From: Dietzia timorensis
Lineage (GTDB): Bacteria; Actinomycetota; Actinomycetes; Mycobacteriales; Mycobacteriaceae
Length of the DNA stretch: 64,000 nucleotides
Assembly: GCF_001659785.1 (NCBI RefSeq)
Contig: NZ_CP015961.1
Location: forward strand, 620,001 to 684,000
Direction of reading: 5' to 3'
Part shown: positions 1 to 64,000 of the stretch, piece by piece
Layout of the letters: each line of letters begins with the position of its first letter
Numbering within the stretch: position 1 is the first letter of the stretch
Program-made: the position numbers and the translations under genes
The notes under the pieces: generated by a model
What the model saw: the letters and a program-made list of their open reading frames with translations, nothing else
Database searches by the model: none
What the model was told of the DNA's origin: nothing

Positions 1-187
1 CGGGCCATTCGTCGACCGGTGAGCCGGCGGACAGCGAATCGATCGAGCCCACCGAGCCCAAGTCGAACGAGCCGGTCTGTGCGGTCGCCGCGGGAGCGAG
101 GAGCGCCGAACCGGCGACCGCGAGAGCGGCGGCGCAGCCGCCGATGCGTGCGCGGCGAGAGAGAGCTCGGGTCTGGATGCGCGACAT
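1..187 (-). CDS. Secreted protein, N-terminal fragment (cut by window edge)
   Basis: This reading frame runs off the left edge of the window; only the first 62 codons are visible. It begins MSRIQTRALSRRARIGG, followed by an Ala-rich hydrophobic stretch (about residues 17-36) ending in APAATAQ, a textbook signal peptide with probable cleavage after an A-x-A motif. The mature start is Ser/Gly/Asp-rich and does not identify a family. The start is well supported: AAAGGA lies 6 nt upstream of the ATG at 185-187. The signal peptide shows export; the function cannot be judged from this fragment. A 21-bp palindrome lies 33-53 nt upstream and may control it. Confidence 0.7.
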   Translation of the reverse strand, partial: MSRIQTRALSRRARIGGCAAALAVAGSALLAPAATAQTGSFDLGSVGSIDSLSAGSPVDEWP

Positions 188-219
188 GAGATGTCCTTTC
201 CGTCGCAGGAGAGCCAACA

Positions 220-240
220 TGTATTGCATCGCGCAATACA
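220..240. promoter_or_regulatory. Perfect inverted repeat, operator-like
   Basis: The sequence is TGTATTGC, five spacer bases, then GCAATACA: a perfect 8-bp inverted repeat of 21 bp in all, in otherwise GC-rich DNA. It sits 33-53 nt upstream of the ATG of the minus-strand secreted protein, where it would overlap or flank a promoter. The arm length and total size fit a dimeric helix-turn-helix repressor such as the TetR family. The cognate regulator is not identified. Confidence 0.5.
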
Positions 241-264
241 ACTTCGTTGTTACCCCGGCCGGGG

Positions 265-1137
265 CTAGCAGCGCGAGAGTTCGCGGTCCATGGCATCGCG
301 TTCGGCCGCCGTCACCCACAAGCGGTATTCCTGCTTGACGACGATCTGGCGGGCCACGTATTCGCAGCGGTAGCCGACATTCGGTGGGAGCCAGGTGGCC
401 GCGTCGCCGTCTCCTTTTTGCGAATTGAGCGAGCCCTTGACTGCCTGGAGATTGAGGGGATCGTTGGCGAAATTGCGGCGCTCTTCCTCGCTGAGCTGCT
501 GCGCGCCCTTCTGCCAGGCGTCCGAGAGCGCGACCATATGGTCGATCTGCACGGCCTGCGAGGTGCCCTTACCGCGCTGGAATTCGATGAGTTCGGCGGA
601 GAAGGGATCGGCGAGGGTGCCGGTGAGTACGACGCAGTCGCGCGTGCCCTCTTTGAAGACGATATTGTCCAGGTCCCGCGCGAGGATGTCATTGCGGGTG
701 TCGCAGCCGTTGTGGCCGCCGGCAACCGTGACATCGTCGCTCCACGCCTGACCGAAGAGCTCGCGCTCGTAGCCTGTCTTCGGGGCGCGGCCCTTGACCT
801 CGAGCATCGGCAACCCGATGCGGGCGGCATTAACGAGGTCGGCAGGTGCCCCGGAGGGCTGCGCGTCGGCAGGCGGCGGGGGAGCGGGCGCCTCCTCCGG
901 TACCGGTGTCGGCTCGGGAGGAAGGGGCTCGGGCGCGGGCTCGTTCGGCTCGCCGGCGAAGGGATCGAAATCCGGGGAAGCGACTTCCATGTCCTCGCCC
1001 ACGGGAGGGGCGTCGAGATCGAGCTCCGCGCAGCCGGCTAACGCGACCGTGAGCAGCGAAGCCAAGGCGGCGCCGGCGCGTGCCCGGCGGGAGAGGCGTC
1101 CGGTGGACGGGGTAGGAGAAGGTCGTCGGTCGAGCAT
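265..1137 (-). CDS. HNH endonuclease family lipoprotein (DUF1524/GmrSD C-terminal type)
   Basis: The N-terminus has Arg residues, a hydrophobic core and a lipobox (LAGC), so the product should be an exported lipoprotein. An acidic Pro-rich linker (EPAPEPLPPEPTPVPEEAP) separates it from a C-terminal domain of about 170 residues. That domain has the features of secreted actinobacterial HNH nucleases: NGCDTRNDILARDL, the DHMVALSDAWQKGAQ motif with the probable catalytic His, and NDPLNLQAV with conserved Asn. These domains are presumed to be metal-dependent nucleases; the substrate is unknown. I chose the ATG at 1137 because an AGAG lies 9 nt upstream; a TTG at 1146 would also be in frame. The gene is transcribed away from glpD and towards the partial secreted protein. 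Confidence 0.8.
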   Translation of the reverse strand: MLDRRPSPTPSTGRLSRRARAGAALASLLTVALAGCAELDLDAPPVGEDMEVASPDFDPFAGEPNEPAPEPLPPEPTPVPEEAPAPPPPADAQPSGAPADLVNAARIGLPMLEVKGRAPKTGYERELFGQAWSDDVTVAGGHNGCDTRNDILARDLDNIVFKEGTRDCVVLTGTLADPFSAELIEFQRGKGTSQAVQIDHMVALSDAWQKGAQQLSEEERRNFANDPLNLQAVKGSLNSQKGDGDAATWLPPNVGYRCEYVARQIVVKQEYRLWVTAAERDAMDRELSRC

Positions 1138-1207
1138 GATTGGCAACTCTAGTAAGCGGCCCCGACACTCCGGTTCCGGCGATCAGTGTGTGGCCGCGAT
1201 CGAGTCC

Positions 1208-2800
1208 CTACTTGGGTTCGATGCCCGCGAGGATGAGCAGCTCGTTCGCGGCCGGCTCGGCGGCGGCGCGATCATCTGGGATGAGGCCGAGGCGGAAGCG
1301 GCGGTCGAGCAGATCGGCCACCGTTGCGACGCCCTCGCTGCGGATGGCGAACTCGAACTCGGCGCGCGTGATGTCGATACCCTCGGCGACGTTGTCCAGT
1401 GGCCGGTCGCAGGTCGCGGAGCGAACCACCGTGGGGGTCTCGCGGCCGAAGCGGCGCACCATCGACGCCGGGTAGCCGATGAGGTCGGCGCCGCTGACCT
1501 TGGCGAACGCCGGATTACCGGGAGCGCCCACGAGCGGTAGGTTCTTGGTCGCGCATTCGTGGAAGCGGCCGGGGCCGCCGCCGATCCGCTCGATGACCTT
1601 GTCCACGGTTTCCTCGGCCATGAGCCGATATTCGGTGAGCTTCCCGCCGGTCACGGTGATGAGCCCGTTTTCGGAAGTGAGGATCGCGTGGTCGCGGGAG
1701 AGGTCGGAGGTGTCGTCGCCGTCTCCCTCCATGGAGATCAGCGGCCGGAGTCCGGCATAAGCACCGGCGACGTCATCCATTGTGAGTTTTGTGCCGAGCC
1801 CGCGGTTGACGACATCGAGCACCCACTGGACATCGTCCTCGGGCGCGTCGGGCACATCCGGGATCTCGCCCGGCTGGTCGACGTCGGTGAGACCGATGAA
1901 GCAGCGGCCCAGCTCCTGCGGAAGAACGAAGCAATAACGGCTGGTCGAGCCGGGTACGGGCACCGTGAGTGCGCCTTCGGGATTGCCGAGCTTCTCCGAG
2001 CGCACGACGACGTGGGTGCCGCGGGAGGGTCGCACGCGAATGTCGGACTGGAGCTCCCCGGCCCACACCCCGGTCGCGTTGACGACGGCGCGCGCCGCCA
2101 CGGTGACCGGCTCGGCGCCCGGGTCCAGTTCGTCGCGCAACTCGACGGACTCGCCCGTCGCGGCGCTCGCCCGCGCATAGGTGAGCACGGTGGCGCCGTA
2201 GCCGGCGGCGGTGCGTGCGAGGGCGGTGACGAGCCGGGCATCGTCGACGAGTTGGCCGTCGACGTTGAGCAAACCGCCGCGCAGGCCCTTCGTCTCGACC
2301 GTCGGGCACAGCCGCTGCACCTCCGCCGGGCGCAGGAAGCGCGGACGCGGGAGCGTCTCCGAGCTGGTGCCCGAGGCGCGGCGCAGCATGTCGCCGGCGA
2401 GGAAACCGAGCCCCGGGAGCGTGCGCTGCGCGAGGCTCAGCGAATCGAGGAGCGGCACGACCTGGCTCAGCGCCCGGGTGAGGTGCGGCGCGGTACGTTC
2501 CATGAGAATCCCGCGCTCGGCGGCGCTGCGCAGCGCGACCCCCGCGTGACCCGTGCTGAGGTAGCGGAGTCCGCCGTGTGCGAGCTTCGACGACCACCGT
2601 GAGGTCCCGAAGGCGAGGTCGTGCGCCTCGACGAGGAGCACCGACATGCCGCGGGACGCCGCGTCGAGCGCGGTGCCTGCGCCCGTGACCCCGCCGCCGA
2701 TGACGACGAGATCCCATGTCGTCGGTGATTCGCGCAGCTCGGAGAAGTTGGAAAGACGCCGGGCGGCCGACAGCTGGGAGGCGGGGGATGAGAATTCCAT
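1208..2800 (-). CDS. glpD: Glycerol-3-phosphate dehydrogenase (FAD-dependent)
   Basis: This is a 530-residue protein of the GlpD family, which oxidises sn-glycerol-3-phosphate to dihydroxyacetone phosphate at the membrane and passes electrons to quinone. The N-terminal dinucleotide fold is clear: WDLVVIGGGVTGAGTAL followed by an acidic end of the second strand (LLVEAHD). The family signatures GTSRWSSKLAHGGLRYL and the C-terminal helical domain (FEFAIRSEGVATVADLLDRRFRLGL) are present. Length is slightly below the usual 550-580. No good Shine-Dalgarno precedes the ATG, but a TAGGAT hexamer lies six bases upstream, which fits leaderless transcription. It is read divergently from the membrane protein at 2966. 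Glycerol from lipid breakdown would feed it. Confidence 0.93.
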   Translation of the reverse strand: MEFSSPASQLSAARRLSNFSELRESPTTWDLVVIGGGVTGAGTALDAASRGMSVLLVEAHDLAFGTSRWSSKLAHGGLRYLSTGHAGVALRSAAERGILMERTAPHLTRALSQVVPLLDSLSLAQRTLPGLGFLAGDMLRRASGTSSETLPRPRFLRPAEVQRLCPTVETKGLRGGLLNVDGQLVDDARLVTALARTAAGYGATVLTYARASAATGESVELRDELDPGAEPVTVAARAVVNATGVWAGELQSDIRVRPSRGTHVVVRSEKLGNPEGALTVPVPGSTSRYCFVLPQELGRCFIGLTDVDQPGEIPDVPDAPEDDVQWVLDVVNRGLGTKLTMDDVAGAYAGLRPLISMEGDGDDTSDLSRDHAILTSENGLITVTGGKLTEYRLMAEETVDKVIERIGGGPGRFHECATKNLPLVGAPGNPAFAKVSGADLIGYPASMVRRFGRETPTVVRSATCDRPLDNVAEGIDITRAEFEFAIRSEGVATVADLLDRRFRLGLIPDDRAAAEPAANELLILAGIEPK

Positions 2801-2806
2801 GGCAAA

Positions 2807-2825
2807 ATCCTACGCAGTAGTAGGA
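2807..2825 (-). promoter_or_regulatory. glpD -10-like element within an inverted repeat
   Basis: On the minus strand TAGGAT (2812-2807) ends six bases before the glpD start codon, as for a leaderless mRNA. It is overlapped by the inverted repeat TCCTAC-N6-GTAGGA (2808-2825). A protein bound there would block the promoter. The inference rests on spacing and symmetry only. Confidence 0.4.
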
Positions 2826-2965
2826 ACAGGGGAGTAGCGCGTATTCGCGTCGGCGCCCGGGACATGGTTGCCTATGCACTCAGGGCGCGCAGCCGTTGCC
2901 GTCGATCGCCCCGGTAACGTCGGCGCGAAGCCCGATGCGCACGCCCCCGCCGATCCGCCCCGCGA

Positions 2966-4816
2966 ATGGAGCCCGCCATAACTTCCGCACCCACCCCTCC
3001 CGCCGCCCGCACCCGCCGCCTGCCCGGGACGGCCCTCGGCGCCTGCGTGGCCGTCGCGGTCGCTGCGTGGGTGGTGCGCTGCGTAGTGACGGCGGTCGGC
3101 TGGTTCTATTGGGACGATCTTTCGCTCTACGCCACGACCAAGACCGAATCGAATCCGTTCGCGCTGCTGCTGCGCGTGCACGACGGGCACGTGATGCCCG
3201 GCGCGTGGATCATCGAATGGCTGCTTGCGCACGCGGCGCCGCTGAACTGGGCCGCGGCCGTGGCCGTGGTGGCGTTGTTGCACGCGGTCGCGCTGGCCGC
3301 CGTCGGTCGGGCGCTGTGGATCCTCGCCGCGCTGCGCGGTGCATCGGTGAGCGCGGCGGCCGTCGCCGTTCCGCTCGCGCTCTACGGCTTCGCCCCACTC
3401 GTTCTGCCGGCCGGCACCTGGGTCGCGGCCTCTCTCAACGCTCTTCCGCTGCACGCGGCGCTGGCGCTCGGCGTCGCTCACATCGTCCGCGCCGTCTACG
3501 GCAACGCCGCCCACCCGGGGCGGGACGCTGCGGTCGCCGCCGTAGCCGTGGTTGCCGGCGGCTGCTTTACCGAGCGCGCCTTGTTCATCGTGCCCGCAGG
3601 GGTGCTCGTGCTTTTGGCGATGATGTTCGCCGGACGCGGGGCCGATAAGCCGGGAGCATGGGTGCGCGCGCTGGTGCCTCCGATTATCGCCACCGGGATC
3701 GGCGTGATCGTCTACTTCGTCGCTACGAGCGGCCAAGACCTGACGCCGCCGAACGAACCGTCCCTGCCCGGGGTCGGCGAGGCGCTCAAGAGCACCTACG
3801 TTGACGTCGTGCTGCCGGCGCTGGCCGGCGGCCCGTGGCAGTGGGACCGGTGGCACCCGGGCCCGCCGTTCGCGGACCCCTCGGCCCTTGCGATCGCCGC
3901 GGGCGTCGCCGTTGCCGCCGCGGTGCTCGCGTTCACCTATCTACGGAAGGGCGCTGGGGCGTGGCTGTGGATGCCCGTCGCCGCGTACCCGATCGCGCCG
4001 GCGCTCGCGCTGGCCTTCGCTCGCTCGGGCCCGGAAACCGCCGCGGTCGTCGCGAACACGATGCGCCATGTTTCCGAGCTCTCCGTGCTCATCGCGTTGT
4101 GCGCGACGCTCATCGCGACTTTCCCCGGGAAGCGCAGCGCGACCGGTGCCGACGTGGCCCGCGCTCCCGCGTGGCGAGTCGGCGCGGCGGTGGCTGCGGT
4201 CCTGCTGATCGCCTCGTCCGCCGTCACACATGTGTCGTATGCGCGGTCCTGGAGCGAGCAGCCCTCGCGGGACTACTTCGCGGGACTGCGCGATACCGCC
4301 GCCGAGCGAGGGGAGGGAAATCCGCTCCCCGACCAGGCAGTGGCGCTCGATGTGTTGCTTCCGGTGGTCGCGCCGAACCACATGCTCTCCCGGCTCGTCG
4401 ACGGTGTACCCGGGTACCCGGAGATCCGAAACTGGGCGACCGACCCCGTGCTCCTCGGCGATGACGGGCGCCCGCGCGAGACCGAGATGCTCGAGCTGCG
4501 TCACATAGCGCAGGGGCCAGAAGAGGGCTGCGGGACGCGGATCCCCGCGGGATCCGGTCCGGCGCAGATCCCGCTCGACGGCCCGCTCATCGAGCGCGAA
4601 TGGGTCGTCCAGCTCAACTACTTCACCTCCGCCGAAGGCACCGTCGATCTCTCACTCGGTAGCGGGGAGGCCGAAACGGTGCCCGTCACGGCGGGGCTCG
4701 GGCAGGTGACCGTACTCATCACCGGCGACGGGGAATCGCTCGGGGTCGCACCAAGCGCGGAGGTTGGCGACATGTGCGTCGCCTCGGGACCGATCGGCGG
4801 ACTTCTCCCGAAGTGA
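2966..4816 (+). CDS. Polytopic membrane protein, glycosyltransferase-like, unassigned
   Basis: The 616-residue protein has an N-terminal transmembrane helix (about 25-48), about nine further hydrophobic segments up to residue ~420, and a C-terminal non-membrane part of roughly 190 residues that should face outside. After the first helix comes GWFYWDDLSLYATT, an acidic pair in the first external loop. That is where GT-C glycosyltransferases using polyprenyl-phosphate sugars carry their catalytic Asp. The C-terminal part includes two Cys (EEGCGTR, DMCVAS) that could form a disulphide. The overall plan suggests an envelope polysaccharide enzyme, but I do not recognise a named family. The next gene is another large membrane protein on the same strand. 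Confidence 0.7.
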   Translation: MEPAITSAPTPPAARTRRLPGTALGACVAVAVAAWVVRCVVTAVGWFYWDDLSLYATTKTESNPFALLLRVHDGHVMPGAWIIEWLLAHAAPLNWAAAVAVVALLHAVALAAVGRALWILAALRGASVSAAAVAVPLALYGFAPLVLPAGTWVAASLNALPLHAALALGVAHIVRAVYGNAAHPGRDAAVAAVAVVAGGCFTERALFIVPAGVLVLLAMMFAGRGADKPGAWVRALVPPIIATGIGVIVYFVATSGQDLTPPNEPSLPGVGEALKSTYVDVVLPALAGGPWQWDRWHPGPPFADPSALAIAAGVAVAAAVLAFTYLRKGAGAWLWMPVAAYPIAPALALAFARSGPETAAVVANTMRHVSELSVLIALCATLIATFPGKRSATGADVARAPAWRVGAAVAAVLLIASSAVTHVSYARSWSEQPSRDYFAGLRDTAAERGEGNPLPDQAVALDVLLPVVAPNHMLSRLVDGVPGYPEIRNWATDPVLLGDDGRPRETEMLELRHIAQGPEEGCGTRIPAGSGPAQIPLDGPLIEREWVVQLNYFTSAEGTVDLSLGSGEAETVPVTAGLGQVTVLITGDGESLGVAPSAEVGDMCVASGPIGGLLPK

Positions 4817-4989
4817 CCGGCGGCGCGGTAACGTCCGGTGCGGTGAGGGGAATTTAACCCGGGCAGCATTCCGGCACACCGCAGGCCGAGCGCCGCAGCG
4901 CGCGGGCCAAGAGCGATAATGGTGGGAGTGTCTAGACGCCCTGTGGCGTTGCCGGGCGAGAAGAAAGGGGCAAGCCGATCGTAATTGCA

Positions 4990-7365
4990 GTGATGCTCAC
5001 GCTCACGGCGTTGATCGTCGTCCCGGGCTTCGTGATCTGCCTGCTCGGCGGGGTGCGCGTCGGTTATGCGCTGGTCGCCGCGATTCCCGTGTCCTACGGC
5101 GTCGTCTCGATCTCCTGCTTCGTGCTCGGGATGATGGAGATTCGTTGGAACCTGCTCACCTACGCCATCTCCGCGCTGATCGCGGCCGTGGTGGTGTGGC
5201 TTGTCGGGTCGATCGTGCGCGGGCCCCTGCGCCTCGGCCGCGGCCGCCGGTTCGGACTGTTCCGCGGGGCCGGGCGCCGGCGCAGGCGGCATGCCCGGGA
5301 GGAGGGCGTACTCGCCGAGGACGAGCTGTCGCCGCGCCGCAAGGATCCGCGCTCCGCGGTGTCCGATCATCCGGACTACGTGACCGGGTGGCGCTCGTGG
5401 ATCTGGAAACTCGCGCCGTTCCTCGCGGTCGTCGTGTCCGCGTGGCTCATCGCGACGCTCGTGCTCAACCAGCTCGTCCACACCACGGGCGGGCTGTCCA
5501 ACGTGTTCCAGGGCTGGGACGCGCACTGGCACGCGAACTACCTGCGCTTTATCGCCGAGACAGGGATCGCCTCGCCAGAGGACGCCGGGCTGCTGCACAA
5601 CCAGGAGTCCCACACTCCGATGTACTATCCGAGCGCCTGGCATGCGATTGCCGCGCTCGTCTACAACCTCACCGGTGCGAACGTCGTAGAGACGTACAAC
5701 CTCGTCCAGATCGGCGCCGCCGCGATCGCGTTCCCGCTCGGCGTCGCCTCCTTCACGTGGGTGATGTGCGCGCGCCGCATGGGGCGCATGCTCGCCTCGA
5801 CGGCGGCCACCGCAGCGGCGCTGATGACCCCGCTGTTCCCGGGCCTTCCGTTCGTCGAGATGCGCGTCGCCGCGACACCCAGCGCGCTGTCCGCAGGCCT
5901 CGTCGGCGCGGTCGTGCTCATCATCATCGCCTCGACGAGACGCCCCGCGTGGTGCCTGCCCGCGGGTCTCGCACTCATCGGCGTCGGCGGGCTGCACCCT
6001 TCGGGCTTGGTGACGGCGGCGCTCATCGTCATCTTCTGGTGGCTCTTCGAAGCGTTGTGGCGACCGACCCGTGGCCGCTTCAGGGATCTGCTCTCGCTCG
6101 CGACGGTGGCGATACTCGGCATGCTCGTGCTCATTCCGCAGTTCCTGTCGATCTCGGCAAACGCGGAGGACATTTCGTCGTTCTCGTTCACCACCGGCGG
6201 CTCGCGCTGGATGACCTGGGTCGACTCGATCTCGCTGCAGGTGCGCCACGTCCGCGATTTCGGCGTGCGCTGGGTGGTACTCGCCATCGCGCTCCTCGGG
6301 CTCTTGGTGCTTATCCGCCGCGGCATCGTGTGGGCGCTCGCGCTGTGGGCGTTCTTCATCGTCGTGTGCGTCAACGCGATGCAGCCGATCGGCAACGTCG
6401 TCGGCGACGCGTTCCACCTCATCGGCAGCGTCTACTACAACGATCCGCGCCGCGTGGGCGTCGTGCTCGCCGTGATCGTCGCCGCGTGCGCCGGGCTCGG
6501 CATCGCCTCGTTCGCCCACTGGGTCGTATCCCAAATGGGAAAGCTCGTCGATCCGATCACCGATCCGTATGGCCGGGGCGCCGGTTCGATGAGGTACGCG
6601 GTGCTCATCGTCGTGGTCATCGGAACGACGGTGTGGTCGGCGCAATCCGCGCCGCTCTTCGCCGAGCGGGCGGCTACGGAGCAGCGATATGGCAAGCTCG
6701 TCGACACCCACGATCTGCGGGCGTTCGATTGGCTTGCCACGCAGCCGAAGGCGTACGACGGGACGATCCTCACCAACGCCAACGAGGGCAGCGGCTGGAT
6801 GTACGCGACCAACGGGCTGCCGTCGATCTCCCGGCACTACCTCGACCCGCCGTTCACCGAGACCGGCACGAACCAGCTGCTCGACACCATCGATCTCGCG
6901 GGCCGGCTCAAGTGGACCGACGATGCGATCGACCGGCTGGACGTCAACTATGTGTACGTGAGCCCGCCGCCGCACTGGGGGTACCAGCCGTTCAACAAGG
7001 CGATGCTCGCCGCGTTCACCGCGCCCGGACTGCAGATGATCTACGCCGACCGGCAAATCCGGATCTACGCGGTCCGCGCCCACTTCTCACAGCAAGAGCT
7101 CGACCGGATGGTTGCCGATTCCCCGCACCCGCCGGGTATCGCGCAGGAATACACGCGAGAAACCGAACAGTCGCCGAGCGATGCGCCCGTGCCGAGTAGC
7201 GGGTCGGCGCCGAGCCCTGCGCAGCCGCCCGGCGGCGCTTCGACCCCGAGCGGCGCTCCGGCGACCAGTGGTGCGCCGGAGCCGAACGGTACACAGTCGA
7301 GCGGTAGTGCACCGGAGCCAAGTGGTGGGGGCGCGTCGCCGATGCCGCAATGGGCTGGGAACTAG
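4990..7365 (+). CDS. DUF6541-like polytopic membrane protein
   Basis: The 791-residue protein resembles the large mycobacterial-type DUF6541 membrane proteins, probable envelope glycan enzymes of unknown activity. Two or three hydrophobic segments precede a basic cytoplasmic loop (about 80-125). About eight more follow, with a long loop containing NVFQGWDAHWHANYLRF, whose WDAHWH resembles the first-loop acidic motif of GT-C enzymes. The last ~75 residues are low-complexity Pro/Ser/Gly/Ala. The start is uncertain: GTG 4990 and ATG 4993 are the first usual codons, but the strong AGAAAGGGG (4962-4970) is about 20 nt away from them and 7 nt from an in-frame ATC at 4978. A GATAAT hexamer at 4915-4920 may be the -10 element. 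Confidence 0.75.
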   Translation: MMLTLTALIVVPGFVICLLGGVRVGYALVAAIPVSYGVVSISCFVLGMMEIRWNLLTYAISALIAAVVVWLVGSIVRGPLRLGRGRRFGLFRGAGRRRRRHAREEGVLAEDELSPRRKDPRSAVSDHPDYVTGWRSWIWKLAPFLAVVVSAWLIATLVLNQLVHTTGGLSNVFQGWDAHWHANYLRFIAETGIASPEDAGLLHNQESHTPMYYPSAWHAIAALVYNLTGANVVETYNLVQIGAAAIAFPLGVASFTWVMCARRMGRMLASTAATAAALMTPLFPGLPFVEMRVAATPSALSAGLVGAVVLIIIASTRRPAWCLPAGLALIGVGGLHPSGLVTAALIVIFWWLFEALWRPTRGRFRDLLSLATVAILGMLVLIPQFLSISANAEDISSFSFTTGGSRWMTWVDSISLQVRHVRDFGVRWVVLAIALLGLLVLIRRGIVWALALWAFFIVVCVNAMQPIGNVVGDAFHLIGSVYYNDPRRVGVVLAVIVAACAGLGIASFAHWVVSQMGKLVDPITDPYGRGAGSMRYAVLIVVVIGTTVWSAQSAPLFAERAATEQRYGKLVDTHDLRAFDWLATQPKAYDGTILTNANEGSGWMYATNGLPSISRHYLDPPFTETGTNQLLDTIDLAGRLKWTDDAIDRLDVNYVYVSPPPHWGYQPFNKAMLAAFTAPGLQMIYADRQIRIYAVRAHFSQQELDRMVADSPHPPGIAQEYTRETEQSPSDAPVPSSGSAPSPAQPPGGASTPSGAPATSGAPEPNGTQSSGSAPEPSGGGASPMPQWAGN

Positions 7366-7468
7366 ACGACGCGTGGGCGCCTTGAGAGCCCGGGACCCAG
7401 TCCGCCTGAGTCACACATCATTCGGACCGATCGCCCGGGTGAGGGTGCGCACTGTGAAGGCACAGGCC

Positions 7469-7474
7469 TAAACT
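7469..7474 (+). promoter_or_regulatory. -10-like element of a leaderless transcript
   Basis: TAAACT ends seven bases before the GTG start of the cation exporter, and no Shine-Dalgarno lies between. This is the usual geometry of leaderless actinobacterial genes. No clear -35 element was seen. Confidence 0.4.
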
Positions 7475-7481
7475 CCCCGAC

Positions 7482-8372
7482 GTGTCGACTCTGAAGAAGT
7501 TCGCGTGGCTCTCGGTTGCCGCATCGGTGGTGACCATCGTGCTGAAGGCGGGCGCGTGGTGGCTCACCGGATCGGTGGGGCTGCTGTCCGATGCGGCCGA
7601 ATCACTGGTCAACCTCGTTGCCTCGATCGTCGCGCTGATCGCGATAACGATCGCCGAACGCCCGGCCGACGACGATCACCAATTCGGGCACTCCAAAGCC
7701 GAGTACTTTTCCGCGGGCGTAGAGGGCGCGATGATTTTCGTCGCCGCGGGCTCGATCATCGTTCTCGCGGTCGAGCGATTACTCAATCCACTGGAACTCG
7801 AGCAACTCGGCATCGGTCTGCTCGTCTCCATTATCGCGTCGGTCATCAACGGCATCGTGGGCACGATGCTCATCCGCGCCGGACGGAAAAATCGCTCGGT
7901 GACGCTCACGGCCGACGGGAAACACCTGCTCACCGACGTCATAACCTCTATCGGTGTGGTGGTCGGAGTCGGTCTCGTCTGGCTTACCGGGTGGTCGGCT
8001 CTCGACCCGATCGTCGCCATCGGTGTGGGAATCAACATTTTGTTCGTCGGCGGCGGGCTGGTCCGGGAATCGGCGATGGGACTGATGGACGCCACCTTGT
8101 CGGATGAGGACAACGAGGCGATCGAGGCAGTGCTCGACAGTTATCGCCGCTCGGGAGAGGTCGACTTCCACGAGCTCCGCACCCGAGAATCGGGCGTGCG
8201 TCGATTCGTCGAATTCCACGTCCTCGTCCCCGGCTCGTGGAGCGTCGAACGCGCACACGATCTCGTCGAGAAGGTCGAGTCCGAGATACGGGACAGGCTC
8301 CCCGACTCACACATCGCCTCGCACATAGAACCGATCGAGGACGATCGCGCCTACAACGACGTGCACCTCTAG
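7482..8372 (+). CDS. Cation diffusion facilitator (metal exporter)
   Basis: This 296-residue protein has the CDF layout: six membrane helices in the first ~205 residues and a cytoplasmic metal-sensing domain after that (LMDATLSDEDNEAIEAVL through HIASHIEP). Family signatures are LLSDAAESLVN in helix 2, PADDDHQFGHSKAEYF in the following loop, and KHLLTDV in helix 5, which supplies the His and Asp of the transport site. By manual alignment with E. coli YiiP the two helix-2 Asp ligands read Glu and Asn here, so zinc preference should not be assumed; iron or manganese are possible. CDF proteins exchange divalent metal for protons. The start is GTG without a ribosome binding site. Confidence 0.9.
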   Translation: MSTLKKFAWLSVAASVVTIVLKAGAWWLTGSVGLLSDAAESLVNLVASIVALIAITIAERPADDDHQFGHSKAEYFSAGVEGAMIFVAAGSIIVLAVERLLNPLELEQLGIGLLVSIIASVINGIVGTMLIRAGRKNRSVTLTADGKHLLTDVITSIGVVVGVGLVWLTGWSALDPIVAIGVGINILFVGGGLVRESAMGLMDATLSDEDNEAIEAVLDSYRRSGEVDFHELRTRESGVRRFVEFHVLVPGSWSVERAHDLVEKVESEIRDRLPDSHIASHIEPIEDDRAYNDVHL

Positions 8373-8438
8373 TCGGCGTGTGCCGATCCCACGGGTCGGC
8401 CCTGGAGGCCGGGCGACCGGGCAGCAGGCCCCGGGCCG

Positions 8439-9158
8439 CTAGTTGACGCCGGGCGCCTGCACCGCGCCTTCGCCGCCGCCCTGATTCGGCTGGCCGCCGC
8501 CGAGCTCCGTGCCGTCTGTGCCCTGATTGCCGCCGCCTTGGCCGCCGCCACCGCCGACGGGGACCTCGACCGTGACCGGAACCTCGCGAACGACCGTCAC
8601 CTGCTGCGTCTGGGTCTGGACCACCGTCTGCGGCGCCGCGGACTGCGGGGTCTGGGTCACGGTCACCTGGTTGACCTCGGTGGCCACCGAGGTCACCGTC
8701 GACGCGGGCGCGGCCGGGGCGGCCGGAGCCGAGCTGCTCGGGCGTGCAGAGGATGACGTCGGGGTTGCGGCCGTGCTCTCGGACGTCGGGGCCTCGGACG
8801 ACGACACTGCGGCGACATCAACGGGCTCCGCCTCGCCGGTCGCGTTCGCGTCTTCGTCGGAGCCGGAATGGTCGAGCCAGATGCCGAGGCCGATAGCGCC
8901 GGCAGAGGCCAAGGTGATGAGTGCGACCGCCGCATTCGTCGCGAAGTTCGCGAGCTTCGAATTGCCGCGGGAACGCGCCGGCGCGGGGGCGGGTCCTGCT
9001 TCGGCAGGGGAGGCGGAGTCCGGGGGATCGCCGGCTCCGACGTCATCCGACGAGGTGTCGCCCGTGGTGTCCGCTTCTGTGGCTTCCTGGGATTCGTCCG
9101 ACGTGCCTGAATCTTTGCTGTTCACCTGGTCCCGCTTCGTCTTCCGCGCCGCGCGCAT
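8439..9158 (-). CDS. Single-pass membrane protein with Ser/Thr/Pro-rich external tail
   Basis: I do not recognise this protein. From the ATG at 9158 it has 239 residues: a short basic start (MRAARKTKRDQ), an acidic Ser/Thr-rich cytoplasmic segment, one transmembrane helix (about residues 70-95, AVALITLASAGAIGLGIWL), then an Ala/Ser/Thr/Val-rich tail with repeated V-T-V and TQT strings and a Gly/Gln/Asn-rich end. Such a tail is typical of exposed or wall-spanning linkers. It begins 30 bases after the stop of the DUF1023 hydrolase and is the last gene of a four-gene minus-strand operon with GT2 and DUF2304. GTG at 9125 is an alternative start. Confidence 0.6.
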   Translation of the reverse strand: MRAARKTKRDQVNSKDSGTSDESQEATEADTTGDTSSDDVGAGDPPDSASPAEAGPAPAPARSRGNSKLANFATNAAVALITLASAGAIGLGIWLDHSGSDEDANATGEAEPVDVAAVSSSEAPTSESTAATPTSSSARPSSSAPAAPAAPASTVTSVATEVNQVTVTQTPQSAAPQTVVQTQTQQVTVVREVPVTVEVPVGGGGGQGGGNQGTDGTELGGGQPNQGGGEGAVQAPGVN

Positions 9159-9187
9159 CGCCGAATCGATACGCTCCGCAGGGAATT

Positions 9188-11215
9188 CTACGGTCTCGGA
9201 CCTGCCTCGTCCGCCGTGTGATGGTTTTGTCGCGAAAGTTTTCTGTCGACGAGCTGCCCGGGGCCGGCGACGACGATGGGCTCGTCGCGCGCCTCGGCGC
9301 CGGAACCCCCATCGCCGCGCCACAACTGCGCGCGAATATGCGAGATGGCCGTGCGCAGGAGGCGGCCGTCGAACTCGCGCCACGCGGCCGTGCCGCGCGC
9401 GACGATCGAGCGGCCGACGAACGGGACGACCTCACCGCCGACGATGACCTCGGCCATCTGCCAGAACGCGTCGGAGGAGCGGTCGAAGACGCCGCCGTGC
9501 CCGCGCGTGCCGTACATCACCTCGCCGGTGTCGAAGTATCCCGAATCCAGGCGCTGCACGCCGTCCATGATGTCGGCGGTGCTCGCGCCGGGGTAGCGCA
9601 GCCCGTTGCGTATCTGCATGAGCTCGATGGGATCGCCGGGCACGGTGATCGAATAGCGGCGGACCGCCGGCGCCCGGTTGCGCCACTGCGAAGCAGAGCG
9701 CACGTCGATTCCGGCGCTGGGGCTGGCCACGTAGATCACCCGATCGGCCCACAGCCCGAGCGTTTCCGCGGTGCCGACGACCCCGCCGCCGAAGGAATGG
9801 CCGATGGCGGTGACGGGCAGGCGCGCAGGTGCGGCGGCGTCCGCGCCGCGCCCGAGCGTGGCGAGGTGCGCCTGGACATCGAGCGAGAAACGGGCGAGCA
9901 GCGGCGCCATGGCGAGCGTGAACACCGGGTCGCCGGACTCGATCCACATGTCCTGCGGGAAGTGCCCGCCGAGGAACACGAGCGTCGCGATACGGCCCTC
10001 GCCGGCGGCGACGAAATGCTCGGCGACCTCGGTGTTCACGTGGCTCATCTCGAGGTTGGTGCCGGTGCCGGGTACGTACAACGCGAGGCCGTCGGCCGTG
10101 ACGGGATCACCGACGAGCTCGACCATCTGCCCCGGCCCGGTGGGATCGAAGGCGACGAACCGGCGTCGCGACGGCACGCCGCTGACCGGGTCGGCGCGCA
10201 GCCGGTCCATCGCATGCAGCCGGTCGATGATGATCGTCCCGCCACGCCCGGCGAGTCGCTCGCGCTGCGCCGCGCGACGCACCGCGATGGCGTTGGCGGC
10301 GATGCGCGTGTCCCAGTCGAGCCCGGCGAGGTTGCCGGTGGCCTCCGGGTCGCCGAGTACCGCGATCACGCGGTCGCGCGCGGGAAGGTCGAGGTGAACG
10401 GTGGCCGCCGGCTCGAGGTCGCGCAACGCGGCCGGCATGGGTGGAAACGGCCGCGCGCCGTCATACAGCGATTCGAGCAGCGGCGCTGCGAGGCGAGCGA
10501 GAGCGCGTGCCGGGTGCGCGCTCTGCACCGGGCGCCCACCTGGGGCGGCATCGGACCCGGCTGCCCCGGCGGCGGCCTCGCCGGCGGCCCCGGCGGCGCC
10601 CTCGCGGGCGGCCTCCTCGGGCGTGCGCGCGTGGCGGAGCTGATGCGCAGCGAGCTCCCCGAGCGCCGTCGCCGCGAGGTGCAGCGCCGCAGACTGCGCC
10701 AACACGGTGCGCTCCAGCCCGCGCAACTCCCGTTCGAGGCTTTGGTGCTCGATGACGCCGGACTGCGCCGCCTGCGTGGCGGCCACGGCGAGCAGATCGC
10801 AGGACCGGGTGAGCTCGGCCGAGAGGATGTCGAGCGGTCGCAGCGGCCCGCCGGGCGCGAAGAGCGCGCCCCGCGCGGTGGCGTATTCGGCCCTCGGCGG
10901 CGGTTGGAAGTGGCCCTCGCCGTGCGGGTCGAGCTCTCCGGCGAGGGCGTCGATCCGCGCGGTGACGGCCTCCGCCGCGGCGCCGACCGGGCGCAGCCAG
11001 ACCTCCGGCGAGCGCCAGGCCTCCGGCGAGCGCCAGGCCTCCGGCGAGCGCGCCGTGCCCGGTTCGGGGCCGGACTCGGCGACCTGCGCGCGGCGCTCTC
11101 CGCCGTCATCGGAAATCGTTGCGCCGAGCGCCTCGCGGATGCCGCCGGCAATGTACGAAAGGCGCGCGCCGAGGTCGGCGGTCGAGCGGTCGGTGGAGCG
11201 CGTGGGTGAGGTCAC
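9188..11215 (-). CDS. Alpha/beta hydrolase, DUF1023 family
   Basis: The coding part starts at the GTG at 11215, whose GTGA overlaps the stop of the DUF2304 gene, and gives 675 residues. The N-terminal half is helical and Ala-rich (WXG100-like spacing is possible but not shown). The C-terminal half is the alpha/beta hydrolase: a strand ending in YVPGTGTNLEMSH, the nucleophile elbow IGHSFGGG with Ser at about residue 474, and the later VIYVASPSAGID. DUF1023 proteins are common in mycolic-acid actinobacteria and usually exported or envelope-linked, but no signal peptide is visible here. The substrate is unknown. A three-copy 18-bp repeat (11001-11054) encodes SPEAWR repeats near residue 60. Confidence 0.82.
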   Translation of the reverse strand: MTSPTRSTDRSTADLGARLSYIAGGIREALGATISDDGGERRAQVAESGPEPGTARSPEAWRSPEAWRSPEVWLRPVGAAAEAVTARIDALAGELDPHGEGHFQPPPRAEYATARGALFAPGGPLRPLDILSAELTRSCDLLAVAATQAAQSGVIEHQSLERELRGLERTVLAQSAALHLAATALGELAAHQLRHARTPEEAAREGAAGAAGEAAAGAAGSDAAPGGRPVQSAHPARALARLAAPLLESLYDGARPFPPMPAALRDLEPAATVHLDLPARDRVIAVLGDPEATGNLAGLDWDTRIAANAIAVRRAAQRERLAGRGGTIIIDRLHAMDRLRADPVSGVPSRRRFVAFDPTGPGQMVELVGDPVTADGLALYVPGTGTNLEMSHVNTEVAEHFVAAGEGRIATLVFLGGHFPQDMWIESGDPVFTLAMAPLLARFSLDVQAHLATLGRGADAAAPARLPVTAIGHSFGGGVVGTAETLGLWADRVIYVASPSAGIDVRSASQWRNRAPAVRRYSITVPGDPIELMQIRNGLRYPGASTADIMDGVQRLDSGYFDTGEVMYGTRGHGGVFDRSSDAFWQMAEVIVGGEVVPFVGRSIVARGTAAWREFDGRLLRTAISHIRAQLWRGDGGSGAEARDEPIVVAGPGQLVDRKLSRQNHHTADEAGPRP
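11001..11054. repeat. 18-bp tandem repeat, three copies, in coding sequence
   Basis: Three adjacent 18-bp units (11001-11018, 11019-11036, 11037-11054) differ only at the outer ends. On the minus strand they encode a six-residue SPEAWR-type repeat in the DUF1023 hydrolase. The copy number keeps the frame, so units could be gained or lost without breaking the gene. Confidence 0.85.
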
Positions 11216-11643
11216 GAGCCGGGCTGGCCGTCGGACGGGCGCACGTTCTCCGTTCCTGTGTCGGGAGCGGAAGCGGGAGCCGCGGAGAACGGAGATGCGC
11301 CGGGCATCGATTCGCCGGGACGCACCGCGTTCTGCAGCGCGACCGCGCGGGCGAGGCGCGCGTAGCGCAGGTCCTGCTCGCGGAACCGAACATACGTAGA
11401 GACCGTGACGAACGCGAACGCCATGATGAGGATGTACAGCAGCAGGTCGGTGCCGCGACCGATGCCGATCTGGTTGGCGAGCCACGTGAGGTCGTCGGGG
11501 CGGATCACCGCGTAGAGGCCGCCGAGAAGAAACACGACGAAGCCCATCTTGACGCCGGCCTTCGCGCGCGCCTTGCGGCGGTTCGACAGGAAGAACGCGA
11601 CCAGCCCGACGCCGGCGAGGAGAAGCAGGATCTTGACTATCAC
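11212..11643 (-). CDS. DUF2304 membrane protein
   Basis: This 143-residue protein has three hydrophobic helices in the first ~90 residues (starting MIVKILLLLAGVGLVAFFLS, then a pair around 35-80), a basic loop (NRRKARAKAG), and the short motif RFREQDLRYARLARAVALQ before a low-complexity tail. DUF2304 proteins are regularly coded next to GT2 dolichol-phosphate-mannose-synthase-like enzymes and probably anchor or assist them at the membrane. That is the arrangement here: its GTG overlaps the stop of the GT2 gene (GTGA), and its own stop overlaps the start of the hydrolase in the same way. The three genes must be translated together. Confidence 0.85.
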   Translation of the reverse strand: MIVKILLLLAGVGLVAFFLSNRRKARAKAGVKMGFVVFLLGGLYAVIRPDDLTWLANQIGIGRGTDLLLYILIMAFAFVTVSTYVRFREQDLRYARLARAVALQNAVRPGESMPGASPFSAAPASAPDTGTENVRPSDGQPGS

Positions 11644-12392
11644 GGCAGCCTCTTTCCGACGAGACCGTCCGAGAGGATATTGACGCCGTTGAGCAGCGAC
11701 TGGCCCTTCGACATCGAGTATTCGGTGTAGAGGATGTCGACGGGCTGCTCGCCGACGCGCCAGCCCTCCGAGTCCATGAGCGCGACAAACTCGCTGGCGT
11801 GCGACATCCCGTTCATGCGGAGGTTGAGGCCCTCGGCGACCGTGCGGTTGAACACGCGCAGCCCGTTGTGGGCGTCGGTGAGGCCAAGCCGGCGCGTGCG
11901 CGGAGAGAGCAACACGACGGTCTTGAGCACGATCCGCTTGATGAGTGGGACCTGGTCATCGCCGCTATCGTCGCGGTCTCGGCCGAAGCGGGTACCGACG
12001 ACGATGTCGAGCGGTTCGGTGCGCAGACGCTCGACCATCGCGAGAACGTCCTTGACCTGGTGCTGGCCGTCCGCGTCGAAGGTGACGAAGTACTGCGCGC
12101 CTGGCTGGGCGCGAGCGTATTCAACGCCGGTCTGGATGGCCGCGCCCTGCCCGAGATTCACCGGATGCTGGACGAGATGCGCGCCGGCGGCGTGGATCGC
12201 GGCCGCGGAATCATCGGCCGAGCCATCGTCGACGGCCACGATGTTGGGGAAGGTCTCTCGCGCGCCGCGGAGCACGTCCTCGATGACCGTGCCCTCGTTG
12301 AAGCAGGGCACCACGAGCCACACGTCGCGGTTGCCCGCGTCGCGCTTGTTGTCTGTGTCCGGAATTTTGCCCGGGGAAATCTCGCCGCTCAT
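11640..12392 (-). CDS. GT2 glycosyltransferase, polyprenyl-phosphate hexose synthase-like
   Basis: This 250-residue cytoplasmic GT-A enzyme opens with VWLVVPCFNEGTVIEDVL, then VAVDDGSADDSA for nucleotide binding, and FDADGQHQVKD, whose DAD is the metal-binding DxD-type motif. VVGTRFG and the later GLTDAHNGLRVF match the dolichol-phosphate mannose synthase/GtrB group, which moves a sugar from a nucleotide donor to polyprenyl phosphate. No membrane helix is present, so the adjacent DUF2304 protein probably tethers it. The lipid-linked sugar could serve GT-C enzymes such as the two large membrane proteins at 2966 and 4990. A TAGTAT hexamer nine bases upstream of the ATG could be the -10 element. 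Confidence 0.9.
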   Translation of the reverse strand: MSGEISPGKIPDTDNKRDAGNRDVWLVVPCFNEGTVIEDVLRGARETFPNIVAVDDGSADDSAAAIHAAGAHLVQHPVNLGQGAAIQTGVEYARAQPGAQYFVTFDADGQHQVKDVLAMVERLRTEPLDIVVGTRFGRDRDDSGDDQVPLIKRIVLKTVVLLSPRTRRLGLTDAHNGLRVFNRTVAEGLNLRMNGMSHASEFVALMDSEGWRVGEQPVDILYTEYSMSKGQSLLNGVNILSDGLVGKRLP

Positions 12393-12573
12393 TTCGGGTC
12401 GATACTATGCCAAATGAGGCAAAAAGACGCGCACCGCGTGCAAGATTGTGCACATGGCCACGCGTCGCTGCCACGAAAAGGGTGGGGACGCGCGGACCAA
12501 CAGTGTGCGACGACCGAACACGCGTAGGGTGAGCACCCGCATGCCCACGCGGAGAAGGGAACCGGGAAACTAC

Positions 12574-13470
12574 ATGTCCATCGATGTGATGCTGCCGTAT
12601 TACGGCGACGTCGACCACTTCAAGAAGGCCGTCGACAGCGTCGTGGCGCAGAGCTTCACCGACTTCCGACTCATCGTGGTCGACGACGGCTTCCCGGACC
12701 CCGAACCCGCCCGCTACATGGGCGAAATAGCGGCGCGGGATTCGCGTGTGACGTACGAGAAGAACGAGGTCAACCTCGGCGCGAACGGCAATTACCGCAA
12801 ATGTCTCGGCATGGTCTCCGCGCCCACGGTGGTCGTGATGGGCGCGGACGACATCATGCTCCCCGGCTACCTGCAGGCCGTGCACGATGGCTTCGCGGCG
12901 CAGCCTGACGCCGCCGTATTCGAATGCGGTGTCGCCGTGATCGACGAGAACGGCGCACCCGCGAATTCGCTCGCCGACGCCGTCAAGGCGTGGAACTCCC
13001 CGCTGTCGAATCCGAACGGCCGCAAGGTACTCGGCGGTGAGGACCTCATGGTCTCGCTGATGCACGGCAACTGGACGTACTTCCCGTCGCTCGCGTGGAA
13101 TGCCGAGTGGATCGGGCAGATCGGCTTCCGGGAGGGTCTTGACGTCGTGCAGGACCTCGCCCTCCTGGTCGACACGATTTCCGCCGGCGGCAAGATGGTC
13201 ATCGATCCGACCCTCGCGTTCCTGTACCGCCGCCATTCGGCGTCGGACTCCTCGGTCCGCGCGCTCGACGGCCGCCGTTTCGCCGAGGAGTCCCGCTTCT
13301 TCGCGGGCGAGGCGAAGACCTTCGCCGACCGCGGCTGGAAGAAGGCCGCCCGTGCCGCACGCCTCCACTGGACCTCACGTCTCAATGCGGCCACGCTGCT
13401 CCCGACCGCGCTCAAGGCCGGCAAGCTCCGCGAGGGCGGGCCGAAGCTCGTCCGCCACATCTTCGGGTAG
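12574..13470 (+). CDS. GT2 glycosyltransferase, envelope-glycan type
   Basis: From the ATG at 12574 the protein has 298 residues and starts MSIDVMLPYYGDVDHFKKAV, a typical GT-A opening strand. It continues with LIVVDDG (nucleotide binding), NLGANGNYRKCL, and VVVMGADDIML, where the GADD acidic pair is the metal site. YRRHSASDSS near residue 220 resembles the acceptor region of rhamnosyl- or galactosyl-transferase-like GT2 enzymes. No membrane segment is present. The sugar and acceptor are unknown. An AGAAGGGA lies 13 nt upstream. In-frame ATG codons at 12541 and 12448 are possible but would add a basic, unconserved extension. It is read divergently from the GT2-DUF2304 operon. Confidence 0.85.
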   Translation: MSIDVMLPYYGDVDHFKKAVDSVVAQSFTDFRLIVVDDGFPDPEPARYMGEIAARDSRVTYEKNEVNLGANGNYRKCLGMVSAPTVVVMGADDIMLPGYLQAVHDGFAAQPDAAVFECGVAVIDENGAPANSLADAVKAWNSPLSNPNGRKVLGGEDLMVSLMHGNWTYFPSLAWNAEWIGQIGFREGLDVVQDLALLVDTISAGGKMVIDPTLAFLYRRHSASDSSVRALDGRRFAEESRFFAGEAKTFADRGWKKAARAARLHWTSRLNAATLLPTALKAGKLREGGPKLVRHIFG

Positions 13471-13553
13471 CCCGCGCGCCGCGGACCCGTGCCGCGGTGC
13501 AGCGAATTTCCGTTGTACCGCAGCTTTTCGATTTCCCGTGCCATGATGCAGAC

Positions 13554-13988
13554 ATGGGTGTTGCACCGAACTTTTCCATCGTCACGCTCGGGGTGAAAGA
13601 CATACGCACCAGCGCGTCCTTCTATCGAGCGCTCGGATGGGAACAACGTGGAAACCCTTCCGCGGGGATTACATGGTTCCGTACCTCGGGTACCTGGATT
13701 GGTCTGTTCGACTACACCGAGCTTGCAGATGACGTGGGTCTACCGGCTGTCGAGCCCCGAGGATTCTCGGGGATAACGCTTGCGCTCAACTTTGGAAGCG
13801 AGGCGGAAGTCGATTCTGCGCTGCAGCTCGCCGTCGAAGCCGGAGCACGTTTGGTCAAGCCGGCAGAGCGCGCCGAATGGGGCGGATACTCCGGCTATTT
13901 CGCCGATCTCGACGGGTACTTGTGGGAGACAGCGTATGCACCGATGTTTCCTGTCGACGAAAATGGCTCGATCGAGATCCCCGACTGA
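13554..13988 (+). CDS. VOC (glyoxalase/bleomycin-resistance) family protein
   Basis: This 144-residue protein has the two-module beta-alpha-beta-beta-beta fold of the vicinal oxygen chelate superfamily: NFSIVTLGVKDIRTSASFYRALGW at the start and LAVEAGARLVKPAERAEWGGYSGYFADLDGYLWE at the end. The second half keeps the Asp-Leu-Asp-Gly-Tyr-x-Trp-Glu pattern with the usual Glu metal ligand. Members include lyases, dioxygenases and antibiotic-binding proteins, so the reaction cannot be assigned. The ATG at 13554 aligns with the family start; an upstream in-frame start at 13497 would add an unrelated leader. It converges on the dioxygenase-like gene at 14085. Confidence 0.8.
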   Translation: MGVAPNFSIVTLGVKDIRTSASFYRALGWEQRGNPSAGITWFRTSGTWIGLFDYTELADDVGLPAVEPRGFSGITLALNFGSEAEVDSALQLAVEAGARLVKPAERAEWGGYSGYFADLDGYLWETAYAPMFPVDENGSIEIPD

Positions 13989-14084
13989 CGTGCAAATCCA
14001 GCCCAGGAACAGTGTCTTGATAAAGGCGTACGTGGGCTTCGGTGTGCTCGAGACGTTAGATGTGCCGGCTGGACGCCCGCGAAG

Positions 14085-15224
14085 TTACGCCGCTTCGGTC
14101 GAGCCGCCTGCCGAGCCCGAATCCTGCCCGGGCGGCGCACCCATCGGCCCGCCCGCGCCCGGTTCTCCATCGGGCGGGGTTCCGCCGCCGCCGGGCCCGC
14201 CCGCGCCGCCACCCGGCATCCCGCCGGACATCTCCTGCTCGGTGGTCGTGTCGATCGGCACGTCGATGGACACCGTGTACCCGGAGCTCGCATCGCCGGT
14301 AACCGACGCCACCTGCTGGTCCCATCCGTCGGAGAACACGTTGTCGGTGCCGAGCGTGATCTTCGCAAGATTGCTCGCCGACCCGGTGTAGCCGGTCAAC
14401 GCATAAACTTGCGTCGCCACGTCCTCGGGGATCGCAAGCTGCGAGGTCAACACGTTGTTCGTCGCGTCGGAGATCGACGCCTTGTCCGGGAAGACCTCGA
14501 AGTGGATGTGTGGCCAGCGGCCGGAGTAGCAGCCGGGCATGATCGAGGTGAACCTCACCACGCCGTCATCTCCGGCAATCTGCACGCCGCGTAGATACGT
14601 TTCGTCCTCGATGCCCTCGCCGTACATCGAGTAGTTCCCCTCGGCGTCGCAGTGCCAGACGTAGACGGCGGCGCCGGTGAACGGCACGTTCCCGCCGGCG
14701 ATGTCGATGATGTTGAGCTCGAGCGTGATCTGCACGCCCTCGGCCGTCGCGCCGCCTCCGATCGAGGAGCGGATGTCGCTACGCTCGACGCCAGTCATGT
14801 CTAGGACGTCGGGGCCGTTCGAGCCGTCGCCGGGGTAAGGACCCGCAGTCTCGGTGGGCATCTCGGTGTAGGTGGTGTCGGCGACACCCGTGGCCGATGC
14901 GCTCGACGAACTCGCCGAGGCGGAGGCTCCCGAGGAACCGGGCGAGCACGCGGCGAGCGCGACGGCGCCGGCCCCCAGCCCGAGGGCGCCGAGAAACTTG
15001 CGTCGCCCGAGCAGCGTCGCGACATCAAACGCGAGGCCCTGATCCTCGATGTCCTCCCCGGGTCGGTCGAGAGGGCGCCCCTCGTAGGTTCGCGTTTCGG
15101 CGCCGGTGGCCGGTGCCGGGTGTTCGTTCGCGGCGGGGTAGGGGCGGAGGGTGCGGGAGTTGTCCGCCGGATTCGTTTCGGCGGAATTGTTCGTGCGCTT
15201 CGCGCGGGAAAACAGCGATGCCAT
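14085..15224 (-). CDS. Tat-type lipoprotein of the intradiol ring-cleavage dioxygenase family
   Basis: This 379-residue protein has a long charged leader of about 75 residues, then GRRKFLGALGLGAGAVALAACSPG, a twin-arginine export signal ending in a lipobox (LAAC). A Ser/Ala linker follows, and the catalytic domain begins at TETAGPYPGDGSNGPDVL. The domain has the beta-sandwich signatures of intradiol dioxygenases, including Tyr candidates (GNYSMYGEG, ETYLRGVQ) and RWPHIHFEVF, whose two His would bind Fe(III). The last 50 residues are Gly/Pro-rich. Known members split catechols between the hydroxyls; exported members with this layout occur in actinobacteria, with unclear substrates. AGAAAGAGG upstream supports the ATG. 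Confidence 0.85.
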   Translation of the reverse strand: MASLFSRAKRTNNSAETNPADNSRTLRPYPAANEHPAPATGAETRTYEGRPLDRPGEDIEDQGLAFDVATLLGRRKFLGALGLGAGAVALAACSPGSSGASASASSSSASATGVADTTYTEMPTETAGPYPGDGSNGPDVLDMTGVERSDIRSSIGGGATAEGVQITLELNIIDIAGGNVPFTGAAVYVWHCDAEGNYSMYGEGIEDETYLRGVQIAGDDGVVRFTSIMPGCYSGRWPHIHFEVFPDKASISDATNNVLTSQLAIPEDVATQVYALTGYTGSASNLAKITLGTDNVFSDGWDQQVASVTGDASSGYTVSIDVPIDTTTEQEMSGGMPGGGAGGPGGGGTPPDGEPGAGGPMGAPPGQDSGSAGGSTEAA

Positions 15225-15571
15225 GAGGGGCCTCTTTCTCTTCGTGGTCGGGGCCCGTTTCGCCCTGGGCAGTGGACGAGGGGCCGGCGGCCGCTACGAG
15301 ATAAGAACTTATTGCGCTTCGCTGGTGCGTTCCCTGGCGCGGGCTGGGGGATTTCTGTGAGCTTCGGCGCGACCGCGCCGGCCTCGAAGGCCGGGCCGGG
15401 GCCAAAGTCGTCCGATCCTCATCAGCCGGGGGCTGCGCCCACAGCCGACCGCAATAAACCGCGCGGTCGGTACACAAACCGTCGTGTCACGGCATGGGTG
15501 AAAGGTGACTACTCATGCGTTCTACGGAAGGCGACGAGAATCCGGCGCCAGCCGAAGCCAGAGGCAGCCCG
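15225..15571. other. 347-bp intergenic region with inverted repeats
   Basis: This lies between the stop of aftA and the start of the dioxygenase-like gene, both on the minus strand, so it should hold the promoter of the latter. Two inverted repeats were seen: CCGGCCT-cga-AGGCCGG at 15378-15394 and CCGACCGC-N10-GCGGTCGG at 15445-15470. Neither is followed by a T-tract. An AT-rich patch near 15300 may include the -10 element. No convincing gene was found. Confidence 0.5.
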
Positions 15572-17440
15572 CTAGCGCACCCCGATCACGACACGCCCGC
15601 CCGCGTGTTCAACGTGAAACATCGACTCGTCAGCAAAAATCTCGGGGTCGAACTCGATCGGCACCTGGCGAATGTTGCCCTTGAGCGGCATCGTGTTGAC
15701 GACCTCGTCGTACGCCCACACTTCGCCATCCGACCCCTTTTCCGGGGTCAGAACGAGTACGTCGGGCCCCGGGAACTCCCCGCCGTGCAGCGCGCCGGCA
15801 AGTTCCCGTCCGCTAGTCGCCTTCGACCACCCCTCGATCAGCCCGTTGCGCTTCTCGTACTCGCCGGTCGGCGCCGCATACGCGGCGGCGGGCGCCTGGA
15901 ATGCCCAGTACGGGTGGAACATGTACAGACTCGTGTCGTCGCTGAGCACCACGAGGTCCTTCGGTTCGGCCCCGCCAGTGACGTCGGAGATCGCCTCCAC
16001 CACGGCCGTCGGTTCCCCCGGCGCGGAGCGGGCTTTGTCGGAGAACTCCGCATCCTCCTCGGACACAGATTGCGCGGCGTGCACGACGATCACCGCGCCG
16101 AGCGCAACGGCGAGGGCTGCCACCTGCGGCCCGCGGTCGTTCGCCTCTCCCCAGGCGCGTGCACGCCGCCAGGCCTCGCGCAACGCGAACACCCCGGCGC
16201 AGGCGAAGGCGAGGGTGATCACCGGCGTGAGCCGGAACGGCAGGAGCGTCGAACCGGTGATCGCGCGCAGCCCGGACAGCGCGAACCAGGCGTAGCCGGC
16301 GAGCACCATGATCGCCAAGGCGAACGCGATCCGGACGATTTCCGGAGACGAAGCGCCCGCGCCCTCCCCGCGCCCGCGGACAGCGCCGCCGACTGTCCAC
16401 GCGAGCCACACCAGCCCGGCGATGCTCATCAGCACGAGACCGGTGCCCGAAAGCATCGGCAGCGGCCATTGCGCCGCGTCCTCGGGCGCGAAATCGGTGG
16501 CCACCGAGCGCTCGTGGCCGTCGCCGCGCAGCACCGCCAGCAGGTACGGCGTCCAAAACAGCAGCGCGATCAGCGCAGACACGATTCCGGCCGCCACCCA
16601 TGACGCCACGATGCGCAGTCGCGTCCCGCGCCCATCGCGCGGGGTGCGGGCGAAGGAAATCGCTGCGCCCGACGTCACGATAACCACTCCGATGGCGGCG
16701 ATAAGCGTGTAGGTAATGGCGGCGAGACCGAGGAATACGCCGGTGTAGGCGAGATAGCGCGGCTCGGCGATGCGTTGCGCCCACACCGCGACCGCGGGCA
16801 GCAACGCGATGAACAGCCAGGAGTAGGGCTCGTACGCGGCGAGCACGAGGCCGACCGCGGCGGTCGACAGCGCGAGCGGCACGGCGATGCGCGAGCCCGC
16901 GAGCGCGCGCCACGCGAGGAACGCGAACGAGGCCGCGAGCGCCATGGTGAAGATCGCGAAGGGCTTGTAGAACTCCCACGCGGGCACGCCGACGAGATCT
17001 GCGATGCGTCCGCCGATCCAGAACCAGCCCGCCGGGTAGAACGGCGCCGCATCCTTATAGAAGGCGTCGGCGAGCGCGGGTGAGGAGGCGAAGCGCCCCA
17101 TGTACGCGACGCGGTTGAGCTGGTCGCCGCCGACGCCGTTGAGATAGTGATTCGTTCCGTAGAGCAGGAACGATTGGTGGATCGCGGAGCCGGCCGCGGG
17201 CGCGAGGAGGCCGGCGATAGTGCGCGACCACTCGGGTAGGCGGCGTGAGCCCGCCGCCCACAGCGCGAGCGCGGCGATCGCGACGATCAGCGTGCCCATC
17301 GCCATCTGCGGCAGGTAGCTTGGGGTCTGGAAGTCTATGAGCGCGGCGCCACCGAGTGCGGCAGCGGTCATGGCGCCGGCGGCGACGACTGCGCCCGCGA
17401 TGCTCGCGGCAGTCCTGCCTATCGTTCTGGCCGTTCCCAC
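15572..17440 (-). CDS. aftA: Galactan 5-O-arabinofuranosyltransferase AftA-like (GT85)
   Basis: The predicted 622-residue protein is a polytopic membrane enzyme with about 11-13 helices and a C-terminal external domain of roughly 180 residues. The region after the third helix (NHYLNGVGGDQLNRVAYMGRF, then DAAPFYPAGWFWIGGR and PAWEFYKPFAI) matches what I know of AftA. AftA adds the first arabinofuranose from decaprenyl-phospho-arabinose to the galactan of the mycolyl-arabinogalactan wall. Length fits (M. tuberculosis AftA is about 640). I chose GTG at 17440 because GGGGAGG lies 8 nt upstream; an ORF start 15 codons earlier is less likely. The gene follows the flippase-like gene by 57 bp, so the two are probably co-transcribed. 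Sure of the family, less of the exact reaction. Confidence 0.82.
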   Translation of the reverse strand: MGTARTIGRTAASIAGAVVAAGAMTAAALGGAALIDFQTPSYLPQMAMGTLIVAIAALALWAAGSRRLPEWSRTIAGLLAPAAGSAIHQSFLLYGTNHYLNGVGGDQLNRVAYMGRFASSPALADAFYKDAAPFYPAGWFWIGGRIADLVGVPAWEFYKPFAIFTMALAASFAFLAWRALAGSRIAVPLALSTAAVGLVLAAYEPYSWLFIALLPAVAVWAQRIAEPRYLAYTGVFLGLAAITYTLIAAIGVVIVTSGAAISFARTPRDGRGTRLRIVASWVAAGIVSALIALLFWTPYLLAVLRGDGHERSVATDFAPEDAAQWPLPMLSGTGLVLMSIAGLVWLAWTVGGAVRGRGEGAGASSPEIVRIAFALAIMVLAGYAWFALSGLRAITGSTLLPFRLTPVITLAFACAGVFALREAWRRARAWGEANDRGPQVAALAVALGAVIVVHAAQSVSEEDAEFSDKARSAPGEPTAVVEAISDVTGGAEPKDLVVLSDDTSLYMFHPYWAFQAPAAAYAAPTGEYEKRNGLIEGWSKATSGRELAGALHGGEFPGPDVLVLTPEKGSDGEVWAYDEVVNTMPLKGNIRQVPIEFDPEIFADESMFHVEHAGGRVVIGVR

Positions 17441-17497
17441 AGCGTGCGCCTCCCCGGATCTCGGCGCGTGCACGCCCCGGTGCACGCCCCGGAAAGT

Positions 17498-18916
17498 CTA
17501 GTGGGCGCCGGCGGCGGCCTCGCGCCTCGCCGTCCGCGCGCCCGCCGCGATGCCGAGACAGTGGACGACCGCGCCGACGATCGGCCCGGCGAGCAGTGCC
17601 AGCGTGGCGCGCGTGTCCAGCTCCAACGGCAGCACGAGCAGCAGCCCCACCGACGCGGCCACCGCGACCCACCAGCCGATGTTGAACACCGCGTGCCGCT
17701 CGAACGCGAGCGCGGCGTTGCCCGAGATCATCAGCGCCGCGGTGCCGACGCTCGCCGCCGTCAACCCCGCGAACACCGCCCCGGGCAGCCCGAACTCGTC
17801 GCCATAGATGAGCCGCACGATCGGGTCCGCGACGATCCAGGCCGCCGCCGCGCCGACAACCCCCACGCCTATGACGGCGGAGAACGGGATCCCCAGAGCG
17901 CGCAGTCCCTGCTCCCGCCGCTCGACGAACCACACGATGATCGCGCTCTGGAAACTCGTGAGCGGCACGAGCAGCGGGGCGCGGGTGAGAAGGATCGCGT
18001 TGATCGTCGCGCCCATGAGCACACGGTCGTCGCCGGCGCCGGCCGTCGCCGTGACGAGTAGCGGGAACCCTGTGACCATGACCGAGGTGCCCGCGCCCGC
18101 CGCCATCGCCTGGATGGTCGAGGTCCAGAACTTCCCGGGACCGACGTCGATGGGGGAGCGCAGGGCCTCGCGGACCGCGGGAAGCGCCGCGACCATCCCT
18201 ATCCAGGTGAGCGCGCCCACAACAGTGGTGATCTCGAACGCGAGGTGCGGCACGCCCAGCGCCCAGGCGGCGAGCGCCGCGAGGAGGCGGAGACCGGCAT
18301 CGATGGTGAGCAGGACGGCGTAGATGTTCCAGCGCTGGGTGCCCGAGAGGGCGCCGGCGACCGCGGCCTGCAAGGAGAAACTGCAGATGCCTGCCGCGAG
18401 GATTGCGACGGCGGCGCCGCCGTGGGGGTCGAGGCCGAGCGAATGCCACGCCGGCCCCGACAGCGCGACGAGCGTGGCGAGCGCGAGACCTACCGCGAGC
18501 CCGGACCACAGCAGGTTGCGGGTGCGGGGTAGAGGGTAGGTGCGGGCAAGAGGGTAGGTCGGGGTGCTACTCGGGGCGGCGATGGCGCGACCTGCGGCGA
18601 GCCCGGATTCCGGGCCGACCGCGATCTCGTGGATCGCGGTGGCGCCGTTCGCGGACTGCGCGATGCCGCGGTCCGTGGCTCCCGCCGCTCCCGCCGCTCC
18701 CGCCGCTCCCGTGGCTCCCGTAACCGTCGTCGCGCTGCGCACCGCTCGCGTCGTTTCCTGCATGAGCCCGTTCGCGACTCCGCCGAGTGCGAAGAACAGC
18801 GCCCAGAAGGCCTGGAAGCCGTCGACGTTTTCCGCGCCGAGCGCGCGGCCCGCGATCGGCAGGATGACAAACCCGGACAGCGCCGCGAACAATGTGGCAA
18901 GCGTCATTGAGCGCAC
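17498..18916 (-). CDS. Polysaccharide/lipid-linked sugar flippase-like membrane protein (MATE/Wzx type)
   Basis: This 472-residue protein has about 12 hydrophobic helices and the look of a MOP-superfamily exporter: a first helix with LATLFAALSGFVILPIAGRALGAE, SGTQRWNIY before a middle helix, and the paired half with PLTSFQSAIIVWFVERREQGL. Wzx-type members flip polyprenyl-linked sugars across the membrane. The GTG at 18916 has GGAAGG nine bases upstream. Between helices 2 and 3 lies a low-complexity insert (about residues 63-125) encoded by tandem repeats, unusual for the family. Directly upstream of aftA, it is a candidate for moving a lipid-linked arabinogalactan precursor, but that role is inferred from position only. 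Confidence 0.72.
   Translation of the reverse strand: MRSMTLATLFAALSGFVILPIAGRALGAENVDGFQAFWALFFALGGVANGLMQETTRAVRSATTVTGATGAAGAAGAAGATDRGIAQSANGATAIHEIAVGPESGLAAGRAIAAPSSTPTYPLARTYPLPRTRNLLWSGLAVGLALATLVALSGPAWHSLGLDPHGGAAVAILAAGICSFSLQAAVAGALSGTQRWNIYAVLLTIDAGLRLLAALAAWALGVPHLAFEITTVVGALTWIGMVAALPAVREALRSPIDVGPGKFWTSTIQAMAAGAGTSVMVTGFPLLVTATAGAGDDRVLMGATINAILLTRAPLLVPLTSFQSAIIVWFVERREQGLRALGIPFSAVIGVGVVGAAAAWIVADPIVRLIYGDEFGLPGAVFAGLTAASVGTAALMISGNAALAFERHAVFNIGWWVAVAASVGLLLVLPLELDTRATLALLAGPIVGAVVHCLGIAAGARTARREAAAGAH
18675..18719. repeat. 9-bp tandem repeat, five units, in coding sequence
   Basis: Five 9-bp units, three GCCGCTCCC flanked by GTGGCTCCC at each end, encode an Ala/Gly tripeptide repeat on the minus strand within the cytoplasmic insert of the flippase-like protein. 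In-frame expansion or contraction is possible. Confidence 0.85.
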
Positions 18917-19035
18917 GTGGGCCGTCCTTCCCGGTCGGATGTTGTCGAGCTTCGACGAGAAACTCTACTGCGCGGCGGCCTCTCGGCGTGCACAGCGTGA
19001 CCGCGGCGTCCTTCGATCCAACTGGACGCCTCTTT

Positions 19036-19098
19036 GTATCGATAGACGCCTAAAAAGGCAACGCAATTTCGGCGTGAATCGATACGAATCGGCGTCTA
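19036..19098. other. AT-rich inverted repeats, two mutually exclusive hairpins
   Basis: In the 263-bp gap between the M1 peptidase and the flippase-like gene, GTATCGATAGACGCC (19036-19050) can pair with GGCGTGAATCGATAC (19071-19085), 13 of 15 positions matching. The end of the same left arm, TAGACGCC (19043-19050), can instead pair perfectly with GGCGTCTA (19091-19098). A small nested hairpin (GCCTAAAAAGGC) lies between. The region is markedly more AT-rich than its surroundings. It could be a terminator, a leader structure for the flippase operon or a protein-binding site. Confidence 0.55.
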
Positions 19099-19179
19099 GA
19101 CGTGAACGGCAACGGGCGGCGGCCCGAAAGCGGCCAGAAAGCGGCCGAAAAGCGGCCCGCACAACGCGGCCGCCGCAGC

Positions 19180-20556
19180 TCAGCTCGGCATCCCCAGCCC
19201 GGCGGGCATGTCCGTTGAGAACAGCCACGTATCCCACAACGGTTCGAGGTCCACGTCGGTCGCGTCCTCGGCCATGTCGATGAAGTCCTCGGTCGTGGCG
19301 GTGCTGCCGCCGAATTCCTCCATCCACTCGCGGATCAGGTCGAAGAACGCGGAGTCGCCGATCACACCGCGGAGCACGTGCAGGGTCAGCGCGCCCCGCT
19401 TGTACACGCGGTCGTCGAACATCAGCGCCGGCCCGGGATCTGCGAGCAGCAGGTCGTGCGGCGAGGACTGCAGGCGGGCGAAGTACTTGAGCGCGTGCGA
19501 GTGCGCGTCGGCCCCGCCGGAGAATTCCGACCACAGCCATTCGGCGTAGCAGGCGAAACCCTCGTGCAGCCAGATGCCCTTCCAGGACTCCGCCGTCACG
19601 GTGTTGCCGAACCACTGGTGGGCGAGTTCGTGCGCGATGAGGCGTTCCTCGGCGTCGCCGGCGACGGCGATGTTGCGGCCGAACGTGGACATGCCCATCG
19701 ACTCGAGCGGGATCTCCAGCTCGTCGTCGGTGACCACGACCTTGTACGAGTCCAGCGGGTACGGGCCGAACAGCTTCTCGAAAAGGTCCATCATCTCGCG
19801 CTGGCGGGCGAAGGACTCGGAGAACTCGCGTCGCAGGTCGGCGGGGATGTAGGCGTGGATGGGCACGTCGCCGCCGGTGATCTGCAGGTGCTCGTAGAGT
19901 CCGATGTTCACCGCCGCGAGATAGGTCGACGTCGGGTACGCCATGTCGAATTCCCACGCGGTCGTGCTGCCGGAGGCCTTCTTGCCGACGAGCTCGCCCG
20001 TACACACCACCTTGTACGGGGAGTCGGTGGTCAGCGCGATCCGCATCGGCGCTTTGGATGCCGGGTGGTCGTCGCAGGGGAACCATGACGCCGCGCCGTT
20101 CGGCTGGTTCGCGACGAGGACGCCCTCGTCGAGCTCCTCCCAGCCGACCTCGCCCCACACGCCCTTGATGGGCCGCGGGTTGCCCGAGTATTTGACGGTC
20201 ACGGTGATCGCGGCGCCGACGGGGATGTCGTCGCCCGCCGTCATCCGGAGTTTGCCGCCGGAATGGCGGAAGCGGGCGAGCTTCGCGCCGACCCACGAGA
20301 CTTTCGACACCGATAGGTGGCGCGAGAGGTCGAGGGAGAAATCGCGCAGCGGCTCGGTGGTGAACAGCGAGATCGTCGCGACGCCGGTGAGGCGATTGGG
20401 CGCGACCCGGTAACTCAGGTCGAGGTCGTACCGCGAGACGCTGTAGCCGTGGTTGCCGGCGTCGGGCAGGTACGGGTCGACCGGGTCGCGGCGCCGCGTC
20501 GAGGCCGGCTTGCTCGGCCGGGACACAGTGTCCTTCTTTACGGGTCTGATCGCCAT
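19180..20556 (-). CDS. M1 family metallopeptidase (zinc aminopeptidase)
   Basis: This 458-residue enzyme has the M1 layout: an N-terminal beta-saddle domain (residues ~30-220), then the gluzincin catalytic domain. HELAH at 309-313 followed by Glu 332 gives the exact HExxH-x18-E zinc site, and LHEGFACYAEWLW follows. The usual exopeptidase GAMEN motif is replaced by LESMGM around 284-289, so substrate recognition must differ from PepN; similar substitutions occur in other short actinobacterial M1 enzymes. It is only 458 residues because the C-terminal ARM domain is absent. No signal peptide is visible. It begins 84 bp after the Pls-like synthetase, same strand, so it is likely in one operon and may act on that product. 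Confidence 0.9.
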   Translation of the reverse strand: MAIRPVKKDTVSRPSKPASTRRRDPVDPYLPDAGNHGYSVSRYDLDLSYRVAPNRLTGVATISLFTTEPLRDFSLDLSRHLSVSKVSWVGAKLARFRHSGGKLRMTAGDDIPVGAAITVTVKYSGNPRPIKGVWGEVGWEELDEGVLVANQPNGAASWFPCDDHPASKAPMRIALTTDSPYKVVCTGELVGKKASGSTTAWEFDMAYPTSTYLAAVNIGLYEHLQITGGDVPIHAYIPADLRREFSESFARQREMMDLFEKLFGPYPLDSYKVVVTDDELEIPLESMGMSTFGRNIAVAGDAEERLIAHELAHQWFGNTVTAESWKGIWLHEGFACYAEWLWSEFSGGADAHSHALKYFARLQSSPHDLLLADPGPALMFDDRVYKRGALTLHVLRGVIGDSAFFDLIREWMEEFGGSTATTEDFIDMAEDATDVDLEPLWDTWLFSTDMPAGLGMPS

Positions 20557-20640
20557 GTGGTGGGCTTCAATCCTGTTGCAGTTCTGAGGTTGTCAAGTCT
20601 AAGCGCGGCGGGCGCCGGCGCCGGCGCCGGTATCCGCGAG

Positions 20641-23600
20641 CTATCCGCGCCACGGCGCAATGGGGTTACCCTGCCAGCGGGTGCCCGGCGGAATCGATTC
20701 GCCGCGCATCACCAGCGAGGCCGGGCCGACGGTGCTGCCGGAGCCGATCGACGAGGCGGGCAGGGTCACGCAATGCGCGCCGAGGGTCGCGCCGGTGCCG
20801 AGTTCGACGGTGTCGAGCTGCATGATCCGGTCGTGGAACAGGTGCGTCTGTACGACGCAGCCGCGGTTCACGGTGCCGCCCGCACCGATCGAGATGAGAT
20901 CCGCCTCGGGCAGCCAGTACGTTTCGCACCATACCCCGCGGCCGATCCGCGACCCGAGGCCGCGTAGCAGCGCGGACAGCACCACGGTGCCGGTCACGGG
21001 CCGCGCGAGCCACGGCACCGCGAGCATCTCGACGAAGGAGTCGGCGACCTCGTTGCGCCACACGAACGAGCTCCACAGCGGCTGCTCGCCGGGACGGATC
21101 GCGCCGACGCTCAGCCACTTCGCGGCGAGAGTTACCGCGCCCGCGACCACGGCCGCGACGATCATGAGCAGGCCGGACAGGACAAGCGCGACACCGAGCC
21201 CGGACTCGTCGGCGATGCGCAGCTGCGCGATGCCGATGCACGCGAGCAGCCAGAACGAGGCGATCACGGGGACCAGGCGCAGCGTCTCCCACGCGCCGCG
21301 CGCGACCTTGAGGCGCCGCGTCGGCGAGTAGGTCTGCGCGTCCTCGGCGCCGCCGGCCACCGCGCGCGGTAGCTGCTGCGGCGGCGAGCCGATGAAGGAC
21401 TGTCCCTTCTTCGCCTTCTCCGGCGCCGACGACAGCACCGCGACGAGCCCGCGCTTGGGCAGTTTGCGGCCGGCCGCCGTCATCCCGGAATTGCCGAGGA
21501 AGGCGCGCTTGCCGATCGTGGACTGCTCGACGCGCATCCACCCCGAGCCCAGCTCGTACGAGCCGACCATCGTGTCGTCGGCGAGGAACGCGCCGTCGCC
21601 GACCGTGGTGAGCGAGGGGATGAGTAGCACCGTCGACGCCTCGACGTCCTTGCCGATTTTCGCGCCGAGCAGGCGCAGCCACGGCGGCGTCAGCATCGAC
21701 GCGTACAGCGGGTACAGCCAGGTCCGCGCGGCATCCATGAGCCGCTCGGTGGCCCACGCCTGCCACGCCACGCGCGAGTGCACGGGATGGAAACCCTCGT
21801 GCATCCGGATCGCCAGGAGCCGGACGCCCACGAGCGTCATCAGCGCGAACAGAACCAATGCACATATGACGGCGGGCACCGACCATGCCGCTGCGAGCGC
21901 AATCGCGGCCCCGTAGGACTCGGCGTCGCCGGTCGCGGCGAGCACGATCGCCATTCCCGCCGCGATCGCCACGAGCGGCATTCCCGCGAGGACCAGGGAG
22001 CTCGCCTTGTACATCGCGGACCAGGCGCGCGAGTGGCCGGCGTATTCGCGCGGCCACACCCGGTAGCGGCGCTTGCCGCGCTTGCGGGCGGGCGAACCCG
22101 AGTAGCGCTTGCGCGCCTTGACCTTGCCGACCACGGCCGAACCGGGCTGCACGAGCGCGCCGTCGCCGACCTCGGCGCCGGGCAGCAACGTCGAGCGCGC
22201 TCCGATGACCGCGCCCTCGCCGACCGTGACGTGGCCGACGACGAGCTCGTCGCCGTCGAGCCAATGCCCCGCGAGGTCTACCTCCGGCTCGATCGAGCAG
22301 TGGTCGCGCAGCGTGAGCATCCCGGTGACCGGGGGCAGGGTGTGCAGGTCGACGCCCTTGCCGATCTTCGCGCCGAGCAGCGATGCGAACACGAGGTTCC
22401 AGCCGGCGGTGCCGATACCGGCCGCGCCGCACGCCTCGACCCAGCGCTCGGCGAACCACAGGCGCAGGTGCACCGAGCCGCCGCGTTGATACCGGCCGGG
22501 CCGGACGCCGCCGAGCAGTGGCCGCGCCACCGCGGCGGCGAGCACGATGCGGCCGATCGGGGTGAGCAGGATGATCGCGAGCACGACGAGCGCGGGCGTC
22601 GGCAACTGCGGCGCCCAGTCTGCGCCGAGCGCGCCGGCGACCCATGCGCCGAGCGCGAACCACGTGCCGATGCGCGCCCCGGAGAGCGTGACGAGAGGGA
22701 GCAGCAGGACGAGTTGCGCCAGCTGCGCACCGAGCGGAACGGGAGTGACGTCGCGCTTCTGGACCTCCGCGACGGGATCGAGGCCGTCGAGGAAATCGGC
22801 GAAATCAGCCAGGCGCGGGCGGTCGTAGAGGTCTCCGACAGTGACCTCCGGGTAGCGCTCGCGCACGGTGGCGATGACATGCGCGGCGGCGAGGGAACCG
22901 CCGCCGAGCGCGAAGAAATCCTCGCCCGCGCCGGACACGTCTGCGCCGACAGCCGAGGACCACATTTCCGCGACCCAGCTCTGCGTGCCCTCGAGTTCGG
23001 TTTCGGGCGCCGAGGTCGACTCCAACGGCCACGGTAGCGCTGCGCGGTCGACCTTGCCGGAGGTGCGGGTCGGCAGTTCGTCGACGAGCGCGAGTCGGGG
23101 GACGACGCCGGCCGGCAGCGATTCGCGCAGCAGGCCCGCGGCGTCCGGGAGGTCGAAGGCGTCGGGGTTGACGGCGACGAGATAGGCGACGAGCACGGAT
23201 GAGCCGGCGTCGGTCTTCTTCACCGCTGCGGCGCCTGCGTGCACGCCCGGCAGCGCCGACACCGCGGTGTCGACCTCGCCGAGCTCGATGCGGCGGCCGC
23301 CGATCTTCACCTGGTCGTCGACGCGGCCGCCGAAATAGAGGCCGTCGGATTCGAGGCGGACGAGGTCGCCGGAGCGGTAGGCCCGTTCCCACCCGAGGCT
23401 CGGCATCGGCGCGTACTTCTCCGCGTCCTTTGAGGGGTCGAGGTAGCGCGCGAGGCCGACGCCGCCGATGACGAGCTCTCCGGTCCCGCCGATCGGGACC
23501 GGCTCGCCGGCGCCGTCGACGACCGCGAGGTCCCAGCCGTCGAGCGGCAGGCCGATGGAGACCTCACCGCTGCCGGTGAGCTGGGCGGCGCAGGCGACGA

Positions 23601-24618
23601 CCGTCGCCTCGGTGGGGCCGTAGGTGTTCCACACCTCGCGACGTCCGCCGGCAACGAGGCGGGCCGCGAGTTCCGGCGGGCAGGCCTCGCCGCCGAGGAT
23701 GACCATGCGCACCCCGGCGAGCATGGAATCCGGCCACATCGATGCGAGCGTGGGGACTGTGGAGATGATCGAAATGTCCCGTTCGAGGAGCCACGGGCCG
23801 AGATCGAGGCCGCTCTTGACGATCGAACGCGGAGCGGGAACGAGGCACGCGCCGTGCGCCCACGCCAGCCACATCTCCTCGCACGAGGCGTCGAACGCTA
23901 CGGACAGCCCGGCGAGCACACGGTCGCCCGGGCCCAGCGGCTGCTCCTGCAGGAACAGGCGAGCCTCGGCGTCCACGAATGCGGCGGCGGAGCGGTGCGA
24001 GACCGCGACGCCCTTGGGCACGCCGGTCGTGCCCGAGGTGAAGATGATCCAGCAGTCATCGTCCGGGCCGGGAGGGCGCGGCGCCTCCGACGTCATACCC
24101 GGGTGGTTGACCTCCGAGGCGGACGTGGTGCGCAGGCCGTCTCCGGTGAACACGGCGGCGACGCCGGCCTGGCCGAAGACGAGCTCGGCGCGCTCGGCCG
24201 GGTCGTCGACGTCGACGGGGACGTAGGCGGCGCCGGCGGCGAGGGTCGACAAGATCGCCAGGTAGAGGTTCGCCGAGCCCGACGGCATGTGGATGCCGAC
24301 GCGTGCACCCGGCGCGACGCCCTGGCCGTGGAGCCAGCGGGACGTTTCGGCGATGTGGGCGTGCACCTCGGAGTAGGTGAGGACACGCTCGCCGTCATCG
24401 ATACAAGCGGCGTCGGGAAACCGACGAACAGCCGACTCGAACACGTCGATGAGCGTGCGAGACGGCGCGGCGTGCGGGGACCGTAAGTAATTCTGTGGAA
24501 TGCCTTGCACTCGTAGAAGGATATCCACTGGCAGGGAAAAGCGCTGCACTGGCGGGGCGGGCGCGGCGCCCGGGCGCCTGGTGTGCGGGGAACCCTGAGA
24601 CGGGATTTCAGGGGTCAT
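20641..24618 (-). CDS. Pls/PosA-type membrane non-ribosomal peptide synthetase (poly-amino-acid synthetase-like)
   Basis: The 1325-residue protein has the order adenylation (about 50-530), peptidyl carrier (about 540-610), then a membrane-bound terminal region. Adenylation motifs: IFTSGTTGVPKG (192-203), FDAS with Asp 243, NTYGPTE, YRSGDL, GRVDDQVKIGGRRIELGE, and TRTSGKVDR with Lys 522. The carrier has LGGGSL with Ser 575 for phosphopantetheine. No condensation or thioesterase domain is present. Instead about six membrane helices separate three left-handed beta-helix blocks rich in IG-x-G hexapeptides. This is the layout of epsilon-poly-lysine synthetase, where the tandem domains join the monomers. 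The pocket, aligned by hand to GrsA-PheA, reads DAESIGTVVK, a cationic-type code. The ATG at 24618 is the best start seen, but its ribosome binding site is weak. Confidence 0.9.
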   Translation of the reverse strand: MTPEIPSQGSPHTRRPGAAPAPPVQRFSLPVDILLRVQGIPQNYLRSPHAAPSRTLIDVFESAVRRFPDAACIDDGERVLTYSEVHAHIAETSRWLHGQGVAPGARVGIHMPSGSANLYLAILSTLAAGAAYVPVDVDDPAERAELVFGQAGVAAVFTGDGLRTTSASEVNHPGMTSEAPRPPGPDDDCWIIFTSGTTGVPKGVAVSHRSAAAFVDAEARLFLQEQPLGPGDRVLAGLSVAFDASCEEMWLAWAHGACLVPAPRSIVKSGLDLGPWLLERDISIISTVPTLASMWPDSMLAGVRMVILGGEACPPELAARLVAGGRREVWNTYGPTEATVVACAAQLTGSGEVSIGLPLDGWDLAVVDGAGEPVPIGGTGELVIGGVGLARYLDPSKDAEKYAPMPSLGWERAYRSGDLVRLESDGLYFGGRVDDQVKIGGRRIELGEVDTAVSALPGVHAGAAAVKKTDAGSSVLVAYLVAVNPDAFDLPDAAGLLRESLPAGVVPRLALVDELPTRTSGKVDRAALPWPLESTSAPETELEGTQSWVAEMWSSAVGADVSGAGEDFFALGGGSLAAAHVIATVRERYPEVTVGDLYDRPRLADFADFLDGLDPVAEVQKRDVTPVPLGAQLAQLVLLLPLVTLSGARIGTWFALGAWVAGALGADWAPQLPTPALVVLAIILLTPIGRIVLAAAVARPLLGGVRPGRYQRGGSVHLRLWFAERWVEACGAAGIGTAGWNLVFASLLGAKIGKGVDLHTLPPVTGMLTLRDHCSIEPEVDLAGHWLDGDELVVGHVTVGEGAVIGARSTLLPGAEVGDGALVQPGSAVVGKVKARKRYSGSPARKRGKRRYRVWPREYAGHSRAWSAMYKASSLVLAGMPLVAIAAGMAIVLAATGDAESYGAAIALAAAWSVPAVICALVLFALMTLVGVRLLAIRMHEGFHPVHSRVAWQAWATERLMDAARTWLYPLYASMLTPPWLRLLGAKIGKDVEASTVLLIPSLTTVGDGAFLADDTMVGSYELGSGWMRVEQSTIGKRAFLGNSGMTAAGRKLPKRGLVAVLSSAPEKAKKGQSFIGSPPQQLPRAVAGGAEDAQTYSPTRRLKVARGAWETLRLVPVIASFWLLACIGIAQLRIADESGLGVALVLSGLLMIVAAVVAGAVTLAAKWLSVGAIRPGEQPLWSSFVWRNEVADSFVEMLAVPWLARPVTGTVVLSALLRGLGSRIGRGVWCETYWLPEADLISIGAGGTVNRGCVVQTHLFHDRIMQLDTVELGTGATLGAHCVTLPASSIGSGSTVGPASLVMRGESIPPGTRWQGNPIAPWRG

Positions 24619-24705
24619 CCCCGATGTGTAGGCCCAGGGCGGCGAGAAGACTGGAGGGCACCGGCCGGGACAGATGTTTCGGCGACGACACCGAAGGAGA
24701 ACCCC

Positions 24706-24936
24706 ATGAACGACATGTACGCCCAGGGATACGACAACTCCGCCGGACCTCCGGCGCGCAAGCGCCTGCTGCGCAACACCTCCGACCGCTGGATCGCCGG
24801 CGTGTGCTCCGGGCTCGCCGACTACTTCGGAATCGATGCCACGCTCGTGCGCATACTGTTTGTCGCATCGATTCTGCTGCCGGGGCCGCAGGTCCTGCTC
24901 TACCTCGTTCTGTGGCTGGTTATCCCGCAGCGTTGA
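24706..24936 (+). CDS. PspC domain membrane protein
   Basis: This 76-residue protein has a short polar N-terminus, then RLLRNTSDRWIAGVCSGLADYFG, the PspC signature, and one hydrophobic helix (LVRILFVASILLPGPQVLLYLVLWLVI) ending near the C-terminus. PspC proteins sit in the cytoplasmic membrane and take part in phage-shock-type envelope stress responses in proteobacteria; in actinobacteria small stand-alone versions are common and their role is less clear. GAAGGAGA immediately upstream confirms the ATG. It is read divergently from the Pls-like synthetase across an 87-bp gap and followed 49 bp later by the crotonase. Confidence 0.85.
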   Translation: MNDMYAQGYDNSAGPPARKRLLRNTSDRWIAGVCSGLADYFGIDATLVRILFVASILLPGPQVLLYLVLWLVIPQR

Positions 24937-24985
24937 CGGCGGCGTCGGTGGCCCGGCGCGCGGCCGAGTGTGGCACGCTTTGGCT

Positions 24986-25855
24986 ATGACCAACATTGCG
25001 CAGTACGCGAGCGAAGGTGAACCGAAATCGGTGCGGGTCGACCTGCCCGGCACCCTCGAGGGGCGGAACCCGGGGGTAGCGCAGGTGACGCTCATCGGCC
25101 CCGGCAAGAACAACGGGATGGGCCCAGAGTTCTGGGCGGAACTGCCCGGTGTCATCGCCGAACTGGACGGCAACCCGGACGTGCGCGCGATCGTCATCGC
25201 CGGCGAGGGGCGCAATTTCTCCTATGGCCTCGACCTCGTGGCGATGATGCCGGTACTGGGCGAATACTTCACCGGCGAGGTGGATGCCTCGAAGCCGATG
25301 GGGCTGCACGAGCTCATCACCTCGATGCGCGCCGCGATCGACGCGGTCGGCGAAGCGAAGACGCCGACAGTAGCGGCGATCCAGGGACGCTGCATCGGCG
25401 GCGCCGTCGACCTCATCTCCGCGTGCGATGTGCGGCACGCCGCCGCAGACGCCGAGATCTCCATCCGCGAGGTCAAGGTCGGCATCGTCGCCGACATGGG
25501 CTCGCTCGCCCGTCTGCCGCACATCATCGGCGACGGACTCACCCGCGAACTCGCGCTCACCGGCCGCGATATCGATGCGGGCACCGCCCTGCGCTACGGG
25601 CTCGTCACCCACGTCGCCGACTCCGCCGAGGCGGCCCTGGATTCGGCGCACGCCACTGCCGGCGAGATCGCCGACAACCCGCCGCTCGTGGTGCGCGGGG
25701 TCAAAGAAGTCATGGCGCGCGGGATCGAGGAGCCGATACGCCGCAGCTCCGAATACGTCGCCACGTGGAACGCCGGCTTCCTGCCCGCCCAGGATCTGCT
25801 CGAGGCGATCAACGCGACGATGGAAAAGCGCGCACCGAAGTTCCAGGGCAAGTAA
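24986..25855 (+). CDS. Crotonase, delta3,5-delta2,4-dienoyl-CoA isomerase-like
   Basis: This 289-residue crotonase-fold protein has the oxyanion-hole segments (EGRNFSYGLDL and IQGRCIGGAVDLISACD). The segment GGAVDLISACDVRHA followed by SIREVKVGIVADMGSLARLP closely follows mammalian ECH1 dienoyl-CoA isomerase. The ECH1 acidic residues Asp176, Glu196 and Asp204 all have counterparts here. That enzyme shifts double bonds during beta-oxidation of unsaturated fatty acids with odd-numbered double bonds. Databases would usually call such a gene enoyl-CoA hydratase. Soluble; no other beta-oxidation gene is nearby. It converges on the TetR gene, 22 bp apart, which might regulate it. Confidence 0.87.
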   Translation: MTNIAQYASEGEPKSVRVDLPGTLEGRNPGVAQVTLIGPGKNNGMGPEFWAELPGVIAELDGNPDVRAIVIAGEGRNFSYGLDLVAMMPVLGEYFTGEVDASKPMGLHELITSMRAAIDAVGEAKTPTVAAIQGRCIGGAVDLISACDVRHAAADAEISIREVKVGIVADMGSLARLPHIIGDGLTRELALTGRDIDAGTALRYGLVTHVADSAEAALDSAHATAGEIADNPPLVVRGVKEVMARGIEEPIRRSSEYVATWNAGFLPAQDLLEAINATMEKRAPKFQGK

Positions 25856-25877
25856 CGGGACGTGACGCGGGCGAGGC

Positions 25878-26549
25878 CTAGCGGGTCGGCGTGAACACGC
25901 TGCGCAGCGCGGCGAGCGCCTCGGTGACCTCCCGCAAGAGCACGTCGGCATCGCCGGGCGCGAGCTCGACCGGCCCGAGCAGCGGCGCCGATTGCGGCGA
26001 GTTGCTCAGCGCCACCGTCGTGGCCTCCACGAAGACGCGCAGCGACAAGGTCACCGCCAGCTCGCTGCCCAGTCCGGAGAACGGGTTGGCCCTCCGATGA
26101 CGTCGGACGAGCTCGTCTATCAACGGGCGTGCGTTCTCGTCCACAACCGTCGACACCCGTGATTCGACGGACTCGGCGCTGCCGAGGGCGTTGAACGCGG
26201 CGGCCACCCGCAGGATGCGGTCGCTCTCTGCCTCGAGCATCCCAATCCACGCGCCCGAGAGCGCGTCGAAGTATTCGGCGTCGGCCGGTTGTTCGGCGAG
26301 CTTCGTGGTGAGAGTCTCGAGCAGCTGCGCCAAGGGGTGCGCGAACATCGCGTCCTTGGAATCGAAGTAATTGTGAAACGTGCGCACCGACACTCCGGCG
26401 CGCTCAGCGATCGCGTCGACCGTCGCGTGGGTGCGACCGGATTCGATGACGATATCGAGTCCGGCGTCGACGATCGCCAGCCGCGTTCGCTCCTTTTTCG
26501 CCTCGCGCAGGCCCCACGTCGGTGCCTCCGCTTCGTTCCGAGGTGTCAT
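25878..26549 (-). CDS. TetR family transcriptional regulator
   Basis: This 223-residue regulator has the TetR DNA-binding domain at residues ~18-65: TRLAIVDAGLDIVIESGRTHATVDAIAERAGVSVRTFHNYFDSKDAMF, with the helix-turn-helix and the typical F-x-N-Y-F-x-S-K recognition and closing helices. The C-terminal ligand domain is helical and not informative; it resembles the acyl-CoA or drug-responsive type in length only. GGGTGGA precedes the ATG at 26549. It is convergent with the dienoyl-CoA-isomerase-like gene and downstream of the ppa terminator. No palindrome was noticed in its short upstream region, so the target is unknown. Confidence 0.9.
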   Translation of the reverse strand: MTPRNEAEAPTWGLREAKKERTRLAIVDAGLDIVIESGRTHATVDAIAERAGVSVRTFHNYFDSKDAMFAHPLAQLLETLTTKLAEQPADAEYFDALSGAWIGMLEAESDRILRVAAAFNALGSAESVESRVSTVVDENARPLIDELVRRHRRANPFSGLGSELAVTLSLRVFVEATTVALSNSPQSAPLLGPVELAPGDADVLLREVTEALAALRSVFTPTR

Positions 26550-26589
26550 TCCACCCAAGCTACCGGCGCCGCGGGGCAGCAGGCGGGCG

Positions 26590-26632
26590 AAAAATGGAAG
26601 CGGGCCGCACGCTGTTCGCGTGCGGCCCGCTT
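26590..26632 (-). terminator. Intrinsic terminator of ppa
   Basis: A perfect 15-bp stem (26598-26612 with 26618-26632, loop TGTTC) lies just after the ppa stop codon on the minus strand. It is followed on that strand by CCATTTTT. The GC-rich stem plus T-tract is a standard Rho-independent terminator and separates ppa from the TetR gene behind it. Confidence 0.9.
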
Positions 26633-26650
26633 CTGCTGAGCTAAATCCGG

Positions 26651-27127
26651 CTACTTCTTGTAGCGCGCGATCGCCTCGTCGATGAGGGTGTTGGCGTGCT
26701 CGGCGCCGACCCATTCGCCGGGATTGACGAACTTGCCCGGCTCGAGGTCCTTGTAGTGCTCGAAGAAGTGCGCGATCGCCTTGAGCTCGAACTCGTCCAC
26801 GTCGCCGACGTCCTTGATGGACTCCCAGCGCGGATCGTCGAGGACGCACAGCAGCTTGTCGTCGCCTCCGGCCTCGTCGCTCATCGTGTAGACGGCGACG
26901 GGGCGCGCCTTGACGATCACTCCCGGCGGCACGGACTCGGGCAACAGAACCATCGCGTCCAGCGGGTCGCCGTCCTCGCCGAGGGTGTGATCGATGAACC
27001 CGTAGTCGACGGGGTAACCCATCGAGGTGAACAGGTAACGGTCCAGGTAGACCTTGCCGGTCTCATGGTCGACCTCGTACTTGGTGCGCGAGCCCTTGGG
27101 GATCTCGATGGTTACTTCGATTGCCAC
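26651..27127 (-). CDS. ppa: Inorganic pyrophosphatase
   Basis: This 158-residue soluble family I pyrophosphatase hydrolyses PPi to phosphate, pulling biosynthetic reactions forward. It starts [19 protein letters not shown] and keeps the family core: Lys and Glu in [35 protein letters not shown] with the catalytic metal-binding Asp residues, and KPR-type phosphate contacts near [14 protein letters not shown] is the usual C-terminal motif. I chose GTG at 27127 because GAGGAG lies 7 nt upstream and it matches the mycobacterial start; a longer reading frame begins at 27193 but its first 22 residues are not family-like. Divergent from dacB, as in M. tuberculosis. Confidence 0.96.
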
Positions 27128-27305
27128 GTGGTGACTCCTCGGATGCTTTTGAGCGGACGGGAAATGTCCGTTGCGGGCGTTATCGTTGGCCACGGCGGTC
27201 AGACTACCGTCGCCGGATCTGCGTTAAGTTTAATCGCAATGCCCTCCCACATGTACTCGAAGCATCCGGCGGGAGTGGCGGAGGGCCTAGGAGCGAGGAG
27301 AGTAG

Positions 27306-28745
27306 ATGGCGCCGAAGGTGTGGCGAGGGCGATCGATTCTGTGGCGAATCGGTCTCGTTCTCATCGCCATGGTGCTCGCCATCGCGCTCATTGTTTCCGC
27401 CGCTCTGGCGACCAATACCGAGCATTTGGCAGCGCCGGATACCGACATGCCGGAAGTCGGCGCGCCCGAACCGGCGCTCGCGGCGCTTCCCGAGGATGCG
27501 CCGGTACCGGCGAAGTCGGCGCTCGACAAGCTCATCGCGCCGCTCGCGGCCGATCCGGTTGTGGGGGATCTCACCGGCGTCGTCATCGATAACGCCACGG
27601 GCGAGCATCTGTGGGCCAAGGATGCGGACCGCACGCGCATCCCCGCGTCGTCGACGAAGCTGCTCACTGCGTTGGCGGCGTATTCGGTCCTTCCGGCGGA
27701 CAACACCTTGCCCACGACGCTGGCGCGCGGCGAGGCCGAAGGCGAGCTCGTCGTCATCCCAGGCGGCAACGTCACCACCGCCGCCGCGGACGAATCGACG
27801 TTCTTCCCCGGGGCCGACACCCTTGATGACTACGTCGAGCTGGCCGAATCGACGGGGGAGACCTTCACCAAGATCACGGTCGCCCCCGGCCCTTACGAGG
27901 GGCCGGAAATGGCCGATGGCTGGAACGAGGCCGATATCCCGGGCGGCTACCTCACCCGCGTGCAGCCGTGGATGCTCGACGCGGGCCGCGTCGACCCGGA
28001 GGAGACCGAGTCCCCGCGCGAGGGCCAGCCGATGTACGCCGCCGCGGTCGAGCTTGGTTCGCGGCTCGATATCGCCGAGAGCGGCGTGAAGCTCTCGAGC
28101 AGTCCCGTTCCGGTGCAGGACACCATCGGCGCGATCGACTCCGGGAAAATGGCCGAACGCACCCGCAACATCCTTGACGATTCGGACAACGTCGGCGCCG
28201 ACGCGTTGTGCCACGAGGCCGCCATGCACGTCACGGGCATCGACCATGCCGATCCGGTCTCCGATGGGGAGGCGGGGCACACCGATTCCGAATCGAGGGT
28301 GTCGATCAAGGAGGCGACCGACAACATCCTCCGCGTCCTCCGCGACAAGGGCGTCGACATCGCCGGCACGACACTGGCCGACTGCTCGGGGATGAGCCGC
28401 GAGAACCGCATCTCCGCCGATGTCCTCGCACAAGTTCTCCACCTCGCGGCCGGGCCGGAGGCTAACCCGCAGATGCGCGCTTTGCTCGACGGGCTACCGA
28501 TCGCCGCCGGGAGCGGTACCCTCCTCGACCGCTTCGGCGCGGGCTCGGGCGCGGAGGACGGTGCGGGGTGGATCCGCGCGAAGACCGGCACGCTGTCGGG
28601 CGTGTCCTCCCTCGCCGGCATCGTCACCACCGAAGACGGCCGCTCCCTGTCGTTCGCGCTCATGTCCGAGGGCACCAACCCCGCCGACGCACGCCCGGGC
28701 CTCGACCGCATCGCCGCGCTTCTGCGCGACTGCGGGTGCCGATAG
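27306..28745 (+). CDS. dacB: D-alanyl-D-alanine carboxypeptidase, PBP4/S13 family
   Basis: This 479-residue penicillin-binding protein has one N-terminal membrane helix (about 14-36), so the catalytic domain faces the cell wall. The active-site triads of family S13 are present: SSTKLLT (Ser and Lys of SxxK, about residue 118), SDN (about 297), and AKTGTLSG (about 430). It removes terminal D-Ala from peptidoglycan stem peptides or cuts cross-links. The GGAGCGAGGAG upstream supports the ATG at 27306. It precedes tilS and hpt in the order found in Mycobacterium, with only eight bases to the tilS start, so the three genes probably form an operon. Confidence 0.93.
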   Translation: MAPKVWRGRSILWRIGLVLIAMVLAIALIVSAALATNTEHLAAPDTDMPEVGAPEPALAALPEDAPVPAKSALDKLIAPLAADPVVGDLTGVVIDNATGEHLWAKDADRTRIPASSTKLLTALAAYSVLPADNTLPTTLARGEAEGELVVIPGGNVTTAAADESTFFPGADTLDDYVELAESTGETFTKITVAPGPYEGPEMADGWNEADIPGGYLTRVQPWMLDAGRVDPEETESPREGQPMYAAAVELGSRLDIAESGVKLSSSPVPVQDTIGAIDSGKMAERTRNILDDSDNVGADALCHEAAMHVTGIDHADPVSDGEAGHTDSESRVSIKEATDNILRVLRDKGVDIAGTTLADCSGMSRENRISADVLAQVLHLAAGPEANPQMRALLDGLPIAAGSGTLLDRFGAGSGAEDGAGWIRAKTGTLSGVSSLAGIVTTEDGRSLSFALMSEGTNPADARPGLDRIAALLRDCGCR

Positions 28746-28753
28746 CAGGCGGC

Positions 28754-29806
28754 ATGTCCGGGACGGGTCGACCCGAAACAGCCGGGCCGCACTCCCCGCA
28801 GGGAAGTGCGGCCTGGCGCGTCCGATCCGCAGTACGCGCCTGGCGCCGCGAGGACCCAGCCCGCGTGCCAGGTGGCGCCGTGTGCGTCGCGCTGTCCGGA
28901 GGAGCCGACTCGCTCGCGCTCACGGCCGCCGCGGTCGCCGAATTCGACGAGGTCCACGCCCTGATCGTCGACCACAGGCTCCAACAGGGCTCGGACCAGG
29001 TCGCACGCCGCGCGGCCGAGATCGCCTCCGGCCTCGGTGCAACTCCCCGCATCATGACGGCGGACGTCGGATCCTCCGGCGGCCCCGAGGCAGCGGCGCG
29101 CGAGGCGCGGTATGCCGCGCTGGCCGGCGCACGGCAAGGCCTGCCGGTGCTCCTCGCGCACACCCTGTCCGACCAGGCCGAAACCGTCCTCCTCGGCCTC
29201 GCACGCGGATCGGGCGCGCGGTCGCTGCGCGCGATGGCCGCGTGGGACGCCCCCTGGGGCCGCCCACTTCTCGGCGTGCCGCGACAAGACACCCGCGCCG
29301 CGTGCGGCGAGGCGGGACTGCAGGTGTGGGACGACCCGCACAACCTCGACCCGCGCTTTCGCCGCGTGCGAGTCCGCCGCGAACTGCTGCCGCTCGCCGA
29401 GGATGTCCTCGGCCCCGGCGTCGCCGAGGCCCTCGCGCGCACCGCCGCGCAACTGCGCGCCGATGACGATGCGCTCTCGGGGATCGCCGCCGCGGTACTC
29501 GACCGCGGGCGGTTGCCGGCCGAGGGAGAGGGGGTCCCGGCTCTCGACGTGGGAGTCGTGGAAGCGTCCGAACCGGCGATCGCGTCGCGCGTCGTCAAGG
29601 AGTGGCTGGACGGGAACGGCGCCATCGACCTCACCTTCGCGCACATCGACGCGGTAGTAGCGCTGTGCAAGCGCTGGTCAGGGCAGGGACCGGTGGCAGT
29701 TCCGGCCGGTCCCGAGTGGCGTGGAGCCCCCGCGCTCGGGCGCTCCGCGCGGCGGCTTTCGGTATGGCGAGAGGGCAGGACACTACAGTTCGGACTGCGG
29801 CAGTAG
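28754..29806 (+). CDS. tilS: tRNA(Ile)-lysidine synthase
   Basis: This 350-residue enzyme converts the C34 anticodon base of the minor tRNA-Ile to lysidine, using ATP and lysine, so that the tRNA reads AUA. The N-terminal PP-loop is clear (VCVALSGGADSLALT, SGGxDS type), followed by HALIVDHRLQQGS, HTLSDQAETVLLGLARGSG and DPHNLDPRFRRVRVRRELLP, all TilS signatures. The C-terminal part is divergent, as is usual in actinobacteria. The ATG at 28754 was preferred; GTG at 28736 overlapping dacB is possible. The position between dacB and hpt is conserved in mycobacteria. Confidence 0.92.
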   Translation: MSGTGRPETAGPHSPQGSAAWRVRSAVRAWRREDPARVPGGAVCVALSGGADSLALTAAAVAEFDEVHALIVDHRLQQGSDQVARRAAEIASGLGATPRIMTADVGSSGGPEAAAREARYAALAGARQGLPVLLAHTLSDQAETVLLGLARGSGARSLRAMAAWDAPWGRPLLGVPRQDTRAACGEAGLQVWDDPHNLDPRFRRVRVRRELLPLAEDVLGPGVAEALARTAAQLRADDDALSGIAAAVLDRGRLPAEGEGVPALDVGVVEASEPAIASRVVKEWLDGNGAIDLTFAHIDAVVALCKRWSGQGPVAVPAGPEWRGAPALGRSARRLSVWREGRTLQFGLRQ

Positions 29807-29857
29807 AGTTGTGCTATCCAGGCAGGCGGAGCAACCGGCGGGGAAGGCTTTATATAC

Positions 29858-30493
29858 ATGGCATTCGATGAGACGAGCGAGAGCACGGCACCAGCCGCCG
29901 TGGAAGGTTTGGCGATCGATCCCACGGGAACGCCCGTGCCGGACGGCAAGTATTCGGACGAGATCGAGTCTGTGCTCATCGACGAGGAGACGCTGCAGTC
30001 GCGCATCGACGAAATGGGTGCGGAGATCGGTGCGCGCTACGCCGATGCCGAGGCACCGATCATTCTCATCTGTGTGCTCAAGGGTGCGGCGATCTTCCTG
30101 TCCGACTTCGCGCGGGCGCTGACGGTTCCGTGCGAAACCGAGTTCATGGCGGTGTCCTCGTACGGCGATTCGACGTCCTCGTCCGGTGTCGTCCGGATTC
30201 TCAAGGACCTCGACCGCGATATCGCCGACCGCCACGTGGTCATCGTCGAGGACATCATCGACTCGGGGCTGACACTGTCGTGGCTGCGTAAGAACCTTTC
30301 GACGCGGCAGCCGAAGTCGCTCGAGGTGGTTACTTTGTTGCGCAAGCCCGAAGCCGTGAAGGTGGAGGCGAAACCGTTGATTGTCGGCTTCGACATTCCC
30401 AATGAGTTCGTCGTCGGTTACGGGCTGGACTTCGCCGAGCGTTACCGGGATCTTTCGTACATCGGCAAGCTTCACCCGCGGATGTATAGCTAG
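29858..30493 (+). CDS. hpt: Hypoxanthine phosphoribosyltransferase
   Basis: This 211-residue purine salvage enzyme joins hypoxanthine or guanine to PRPP to give IMP or GMP. The PRPP-binding loop [14 protein letters not shown] holds the two acidic residues of the family, and [14 protein letters not shown] and [14 protein letters not shown] supply the flexible catalytic loop. The C-terminal [20 protein letters not shown] is typical. It carries a ~30-residue N-terminal extension before the conserved core, as do some mycobacterial homologues. GGGGAAGG lies upstream of the ATG. It is followed by a GC-rich hairpin at 30517-30546. Confidence 0.95.
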
Positions 30494-30516
30494 GCAACGC
30501 CGGAAGGCTGCGCGAG

Positions 30517-30546
30517 GCCGCGGCTCCCGTCTTGGGGGGCCGCGGC
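30517..30546 (+). terminator. Probable terminator between hpt and the amidase gene
   Basis: GCCGCGGCTCCC (30517-30528) pairs with GGGGGCCGCGGC (30535-30546) over 12 positions with one G-T pair and a six-base loop. Only a short T run follows, so termination may be inefficient. It lies between two convergent genes and could act on both strands. Confidence 0.5.
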
Positions 30547-30673
30547 TTCTGCGATTTGCCGCGTGCCGGGAGATGCGACGGTGCGTTCGTAAGGCATTGA
30601 CTGCAGTGTGTCGGGGAGTCGAGCCGTACAAACAACCGTCGAGTGGAGTTTCAAGGCGCTGGTGGTCTCCGGA

Positions 30674-32221
30674 CTAGTCCACCGCCGTCCGTGTCCACGG
30701 CTGTTCGCGCTCGAGCCGCGCCGCGACGTCGAGCAGCAGCGATTCAGAGCCCGGTTTTCCGGCGAGCTGTACCCCGATGGGCACGCCCGAAATCCGTGCC
30801 TGGCCCGCGGGGATGTTCATCGCCGGCCAGGCGATGTGATTGAACAAGGCCGAATACGGCGCGTAGCGGAGGTTCGCCCACAGTGACCGCGCCCAGGAGC
30901 GGTCGTGCCAGGCCTCGGCCGCGATCGGCGCCGAGGCGAGGGTCGGGGTGAGAATCAGGTCGAAGGCGTCGCCTCCACTACCCATGAACTCCGACACCGC
31001 CTCCTGCGCCTTGTGCTGGGCGGCGAAGGTATCCATTCCGCGCAGCACGCGGCCGAGCAGCGCGTGGTAGCGGTTGCGGCGCTCCATCCGCGAAATCGGG
31101 AAGTTCGCGGCGGCCGCGTCGGCGTCGAGCCCTCCGGTCCACCGGGCGAGCAGCGGCCACGGCGACTTCGGGTAGGGAAGCCGCGCGTCGACGACGGTGT
31201 GGCCGCATGCCTCGAGCGCCTTCGCCACCGCGCGAGTGGCGGCGAGGATCTTCTTATCGGTCTTCACCAAGGATTTGCCGCCGAGGGAAATCGGCGGGTT
31301 GAGCGCGAGCGCGATGCGTAGCCCGTGCGGCTGCGATCGCACGGCGAGCTCCGGCCGCGCGGCGATCACGGCGGTCGCGGCCGCGAGGTCGTCGACAGTG
31401 GTTGCGAGGATCCCGTCCTCGGCCATGCCGCCCCAGTTCCCCGCGCCGAGCTCGGTGGGCACGACGTCGGGCCCCGGCTTCAACGTCACCAGCCCGCAGC
31501 AGGCGGCGGGAATGCGCAGAGAGCCCATGCCGTCGTTGCCGTGGGCGATCGGGACGAAGCCCGCGGCGACGGCCGCCGCGCTGCCACCGGAGGAACCACC
31601 GGGCGTGAGCTCCCGGTTCCACGGGTTGCGGGTCACGCCGTAGGCTGCCGAATCGGTGGCGCCCCACACGCAGAACTCCGGCGTCGTCGTCATCGCCACC
31701 GGTACCGCGCCGGCGGCCAGGAGGCGTTTGATCACCGGCGAATCCAGGGTCACGTTGTTCTTGATCGCGACGGGAACCCCGGCGAGCGGGAGCGTCGCGC
31801 GGGCGTCGTCCGGCAGCGCGTCGACGAACTCGGCGGCGGCCGACGCCTCGGAGTCGAGCAGCCCCGTGAACGCCCGCACGTCGGTGGAGCGGCGGTTGCG
31901 TTTCCGCCTTTCGCGCTTTTCCCGCCGGAGCTGCTTGGCGCCGCGGACTGGGCGCGCATTCCGTCGCGCAACCGGAGCCGCACCGACTGCCAGGCCGTTG
32001 CCGCTGTCGACGGGCTCGGACCTCTTTCCTGCGCGCCTGCGCCCGACGTCATCGGATCGTGCGGAGCCGCCGCGGTGCTCTTCGGCCGGCTCCCCGGCGG
32101 ACACCGCCGCCTCGCGGGAGGCCTGCCACGCGTCGATCGCCCGCACCGAGCCGGAGTGGACACCCGCCGCGAGGGTGGTGGCGGACATGGAGGTGAGTGA
32201 CTCGCTCGATGACGGTGCCAT
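30674..32221 (-). CDS. Amidase signature family hydrolase with a basic insert
   Basis: This 515-residue protein belongs to the amidase signature family, serine hydrolases that cut carbon-nitrogen bonds in amides. The catalytic set is complete: Lys 154 in VAIKNN, the GGSSGGSAAA segment at 208-217 with the cis-Ser, and the nucleophile Ser 234 in GMGSLRIPA. The N-terminal helix is normal, but residues ~43-113 are an insert rich in Arg/Lys/Gly (KQLRREKRERRKRNRR among others) not expected in the family; it may be a disordered surface loop. The substrate is unknown. The gene is reversed between hpt and ftsH, so it interrupts an otherwise co-directional block. No signal peptide. Confidence 0.88.
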   Translation of the reverse strand: MAPSSSESLTSMSATTLAAGVHSGSVRAIDAWQASREAAVSAGEPAEEHRGGSARSDDVGRRRAGKRSEPVDSGNGLAVGAAPVARRNARPVRGAKQLRREKRERRKRNRRSTDVRAFTGLLDSEASAAAEFVDALPDDARATLPLAGVPVAIKNNVTLDSPVIKRLLAAGAVPVAMTTTPEFCVWGATDSAAYGVTRNPWNRELTPGGSSGGSAAAVAAGFVPIAHGNDGMGSLRIPAACCGLVTLKPGPDVVPTELGAGNWGGMAEDGILATTVDDLAAATAVIAARPELAVRSQPHGLRIALALNPPISLGGKSLVKTDKKILAATRAVAKALEACGHTVVDARLPYPKSPWPLLARWTGGLDADAAAANFPISRMERRNRYHALLGRVLRGMDTFAAQHKAQEAVSEFMGSGGDAFDLILTPTLASAPIAAEAWHDRSWARSLWANLRYAPYSALFNHIAWPAMNIPAGQARISGVPIGVQLAGKPGSESLLLDVAARLEREQPWTRTAVD

Positions 32222-32338
32222 GCCTTCCGATCCTAACCGTGACAGGTGCGGCGCTGCGGGGGCACAGCGTGCGCGGGTAACCTAATAATTTGTGGTATCC
32301 GGGGCGGGCCCGGGAACCAAAGACGCTGATTGGGACGA

Positions 32339-35133
<2,795 letters not shown>

Positions 35134-35158
<25 letters not shown>

Positions 35159-35760
35159 ACCCGATCGCGGCTGCGGACCCCGCCGAGCGCCCTCCGTTCG
35201 ATCACGAGCGGGCCGAGGCGGCGGTGCGCGAACTGCTCATCGCCGTGGGGGAGGACCCCGACCGCGAGGGGCTGCGAGACACCCCGGGGCGCGTCGCACG
35301 CGCGTACTCCGAGACCTTCGCAGGGCTGTACGTCGACCCGTCCGAGGTGCTCGGGCGCACGTTCAACGAGGAGCACCGCGAGCTCGTGCTCGTCCGCGAC
35401 ATCCCGATCTACTCGACGTGCGAACACCACCTCGTGCCGTTCCACGGGGTCGCGCACATCGGCTACATCCCCGGCGAGTCCGGCACGGTGACGGGGCTGA
35501 GCAAGCTCGCCCGCCTCGTCGACCTGTACGCCAAGCGGCCGCAGGTGCAGGAGCGGCTCACCTCGCAGGTCGCGGACGCGCTGCGCGATAAGCTGCAGCC
35601 CACCGGCGTGATCGTGGTGATCGAATGCGAGCACCTGTGCATGGCGATGCGCGGCATCCGCAAGCCCGGCGCCATCACGACGACCTCTGCGGTGCGCGGC
35701 TCGTTCCGCGCCAACGCGTCGACCAGGGCCGAGGCCATGCGGCTCATCCGGGGGTCCTAG
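35134..35760 (+). CDS. folE: GTP cyclohydrolase I
   Basis: This 208-residue enzyme opens the folate pathway by converting GTP to dihydroneopterin triphosphate. Zinc ligands are in [10 protein letters not shown] (Cys and His) and [11 protein letters not shown] (Cys). [35 protein letters not shown] is the family signature. The ATG at 35134 has AAGGGA five to six bases upstream and overlaps the ftsH end; GTG at 35146 is an alternative. It heads a tightly packed folE-folP-folB-folK run in the order found in Mycobacterium, so the four are almost certainly one transcript with ftsH. Confidence 0.95.
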
Positions 35761-35761
35761 A

Positions 35762-36640
35762 GTGCTCCCGGCGAACCTCGCGCCCGATCGCTGTGTCGTG
35801 ATGGGCGTCCTCAATGTCACCGAGGACTCCTTCTCCGACGGCGGGCAGTACCTCGACACCGCCGACGCCGTGGCCCACGGGCGCGAGCTCGTCGCCGAGG
35901 GCGCCGACATCGTCGACGTCGGCGGGGAATCGACCAGGCCGGGCGCCGTGCGCGTGCCCGCGAACGAGGAGGCCGCCCGCGTCGTGCCCGTGGTGCGCGA
36001 CCTCGCCGCGGCCGGCGCCGTCGTGAGCGTCGACACGATGCGCGCCGCCGTCGCCGAGCAGTCCATCGCCGCCGGCGCGCACCTCATCAACGACGTCTCG
36101 GGCGGCATGGCCGACCCGGACATGGCGCGGGTCGTCGCCGAGTCGGGCGTTCCGTGGATCCTCATGCACTGGGTCAGTCCCGACGATTTCGCCTCGGGCG
36201 CCGGCGGCGCCGCACACACCGGTTCCGACGTGGTCGCCGACGTGATCGCGCACCTGCGCGGCCGCGTCGACGCTGCGCTCGCCGCCGGGGTGCGGCCCGA
36301 GCAGCTCATCCTCGACCCCGGCCTCGGCTTCGCGAAGACCGCGGAGGACAACTGGGAGCTGTTGCGGCGCACGGACGAGCTCACCGCGCTCGGGTACCCG
36401 GTGCTCATCGCCGCCTCGCGCAAACGCTTTCTCGGCACACTTCTCGATGACGGCGCAGGTCCCCGCCCCGCAGCCGGCCGCGACCACGCTACCGCTGCGA
36501 TCTCGGCGATGGCCGCGCGCGAGGGCGCGTGGGGTGTGCGCGTCCACGACGTCGCCCCGAGCGCGGACGCCGTGCGGGCGGCCGCAGCCTGGCGCGGCGA
36601 GGGAAACGGACGACGAGCCCGGAAGGGGAGCGATGACTGA
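35762..36640 (+). CDS. folP: Dihydropteroate synthase
   Basis: This 292-residue TIM-barrel enzyme condenses 6-hydroxymethyl-dihydropterin pyrophosphate with para-aminobenzoate and is the sulfonamide target. Signatures: [20 protein letters not shown] near the start, [14 protein letters not shown] for pyrophosphate binding, [21 protein letters not shown] for pterin binding and [10 protein letters not shown] near the end. It begins with GTG one base after the folE stop, so it depends on folE translation; no separate ribosome binding site is evident. It overlaps folB by eight bases. Confidence 0.95.
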
Positions 36641-37004
36641 CCGCATCGAGCTGCGCGGGCTGAAGGTCCGCGGCAACCACGGAGTGTTCGACCACGAGCG
36701 CCGCGACGGGCAGGATTTCTTCGTCGACATCATCGTGTGGGCGGACCTTACCGCCGCTGCGGTGTCCGATGCGCTCGCCGACACGCTCGACTACTCGGCG
36801 CTCGCGGAGATCGCCTCGGCGATCGTCGGCGGTGAGCCGTGCGACCTCATCGAGCGCGTCGCCGGCCTCATCGCAGATGCTGTGATGGAGCGCGATTCCC
36901 GGATCCTCGCCACCGAGGTGACCGTGCACAAACCGCAGGCCCCGATCGACGCGGAGTTCGCCGACATCGCTGTCGTCGCGTGCCGCGAGAGGGGGCGCCA
37001 GTGA
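36633..37004 (+). CDS. folB: Dihydroneopterin aldolase
   Basis: This 123-residue enzyme converts 7,8-dihydroneopterin to 6-hydroxymethyl-dihydropterin and glycolaldehyde. It begins [32 protein letters not shown], with the family GxHGVxxHE pattern (Glu binds the pterin). [24 protein letters not shown] and TVHKPQAPI follow, the last with the catalytic Lys. The ATG at 36633, with GGGGAG six bases upstream, overlaps the end of folP. A longer reading frame from 36447 is not family-like. Confidence 0.95.
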
Positions 37005-37600
37005 ACTCCGGGCCGGCCCACACCTCGCCCCTCGGATTCTCCGCGCCGATGTACCACACGGTGCTCTCGCTGGGCTCCAACCTCGGCGACAGCGAAGCGC
37101 TCGTCGCGTGGGTCGTCGCCAATGCGCGCCAGCTCGGCAGCGTGAAGACCGTGTCCAGCATGTATTCGACGCCGCCGTGGGGAGGGGTCGAGCAACCCGA
37201 TTTCCGCAACGTCACCATGGCCGTCGAATCCGAGTACACCCCGCGCCAGTGGCTCCTGTGGGGAAGCAACCTCGAGGCCCGCGCCATGCGTACCCGCGAG
37301 GTCCGCTGGGGCCCGCGCACCCTCGACGTCGACGTCATCGCCTCCTGGCTCCTCGCCGATGACGGCGGACCCCTCGATGTTTTCTCCGACGATCCGGACC
37401 TTCTCCTGCCTCATCCCCGCGCCCACGAGCGTGCCTTCGTGCTGACCCCGTGGCTGGAGATCGAGCCCCACGCCAGGCTGCACGGACGGCCGATCGACGA
37501 GCTTCTCGCCGAGACGCGCGCGGACGAGCGCGCCGCGATCCGTCTGATCGGACCGGTGCCGGACGTCGACCCCGACCAGCCGCCGGTCTGCGCGGAGTAA
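37001..37600 (+). CDS. folK: 2-amino-4-hydroxy-6-hydroxymethyldihydropteridine diphosphokinase
   Basis: This 199-residue kinase transfers pyrophosphate from ATP to 6-hydroxymethyl-dihydropterin, giving the FolP substrate. Signatures: [14 protein letters not shown] at the start, [15 protein letters not shown] for pterin binding, [12 protein letters not shown] with the metal-binding Asp pair, and [19 protein letters not shown]. The GTG at 37001 shares GTGA with the folB stop codon, so translation is coupled. A 15-residue stretch precedes the first strand, slightly more than in E. coli HPPK. Confidence 0.95.
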
Positions 37601-37605
37601 CCGCC

Positions 37606-38091
37606 GTGGATCGGACCTCGTGGCTTACCGTCGTCCTCGTCGCGGCGTGCTCCGTGGCCGCCGGGATCGGCGCGGGTGTGCGGCTATTTTCGTCGATGCC
37701 GCCGCTCACATACGTCACGATTATCCCGCTCTCCGTCGTCATAGGTGTGGATCTGTTCCTTGGGTGGCGGGTGCGCGCGGCCGTGGAATCCGAGCGCGTG
37801 GGGCTCGACCGTTCGCAGTTGAGTCCGCACACCATCGTCGTCGTGCTCGCGCTGGCGAAGGCGTCCACGATGCTCGGGGCCGTGGTCGCAGGGCTCGCCT
37901 CGGGCTATGCCATTCCGCTCGCGGGGCGCGCGGGCGAGGTATCCGCGGCGTCGTCGGATCTACCGGTCGCGATCGTGCTCGCGGTGCTCGGCGCCGTGCT
38001 GTGCGGGGTCGGTCTGCTGGTGGAAACCTGGTGCAAGGTTCCGCCGGGCGACGATCAGGCCGAGCGCATGCGCGGCGCCTCGCCCGCCTGA
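37606..38091 (+). CDS. DUF3180 membrane protein
   Basis: This 161-residue protein has four hydrophobic helices (about 7-30, 35-53, 80-100 and 118-140) and a short basic/acidic tail. Size, topology and position after folK match the DUF3180 protein of M. tuberculosis (Rv3605c). Its function is unknown; the constant location next to folate genes suggests shared transcription, not necessarily a shared pathway. GTG at 37606 follows the folK stop by five bases. VESERVGLDRSQLSPHTIVVVLALAKAST between helices 2 and 3 is the most conserved-looking segment. Confidence 0.88.
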   Translation: MDRTSWLTVVLVAACSVAAGIGAGVRLFSSMPPLTYVTIIPLSVVIGVDLFLGWRVRAAVESERVGLDRSQLSPHTIVVVLALAKASTMLGAVVAGLASGYAIPLAGRAGEVSAASSDLPVAIVLAVLGAVLCGVGLLVETWCKVPPGDDQAERMRGASPA

Positions 38092-38123
38092 ATCGGCACA
38101 TCTGGCCACATTGGTCACATCCG

Positions 38124-38154
38124 TTGACCTGCGCACCGTATGACCGGGTAATGT
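38124..38154 (+). promoter_or_regulatory. Promoter of the DUF6779-like gene
   Basis: TTGACC (38124-38129) and TAATGT (38149-38154) form a -35/-10 pair with a 19-bp spacer. The -10 ends seven bases before the ATG at 38162, so the transcript would be leaderless. This separates the following gene from the folate operon. Confidence 0.5.
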
Positions 38155-38161
38155 GCGGGGT

Positions 38162-39694
38162 ATGAGTGCCGATCGTCCACCGCAGCAGCCGCACCCCGGC
38201 AACCAATGGCCCTCCCAGGGCCCATGGGAGCAACAGGGTGATGCGCCGCGGCCTGCCGGGGAGTCTCCGCAGGTCCACGGCGTCCCGGTGGAGTCCGGTG
38301 GGCGGCGCCCGGAGGCGGAGCGGCCGAAATCGGCGCAGTCCGGTCTGCGCATGGCGCAACTGGCGATGGTGGTGCTGTTCGCCCTCGCGATGGTGGCGAC
38401 CGTCGTCATGGTGTTCAGCGATAACGAGCTGTGGATGCGCATCGGTCTCCTCGCCGCGCTGTGGTCCGCGCTGGTCGGGGCCCTGCTCTTCGCGCGCGAA
38501 CGCCGCCAGGCGCAGACGTCGGCGGACCGCGAGGCCGAGCTCAAGCGCGTGTATTCGCTCGAGCTCGAATCGGAGGTTTCGGCGCGACGGGAGCGGGAGC
38601 TGAGCCTGCGGGAGGAGCTGCGCGAGGAGGTGCGCGCGGAGAACGAGGAGTCGATCAGCTCGCTTCGCGTCGAGGTCATGGCGCTGCGCAGCCAGCTCGA
38701 GCAACTCGGTGTGCAGCCGATCGTCGACGGCGATCCCGCAGTTGGCGCGCGGACCGCGCACCCGCTGCTCGCCGGGCGCGCGGGCGGCACCGGGAACGAG
38801 TCTCGCTCCTGGCACAACGAGCCGCAGGAGCCGCAGGAGCGCCCGGTGCCCGAGGGGCCCGCCGCCCAGGAGCGCCCCGTGGCACAGACCCCGCCGCGCC
38901 CGCGGCCGTATGACGAAATGCCCAGCACCGAGGTCACCTCGTCGATGCGAAAGCTCCGTCCGGAGACACCCACTTCGGGCGTGTCCGGCGCTTCGCCGTG
39001 GGCGCCACCCAGCGCGCCGGCAGCGCGAGAGGTGCAGCCCGACGAGGTCGTCGCCCCCGAGGTTCCCTCGTACCGGCAGGAACAGTCGCCCGAGCCCGCC
39101 ACCGGGTTCGAGCCCGCCCCTGTTGCCGAGCCAGAGCCGAAACTCGCAAAGACGCCTGAGCCGGCGCCGGAACCCGAGTACAGCTCCGGGCCGCACACCG
39201 ACCGCTTCCGCTCTTTCGAAGGATTCCGGCTCAGCGCGCCGCCGTCGTTTACCGACGATGCGGAACTGCCCGACTTCGACGCGCCGACTGGTTTCGAGCC
39301 CACCACGAACGTAGAGTTCCGCGAACGGACCGCGTTCGGCGCCGAGCCGCAACCGACTACAGAACCCGCGCCCGAGGAGGCACCTATCTCACATTCCGTC
39401 CCCGAATTCTTCGGCCGTCACGGTCGCTCTGCCGCCGACGAGACGCAGGTGGGCGAAGCCGCGAGTGTCGATTCCTATGCGCCCCGCCACGGCCGGGCCG
39501 CGCAGGAGCCGAACACGCAGGCGCCGACGGAACCGTCCGCGGAACCGGCGCCCACAGGGCGCCGCGCGGCCGCAGAGCCCACGGGTTCGCGGCACGCCGA
39601 TTCCGGCGGAACCTCCGTCGCGGACCTGCTCGCCCGTCTCGGCGACGGCGGACAGTCCTCCGGCGGCGGTGGCCGTCGCCGCCGCGAAGACTAG
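38162..39694 (+). CDS. DUF6779-like coiled-coil membrane protein
   Basis: This 510-residue protein has a Pro/Gln-rich cytoplasmic N-terminus (1-60), two closely spaced membrane helices (about 65-85 and 91-108), a charged coiled coil (about 110-180, REAELKRVYSLELESEVSARRERE), and a long acidic Pro/Glu-rich disordered remainder. Its position between DUF3180 and the DUF2520 gene matches M. tuberculosis Rv3604c. Function is unknown; the layout suggests a membrane-anchored scaffold. It has its own promoter and no ribosome binding site. Confidence 0.75.
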   Translation: MSADRPPQQPHPGNQWPSQGPWEQQGDAPRPAGESPQVHGVPVESGGRRPEAERPKSAQSGLRMAQLAMVVLFALAMVATVVMVFSDNELWMRIGLLAALWSALVGALLFARERRQAQTSADREAELKRVYSLELESEVSARRERELSLREELREEVRAENEESISSLRVEVMALRSQLEQLGVQPIVDGDPAVGARTAHPLLAGRAGGTGNESRSWHNEPQEPQERPVPEGPAAQERPVAQTPPRPRPYDEMPSTEVTSSMRKLRPETPTSGVSGASPWAPPSAPAAREVQPDEVVAPEVPSYRQEQSPEPATGFEPAPVAEPEPKLAKTPEPAPEPEYSSGPHTDRFRSFEGFRLSAPPSFTDDAELPDFDAPTGFEPTTNVEFRERTAFGAEPQPTTEPAPEEAPISHSVPEFFGRHGRSAADETQVGEAASVDSYAPRHGRAAQEPNTQAPTEPSAEPAPTGRRAAAEPTGSRHADSGGTSVADLLARLGDGGQSSGGGGRRRRED

Positions 39695-39701
39695 GGGAGT
39701 G

Positions 39702-40685
39702 ATGGACTCTCCCGCGCTGCCCTCGCTGGGCACCCCGGCGCGGCTTGCCGTGGGCATCGTGTCCGCGGGCCGCGTGGGCGTCGCGCTCGGCGTGGCGCTC
39801 GAACGCGTGGGCCATGTCGTCGGCGCGGCGACCGCACGCTCGGAGGCCTCCCGCGACCGTCTCGCTCGGCATCTGCCCGGGGCCCGGATCGCCTCGCCCG
39901 CCGACGTCGCCCGGTCCAGCGAGCTGATCGTGCTCGCGGTCCCGGATTCCGCGCTCTCCGACGTCATCCGCGAATTGGTCGACTCCGGCGCGGTGCACTC
40001 CGGCCACATCGTTGTACACACGGCCGGGGCGTTCGGCGCGGACGTGCTGCGCCCGATCCACCGGCTCGGCGCGGTCGTTGCGGCGATCCACCCGGCGATG
40101 ACCTTCGCCGGCACCCCGGACGATGCCGAGCATTTCGACGGCTGCGGGTGGGGAGTGACGGCGCCGGACGAGATCGGCCAGGCCGTCGGCGAATCCCTGG
40201 TCCTCGAAACCGGCGGGCGGCCGGTGCGCATCGAGGAGGCGCAGCGCCCGCTGTACCACGCGGCACTCGCGCACGGCTCGAATCACCTGGTCACACTTAT
40301 CGCCGATGCGCTGCTCGCGCTTGAGGCGGTGATCGGTGTCCCCGGCGACGGAACTGCGCTCACCCACATGCCCGCTTCTTCGCTGGAGGCGCAGGAGGAA
40401 TCGCTTGACCCGGATGCACTCGCGTCGCGCCTCCTCGGCCCGCTCGTGCGGGTATCGCTCGAAAACGCGCTCGCCGCGGGCGGGGCGTTTCTCACGGGGC
40501 CGGTGATGCGCGGCGACGTCGGCACCGTGCGACGGCACCTCGACGTGCTCGGTCGCACGGACGCCGGGATCGCCGAGAGCTACCGGGCGATGGCCCTGCG
40601 CACCGCCCGCAAGCGGAGGTCGGGGAGCGAGATGATTTCGGCAATAGAGAATAATGGGCCCGGCGAACAGAACGAGCACCATTAA
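39702..40685 (+). CDS. Rossmann-like/DUF2520 domain protein
   Basis: The 327-residue protein has an N-terminal NAD(P)-binding fold (VGIVSAGRVGVALGVALERVGH, G-x-x-x-A-G-R-V) and a C-terminal helical DUF2520 domain (AALAHGSNHLVTLIADALLAL). It resembles ketopantoate-reductase-like and 6-phosphogluconate-dehydrogenase-like oxidoreductases. Lying directly upstream of panC, it has been regarded in related genomes as a possible partner in pantothenate synthesis, but no reaction is established. AGGGGAG lies very close to the ATG (2 nt), so initiation may be inefficient or start at GTG 39699. Confidence 0.85.
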   Translation: MDSPALPSLGTPARLAVGIVSAGRVGVALGVALERVGHVVGAATARSEASRDRLARHLPGARIASPADVARSSELIVLAVPDSALSDVIRELVDSGAVHSGHIVVHTAGAFGADVLRPIHRLGAVVAAIHPAMTFAGTPDDAEHFDGCGWGVTAPDEIGQAVGESLVLETGGRPVRIEEAQRPLYHAALAHGSNHLVTLIADALLALEAVIGVPGDGTALTHMPASSLEAQEESLDPDALASRLLGPLVRVSLENALAAGGAFLTGPVMRGDVGTVRRHLDVLGRTDAGIAESYRAMALRTARKRRSGSEMISAIENNGPGEQNEHH

Positions 40686-40723
40686 GCACTAACGAGCACT
40701 GACGCCGAAGGAGGCGCACGCCA

Positions 40724-41608
40724 ATGACCGCAGGAGGTCGCCCGACAGGCCCCGGATTCCGCCCCGGGGAGCTCACGGTTCACCATTCGGCGCGGCAACT
40801 GCAGCGCACGACCGCCGCGCTGCGCACCGCCGGGAAACAGGTCGTGCTCGTGCCCACGATGGGCGCGCTCCACGACGGGCACCTGCGTCTTGTCGAGATG
40901 GCTCGGCGCGTGCCCGGCGCGGTCGTGGTCGTGTCGATCTTCGTCAATCCCCTGCAGTTCGGGGAGGGCGAGGACCTCGAGGCCTACCCGCGCACCCTGG
41001 ACGCCGACATCGAGGCGCTCCGCGAAACCGGCGCCGAGCTCGTGTTCGCGCCGAACGCGGCGGAAATGTATCCCCAGGGGGCGCGTACCACGCTGTCGGC
41101 GGGCCCGCTCGCGACCGAGCTCGAGGGTGCCGTCCGGCCCGGGCATTTCGACGGCATGCTCACGGTCGTGCACAAGCTGTTCAACATCGTCCGCCCGCAC
41201 CGGGCGATCTTCGGCGAGAAGGACTACCAGCAGCTCGTGCTCATCCGGCAGATGGTCGCCGATCTCGACATGGAGGTCTCGGTCTCCGGGGTGCCCACCG
41301 TCCGCGAGTCCGATGGCCTCGCGATGAGCTCGCGCAACCGCTACCTCGACCCGGAGCAGCGCGAACAGGCCGTCGCGCTGTCGGCGGCGCTCGTCGCCGG
41401 CGCGCACGCCGCCCCGCGCGGGGCCCAGGCCGCGGTGGACACCGCGCGCTCTGTGCTCGCCGAGGCGCCCGGCCTCGAAATCCAATACCTCGAGGCCCGC
41501 TCGCCCGATCTCGGCGAAGCCCCGGATTCCGGCGAGGCGCGTCTTCTCGCCGCCGTCACACTCGGATCGGTGCGGCTCATCGACAACGTCGGCATCACCA
41601 TCGAGTAG
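40724..41608 (+). CDS. panC: Pantothenate synthetase
   Basis: This 294-residue enzyme joins pantoate and beta-alanine with ATP to make pantothenate. Family motifs: [16 protein letters not shown] with the HxGH-type ATP site, [47 protein letters not shown], and SSRNRYL, the counterpart of the KMSKS loop. GAAGGAGG lies upstream of the ATG. Followed after a 92-bp gap by panD, which supplies beta-alanine, so both steps are encoded together. Confidence 0.96.
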
Positions 41609-41700
41609 TCCGCGCCCGCAGCGCTTTTTCCGGTTTCCGCCTGTCCCGGCGTATTCTTGACGCGTTCGAAGTTTTCCGATGCCCTGGAGCGCCGACGCAC

Positions 41701-42117
41701 ATGCAACGGACAATGCTCAAGTCCAAGATCCACCGAGCAACTGTGACCCAGGCCGACCTCCACTACGTCGGCTCCTGCACCATCGACGAAGATCTCATGG
41801 ACGCCGCCGACCTGCTCGAGGGCGAGCAGATCGACATTGTCGACATCAACAACGGCAATCGCCTCACCACGTATTGCATCGCAGGCGACCGTGGCACCGG
41901 CGTGCTCGGCATCAATGGTGCCGCCGCGCATCTTATCCACCCCGGCGACCTCGTCATCTGCATCGCATACGGAATCATGGATGACGCCGAGGCCCGCGAT
42001 TTCTCGCCGCGAGTGATCTTCGTGGACGAGAACAATCGAGCGCTGTCCGAGGGGAACGACCCGGCGAACGCGCCGAACGGCTCGGGGCTGATCAACCCGC
42101 GCCATCCGGACGCGTAG
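41701..42117 (+). CDS. panD: Aspartate 1-decarboxylase
   Basis: This 138-residue pyruvoyl enzyme makes beta-alanine from aspartate for pantothenate. The proenzyme cleaves itself between Gly24 and Ser25 in HYVGSCTID, turning the Ser into the pyruvoyl group. [22 protein letters not shown] and [20 protein letters not shown] are signatures. The C-terminus is extended with a short Asn/Pro-rich tail, as in mycobacterial PanD. It is the last gene of the conserved block: in M. tuberculosis coaX, a further gene and lysS follow, but here the mce/beta-oxidation island begins. Confidence 0.96.
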
Positions 42118-42140
42118 ACGGGAGACTCGGGTAGACCCCG

Positions 42141-43277
42141 CTACAAGCCATACGTCTTGCCGATGATGTCGCGCTGAATCTCGTTGGTGCCGCCGTAGAT
42201 CGACGACACCACGGCCTGGCGCAGCAGCCGCTCGATCCCGTACTCGGTCGCGTACCCGTATCCGCCCATCGACTGCATGCATTCGAGGGTCACCCACTTC
42301 GACAATTCTGTGGCCTTGAGCTTCGCCATCGACGCCTCGCGCGGGAACAGCGCGTCCGGATCGGCGTCTACCTTCTTCGCCACCGCGTACACGAGGAGTT
42401 TGGTCGCCTGGATCTCGGTCGCCATGTCCGCGATCCGGTGCCGCAGCACCTGGAACTTGCCGACGGGCCGGCCGAACTGCTCGCGCTCGGAGACGAACCG
42501 CAGGCACTCGTCGAAAGCTCGCTCGGCGACACCGAGCTGCATCGCCGCGAGAATGAGCCGCTCGATGTTGAGTCCGGACATGAGCTGCGCCCATCCGCCG
42601 TCGACCTCACCGATCACCGCGTCGGCGGGCAGCCGGACATCGTCGAAGTAGAGGTCATTGACCTCGCGGCCTCCCATCGTGTCGATACCGGAGATGCGCA
42701 GGCCCTCTATGTCGGCGGGGACGTCGAACATCGTGATCCCCTCGTGCTTCGACCCGGAAGAGGACGTGCGTGCGACGAGCAGGATGCGGTCGGCGAAGTG
42801 CGCATTCGAGCACCACGTCTTCTGCCCGTTGATCACCCAGTCGTCGCCGCTGCGTTCCGCCTTGCACCGCAGGGCGCCTACATCGGAACCGGCGCCCGGT
42901 TCGGACATCGAGATCGACAGCGTCCCGCCTTCGGCGAGGAGGCGGAGTGCGCGCTCGCGCTGTTCGGCGGATCCGAATTTCTTGTACGCCGCGCCCGCGA
43001 TGAGGGTCGGCCCGATGCTCCCGATCGGAGCGAGCCCGTACATGCTGCGCTCGAGCAGGATGCACATCTCCGTCGCGCCGGCGTCGGCACCGCCGAACTC
43101 CTCGGGCACCGTGATCCCGAGCCAACCGAGCTCGGCCATCTTCGAGTAGATCTCTTGACTGTGCGTTCCCCCGTCGGCGAGGGAACGCGACTTTTCGAAC
43201 GACCCGATTTCGCGTGTGCAAAATGCGTCGATCGATTCCGCGAAGGCGGTCTGCTCCGAACTAAAGGTGTCGAACAT
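42141..43277 (-). CDS. Acyl-CoA dehydrogenase
   Basis: This 378-residue flavoenzyme introduces the alpha-beta double bond in acyl-CoA, the first step of beta-oxidation. Visible family features: GWLGITVPEEFGGADAG at the N-terminal helical domain, ISMSEPGAGSDVGALRCKAERSGDDWVINGQKTWCSNA for FAD and substrate, and MQSMGGYGYATEYGIERLLRQAVVSSIYGGTNEIQRDII at the end. GAAAGTGAG precedes the ATG. The gene is read divergently from the aldehyde dehydrogenase, and the palindrome at 43354-43369 lies in the shared 114-bp promoter region, so both are probably controlled by the GntR protein. The substrate chain length is not evident. Confidence 0.93.
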   Translation of the reverse strand: MFDTFSSEQTAFAESIDAFCTREIGSFEKSRSLADGGTHSQEIYSKMAELGWLGITVPEEFGGADAGATEMCILLERSMYGLAPIGSIGPTLIAGAAYKKFGSAEQRERALRLLAEGGTLSISMSEPGAGSDVGALRCKAERSGDDWVINGQKTWCSNAHFADRILLVARTSSSGSKHEGITMFDVPADIEGLRISGIDTMGGREVNDLYFDDVRLPADAVIGEVDGGWAQLMSGLNIERLILAAMQLGVAERAFDECLRFVSEREQFGRPVGKFQVLRHRIADMATEIQATKLLVYAVAKKVDADPDALFPREASMAKLKATELSKWVTLECMQSMGGYGYATEYGIERLLRQAVVSSIYGGTNEIQRDIIGKTYGL

Positions 43278-43353
43278 CGATTACTCACTTTCCGTAGCGC
43301 ACTGTTGTATGGAGTGTTCCTGCGCTACTATGGCCCACATCACAACAAAGTAC

Positions 43354-43369
43354 ATCAAATATATTTGAT
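43354..43369. promoter_or_regulatory. Predicted GntR operator, box 1
   Basis: ATCAAATATATTTGAT is a perfect 16-bp palindrome in the divergent promoter region of the acyl-CoA dehydrogenase and aldehyde dehydrogenase genes, 22 bases before the ATG of the latter. It matches box 3 at 14 of 16 positions and shares its ATCA-n-AT half-site with the other boxes in this island. Confidence 0.65.
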
Positions 43370-43391
43370 CGGAAATGAAACGAGGGTATCA

Positions 43392-44897
43392 ATGAGCGTC
43401 CAACAGGACACGCCGAGCTCCGCCCCGGCGAGGACATTGCGCGTCTCCGACCCCCGCACCGGGGAGGTTGTCGGAGAATATCCGTATGACGGCGCCGCTG
43501 AGGTTCGCGCGGCCGTTGGGCGCGCCCGCGGCGCCTTGCGCTGGTGGACGACCCAGGGCGCCCGGGGGCGCAAGGAGTGGCTGCTCGAATTCAAGCGGCT
43601 CATTGCCGGGCGCGCGGAAGACCTCGCGGCGCTCATCTCGGCCGAGACCGGCAAGCCTCACGAGGACTCGATTCTGGAGGTGATGCTCGCGGTCGGCCAC
43701 CTAGAGTGGGCGGCGAAGAACGCGGGCAAGGTCCTCGGCCGCACGCGCGTCCCGTCCGGCGCGACCATGATCAACCAGGCCGCTTACCTGCAGTATCAGC
43801 CCTACGGCGTCGTCGGTGTCATCGGACCGTGGAACTATCCGCTCTTCACCCCCATGGGCTCGATCTCCTACGCGCTTGCCGCGGGGAACACCGTCGTGTT
43901 CAAGCCCAGCGAACTCACCCCCGGAGTGGGGGCGTGGCTCGCCGAGGCGTGGTGCTCGCTCGGCCCTTCGGGTCAGATCATCGAAGTGGTCACAGGGGAG
44001 GGCGAGACCGGCGCCGCACTCTGCGATTCCGGCGTCGACAAGATCGCGTTCACCGGATCTGCGGCGACGGGTAAGAAGGTCATGGCCGCCTGCGCAAAGA
44101 CGCTCACGCCCGTCGTGATCGAGGCAGGCGGCAAGGATGCGATGGTGGTCGCCGCCGATGCGGACCTCGACGCCGCAGCCGAGCAGGCTGCCTTCGGCGC
44201 CATGGGCAACGCCGGCCAAACCTGCGCAGGGGTCGAGAGGATCTACGTCGCCGAGGAGGCGTTCGACGCCTTCGTCGGCAAGTTCACCGCCATCGTCCGC
44301 TCTCTCGAGCCCGGCAATTCGGAAGAATCGAGCTACGGGCCGATGACGATGGAGTCCCAACGCGAGATAGTCTCCCGCCACATCGCAGACGCGCTCGACT
44401 CCGGCGGGCGCGCGGTCCTCGGCGGGCGCGATTCCGCGAGCGGCCGCGTGTGCGCGCCGGTCGTGCTCGTCGACGTTCCGGAGGAAAGCGCCGCGGTTCG
44501 CGAGGAAACCTTCGGACCGACCGTCGTCATAAATAGGGTTGCGGACCTGCACGAGGGGGTCGAGCGCGCCAACGGAACCTCCTACGGGCTCGGTGGCTCG
44601 ATCTTCACCGGCGACAAGACGGCGGGCCTCGAGGCCGCGGAAATGATGAACGCCGGCGGGGTCTCGGTCAATTCGTTCCTGTCCTTCGCGGCCATCCCGT
44701 CCCTGCCCTTCGGCGGCAGCGGCGACTCCGGCTTCGGCCGGATCCACGGCGCCGATGGGCTGCGCGAATTCGCCCGGCCGAAGGCGATCACCTCGCAGCG
44801 CTTCGCCCCGCCGCTCGCGCTGATGACGATGAATCGCAAGCCACGAGACGTCAAGGCGGTCAAGTGGCTGCTCGCCAACCTGCAATCCAGGGCATGA
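43392..44897 (+). CDS. Aldehyde dehydrogenase
   Basis: This 501-residue NAD(P)-dependent enzyme oxidises an aldehyde to the acid. Family motifs: YGVVGVIGPWNYPLFTP (binding site), FKPSELTP, FTGSAATGKKV (Rossmann G motif), VIEAGGKDAMVV with the general base Glu, and GNAGQTCAGVERIY with the catalytic Cys. It resembles the long-chain or succinate-semialdehyde-type group without a decisive feature. It precedes an MpaB-type oxygenase gene by 34 bp; such oxygenases cut double bonds to aldehydes, which this enzyme could take over. Box 1 lies immediately upstream. Confidence 0.94.
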   Translation: MSVQQDTPSSAPARTLRVSDPRTGEVVGEYPYDGAAEVRAAVGRARGALRWWTTQGARGRKEWLLEFKRLIAGRAEDLAALISAETGKPHEDSILEVMLAVGHLEWAAKNAGKVLGRTRVPSGATMINQAAYLQYQPYGVVGVIGPWNYPLFTPMGSISYALAAGNTVVFKPSELTPGVGAWLAEAWCSLGPSGQIIEVVTGEGETGAALCDSGVDKIAFTGSAATGKKVMAACAKTLTPVVIEAGGKDAMVVAADADLDAAAEQAAFGAMGNAGQTCAGVERIYVAEEAFDAFVGKFTAIVRSLEPGNSEESSYGPMTMESQREIVSRHIADALDSGGRAVLGGRDSASGRVCAPVVLVDVPEESAAVREETFGPTVVINRVADLHEGVERANGTSYGLGGSIFTGDKTAGLEAAEMMNAGGVSVNSFLSFAAIPSLPFGGSGDSGFGRIHGADGLREFARPKAITSQRFAPPLALMTMNRKPRDVKAVKWLLANLQSRA

Positions 44898-44931
44898 CGT
44901 CCCCTCGCCCCTTCACGACGGAGGTTTACCC

Positions 44932-45885
44932 ATGACGACGCACATCGATTCCCGCAAAGTCGATCCGATCGCCGAGGTGGCGGGACGAAGAATGCCGCTG
45001 CGCCGCCACCACTGGGTCGACGTCATCGACTCCCTCGACCCGGTCGCCGACGCGCCTACGATCCACAAGATCATGGCGGCCATCGAATTCCCGTGGGACT
45101 ACCAGCGCGCGCTCGAACTCGCCCTGTTCCGTACCTACTGCGTGCCGACGGTGTCCGATCTACTCGAGGCTACCGGCGAATTCAAACATCGGCCGCAGAA
45201 GCGCTACGACGACACCTCATTGCTCATGATCGAGCTCGTGCTCGGCGGCTACGAAGAGGGGAGAGGGCGGGATGCGCTGCGCATGATCAATCGCAACCAC
45301 CAGCGCTACGACATATCCAATGACGACATGCTGTACGTGCTCTCGACGTTCGTCTTCGACCCGCTCGACTGGATCGACGCCTACGGCTGGCGAAGGCTGC
45401 GCCCGAATGAACGGCTCGCGGCGTTCCACTTCTACCGCGAAGTGGGTATCCGCATGGCGATCAAGAACATCCCCACCGACATGGGCGAGTTCCGTAGCTG
45501 GCGCGACGAATACGAGGCCACGCATTTCGCCAAGACCTCCACGACCGTCGCCGTCGGCGGTTACACGATGGGCCTTTTCCAATCGTGGTTCCCCGCGCCC
45601 GTCCGGCCCGCTGTCAAAGAGGTGGTCAAGGCTCTCGTCGACGAAAACATGCGGATGGCCTTCGGTTACTCCACGCCGCCGAGGGCGTTGCGTGTGGTCG
45701 CCGAGGCCGGCCTGCGGGCGCGCGCCCGAGTGGAGCGGCTCATGCCCGCGCGAAGCGCGCCGATGGACATCGGGGACGGAAAGTATCCGACGTATCCGGA
45801 CTACGGCGCCGATACCGATATCGGTGGCATCGGCGCGTGTCCGTTTCATTCGGCGCGCAACGCGCCGAATGCGGACGCGGCCTGA
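44932..45885 (+). CDS. MpaB-type oxygenase (DUF2236 family), first copy
   Basis: This 317-residue protein belongs to the haem-containing MpaB/latex-clearing-protein superfamily (DUF2236, PF09995). MINRNHQRYDISNDDMLYVLSTFVFDPLDWIDAYGWRRL and FYREVGIRMAIKNIP match the MpaB branch closely; the conserved His and Tyr in NHQRY are candidate active-site or haem-proximal residues. The fungal MpaB cuts a prenyl side-chain double bond; bacterial Lcp cuts polyisoprene, both giving aldehydes. Unlike Lcp there is no Tat signal, so this enzyme is cytoplasmic. GAGG lies upstream of the ATG. It shares a transcript with the aldehyde dehydrogenase. Confidence 0.87.
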   Translation: MTTHIDSRKVDPIAEVAGRRMPLRRHHWVDVIDSLDPVADAPTIHKIMAAIEFPWDYQRALELALFRTYCVPTVSDLLEATGEFKHRPQKRYDDTSLLMIELVLGGYEEGRGRDALRMINRNHQRYDISNDDMLYVLSTFVFDPLDWIDAYGWRRLRPNERLAAFHFYREVGIRMAIKNIPTDMGEFRSWRDEYEATHFAKTSTTVAVGGYTMGLFQSWFPAPVRPAVKEVVKALVDENMRMAFGYSTPPRALRVVAEAGLRARARVERLMPARSAPMDIGDGKYPTYPDYGADTDIGGIGACPFHSARNAPNADAA

Positions 45886-45936
45886 TTCGGCGGTCCGGGG
45901 CGACTGCTTGCGAGTTCGGCGGAAGACGTCACACCA

Positions 45937-45952
45937 TGCACATATATGTGAT
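45937..45952. promoter_or_regulatory. Predicted GntR operator, box 2
   Basis: TGCACATATATGTGAT contains a perfect 12-bp palindrome (CACATATATGTG, 45939-45950) and matches box 1 at 12 of 16 positions. It lies 68 bases upstream of the thiolase start, in a 134-bp gap that becomes AT-rich towards 45965 and should hold the promoter of the long beta-oxidation/mce operon. Confidence 0.6.
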
Positions 45953-46019
45953 CTGATCTATTTAACCTTAAATGAGCATTGCGCTCCTCGGGCACGAGGA
46001 AGCGACGAAAGGAAGACCG

Positions 46020-47237
46020 ATGACCGGTCAAGATGCGTATATCTTCGACTCCGTTCGCACCCCGCGCGGGCGAGGCAAGGCCACCGGGTCGTTGCACACG
46101 ATCCCGCCGATCGAGCTCGCTGTCGGAGTCATCAACGGGCTACTCGATCGGAATCCGAACGTAGATCGGTCCCAGATCGAAGACATCGTCATGGGGATCG
46201 TCTCCCCGGTAGGGGAACAGGGCGCGGTACTTCCGCGTGTGGCGGCGCTTGCGGCGGGGCTTCCCGAATCCGTCGCCGGCGTCCAGGAAAATCGTTTCTG
46301 CGCGTCAGGCCTCGAGGCGGTCAACCTCGCGGCGCAAAAGGTTCGCTCCGGCTGGGAGGACTTGGTTCTTGCAGGCGGTGTCGAGTCGATGTCGCGGGTT
46401 CCGATGGGCTCCGACGGCGGCGCGTGGGCGGAGAACCCGTCGGTCAACTACCGCACGTCCTTCGTGCCGCAGGGCGTCGGAGCCGACCTCATAGCGACGA
46501 TTGAGGGGTTCGGCCGCAGGGACGTCGACGAATTCGCCGCCCGCTCGCAAGAGCTGGCCACAGCAGCCTGGGCCGATAACCGCTTCGGCGGTTCCATTCT
46601 CCCCGTCGCCGATTCGAACGGCGCGCTCGTGCTCGACCGAGACGAACACATCCGCTCCGGCACCACGGCCGACGATCTTGCGGGACTGCGCCCCTCGTTC
46701 GAGGCGCTCGGCCGAGAGGCCGGCTTCGATGCTGTTGCTCTACAAAAGTATTACGAGGTCGAGGCTATCGACCACGTGCACCACGCGGGCAACTCCTCGG
46801 GCATCGTCGACGGGGCGGCGCTCATGCTCATCGGCAGCGAGGAGGCCGGCACACGCAACGGTCTCACGCCGCGGGCGCGCATCGTCTCGGTCGCGGTCGT
46901 GGGATCGGAACCGACCATCATGCTCACCGGGCCGACTCCGGCGGCCGCCAAGGTTCTCGCCAAGGCCGGGCTCACCATCGACGACATCGACCTCTTCGAG
47001 GTCAATGAGGCCTTCGCCGCCGTCCCGATGAAGTTCTCGAAGGACACCGGGGCACCGATGGACAAGATCAACGTCAACGGGGGATCCATCGCCATGGGGC
47101 ATCCGCTCGGTGCCACCGGGGCGATGATCCTCGGCACCGCCCTGGACGAACTCGAACGCACCGATCGCAAACGCGCACTCGCCACCCTCTGCGTCGGCGC
47201 GGGCATGGGCATCGCGACCGTCATCGAACGCGTCTAG
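46020..47237 (+). CDS. Thiolase (acetyl-CoA C-acyltransferase)
   Basis: This 405-residue enzyme cleaves 3-ketoacyl-CoA with CoA, the last step of beta-oxidation. Active-site residues are clear: the nucleophile Cys in [18 protein letters not shown], the His in [16 protein letters not shown], and the second Cys in LCVGAGMG. Length is standard. The ATG at 46020 has AAAGGAAG upstream; a start at 45972 is also in frame but has no ribosome binding site. It opens a run of 12 co-directional genes ending with mceF at 60361, with gaps of at most 57 bp, so all are probably one operon. Confidence 0.95.
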
Positions 47238-47286
47238 CCGCGCCCTCACTCCCGTCCACGCCTCCCTTACCGCACCGGAGAAATTC

Positions 47287-49479
47287 ATGGCTACCAACAC
47301 CATCAACTACTCGATCGACGACGACGGCGTCGTCACCCTCGAGCTCGACGACCCGAACCAGAACGCCAACACCATGAACGAGAACTACGTTTCGTCCATG
47401 GAGAACGCCGTCGCCAAGATTGTCGACGAACACGAAAGCGGAAAGGTCTCCGGCGTGATCATCACGTCCGCGAAGAAGACATTTTTCGCAGGCGGCGATC
47501 TGCGCGACCTGCTGGCGATCCCCCTAGACGAGCCGGCGGCCGCACAGGACACGACGGACCGAGTCACAGCGCCGCTGCGCGAACTCGAGACGCTGGGAAT
47601 CCCCACGGTCGCCGCGATCGCCGGCTCCGCGCTCGGAGGCGGGCTGGAAATCGCGCTGTCCTGCCACCGCCGCATCGTCGTCGACAACCCGAAGATCCAG
47701 CTCGGTCTTCCCGAGGTCGGCCTCGGCCTCCTTCCCGGAGGCGGCGGCGTCGCCCGCTCGGTCCGGCTCCTCGGCGTCGAATCCGCACTGATGAACGTGC
47801 TCCTCGAGGGCAAGCGCCACCGCCCGGACTCCGCGTTGCAGGTCGGCATCGTCGACGACATCGTCGCGAGCGCAGAGGAGCTGATTCCCGCCGCGAAAAA
47901 ATGGATCGCCGAGAATCCGGAAAGCCGACAGCCATGGGACGAGAAGGGCTACACGATGCCCGGTGGTTCCCCGAAAGACCGGAGCCTGAGCTCCAAATTG
48001 CCGATGTTCCCGGCACTGCTGCGCAAGCAGCTCAAGGGCGCGCCATACCCCGCGCCGATCGCGATCATGTCCGCAGCCGTCGAGGGCGCGCGGCTCGGCT
48101 TCGACGATGCCCGCACCGTCGAACGCCGCTACTTCGGTCACGTCGTCGCAAGCCAGACCGCCAAGAACATGATCCGCGCGTTCTTCTTCGACCTGCAAAC
48201 CGCCAATGGTATGACGTCGCAGGCCGCGAAATCAGTGGACAAGCCCGTCGACAAGCTCACCGTACTCGGCGCCGGAATGATGGGCGCCGCCATCGCCTAC
48301 GTGTGCGCGAAGGCCGGCATCGACGTAGTCCTCAAGGACATCTCGATCGAGGCGGCGAACAAGGGCAAGGACTACTCGGAGAAGCTCGTCGACAAGTCCG
48401 TCTCTCGCGCATCGGGCGAGGCCGCGGAGGTCGCACGGAAGCGGGGCGCCGAGCTCCTCTCGCGCATCACCCCCACCGATGACCCGGCCGCGACTGCCGG
48501 CTCCCAGGCCGTCATCGAGGCCGTCTTCGAGGATCCCGACGTCAAGACCAAGGTCTTCGCCGAGATCGCCCCCTACATCGAGGCCGACGCGCTGCTGTGC
48601 TCGAACACCTCGACCCTCCCCATTACGGAACTGGCCAGAGGGATGGACCGCCCGGCAGACTTCATCGGACTCCACTTCTTCTCGCCCGTGGACAAGATGC
48701 CGCTCGTCGAGATCATCAAAGGCGAGCAGACCTCGGCGGAAACGCTGGACCGTGCGCTGTCGATCGTGGGCAGAATCTCCAAGACCCCGATCGTCGTCAA
48801 CGACTCCCGCGGGTTCTTCACCAGCAGGGTCATCGGCACCTTCACGAACGAGGGAGTGTCGATGCTCGGCGAGGGCATCCCCGCCTCCCAGATCGAACAA
48901 GCCTCCTCGCAGGCCGGGTATCCGGCGCCGGTGCTCTCGCTCATGGACGAGCTCACGCTCACCCTCCCGCGCAAGATCCGCGAGGAGACCAAGGCCGCGG
49001 CGCAGCGGGAGGGCAAGGGCTGGGTCGAAAGCGGCGCCGACGCCGTCATCGACCGAATGATCGACGAATTCGACCGCAAGGGCCGCTCGACCGGTGCCGG
49101 TTTCTACGAGTACTCGGACGGCAAGCGCACGCGACTGTGGCCCGGCTTGACGGAGAACTTCGGCGGTACGAGCGAGATCCCGATGCGCGACGCCATCGAC
49201 CGACTTCTGTTCATCGAAGCGATCGAGACGGTCAAGTGCCTCGACGAAGGCGTCCTCGAATCGACCACCGACGCGAACGTCGGCTCGATCCTCGGTATCG
49301 GCTATCCCGGCTGGACCGGTGGAGTTTCCCGATTCATCGATCAATATCCCGGCGGGCTGGCAGGATTCGTAGCACGTGCAGGCGAGCTCGCCGAGCGATA
49401 CGGCGAGCGATTCACACCGCCGCAGTCGCTTGTCGCGAAGGCGGACTCCGACGGGACCTACGAGGAGGTCCGGGCATGA
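47287..49479 (+). CDS. fadB: FadB-type enoyl-CoA hydratase/3-hydroxyacyl-CoA dehydrogenase
   Basis: This 730-residue bifunctional protein carries out hydration and NAD-dependent dehydrogenation in beta-oxidation. Residues ~1-190 are the crotonase domain (FFAGGDLRDLL; IAGSALGGGLEIALSCH; GLPEVGLGLLPGGGG with the catalytic Glu). Around residue 320 the dehydrogenase begins with KLTVLGAGMMGAAIAYV; LLCSNTSTLPITELA and GLHFFSPVDKMPLVEII supply the catalytic His, and the C-terminal helical domain follows. Length and order match mycobacterial FadB (about 715-720). It overlaps the next crotonase gene by four bases (ATGA). Confidence 0.95.
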   Translation: MATNTINYSIDDDGVVTLELDDPNQNANTMNENYVSSMENAVAKIVDEHESGKVSGVIITSAKKTFFAGGDLRDLLAIPLDEPAAAQDTTDRVTAPLRELETLGIPTVAAIAGSALGGGLEIALSCHRRIVVDNPKIQLGLPEVGLGLLPGGGGVARSVRLLGVESALMNVLLEGKRHRPDSALQVGIVDDIVASAEELIPAAKKWIAENPESRQPWDEKGYTMPGGSPKDRSLSSKLPMFPALLRKQLKGAPYPAPIAIMSAAVEGARLGFDDARTVERRYFGHVVASQTAKNMIRAFFFDLQTANGMTSQAAKSVDKPVDKLTVLGAGMMGAAIAYVCAKAGIDVVLKDISIEAANKGKDYSEKLVDKSVSRASGEAAEVARKRGAELLSRITPTDDPAATAGSQAVIEAVFEDPDVKTKVFAEIAPYIEADALLCSNTSTLPITELARGMDRPADFIGLHFFSPVDKMPLVEIIKGEQTSAETLDRALSIVGRISKTPIVVNDSRGFFTSRVIGTFTNEGVSMLGEGIPASQIEQASSQAGYPAPVLSLMDELTLTLPRKIREETKAAAQREGKGWVESGADAVIDRMIDEFDRKGRSTGAGFYEYSDGKRTRLWPGLTENFGGTSEIPMRDAIDRLLFIEAIETVKCLDEGVLESTTDANVGSILGIGYPGWTGGVSRFIDQYPGGLAGFVARAGELAERYGERFTPPQSLVAKADSDGTYEEVRA

Positions 49480-50285
49480 CCGGGACGAACTCCGGGCGCG
49501 ACGCGCTCGCCGTCGATACAGACGACCTCGGCATCGCCACCATCACCATCAACCGCCCCGAGGTGATGAACGCTTTCGACATTGCAACCATGGAAGCGCT
49601 CGGGCAGCTCGTGAGCGAGGTCGCCGCCGAACAGTCCACCACCGTCATCGTTATCACCGGCGCCGGCGACGCATTCACCACCGGCGCGGACCTGCAGTCA
49701 CATGGCGGCTCCAGCGAGCCGCCCGAGGTTTCCGCGCGCCGCTCGATGGATGCGGCCGCCGCGCTCGTTCGCACCATTGTCCGCGTCCGGGTCCCGGTCG
49801 TTGCGGCCGTCAACGGCCCAGCGGCGGGTGTGGGCGTCTCCGTCGCCCTCGCCGCGGACATCGCCGTGCTCTCCTCCAGCGCCTACCTCTTCTTCGCGTT
49901 CAGCGGATTGGGACTCATGCCTGACGGCGGGGCCACCGTTCTCCTCGCCGCAGCGATAGGTCGCGCGCGGGCGAACGACGTGCTTTTCGGGGCGAAGATG
50001 GTTCCGGCCGGCGAGGCGGAAACGATGGGCATCATCGCCGAATCGGTCCCGGTCGAGGAATTTTCCGAGCGGGTCGGCAAGCGAGCCCGCCGACTCGCCC
50101 GCGGACCCCGGAACGCGCTGGCCATGACCAAGGCAGGCGTCAACGCCCCGATCCTCGCCGAGCTCGACGCAGCCCTGGACCGCGAAACTCACGGCCAAAC
50201 AGAACTCCTCACCGGACCCGAATTCGCCGAGGGCGCAGCCGCGATGCTCGGCAAGCGACGGCCAGACTTCGTATCCCTCCGCTAA
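49476..50285 (+). CDS. Enoyl-CoA hydratase/isomerase, PaaG-like
   Basis: This 269-residue crotonase has AFTTGADLQSHGG and VNGPAAGVGVSVALAADIAVL for the CoA and oxyanion sites. Where hydratases have the second catalytic Glu it lacks one, and LGLMPDGGATVLL puts an Asp before the Gly pair, as in PaaG and delta3-delta2-enoyl-CoA isomerases. An isomerase that moves a double bond is therefore more likely than a hydratase, complementing the hydratase in FadB. It starts with ATGA overlapping the fadB stop, and the acyl-CoA synthetase follows 30 bp later. Confidence 0.9.
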   Translation: MTGTNSGRDALAVDTDDLGIATITINRPEVMNAFDIATMEALGQLVSEVAAEQSTTVIVITGAGDAFTTGADLQSHGGSSEPPEVSARRSMDAAAALVRTIVRVRVPVVAAVNGPAAGVGVSVALAADIAVLSSSAYLFFAFSGLGLMPDGGATVLLAAAIGRARANDVLFGAKMVPAGEAETMGIIAESVPVEEFSERVGKRARRLARGPRNALAMTKAGVNAPILAELDAALDRETHGQTELLTGPEFAEGAAAMLGKRRPDFVSLR

Positions 50286-50315
50286 CCCAGCCACATTCGA
50301 AAGTAGGCACCGACG

Positions 50316-51911
50316 ATGTCCGACACCCACAGCACGTACACCGCCAAAGCCCTGTCTCCCGAACTGCAGAAGTACCGCCGCAACACCTGGAACAACTGGG
50401 TGAATATCCACGCGGAGAGCAAGCCCGACCGGCCTGCGTTCCGCTTTCTCGGCCAGGAAACGACGTGGGCCGAACTGCGCGATCATGTCGGGAGGTTCGC
50501 CGATGCCCTGTCTCGCCGCGGAGTGGGCGCCGGAGACCGCGTGATGATCATGGCGCTCAACTGCACCGAGTTCGTCGAAGCCGTGCTCGGCGCCAACGAG
50601 ATCGGCGCCATCGCGGTGCCGGTCAACTTTCGCCTGACCCCGGCGGAACTGGCCTACCTGGTGGGCGATTGCACGCCCAAAGCGATCGTCACCGACTCGC
50701 TCCTCGCGCCCCTCGTGCCCGCGATCGAGGCCGCCGGAGGCGACACAGGCTTCCACGTCGTCATAGGTGGCGAAACGGGAACCGAGGGGCAAGAGACCTG
50801 GGAGGACCTTCAGAACGAGGGCGGCGAACCGCATCCGCCGATCGATGTCGAGGAAGACTCGGTGTCGCTGATCATGTACACCTCGGGCACGACGGGCCGG
50901 CCGAAGGGCGCGATGCTCACGCACATGAACATGGTTGCCCAGTCGCTCACGTGCATCCGGGTGTTCCGCGTGTTCCACGACGAAGGGGTGTCGATCTGCG
51001 CGGTGCCGATGTTTCACATCGCCGCGCTCGGGTCGATGGCGCCCAGCTTGCAGGTCGGCGCACTCACCGTGATCAACCCGCTGCAGGAATTCAATCCTGG
51101 GCAGGTGCTCGACACGCTTGAGGCGGAGAAGATCACCGCGGTGTTTCTCGTTCCGGTCCAGTGGCAAGCGGTGTGTGCCGAGCAGCAGAGCAACCCGCGC
51201 TCACTGGTGCTCGAGAACATCTCCTGGGGCGCCGCACCGGCGACCGACACGGTCCTTCGCGCGATGGCCGAGACGTTCCCCGACGCCCGCAACTCTGCGG
51301 TCTTCGGACAGACCGAGATGGCCCCGGTGACCTGCTCGCTCGATGGCGACGAAGCGCTCCGCAAGATCGGCTCGGTCGGTCGGGTGATCCCGACAATCCA
51401 GGCTCGTGTCGTCGACCCGCTCGGCGAGGACGTCGCGCCCGGCGAGGTCGGCGAGATCGTCTACCGCGGCCCGACGATGATGGCCGGTTACTGGAACAAG
51501 CCGGAGGAGACGGAGAAGGCGTTCGCCGACGGTTGGTTCCATTCGGGAGACCTCGTGCGCGTCGACGACGAGGGATTCGTGTACGTCGTCGACCGGGTCA
51601 AGGACATGATCATCTCCGGCGGCGAAAACATTTATTGTGCGGAGGTCGAGAACGCGATCGCGGGACACGAGCGGATCCGCGAGGTCGCGGTCATAGGGAA
51701 GCAGGACGAGAAGTGGGGAGAGGTGCCGGTCGCCGTCATCGCCATGGCGGACGAGGGGCCCGACCTCACCATCGACGAACTGCGCGAGTACCTCGCCGAA
51801 AAGTTGGCAAGCTACAAACGGCCGAAGGAACTCGTATTCGTCGACGCGCTGCCGCGCAATGCCTCCGGCAAGGTCACCAAGCACACCCTGCGCGCGGACG
51901 TCGCCGTCTAG
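50316..51911 (+). CDS. fadD5: Fatty-acid--CoA ligase, FadD5-like
   Basis: This 531-residue ANL-superfamily enzyme activates a fatty acid to acyl-CoA through an acyl-adenylate. Motifs: LIMYTSGTTGRPKGAMLTH (P-loop-like), FGQTEMAPVT, GWFHSGDLVRVDDEGFVYVVDRVKDMIISGGENIYCAEVE, and the catalytic Lys in NASGKVTKHTL. By memory it is strongly similar to M. tuberculosis FadD5, including RRGVGAGDRVMIMALNCTEFVEAVLGANEIGAIAVPVNFRLTP-type stretches. FadD5 heads the mce1 operon there, and here too the gene is immediately upstream of yrbEA, so the synteny is that of mce1. Confidence 0.93.
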   Translation: MSDTHSTYTAKALSPELQKYRRNTWNNWVNIHAESKPDRPAFRFLGQETTWAELRDHVGRFADALSRRGVGAGDRVMIMALNCTEFVEAVLGANEIGAIAVPVNFRLTPAELAYLVGDCTPKAIVTDSLLAPLVPAIEAAGGDTGFHVVIGGETGTEGQETWEDLQNEGGEPHPPIDVEEDSVSLIMYTSGTTGRPKGAMLTHMNMVAQSLTCIRVFRVFHDEGVSICAVPMFHIAALGSMAPSLQVGALTVINPLQEFNPGQVLDTLEAEKITAVFLVPVQWQAVCAEQQSNPRSLVLENISWGAAPATDTVLRAMAETFPDARNSAVFGQTEMAPVTCSLDGDEALRKIGSVGRVIPTIQARVVDPLGEDVAPGEVGEIVYRGPTMMAGYWNKPEETEKAFADGWFHSGDLVRVDDEGFVYVVDRVKDMIISGGENIYCAEVENAIAGHERIREVAVIGKQDEKWGEVPVAVIAMADEGPDLTIDELREYLAEKLASYKRPKELVFVDALPRNASGKVTKHTLRADVAV

Positions 51912-51968
51912 TGACGACCGAGTCCGTTCGTTGAGTCGCGCACACCCTCCGACTCGAGGTCCGCAACA

Positions 51969-52778
51969 GTGTCATTCCACCTGCCGCCAACCAAAGGCCC
52001 CATCGCAGACCTGGGGAGCCAGGTCGGCGCCCTGGTCAGCTTCTCCGTCTATACCCTCTTGGCCTGCGCCCGGATCGTTCTGACGGGCCGTCTCAAGCTC
52101 GTGGAGACGCGCGACCAAGCGCTGTTCATCGCGCGTGTGTGCACGGTTCCGGCTCTGCTGCTGATGCTCCCGGTGGGGGTGCTGGTCGCTGTCTCGGTGG
52201 GTGAGCTGGCAGGCAGACTCGGTGCCGGCGGTTATGCCGGTGCGGTCGTCGCGTTCGTGGTCATCGGCCAGGCGTCGGCACTCGTGTGCGCACTCATGCT
52301 CGCCGGAGTCGGCGGTTCCGCGATCTGCTCGGACCTCGGCTCGCGCACGATTCGCGAGGAGATCGAGGCCATGGAGGTCATGGGGATCGATGTCGTGGAG
52401 CGTCTCGTCGTTCCTCGTATCGTGGCCACGATTCTCGTCGGCGTCGTCATGTGTGCGGTGGTGACGGCGGTGGGAGTGTTCGCCTGTCTGCTGTATCAGG
52501 TGTACGTCCAGGACGAGTCGGCGAGCGCGTTCCTATCCACCATGAGTGCCTACGGCCGACCCTCCGACCTGTGGATGGCGATGGTCAAGTCGGTGGCGTT
52601 CGCGATCATCGCTGCACTTGTCGCCAGCTTCAAGGGACTCCACGCCGCAGGGGGATCCTCGGGCGTCGCCGACGCCGTCAACGAGACCGTCGTCCTCGCT
52701 TTCATCACGGTTTTCGTGGTGAACACGGTGCTGTCCCAGGTCTATGGTGCCGTCGTTCCGTCCGTGGGGAGCTTCTGA
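51969..52778 (+). CDS. yrbEA: Mce permease YrbEA (MlaE family)
   Basis: This 269-residue integral membrane protein is one half of the permease of an Mce lipid-import ABC system. It has about five hydrophobic segments and the MlaE/YrbE core: GSAICSDLGSRTIREEIEAMEVMGIDVVERLVVPRI, whose Glu-Glu-x-x-A-M-E-x-M-G coupling helix contacts the ATPase (MceG/Mkl, coded elsewhere). It begins with GTG 57 bp after fadD5 and its stop overlaps the yrbEB start. The likely role is with the Mce proteins, moving lipids from the mycolate envelope inward. Confidence 0.94.
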   Translation: MSFHLPPTKGPIADLGSQVGALVSFSVYTLLACARIVLTGRLKLVETRDQALFIARVCTVPALLLMLPVGVLVAVSVGELAGRLGAGGYAGAVVAFVVIGQASALVCALMLAGVGGSAICSDLGSRTIREEIEAMEVMGIDVVERLVVPRIVATILVGVVMCAVVTAVGVFACLLYQVYVQDESASAFLSTMSAYGRPSDLWMAMVKSVAFAIIAALVASFKGLHAAGGSSGVADAVNETVVLAFITVFVVNTVLSQVYGAVVPSVGSF

Positions 52779-53653
52779 TGACCACGTTCGGAATCCGCGA
52801 CACGACCACGGCGATGAAGGTGCGGCGGATCGGCCGTGTATTCCATCCGATCGTGCGATTTTTCGTGGAGATCGGTGTCCACGTGACATTCGCCGCACGT
52901 ACCGTGACGAGCTTGCCGGTGGCGGTCCGCCGCTACTGGCCGGAGATTCTCCGCCAGATCGTCGACGTCGGGTTCGGGTCGCGGTCGATGATCGCCGGTG
53001 GAGGAACCATCGGAGTCGTCTTGGCGATGTCGGCCGTCGCGGCGATGATGGTCGGGGTCGAAATGTACCGGGGCATGGAGCTCATCGGGATGACGACGCT
53101 GTCCGGAATGATCGGCGCGATGGCCAACACCCGCGAGCTCGCACCGGTCGTTGCCGCGATCGCGGTGGCAGCAAAGGTGGGGACGGGGTTCACCGCGAAG
53201 ATCGGCGCGATGCGGATTTCCGATGAAATCGCAGCCCTCGATGCCATGAGCGTCCCGGCAGTCCCGTACCTCGCCGGAACGAGGCTGATCGCGAGCCTGA
53301 TCTGCATAGTCCCCCTGTACACCGTTGGACTTCTCGCTGCCTACATCTCGACACGCTTGACGGTCGTACTCATCAATGGCGGCGACCCGGGCACCTACGA
53401 TCATTATTTCAACCTGGCGCTCACGCCGACGGACATCGCCTATTCGATGGTCAAGGCGATCGTGTTCTGCGTCGTCATCGTGTTGGTGCATTGTTCCTAC
53501 GGATACAACGCATACGGCGGCCCCGAAGGCGTCGGCCGAGCGGCGGGACGAGCGCTACGGGCGTCGATTTTGACGGTTGGCTTTCTCGATGTGATTCTCA
53601 CATTCGCGCTGTGGGGCATGATCCCGAAGCTGTCGGCGCTGGGGATCACCTGA
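52778..53653 (+). CDS. yrbEB: Mce permease YrbEB (MlaE family)
   Basis: This 291-residue protein is the second permease subunit. An N-terminal amphipathic/hydrophobic region of about 60 residues precedes five to six membrane helices. The coupling segment is KVGTGFTAKIGAMRISDEIAALDAMSVPAVPYLAGTRL, the YrbEB counterpart of the ABC contact helix. Its ATG shares the A of the yrbEA stop codon (TGATG), and mceA starts the same way at its own end, so the genes are translationally coupled. Together with YrbEA it should form a heterodimeric channel base for the MceA-F needle. Confidence 0.94.
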   Translation: MTTFGIRDTTTAMKVRRIGRVFHPIVRFFVEIGVHVTFAARTVTSLPVAVRRYWPEILRQIVDVGFGSRSMIAGGGTIGVVLAMSAVAAMMVGVEMYRGMELIGMTTLSGMIGAMANTRELAPVVAAIAVAAKVGTGFTAKIGAMRISDEIAALDAMSVPAVPYLAGTRLIASLICIVPLYTVGLLAAYISTRLTVVLINGGDPGTYDHYFNLALTPTDIAYSMVKAIVFCVVIVLVHCSYGYNAYGGPEGVGRAAGRALRASILTVGFLDVILTFALWGMIPKLSALGIT

Positions 53654-54852
53654 TGTCGCGCCGCTCCCGGGAAACCACAGATGGCGCATTCGCCGTGCGC
53701 GGGATTGCGGCGGCGCTCTTATTCGTGCTTCTCGGCGGTCTCCTCGTGGCAAAGGGTGCCGGGGTGCTGAACATGGATGTCGAAGTCACCGCTCAGCTTC
53801 CGGCCGGAGCGGGGCGAGTCCCGAACAATGCGCAGGTGACCTATCACGGTCTGCCGGTCGGGAAAGTCAGAAGCTCGGACGGTAAGAGCATCGGGGACAA
53901 ACTCCCGGGGGCGTACCTCACTTTGCAGATCGGCAAAACCCACGCGGCGCAGATCCCTGCGGATGCGGTGGTGCGAGCGGTACCCAGAACGCTATTCGGG
54001 GATGTCGAGATCGACCTTCGCGATCCTCCGTCCCACACCGGTACCGGACTTCGGGATGGGGCCGAATTGGCCTTCGATGATTCGGAGGAGGCCGTCCAGC
54101 TGTATGACGTGTACACGCGGACAGTCGATGTCCTCGGTGCCCTCGAACCCGAGAAGCTCCAGACGACGATGACCGCGCTTGCGCAGGCCCTCGACGGGCG
54201 GGGCAAGACTCTCGGGCAGATGATCGACGATGCGGATTCCGCCGGTGCCCAGCTCATGCCCGGGCTCGAGAAGCTGGCCGAGGCGACCCCGGAGATCGCG
54301 GTGCTATTCCGTGACATCGATGGCGCCACTCCCGAGTTGCTCGAGACGCTGGATAACGCGACGCAGACCTCGCAGCTGGTACTGGATCGCGAGAACTCGA
54401 TCCGAAATGTGCTCGGCGCAGGGTTGAATATCTCCCGCTCGGGTTCGGACTTTCTCGGCGACAATGTCGGCAACGCGAGCAAGGTGATCAACGATTCGAC
54501 GACCATCACCGGAGCGGTCTCGTCGGTGCCGAACTCCCTCAGCACGACGATCAGGGGGATGGACGACTTTGCCGATAAGGGGAAAACCGTCTTTGCGACC
54601 GGCCTGTTCGACATCACGGCGGTTCCCAGCTTCCAGGACCCGATGCCTTATGACGCTTCCGATTGCCCCCAGGTGGGCGCCCTTCGCGGAGTGAGCTGCG
54701 GCAACGTCGTCAATGTGACGCGAGAACGCGAGCAGCTGGGTGAGCTGCAGGAACTGTCGGACCCGGATTCCGGCGAGGTCGCCGCAGCTACCACACCCAT
54801 GTGGACCATGGCGGCGCCGATGACGCGAGGGCTGGAGGTGCATCCGAGATGA
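53653..54852 (+). CDS. mceA: MceA, Mce family substrate-binding protein
   Basis: This 399-residue protein has one N-terminal membrane helix (about 15-35), an MCE domain (about 40-115, AQVTYHGLPVGKVRS being the core turn), and a long helical region (about 130-300) expected to form part of the hydrophobic tube with MceB-F. Cys residues in ASDCPQVGALRGVSCGN may form a disulphide. Mce complexes carry lipids such as fatty acids (mce1) or cholesterol (mce4) across the envelope. The gene order alone does not decide which, though the fadD5 neighbour favours fatty or mycolic acids. Confidence 0.93.
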   Translation: MSRRSRETTDGAFAVRGIAAALLFVLLGGLLVAKGAGVLNMDVEVTAQLPAGAGRVPNNAQVTYHGLPVGKVRSSDGKSIGDKLPGAYLTLQIGKTHAAQIPADAVVRAVPRTLFGDVEIDLRDPPSHTGTGLRDGAELAFDDSEEAVQLYDVYTRTVDVLGALEPEKLQTTMTALAQALDGRGKTLGQMIDDADSAGAQLMPGLEKLAEATPEIAVLFRDIDGATPELLETLDNATQTSQLVLDRENSIRNVLGAGLNISRSGSDFLGDNVGNASKVINDSTTITGAVSSVPNSLSTTIRGMDDFADKGKTVFATGLFDITAVPSFQDPMPYDASDCPQVGALRGVSCGNVVNVTREREQLGELQELSDPDSGEVAAATTPMWTMAAPMTRGLEVHPR

Positions 54853-55892
54853 GAGCCGCCGGTACCGCAGCTACTGTGAAGCTCCTCGTCTATTGCCTCA
54901 TCGGGGTCGTCGCGTCCGTGCTCGTGGTCAATAGCCTCCGCCCACCGCTCGGGTGGGGTGCTCACACCTACTCGGCGGAATTCACCGGAGCCGAGGGGTT
55001 GTCCCCTGGTAGCGACGTCGCCATCACGGGGGTCAATGTCGGTCGGGTCACGGACGTAAGCCGTATGACGGCGGAGGACGGTACCGTCACGGCGGTTGCC
55101 ACATTCGAGGTGTCGAGCGACCAACCGATACGGCGCGGTGTCCGTGCCTCCGTGCGGTTCGGGGACATGCTCGGCGTCAAGTATCTCTCGCTGGACCCTC
55201 CGGACGGACAGACGTCGGCGCTCTCGAACGAAGATCCGCTACCGGAGAACTCTCGAATTCCCATAGAGCGAACAACCGGGCCGCTCGACCTGACTGCCTT
55301 GGTCAATGGGTTCAAGCCGCTCTTCGAGTCGATTGATCCCAACCAGATCAACGCGCTCACCGAAACGATCATCGCCGCGTTTCAAGGCGAACCCGGTGCC
55401 CTCGATCGCATGCTGAGCCGGCTGGCGCTCGCGAGCAGGGACCTTGTCTCCCGGTCGGACGTGTATAGCCGGCTCATGTCGAACCTGGGCGATCTGGAAC
55501 GAGACCTCTACGACCGTCGTGACGACCTCGAGCGACTGATCGACGGTCTCGGAACCGTGTCCGAGGTGCTGGCCCGGAACGACGGTCGAGACCTCGCCGA
55601 CCTCATCGACAATGGCGATGCCACCGTCGCGACTCTCTCGTCCGCGATCGCCAGCAACGACCCGTCGATTCGCGCGAACATCTCCACGGCGCGGGTGGTC
55701 ACCGACGACTGGATACCGAACACCCGGGAGTTCGACGGTGCGCTGGGCCGAGCGGACGCGTTTTTCACCACGGCGACCAGGCTCACCGACTATGGCGGTT
55801 TCGTGAGCCTTTACATGTGCAACTTCACCGTTTCCACCGGCCCGGAGGAGTTCAATTTCTTCGGTGAACCGAATTCCGAGGTGTGCCAGTGA
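54849..55892 (+). CDS. mceB: MceB, Mce family protein
   Basis: This 347-residue protein has a membrane helix (about 9-27), an MCE domain (YSAEFTGAEGLSPGSDVAITGVNVGRVTDV to about residue 115), and a helical region with LMSNLGDLERDLYDRRDDLERLIDGLG. A Cys pair near the end (YMCNFTV and EVCQ at the C-terminus) recurs in MceC and others and may be structural. It starts with ATGA overlapping mceA, so it is translated in step with it. Confidence 0.93.
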   Translation: MRAAGTAATVKLLVYCLIGVVASVLVVNSLRPPLGWGAHTYSAEFTGAEGLSPGSDVAITGVNVGRVTDVSRMTAEDGTVTAVATFEVSSDQPIRRGVRASVRFGDMLGVKYLSLDPPDGQTSALSNEDPLPENSRIPIERTTGPLDLTALVNGFKPLFESIDPNQINALTETIIAAFQGEPGALDRMLSRLALASRDLVSRSDVYSRLMSNLGDLERDLYDRRDDLERLIDGLGTVSEVLARNDGRDLADLIDNGDATVATLSSAIASNDPSIRANISTARVVTDDWIPNTREFDGALGRADAFFTTATRLTDYGGFVSLYMCNFTVSTGPEEFNFFGEPNSEVCQ

Positions 55893-56935
55893 GACACATG
55901 ATTCGAGTACTCGCGGACAGTTTCTCCGACGTCGTTCGAGACCCACGTCGAAACAAGCGTGGCAATCCGATCGTGCTGGGCGCGATCTCCATCGTCCTGA
56001 TGGGAGTTCTCTTCGTGGTGAGCATCGGCGTGCCGGAACTGTATTACCAGCTGCGAACGGCCGAGTACCACGCCGCTTTCGATAACGCCGCCGGTCTGAA
56101 AGAGGGGGACCGGGTGCTTGTCGCAGGGGTTCCGAGCGGACGAGTTGCCGACCTCTCGATCGAGTCAGGTCACGCGGTGGTCACCTTCCGGCTCGATGAG
56201 CACCAGGAGCTGGGTGCGGGCACGAGCGCGCACATCGGTATCTCGTCCCTTCTCGGGAACAGGTTTCTCGAGGTCACTCCCGCTGGAACCGCAAACCTGG
56301 GCGACGAGCGACTGATCGAGATCAGTCGCACCTCCTCGCCGTACTCGTTGGACGACATCGACACCCAAGTCGAAGACCTCGCCGACAATCTCGACACCGA
56401 TTCACTCGCTACCTTGATCAACGATCTGGACCGAGTCCTGCCGCAAGACACGGAGGGCGCGGGAAGCAACCTCGGTGACATCTCCGCGGCGCTACGGATG
56501 CTGCGGCAGGAAGGAGACAACTTCGACCAGTTGGTGACGGCGACAAGGCAGGCCACGGGCGTCCTGGCGGCCCAGGAGCAGGGCGTGACCACGTTAAAGG
56601 ACCGGACTCTCGTCATCCTCCAGGTGCTTGCCGACCGGCGGGACCGGCTCATCGCGCTGATCGAAAATACGGAAGCGCTGGCAACGCAGCTGAATTCGCT
56701 ACTCGACGAGGAGCGACCGGAAATCGACGCACTGACCACCAACCTCACATCGATCACGGAGACGTACAAGCGAAATAAGGAGACGCTCGACTCCACGCTG
56801 ACACGCTTGGCGCCTGCGGTGAGAGGAGTCACCAACGCCACGGGCAACGGACCGTGGACCGAGGTGGCGGCGCCCTCAGGGCCGATTCCCGACGCACTTC
56901 TCTGCACGATCGGGGTGATGACCGGATGTCGTTAA
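55889..56935 (+). CDS. mceC: MceC, Mce family protein
   Basis: This 348-residue protein begins at GTG 55889, sharing GTGA with the mceB stop. It has a membrane helix at about 29-50, an MCE domain (EYHAAFDNAAGLKEGDRVLVAGVPSGRVADLSIESG onwards), and a helical region containing ALIENTEALATQLNSLLDEERPEID, a run with heptad-like spacing as expected of the central tube. A single Cys near the end (LLCTIGVMTGCR) pairs with the terminal one. The stop overlaps mceD by ten bases. Confidence 0.92.
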   Translation: MRHMIRVLADSFSDVVRDPRRNKRGNPIVLGAISIVLMGVLFVVSIGVPELYYQLRTAEYHAAFDNAAGLKEGDRVLVAGVPSGRVADLSIESGHAVVTFRLDEHQELGAGTSAHIGISSLLGNRFLEVTPAGTANLGDERLIEISRTSSPYSLDDIDTQVEDLADNLDTDSLATLINDLDRVLPQDTEGAGSNLGDISAALRMLRQEGDNFDQLVTATRQATGVLAAQEQGVTTLKDRTLVILQVLADRRDRLIALIENTEALATQLNSLLDEERPEIDALTTNLTSITETYKRNKETLDSTLTRLAPAVRGVTNATGNGPWTEVAAPSGPIPDALLCTIGVMTGCR

Positions 56936-58044
56936 CACGCACAACCGCGAAAACCGCCCGCCGGGTGGCACTCGGCCTCTTGGCTGTCGGAGTGCTGATC
57001 CTCGCGCTGATGACGGCGTATCGAATCACCGAAGGGCCTCCGCGGCTCGAGATCACGGCCGAGTTTGCGTCGACGAGCGGCGTCTTCGAAGGATCCCAGG
57101 TCCGGATGGTCGGCGTGACTGTGGGGCGCGTCGAAAACGTCGAGCCCGCCGGAGACATCGTGCGGGTGGTGATGTCCTTCGATCCCGACGTCGCGCTCCC
57201 GAGGGACGCGATGGCGCTGGTGATGACGCCCGCCGCGGTATCCGACCGATTCGTCGAGATCTCGCCGGCCTACGAGGGCGGGCAGGCGCTCGAATCGGGG
57301 GACGTCATCCCCGTGGAGCGCACACGCGCGCCGCTCGAGTTCGAGAACTTCGCGAGAAATCTCAACACGATCAGCGAATCGCTGGCCCCTAGCTCAGACG
57401 AGGCCGCTTCCGCGCTGTCCAAGGGGGCCGAATCCGTTGAAGGCATGGGGCCGGAACTCAACCAGGCCATTCGCGACCTCAATTCCGTCACTCGCGTCAC
57501 CGGAGACCGGTCCGGTGACATGCAGCAGATCGCAGAAGATCTCACGGTGATGCTGCGAGCCGTGGGAGGGCAGGACGAGTCGCTGTCCGAACTCATCGAC
57601 GCGCTGGACGGGGCCAGCGAAACCATCACGGCCGGACAGACCGACTACGGGGTGGCTACCAGGGAACTCGCGCAGTTACTCCGCGACATCGACAGGTTCG
57701 TCGAGGACAACGGGTTGGACCTCACCGAAAGCACGTCCGCCACCCTCGTCACCACCGAGATGCTGGCAAACCACGAGGACGATCTTGCCGAAATCATGGA
57801 CCTCTATCCATTGATGATGAGCAACTTCCCACGCGGAATCGGCGAAGACGGACGGGCCCGGATCCGGTTGAACATTTCCACTGATCTCGCATCCTTCGCC
57901 AAGGGTGAGGAATTCTGTTCGCACCAGCCGCTACCCATCTGCGCCGGCGCAGGAATTTCGAACCCGGTATCGCTTCCGCTATCGAGAACCGATCCGCTGA
58001 GCTTCATCGGACAGCTCGACGAGGCGATGAGGAGTGGGTCGTAG
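56926..58044 (+). CDS. mceD: MceD, Mce family protein
   Basis: This 372-residue protein has a membrane helix (about 14-33), an MCE domain (ITAEFASTSGVFEGSQVRMVGVTVGRVENVEP), and a helical region up to about 290. The ATG at 56926 lies inside the end of mceC. The longer in-frame extension to 56854 is the mceC sequence in another frame and is not used. ALVMTPAAVSDRFVEISP is the usual end of the MCE barrel. SHQPLPICAGAGI near the end gives one of the few Cys residues. Confidence 0.92.
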   Translation: MSLTRTTAKTARRVALGLLAVGVLILALMTAYRITEGPPRLEITAEFASTSGVFEGSQVRMVGVTVGRVENVEPAGDIVRVVMSFDPDVALPRDAMALVMTPAAVSDRFVEISPAYEGGQALESGDVIPVERTRAPLEFENFARNLNTISESLAPSSDEAASALSKGAESVEGMGPELNQAIRDLNSVTRVTGDRSGDMQQIAEDLTVMLRAVGGQDESLSELIDALDGASETITAGQTDYGVATRELAQLLRDIDRFVEDNGLDLTESTSATLVTTEMLANHEDDLAEIMDLYPLMMSNFPRGIGEDGRARIRLNISTDLASFAKGEEFCSHQPLPICAGAGISNPVSLPLSRTDPLSFIGQLDEAMRSGS

Positions 58045-59147
58045 TGACCGTATTCGGAACACCCACAGCGAAAGACAGGCGACCGAGAGACGTCGCAGAC
58101 CAGGGCCGCGGATGGGCGCGCCCGTTCATCGCGATTGCCGGGGTGGCAGTTCTCCTCGTCACGATCGTCGTCGCCATGCACAGCCCGTGGCTGTCGCTTC
58201 AAAAACTGCCGCTCGGTGTGCCCGCCGGTTCGGGCGCTATCGACGTACGCATGTATTTCGAACGCGCGGATCGGGTCAATACCGGCACAGAAGTACGGTA
58301 CGGCGAACTGATCATCGGCCGGGTCGCCTTGGTCGAGACGAATGGCGAAGAAGCAATCGTCACCACGACCCTCGATTCCGAACTGGCGGATATTCCCGGT
58401 GAGCCTTTCGCCGAGATCCGACAACCGACGGCGCTGGGCTCTCCATTCGTGGCGATCGAACCCCCACAGGATCCCGGAACTCAGGTTCTCAGCGACGGAG
58501 ACTCGATCCCGCGGTTTCGCACCGCCATGGGCCCCGACCTCGAGTCGAGTCTGGCGACCGTGGGGATGCTTCTCAATGGTTCCGGGATCGAGCAATTCAA
58601 GACAGTGATGACCGAGCTGTCGACGGCACTCGCAGGAAAGGGGCAGGCGCTCGACCGCGTCTCCGATCGAGGCGACCGCATGCTCGAGCTCTACGAGCTA
58701 CATCGCCAGGACATCAATGACACGATGGACACCCTGGGGCGCATCACCGAGGCCCTCCACAATCGGCGTGACCTCCTCAATAGGGGTATGGCAGTTTCTG
58801 CGGACGTGGTCACCGAAGTCGCCGAGAATCGCGACCAGCTCGACGACCTCATGGGCACGACGGTCACCCTGTCGGGACAACTTCGCATCTTCGTCGACTC
58901 GACGAGCGCGAACTACACGCCACTGCTCGACCACTCTCGAGCCCTCCTCGAAGACATGCAGTCGTTGGAGGGAGAGGCCGGTCCGATCCTGGTGAAACTC
59001 ACGGAGTTCGTCGACCTTTTCAACGACGCGTCCCCCGGCGACTATCTGGCCTTCGATGGCGCGCTCGATGTTCCGGGCTCCCTCGATTCGCTCTACTCCG
59101 GCGGCATGGCGCGCGGCGCGGAGCGCGGGGGTGGGGGAGAACCGTGA
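58044..59147 (+). CDS. mceE: MceE, Mce family protein without lipobox
   Basis: This 367-residue protein has a membrane helix at about 30-50, an MCE domain (DVRMYFERADRVNTGTEVRYGELIIGRVALVETN), and the long helical region. In M. tuberculosis MceE proteins are lipoproteins (Lpr type), but here no Cys is present in the N-terminal region and no lipobox can be drawn, so the protein should stay anchored by its helix. GTG 58044 overlaps the mceD stop (TAGTG). Assignment as MceE rests mainly on the fifth position in the gene order. Confidence 0.88.
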   Translation: MTVFGTPTAKDRRPRDVADQGRGWARPFIAIAGVAVLLVTIVVAMHSPWLSLQKLPLGVPAGSGAIDVRMYFERADRVNTGTEVRYGELIIGRVALVETNGEEAIVTTTLDSELADIPGEPFAEIRQPTALGSPFVAIEPPQDPGTQVLSDGDSIPRFRTAMGPDLESSLATVGMLLNGSGIEQFKTVMTELSTALAGKGQALDRVSDRGDRMLELYELHRQDINDTMDTLGRITEALHNRRDLLNRGMAVSADVVTEVAENRDQLDDLMGTTVTLSGQLRIFVDSTSANYTPLLDHSRALLEDMQSLEGEAGPILVKLTEFVDLFNDASPGDYLAFDGALDVPGSLDSLYSGGMARGAERGGGGEP

Positions 59148-60361
59148 ATCGACACATCCTCGTGCAAATCGCGATCTTCGCCGTCATCTCCGTGGTCGCG
59201 CTGGCCTACGGGTACCGCTACATCTCCAGCGACCTGGCGACGTACTCGAATTACGAACTTCACGCCGAACTCTCCGATGCCTCGGGCCTGGCCACCGGGA
59301 TGCGGGTCAATTACCGCGGCAGAGACGTCGGCGTGGTTTCCGATACGACAATCCGGGACCGAAAGATCGCGGTCGTGGTGCGCATCGACGGGGATGTTCG
59401 AATCCCTGTCGGGTCGAGTGCCCAGGTCACCTCGAGCACCGTCCTCGGCGACAAGTACCTGGACGTCCGGCCCACCACGGCGCAGGGCCCCATGCTGGAT
59501 GACGGCGGAGTCCTCGATACCCCGGACGAACTCGCTCCCGTGCCCCTCGAAGAACTCTTCGCCGACGTCTACACCTCGCTCTCCACCGTCGACACCGAGG
59601 CGCTCGAGTCGCTTGTCGGCGAAGTCTCCACGACCTTGGAGGGAACCGGACCCGAACTCGCCGGCATCATCGAGAACACCTCGACGCTCGCGAGAGCAGT
59701 GAACGAAAGTGCCCCGACTCTCAGCGGGCTCGTCGACGTCGGAGTGCCGGTCGCCCGCGACCTGGCTTCCAGGTCGGGGAAGGCAAGGCGCACAGTTACC
59801 GCGATGCGCGATGTGTCCGAACAATTTCGGAGAGAGGAACCCTCGTTGGTCTACCTTCTCGATGACAGCCCTGGTGCGATGGCCCGGATACAGAGGCTGC
59901 TCGACGACAACAGGAAGACCGGCGGTGCGCTTCTCGCGAACGGTGTCGTCGTCACCGACGTTCTCGCCTCCAGGAGGGAAGCACTTAGGGAGAGCTTCGT
60001 CGTCGGCCCGGAGGGTTTCCGCGCGCTGAGCGGAATCGTCAAAGACGGCCGAGCCGATTTCCAGCTTGTCGCCACTCAGGGCCCGGTTTGTGTGTATCCG
60101 ACCGAAAGACGTGAGGTCAACGACTCCAGTGAGCGCGAAGCACACCTCGATCTCTATTGCCCCATGGCCGAAAACCTGGGGATACGGGGAGCCGAGGCCG
60201 CTCCGCGGCCGGACGATCGCGGTCGCGCGAACTCCGTCCGGCCGGGGGACGTCACCGGACCGGAGTATGTGGAGGATCCGCTCTTCGTCCCCCTCGGCGA
60301 GGAAGTCGTCGAATCCTGGGAAAAGATGCTGCGCGATCCAGGGGCGTCCGCGGGAGGATGA
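59144..60361 (+). CDS. mceF: MceF, Mce family protein
   Basis: This 405-residue protein is the sixth Mce subunit. It has a membrane helix at about 6-27, an MCE domain (YELHAELSDASGLATGMRVNYRGRDVGVVSD with the core turn), and a helical part, then a C-terminal charged segment rich in Pro, Arg and Glu. GTG 59144 shares GTGA with the mceE stop. It ends the long operon; a 144-bp gap with box 3 and a promoter follows. The Cys in GPVCVYP and DLYCPM may form a disulphide. Confidence 0.92.
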   Translation: MNRHILVQIAIFAVISVVALAYGYRYISSDLATYSNYELHAELSDASGLATGMRVNYRGRDVGVVSDTTIRDRKIAVVVRIDGDVRIPVGSSAQVTSSTVLGDKYLDVRPTTAQGPMLDDGGVLDTPDELAPVPLEELFADVYTSLSTVDTEALESLVGEVSTTLEGTGPELAGIIENTSTLARAVNESAPTLSGLVDVGVPVARDLASRSGKARRTVTAMRDVSEQFRREEPSLVYLLDDSPGAMARIQRLLDDNRKTGGALLANGVVVTDVLASRREALRESFVVGPEGFRALSGIVKDGRADFQLVATQGPVCVYPTERREVNDSSEREAHLDLYCPMAENLGIRGAEAAPRPDDRGRANSVRPGDVTGPEYVEDPLFVPLGEEVVESWEKMLRDPGASAGG

Positions 60362-60392
60362 GCAGCCCAGAATTTGTGATCCATCTTACTTT

Positions 60393-60435
60393 TTGATTGT
60401 TCATGGTCTAAACTAAATAATCAGATATATGTGAT
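60393..60435 (+). promoter_or_regulatory. Promoter with predicted GntR operator, box 3
   Basis: TTGATT (60393-60398) and AATAAT (60416-60421), 17 bp apart, make a good -35/-10 pair. The box ATCAGATATATGTGAT (60420-60435) overlaps the -10 element and matches box 1 at 14 of 16 positions. Repressor bound there would block transcription of the Mce-associated gene and the second oxygenase. The region is strikingly AT-rich. Confidence 0.65.
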
Positions 60436-60505
60436 TTGTTGATGGCATGCGATGTGTGCCGCTTCGACGGGTCCACGTTTCCGGCGGAATCGAGGTGCTC
60501 CATTG

Positions 60506-61051
60506 GTGAAGCGAGAAGGTGCGGACTCTGCCCGCGGAGACGGCGAGGACGAAAAGGATTCGTCTCGCGGCGCGGAGAGGCGCGGAATCTCCCGACTTGC
60601 CCTTCCCGCGGCACTTGTCTTGGCGCTCGTGGCCGCGTGCGGATTCGGCTTGCTCTGGTGGCGGGAGCGGAGCGACCAACAGCTCCGAACGTCTGCCGAG
60701 GATGCTGCCACTCGAATGGTCACCGACCTCGCCACGTACAGCCACGAGGATTTTGAAGCGAACATCGCACGCGTCAAATCCTCTGCAACACCGGAATTCT
60801 CCGACAACTACACCGAGGTGGCCGAGTCCCTTCGCGAACTCGTCGTCAACGGAAAGGGCGAATCGACGGCCGAGATCGCACATGCCGCTGTCGAGTCGAT
60901 AAGCGACGAGGAGGCGGTGGTGCTCGTATTTCTGGACCAGCACATCCTCAACGTCGCCGTTCCCGATGGCCGACAGGACGTGAGCCGGATGGTCGTCACG
61001 CTCCAGCGCCACGACGGCGAATGGAAACTCCAGGACGCGCAGACGGTCTAA
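60506..61051 (+). CDS. Mce-associated membrane protein
   Basis: This 181-residue protein has an Arg/Asp/Glu-rich cytoplasmic N-terminus (1-37), one membrane helix (about 38-58, RLALPAALVLALVAACGFGLLWW), and an external domain with a long helix and an NTF2-like beta fold (ATRMVTDLATYSHEDFEANIARVKSSATPEF; VVLVFLDQHILNV). That is the plan of mycobacterial Mam proteins (Rv0178 or Rv1973 type), which stabilise Mce complexes. GTG at 60506 with GAGG about ten bases upstream is preferred to an ATG at 60452 with no ribosome binding site. It is coded apart from mceF by its own promoter. Confidence 0.82.
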   Translation: MKREGADSARGDGEDEKDSSRGAERRGISRLALPAALVLALVAACGFGLLWWRERSDQQLRTSAEDAATRMVTDLATYSHEDFEANIARVKSSATPEFSDNYTEVAESLRELVVNGKGESTAEIAHAAVESISDEEAVVLVFLDQHILNVAVPDGRQDVSRMVVTLQRHDGEWKLQDAQTV

Positions 61052-61083
61052 GCGCGCTCCATTCAGGAAAGGAAAAGACTGAC

Positions 61084-62007
61084 ATGGTCAATGTCCATGC
61101 TGAGCAGAGAAGATCCTCCGACTATTTCCGTTTCGATAAGGCGCAGGTCACGCACCGGCCACCTGCTTCCGCGGGGCCCAGGCCCGGCGAGTCCGGCCGA
61201 GCAGAAATGCCCAGCATCGCCGATGCGACCGACACCATAGGTGCGTTGGCGGGAGCTGCAAACGTCATCTTGCAGCTGTCCTGGCCCGCAATCGGCTGGG
61301 GAGTCCGGGAAAGCACTCAAGACGGGAACATCTACTATCACCCCATGCGTCGTGCGCGCACCACCTTTCAGTACCTTGCCGTGGCGACGACGGGCAGTGA
61401 TGAGGACAAAAGAAAATATCGCCGTGAGGTGACACGGATCCATTCACGCGTACGCTCCGGGGCGGGCAGTCCCGTTGAGTACGACGCGCTCGATCCAGGG
61501 CTGCAGTTGTGGGTCGCCGCGTGCCTCTATATCGGTTACGAAGACGCCTTCGAATGGCTCTACGGGAAGATGACCGACGATGAGCGGGAGCACTTTTACC
61601 AGTCGGCCCACGTCCTGGGAACCACTCTGCAAGTGTCCCGCGAGCAGTGGCCCGAAAGTCGCGACGCGTTCGACGACTACTGGTACGAAGGGGCAAAGCA
61701 GATTCGATTCGATCCACAGGTGCGCGAACACCTTTTGGGCATCGCAGCGCTGAGGATGTTGCCGCAACCGGCGACGATGCTCTTCGGCAAGGTGTTCAGC
61801 TGGATCACCTTCGGATTCTTGCACGCAGAATTTCGAGATGCTCTCGACGTCCCTTGGACGCCGAAAGACCAGCGCAGGTTCAACGCCACGCTCAAGGCTC
61901 TCGCTGCGCTGAATCGCACGCTGCCGCTGCCGATCCGCCAAATCGCCAATCGGGTGTTGCTTGTCGACCTGCGCCTGCGTGTGAAGCTCGGCAAGTCTCT
62001 GATGTAG
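61084..62007 (+). CDS. MpaB-type oxygenase (DUF2236 family), second copy
   Basis: This 307-residue protein is a second member of the DUF2236 superfamily, of a different branch from the first: TRIHSRVRSGAGSPVEYDALDPGLQLWVAACLYIGYEDAFEWLYG and FDDYWYEG are its signatures, with the His in IHSRV as a candidate active-site residue. A Ser/Pro-rich leader of ~50 residues precedes the core; no export signal is seen. GGAAAGGAAAAG lies 8-10 nt upstream of the ATG. Founding members are rubber oxygenase and MpaB; many mycobacterial relatives have no known substrate. It is co-transcribed with the Mce-associated gene and convergent with gntR. Confidence 0.87.
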   Translation: MVNVHAEQRRSSDYFRFDKAQVTHRPPASAGPRPGESGRAEMPSIADATDTIGALAGAANVILQLSWPAIGWGVRESTQDGNIYYHPMRRARTTFQYLAVATTGSDEDKRKYRREVTRIHSRVRSGAGSPVEYDALDPGLQLWVAACLYIGYEDAFEWLYGKMTDDEREHFYQSAHVLGTTLQVSREQWPESRDAFDDYWYEGAKQIRFDPQVREHLLGIAALRMLPQPATMLFGKVFSWITFGFLHAEFRDALDVPWTPKDQRRFNATLKALAALNRTLPLPIRQIANRVLLVDLRLRVKLGKSLM

Positions 62008-62031
62008 ACGTTCCGACGTCGCCGTCTCGGA

Positions 62032-62712
62032 TTAGCTCTCGTCCCACACCCCGGCCGACTCGAGGTGCTCGATGAGCCGCGCGCACGCGTCGGTGAACTG
62101 CGCCTCGAACGAGCGCAGCCCCTTCTCCGCGTCATTCTCGGTCGCCGCAGCGGCGAGATCCCGGTTGAGTGCCGTCTGTTCGGCGCACCATTCCGGATCT
62201 GCCGCGTAGACGTGAACGGGAATGTATCGGGACACCGTGGCGAGGATCCGCACCAGCTTGTCCGAGTTGGCGGCGAGGTTGACCGTCCGGTAGATCCGAT
62301 GCTGCGCCTGCACGACGGACGCGGTCGTGCCCGAAGAGGCAGCCTCAGCGAAATCTTCGACGAGCCGGTTCAGTTCCGCCCTGTCCGTGTCGTCGAAATT
62401 CTCGAACGCCCGGGAGATGAGGCGCCGCGCGAGTGTCAGCTGGATCCAGAAAATGTCCTCGATGTCCTGCCTGCTCAGCGGAGACACCGAATAGCCGCGC
62501 CGCGGCACGAGATCGACCAGACCCTCGCCCTTGAGGGTCAATAACGCCTCCCGCACCGGGGTCACGCTGACGCCGAGAGTGGTGGCTGTTTCGTCGAGGC
62601 GGATGAAGGTGCCCGGCCGAAGGTCGCCGGCCATGATCTGGTTGCCCACGAGATCGGCGATCTCCTCGGATAGCTGCGGTCGCCGGGCCATCCGGGCCGT
62701 GGTCGTTGTCAT
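62032..62712 (-). CDS. GntR family regulator, FCD (FadR-type)
   Basis: This 226-residue repressor has the winged helix-turn-helix at residues ~10-75 (LSEEIADLVGNQIMAGDLRPGTFIRLDETATTLGVSVTPVREALLTLKGEGLVDLVPRRGYSVSPLS) and a helical FCD ligand domain after it, with His residues (AQHRIYR, VHVY) that usually bind metal or the acid ligand. FadR-type members sense acyl-CoA or organic acids. AAGGAG lies upstream of the ATG at 62712. It closes the island and is convergent with the second oxygenase; M. tuberculosis Mce1R, also GntR/FCD, controls mce1. The AT-rich box upstream of its start suggests autoregulation. Confidence 0.92.
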   Translation of the reverse strand: MTTTTARMARRPQLSEEIADLVGNQIMAGDLRPGTFIRLDETATTLGVSVTPVREALLTLKGEGLVDLVPRRGYSVSPLSRQDIEDIFWIQLTLARRLISRAFENFDDTDRAELNRLVEDFAEAASSGTTASVVQAQHRIYRTVNLAANSDKLVRILATVSRYIPVHVYAADPEWCAEQTALNRDLAAAATENDAEKGLRSFEAQFTDACARLIEHLESAGVWDES

Positions 62713-62748
62713 GGCTACTCCTTGGCACTGTGCACGTGACGAATAACC

Positions 62749-62764
62749 TATCAAATATACGATA
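62749..62764. promoter_or_regulatory. Predicted GntR operator, box 4 (half-matching)
   Basis: TATCAAATATACGATA is an inverted repeat (TATC-N8-GATA) 37-52 bases upstream of the gntR start. Its left half ATCAAATATA is identical to that of box 1, the right half is diverged. It fits autoregulation of the regulator gene. Confidence 0.5.
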
Positions 62765-62855
62765 AATCGTCGGAAATGGACACTTGGCCATGCGTGGAGC
62801 CGGCAGTTCGGCCCGCCGTCCTTCGCCGGGAATCGTGCCCGCGCGGGTTGGGCAT

Positions 62856-62861
62856 TACCCT
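62856..62861 (+). promoter_or_regulatory. -10-like element of lysS
   Basis: TACCCT ends eight bases before the GTG of lysS, and no Shine-Dalgarno intervenes, so the mRNA may be leaderless. No -35 element is obvious. Confidence 0.35.
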
Positions 62862-62869
62862 GGTATGTC

Positions 62870-64000
<1,131 letters not shown>

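What the first reader, a model, noticed from the sequence alone, without database searches (positions are those of the whole stretch)
42141..62764. Self-contained GntR regulon: four AT-rich boxes define a lipid-catabolism and Mce import island
ATCAAATATATTTGAT (43354), TGCACATATATGTGAT (45937) and ATCAGATATATGTGAT (60420) share the symmetric consensus ATCAnATATATnTGAT, and a half-matching box (62749) lies before the gntR gene. Each stands before a separate transcription unit: acyl-CoA dehydrogenase/aldehyde dehydrogenase-oxygenase, thiolase to mceF, Mce-associated/oxygenase, and gntR itself. In GC-rich DNA such strings are very rare by chance. The FCD-type regulator in the same island is the natural binder. 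Analogous to Mce1R of M. tuberculosis, but here beta-oxidation genes and oxygenases are in the regulon.
Basis: partly seen in the sequence, partly recalled or inferred. Interest (0 to 1): 0.8.

Follow-up and report, generated by a model that had tools for sequence, protein, structure and literature searches.

The report
Conserved operator of Mce1R-type lipid regulator
A 20-kb island in a Dietzia-like bacterium, for importing and breaking down a fatty substance, carries four copies of a short mirror-image DNA word that is conserved in related bacteria beside the same switch protein, and probably marks where that switch (a relative of the tuberculosis regulator Mce1R) grips DNA.

Summary
The four boxes are the window's four best matches to a matrix built from other genomes; three of the genome's four sites with at most 2 mismatches lie in this island. 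Of 301 family genomes, 129 of 135 with a box carry the GntR orthologue, against 58 of 166 without; 50 of 75 printed sites stand 38-143 bp before the orthologue of the island's acyl-CoA dehydrogenase. The GntR groups with the mycobacterial regulator facing fadD5-yrbE-mce, i.e. Mce1R. One basal Mycobacterium keeps the full palindrome there; 35 of 36 other mycobacterial loci keep its right half. A 2010 paper calls Mce1R's binding site 'not deciphered'. Best reading: an FCD-GntR repressor with operator TCACATCAnATATATnTGATGTGA controls Mce import, FadD5, beta-oxidation, MpaB-type oxygenases with an aldehyde dehydrogenase, and itself. Limits: box 3 was not seen in other Dietzia islands, box 4 is a half-site; binding, repression, ligand and substrate are inferred.

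The parts
42141..43277 (-). acyl-CoA dehydrogenase (ACAD)
   Evidence: Pfam Acyl-CoA_dh_N/M/1; 78-82% identical in the same-genus genomes matched
43354..43369 (.). box 1, perfect palindrome ATCAAATATATTTGAT between divergent ACAD and ALDH; 22 bp before the ALDH ATG, 76 bp before the ACAD ATG
   Evidence: 39.8 bits; alignment with 17 Dietzia intergenic regions
43392..44897 (+). aldehyde dehydrogenase (ALDH)
   Evidence: Pfam Aldedh; best NCBIfam match succinic semialdehyde dehydrogenase, below its cut-off
44932..45885 (+). MpaB/Lcp-domain protein 1, likely haem oxygenase
   Evidence: Pfam MPAB_Lcp_cat; R-x3-T and His
45937..45952 (.). box 2, TGCACATATATGTGAT (2 mismatches at its left end), before the thiolase-to-mceF run
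   Evidence: 21.7 bits; box with a degenerate outer end at this place in 7 of 7 Dietzia islands with the thiolase
46020..47237 (+). thiolase (first ATG 45972; 46020 preferred because AGGAAG precedes it)
   Evidence: Pfam Thiolase_N/C; sequence
47287..49479 (+). FadB/FadJ-type hydratase and 3-hydroxyacyl-CoA dehydrogenase
   Evidence: Pfam ECH_1, 3HCDH_N, 3HCDH
49476..50285 (+). enoyl-CoA hydratase (ATG at 49476 overlaps the stop before it)
   Evidence: Pfam ECH_1; sequence
50316..51911 (+). acyl-CoA ligase of the FadD5 kind
   Evidence: Pfam AMP-binding; NCBIfam FadD5 model 727.8 bits, cut-off 733
51969..53653 (+). yrbEA and yrbEB (MlaE permeases)
   Evidence: Pfam MlaE twice
53653..60361 (+). 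mceA to mceF (starts approximate)
   Evidence: Pfam MlaD and Mce4_CUP1 in six ORFs
60420..60435 (.). box 3, ATCAGATATATGTGAT; its first two bases overlap a sigma70-like -10 (TTGATT-17-AATAAT, 60393-60421)
   Evidence: (23.6 bits); no counterpart in 6 of 6 mce-bearing Dietzia islands
60452..61051 (+). Mce-associated-type protein
   Evidence: weak NCBIfam Rv0361_Cterm match, 24.3 bits, cut-off 37; no Pfam match
61021..62007 (+). MpaB/Lcp-domain protein 2, likely haem oxygenase
   Evidence: Pfam MPAB_Lcp_cat 2.9e-59; R-x3-T and His
62032..62712 (-). FCD-type GntR regulator, Mce1R clade
   Evidence: Pfam GntR and FCD above cut-off; trees
62750..62765 (.). box 4, half-site ATCAAATATACGATAA, 37 bp before the gntR ATG
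   Evidence: 3.9 bits; box with the gene-side half intact before gntR in 10 of 11 Dietzia islands

Best explanation
The GntR at 62032-62712 is the orthologue, in this Dietzia-like genome, of the mycobacterial Mce1R. Its dimer binds a palindromic operator, core ATCA[A/C]ATATAT[G/T]TGAT and full form TCAC-core-GTGA, at the promoters of the island and represses them by covering the start region; it also sits at a half-site before its own gene. A lipid or acyl-CoA made from the imported substrate releases it, switching on together the Mce importer and FadD5, beta-oxidation, and two MpaB-type haem oxygenases with an aldehyde dehydrogenase. Shown by sequence: the boxes, their conservation, their link with this regulator, the orthology. 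Inferred: binding, repression rather than activation, ligand and substrate. The set oxygenase + aldehyde dehydrogenase + CoA ligase + beta-oxidation suggests import of a C=C-containing (unsaturated or isoprenoid) lipid, oxidative cleavage to an aldehyde, oxidation to the acid, activation and beta-oxidation; this is the least certain step.
For: A matrix trained without the window ranks the four boxes first. 129 of 135 box genomes have the GntR, 58 of 166 boxless ones do; control FCD paralogue 90 of 135 and 68 of 166. Where genes are arranged otherwise the box is still with the regulator or its targets: before ACAD-gntR in genus g8, before ALDH-yrbE-mce and between gntR and fadD in g28, between gntR and fadD5-yrbE-mce in Mycobacterium G206. 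GntR group: 31 rows at 93/99, 30 rows at 100/100 after five long rows were left out. Half-site ATATnTGAT before mce1R in 35 of 36 mycobacterial loci and nowhere else in their 593,727 bases. Recognition helix GVS[V/I/A]TPVREAL in the clade rows printed, where 3 of the 4 readable FCD paralogues of the genome have Arg. Box 3 overlaps a -10-like hexamer. R-x3-T and His in 19 of 19 MpaB sequences aligned.
Against: No binding or expression data. Box 3 has no counterpart in 6 of 6 mce-bearing Dietzia islands and box 4 is a weak half-site. 58 genomes have the GntR without a box at up to 1 mismatch, many of them Mycobacterium. Related genomes are not independent, and the control paralogue also gives a low Fisher value (1e-5). 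The matrix was trained partly on Dietzia ACAD|ALDH boxes, so its scores there are not independent. No promoter-like hexamers at boxes 1, 2 and 4. One FCD paralogue (4 kb beyond the island) also has Val in the recognition helix. The window's GntR is a long branch, flagged in both trees, and lacks the FCD His common in its clade.
Confidence: 0.82

Rival explanations
1. The box is bound by a different regulator, for example one of the other five FCD proteins of the genome, and the island GntR is only a neighbour.
For: The genome has 6 FCD matches. One paralogue (3424499-3425161) lies about 400 bp from a box-like ATCAGATATATATGGC; another, 4 kb beyond the island, has Val in its recognition helix.
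Against: The first paralogue's link with the box across 301 genomes is weak (odds ratio 2.9 against 40) and its helix reads SRGPLREAM. The second has no box and no island gene in its 10-kb stretch L064. The box stays beside this GntR in several gene orders.
Confidence: 0.08
2. The GntR binds the boxes but activates, or does both, rather than only repressing.
For: Box position varies, 38-143 bp before ACAD; no -10/-35 match at boxes 1 and 2.
Against: Passages read call Mce1R/Rv0165c a negative regulator or repressor of mce1; box 3 overlaps a -10-like hexamer.
Confidence: 0.15
3. The boxes are conserved AT-rich promoter elements (-10 regions), not operators.
For: AT-rich in GC-rich DNA, before genes; TATATT inside the core resembles a -10 (recalled consensus).
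Against: Two-fold symmetry goes on into outer TCAC/GTGA arms that were not part of the search pattern; 0 to 2 copies per genome at up to 1 mismatch and none of the reversed pattern in 301 genomes.
Confidence: 0.04
4. The pathway degrades ordinary saturated fatty acids or a steroid, and the MpaB-type proteins do something else.
For: Mce1 has been implicated in fatty-acid uptake (PMC10517005, passage); there is no substrate evidence here.
Against: MpaB-type genes and ALDH recur beside the box in Dietzia, Rhodococcus, g5 and g9 loci, and a second MpaB-type gene is box-led in three Dietzia genomes (Pfam checked in one).
Confidence: 0.4

Closest known systems
Mce1R (Rv0165c / MSMEG_0130) and the mce1 operon of mycobacteria
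   Same: FCD-GntR of the same clade as the mycobacterial regulator beside fadD5-yrbE-mce; half-site or full box in the regulator-fadD5 gap. That this mycobacterial gene is mce1R is taken from its gene order as given in the papers.
   Different: In the window gntR lies at the far end of the mce run, not divergent from fadD5; the run adds thiolase, FadB, ACAD, ALDH and two MpaB-type genes; full palindromes instead of the mycobacterial half-site.
Mce2R (Rv0586) and FadR of the same GntR subfamily
   Same: FCD-type; control of mce or fatty-acid genes; response of Mce2R to long-chain fatty acids is cited as experimental in PMC10843139 (passage).
   Different: FadR-type operators (recalled as TnGTnnnACnA) differ from ATCAnATATATnTGAT. 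A 2007 scan for FadR-type palindromes has no entry for MSMEG_0130 in its table of predicted sites, seen across two passages (PMC2018728).
MpaB-family haem oxygenases (Gordonia Nro1) and Lcp
   Same: Same Pfam domain as DUF2236/Lcp; R-x3-T and His spaced as Lcp Arg164/Thr168/His198 (passages of PMC5522427 and PMC12724181; alignment).
   Different: Here beside a lipid importer, an ALDH and its regulator; no activity data.

Membership tests
FCD-type GntR (FadR subfamily) | GntR winged helix plus FCD domain | tested here: met
   Pfam GntR 50.3 bits (cut-off 27), FCD 30.3 (24.3)
Metal-binding (VanR-like) FCD proteins | Asp/His metal-site residues (recalled) | tested here: not met
   the clade keeps one His (fHR) well, the window protein has IYR there; so not filed as a metal-binding FCD protein. 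FadR itself lacks the metal (recalled)
Mce1R | same clade as the mycobacterial regulator beside fadD5-yrbE-mce, paralogues outside | tested here: met
   93/99, not starred, midpoint root, long-branch warnings; 100/100 with five long rows left out
Mce1R | gene linked to fadD5-yrbE-mce | tested here: met
   linked but not divergent, FadD5 model 5 bits under cut-off
Mce1R | represses its mce operon | not testable with these tools
   needs a deletion strain
Mce1R | shared operator | tested here: inconclusive
   right half-site in 35 of 36 mycobacterial loci, full box with one mismatch in one genome; no binding data
Mce transporter | two YrbE permeases and six Mce proteins | tested here: met
Mce transporter | MceG ATPase in the genome | not tested
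   no search made
MpaB/Lcp oxygenase | domain and haem-site R-x3-T plus proximal His | tested here: met
MpaB/Lcp oxygenase | C=C cleavage activity | not testable with these tools
   needs an assay

The most novel reading that the evidence does not exclude
The palindrome is the ancestral operator of the whole Mce1R clade. Mycobacteria descend from a state with the full palindrome (still in one basal genome) and reduced it to a half-site, and the ancestral Mce1R regulon joined Mce import to oxidative C=C cleavage and beta-oxidation of an unsaturated or isoprenoid lipid, which would point to what Mce1-type systems first carried.
Probability: 0.4. Interest if true: 0.75.

Novelty: new variant of a known kind. 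Interest (0 to 1): 0.62.

Why it matters
[quoted passage not shown] I saw no later report of one: searches, open-licence papers only; of 36 papers with the word Mce1R, 30 were listed and passages of 7 were read. The island gives a clear palindrome that can be tested in harmless relatives and that explains one short conserved word in the mycobacterial regulator-fadD5 gap. The likely regulon also ties C=C-cleaving oxygenases to Mce import, a clue to substrate.

Tried and rejected
Considered and rejected: chance; AT-rich promoter element (symmetry, copy number); the second FCD gene 4 kb beyond the island as binder (no box and no island gene in its 10-kb stretch L064); the Nocardia-like (unnamed genus g22) ATCACATCTATGTGAT of 4 genomes as the same regulon (no island gene near it in the 2 loci read).

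Led nowhere: sigma70 scans at boxes 1, 2 and 4; solved-structure search with MpaB2, no real relative at E up to 1; the box letters in papers, 0 papers; Rhodococcus with mce operon and GntR, 3 papers, passages of one read; Dietzia with mce operon, 2 papers listed, neither opened; others (1,328 papers, 12 listed; 217, 12 listed) were too broad to help.

Selections to know: the 11 Dietzia islands were picked from genomes with a printed box. The first tree used 40 rows from chosen loci, only 2 of the 5 own FCD paralogues giving a usable row; the second left out five long rows. One search used 36 of the 38 mycobacterial loci (two with partial gene matches left out); its miss, L027, has only 179 bases before the contig end and these do not align. 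(50 of 75) covers all sites printed, whose list was cut. One search took 56 of those sites: 36 lie within 25 kb of a printed GntR, a lower bound, because second GntR copies were not all printed and some genomes are split into contigs.
Full report
Observation. ATCANATATATNTGAT with up to 3 mismatches occurs only at 43354, 45937 and 60420 in the window (expected 0.10). In the 3.6-Mb genome, at up to 2 mismatches, there are four sites: these three and ATCAGATATATATGGC at 3,425,565; the reversed control gives none. At up to 3 mismatches there are 17 against 4. A 24-position matrix built from 38 contexts of other genomes, window excluded, gives the four boxes 39.8, 23.6, 21.7 and 3.9 bits; the next site that does not overlap a box has -4.1. 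A 3.6-Mb Markov sequence has no hit of 10 bits or more and 7 of 4 or more.

Anatomy. Pfam confirms, left to right: acyl-CoA dehydrogenase (-), aldehyde dehydrogenase and an MpaB/Lcp-domain protein (+), thiolase, FadB-type protein, enoyl-CoA hydratase, acyl-CoA ligase, two MlaE permeases, six Mce proteins, a small protein without a Pfam match, a second MpaB/Lcp protein, and the GntR-FCD gene (-). The ligase scores 727.8 bits with the FadD5 model, just under its cut-off of 733. Left of the island lie panC- and panD-type genes; right of it a class II (D, K, N) tRNA synthetase begins, which I read as lysS. In four other same-genus genomes with both genes on one long contig (G003, G150, G102, G139) panC lies hundreds of kilobases from gntR, so the island has probably moved as a unit.

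Conservation in the genus. 22 of 23 genomes have a box at up to 1 mismatch. Of the 21 printed Dietzia box loci (L067-L087) 19 have ACAD or ALDH beside the box and 2 an MpaB-type gene. Eleven islands were read whole, picked because a box was known. The ACAD|ALDH box is a perfect match in all 11 (in one, L141, no ACAD match lies beside it). A box with a degenerate outer end, like box 2, stands before the thiolase in 7 of 7 that have the gene. A box with the gene-side half intact stands before gntR in 10 of 11. At box 3's place, between mceF and the small protein, no hit reaches 6 bits in 6 of 6. In an alignment of 18 ACAD-ALDH regions, the window's included, the box is the longest conserved non-coding block.

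Conservation beyond. Of the 53 loci found with the GntR protein, 7 of 7 Dietzia have a site with up to 3 mismatches, 7 of 7 Rhodococcus the exact ATCACATATATGTGAT, 0 of 38 Mycobacterium and 0 of 1 Streptomyces any (some loci are short). Over 301 family genomes 135 have a box at up to 1 mismatch, never more than 2 per genome, and the reversed pattern has none; 187 have the GntR at 1e-30. Both 129, box only 6, GntR only 58, neither 108. An FCD paralogue of the window's genome gives 90, 45, 68, 98. The genomes are related, so Fisher values overstate (the control also gives 1e-5); the contrast of odds ratios, 40 and 2.9, is the fairer measure. Of 75 printed sites 50 lie 38-143 bp before the ACAD orthologue. 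Others that were read stand before ALDH, before ALDH-yrbE-mce, between gntR and fadD, before gntR, before a second MpaB-type gene in three Dietzia genomes (far from gntR in G139 and G102, on another contig in the draft G226), and before an acyl-CoA dehydrogenase pair in two genomes (Pfam for one MpaB and one pair member).

Link to Mce1R. In the first tree the window's GntR, Dietzia, Rhodococcus, five further genera (g5, g8, g9, g15, g28) and the mycobacterial regulator beside fadD5-yrbE-mce form one group of 31 (93/99, not starred, with warnings about long branches, the window's GntR among them), paralogues outside. With five long rows left out, the remaining 30 group at 100/100 and the window's GntR joins Dietzia at 99/94. 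In one Mycobacterium genome, G206, basal among the eight mycobacterial rows in both trees, the gap between regulator and fadD5 holds ATCAAATATCTTTGAT, one mismatch. In 36 other mycobacterial loci the gap is strongly conserved around TTGATATTTGATAAAAC. The right half ATATnTGAT occurs there in 35 of 36, and those 35 are its only occurrences in 593,727 bases. A search of 28 Mycobacterium genomes for that 17-mer with up to 3 mismatches matches 22. Comparing printed coordinates by eye, 16 of the 22 have it within about 165 bp upstream of the GntR; in G232 and G215 the GntR position was not printed; G290 has its only match elsewhere; G187, G246 and G284 match with another variant and have only a distant GntR.

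Mechanism. FCD-GntR proteins bind palindromes as dimers (established knowledge). The clade rows printed have Val, Ile or Ala in GVSxTPVREAL where three of the genome's four readable FCD paralogues have Arg; the fourth, 4 kb beyond the island, has Val. This fits an AT-rich rather than a TnGTnnnACnA site (recalled), but is not proof. The FCD domain lacks most metal-site residues (residues recalled), which fits an acyl-CoA-like ligand; PMC10843139 cites fatty-acid effects on Mce2R (experimental) and Mce1R (computational) (passage). Repression is taken from Mce1R (passages of PMC2867952, PMC10517005, PMC9927256) and from box 3 overlapping a -10-like hexamer by two bases. Both MpaB proteins have R-x3-T and a His about 30 residues on, as the haem site of Lcp (PMC5522427, passages; 19 of 19 sequences). 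Gordonia Nro1, an MpaB protein, attacks nitrile rubber and yields aldehyde-bearing oligomers (PMC12724181, passages). Oxygenase, aldehyde dehydrogenase, ligase and beta-oxidation in one box-marked island make a plausible route from an imported C=C lipid to acetyl-CoA. This is inference.

Known or new. [quoted passage not shown] PMC2018728 predicted operators for M. smegmatis GntRs; its table, seen across two passages, has no entry for MSMEG_0130, the Rv0165c orthologue. No later report was seen in searches. Of 36 papers with the word Mce1R 30 were listed; I read passages of 7 (PMC2867952, PMC9044949, PMC10843139, PMC10517005, PMC6830979, PMC11094924, PMC13098245), plus PMC9480834 and PMC9927256. 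Casali 2006 is not held and subscription papers are not covered, so a published site may have been missed. The regulator family and Mce systems are known; the operator and the oxygenase-bearing regulon appear new.

Noticed in passing
genome C1:3424499-3425161 and 3425565 (L065:5566): A second FCD-GntR gene is followed about 400 bp on by ATCAGATATATATGGC, 22 bp before a DUF4334/GXWXG gene; possibly a paralogue with a related operator.
   Followed up: partly
L117:1883, L118:9376 (genomes G022, G109; also G096, G244): Four genomes of one genus share ATCACATCTATGTGAT (in the two read, with identical near flanks); no island gene nearby in those two.
   Followed up: partly
L158:1410: A Mycobacterium FCD-GntR paralogue has another perfect palindrome, ATCTGATATATCAGAT, about 75 bp before its matched part, suggesting sister regulators with shifted half-sites.
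   Followed up: no
window 43320-43350 and 17 Dietzia intergenic regions: A second conserved stretch, TGTGgcccGTATCAC in Dietzia, lies on the ACAD side of box 1; perhaps the ACAD promoter or an extra half-site.
   Followed up: no
Mycobacterium genomes G187, G246, G284, G099: TTGATATCTGATATATC recurs in genomes whose GntR match is distant, and once in a genome that also has the normal site; its gene context was not read.
   Followed up: no
window 42141-62760: The island is GC-poorer than its left flank and sits between panD and a lysS-like gene here, but far from panC in four other Dietzia genomes.
   Followed up: partly
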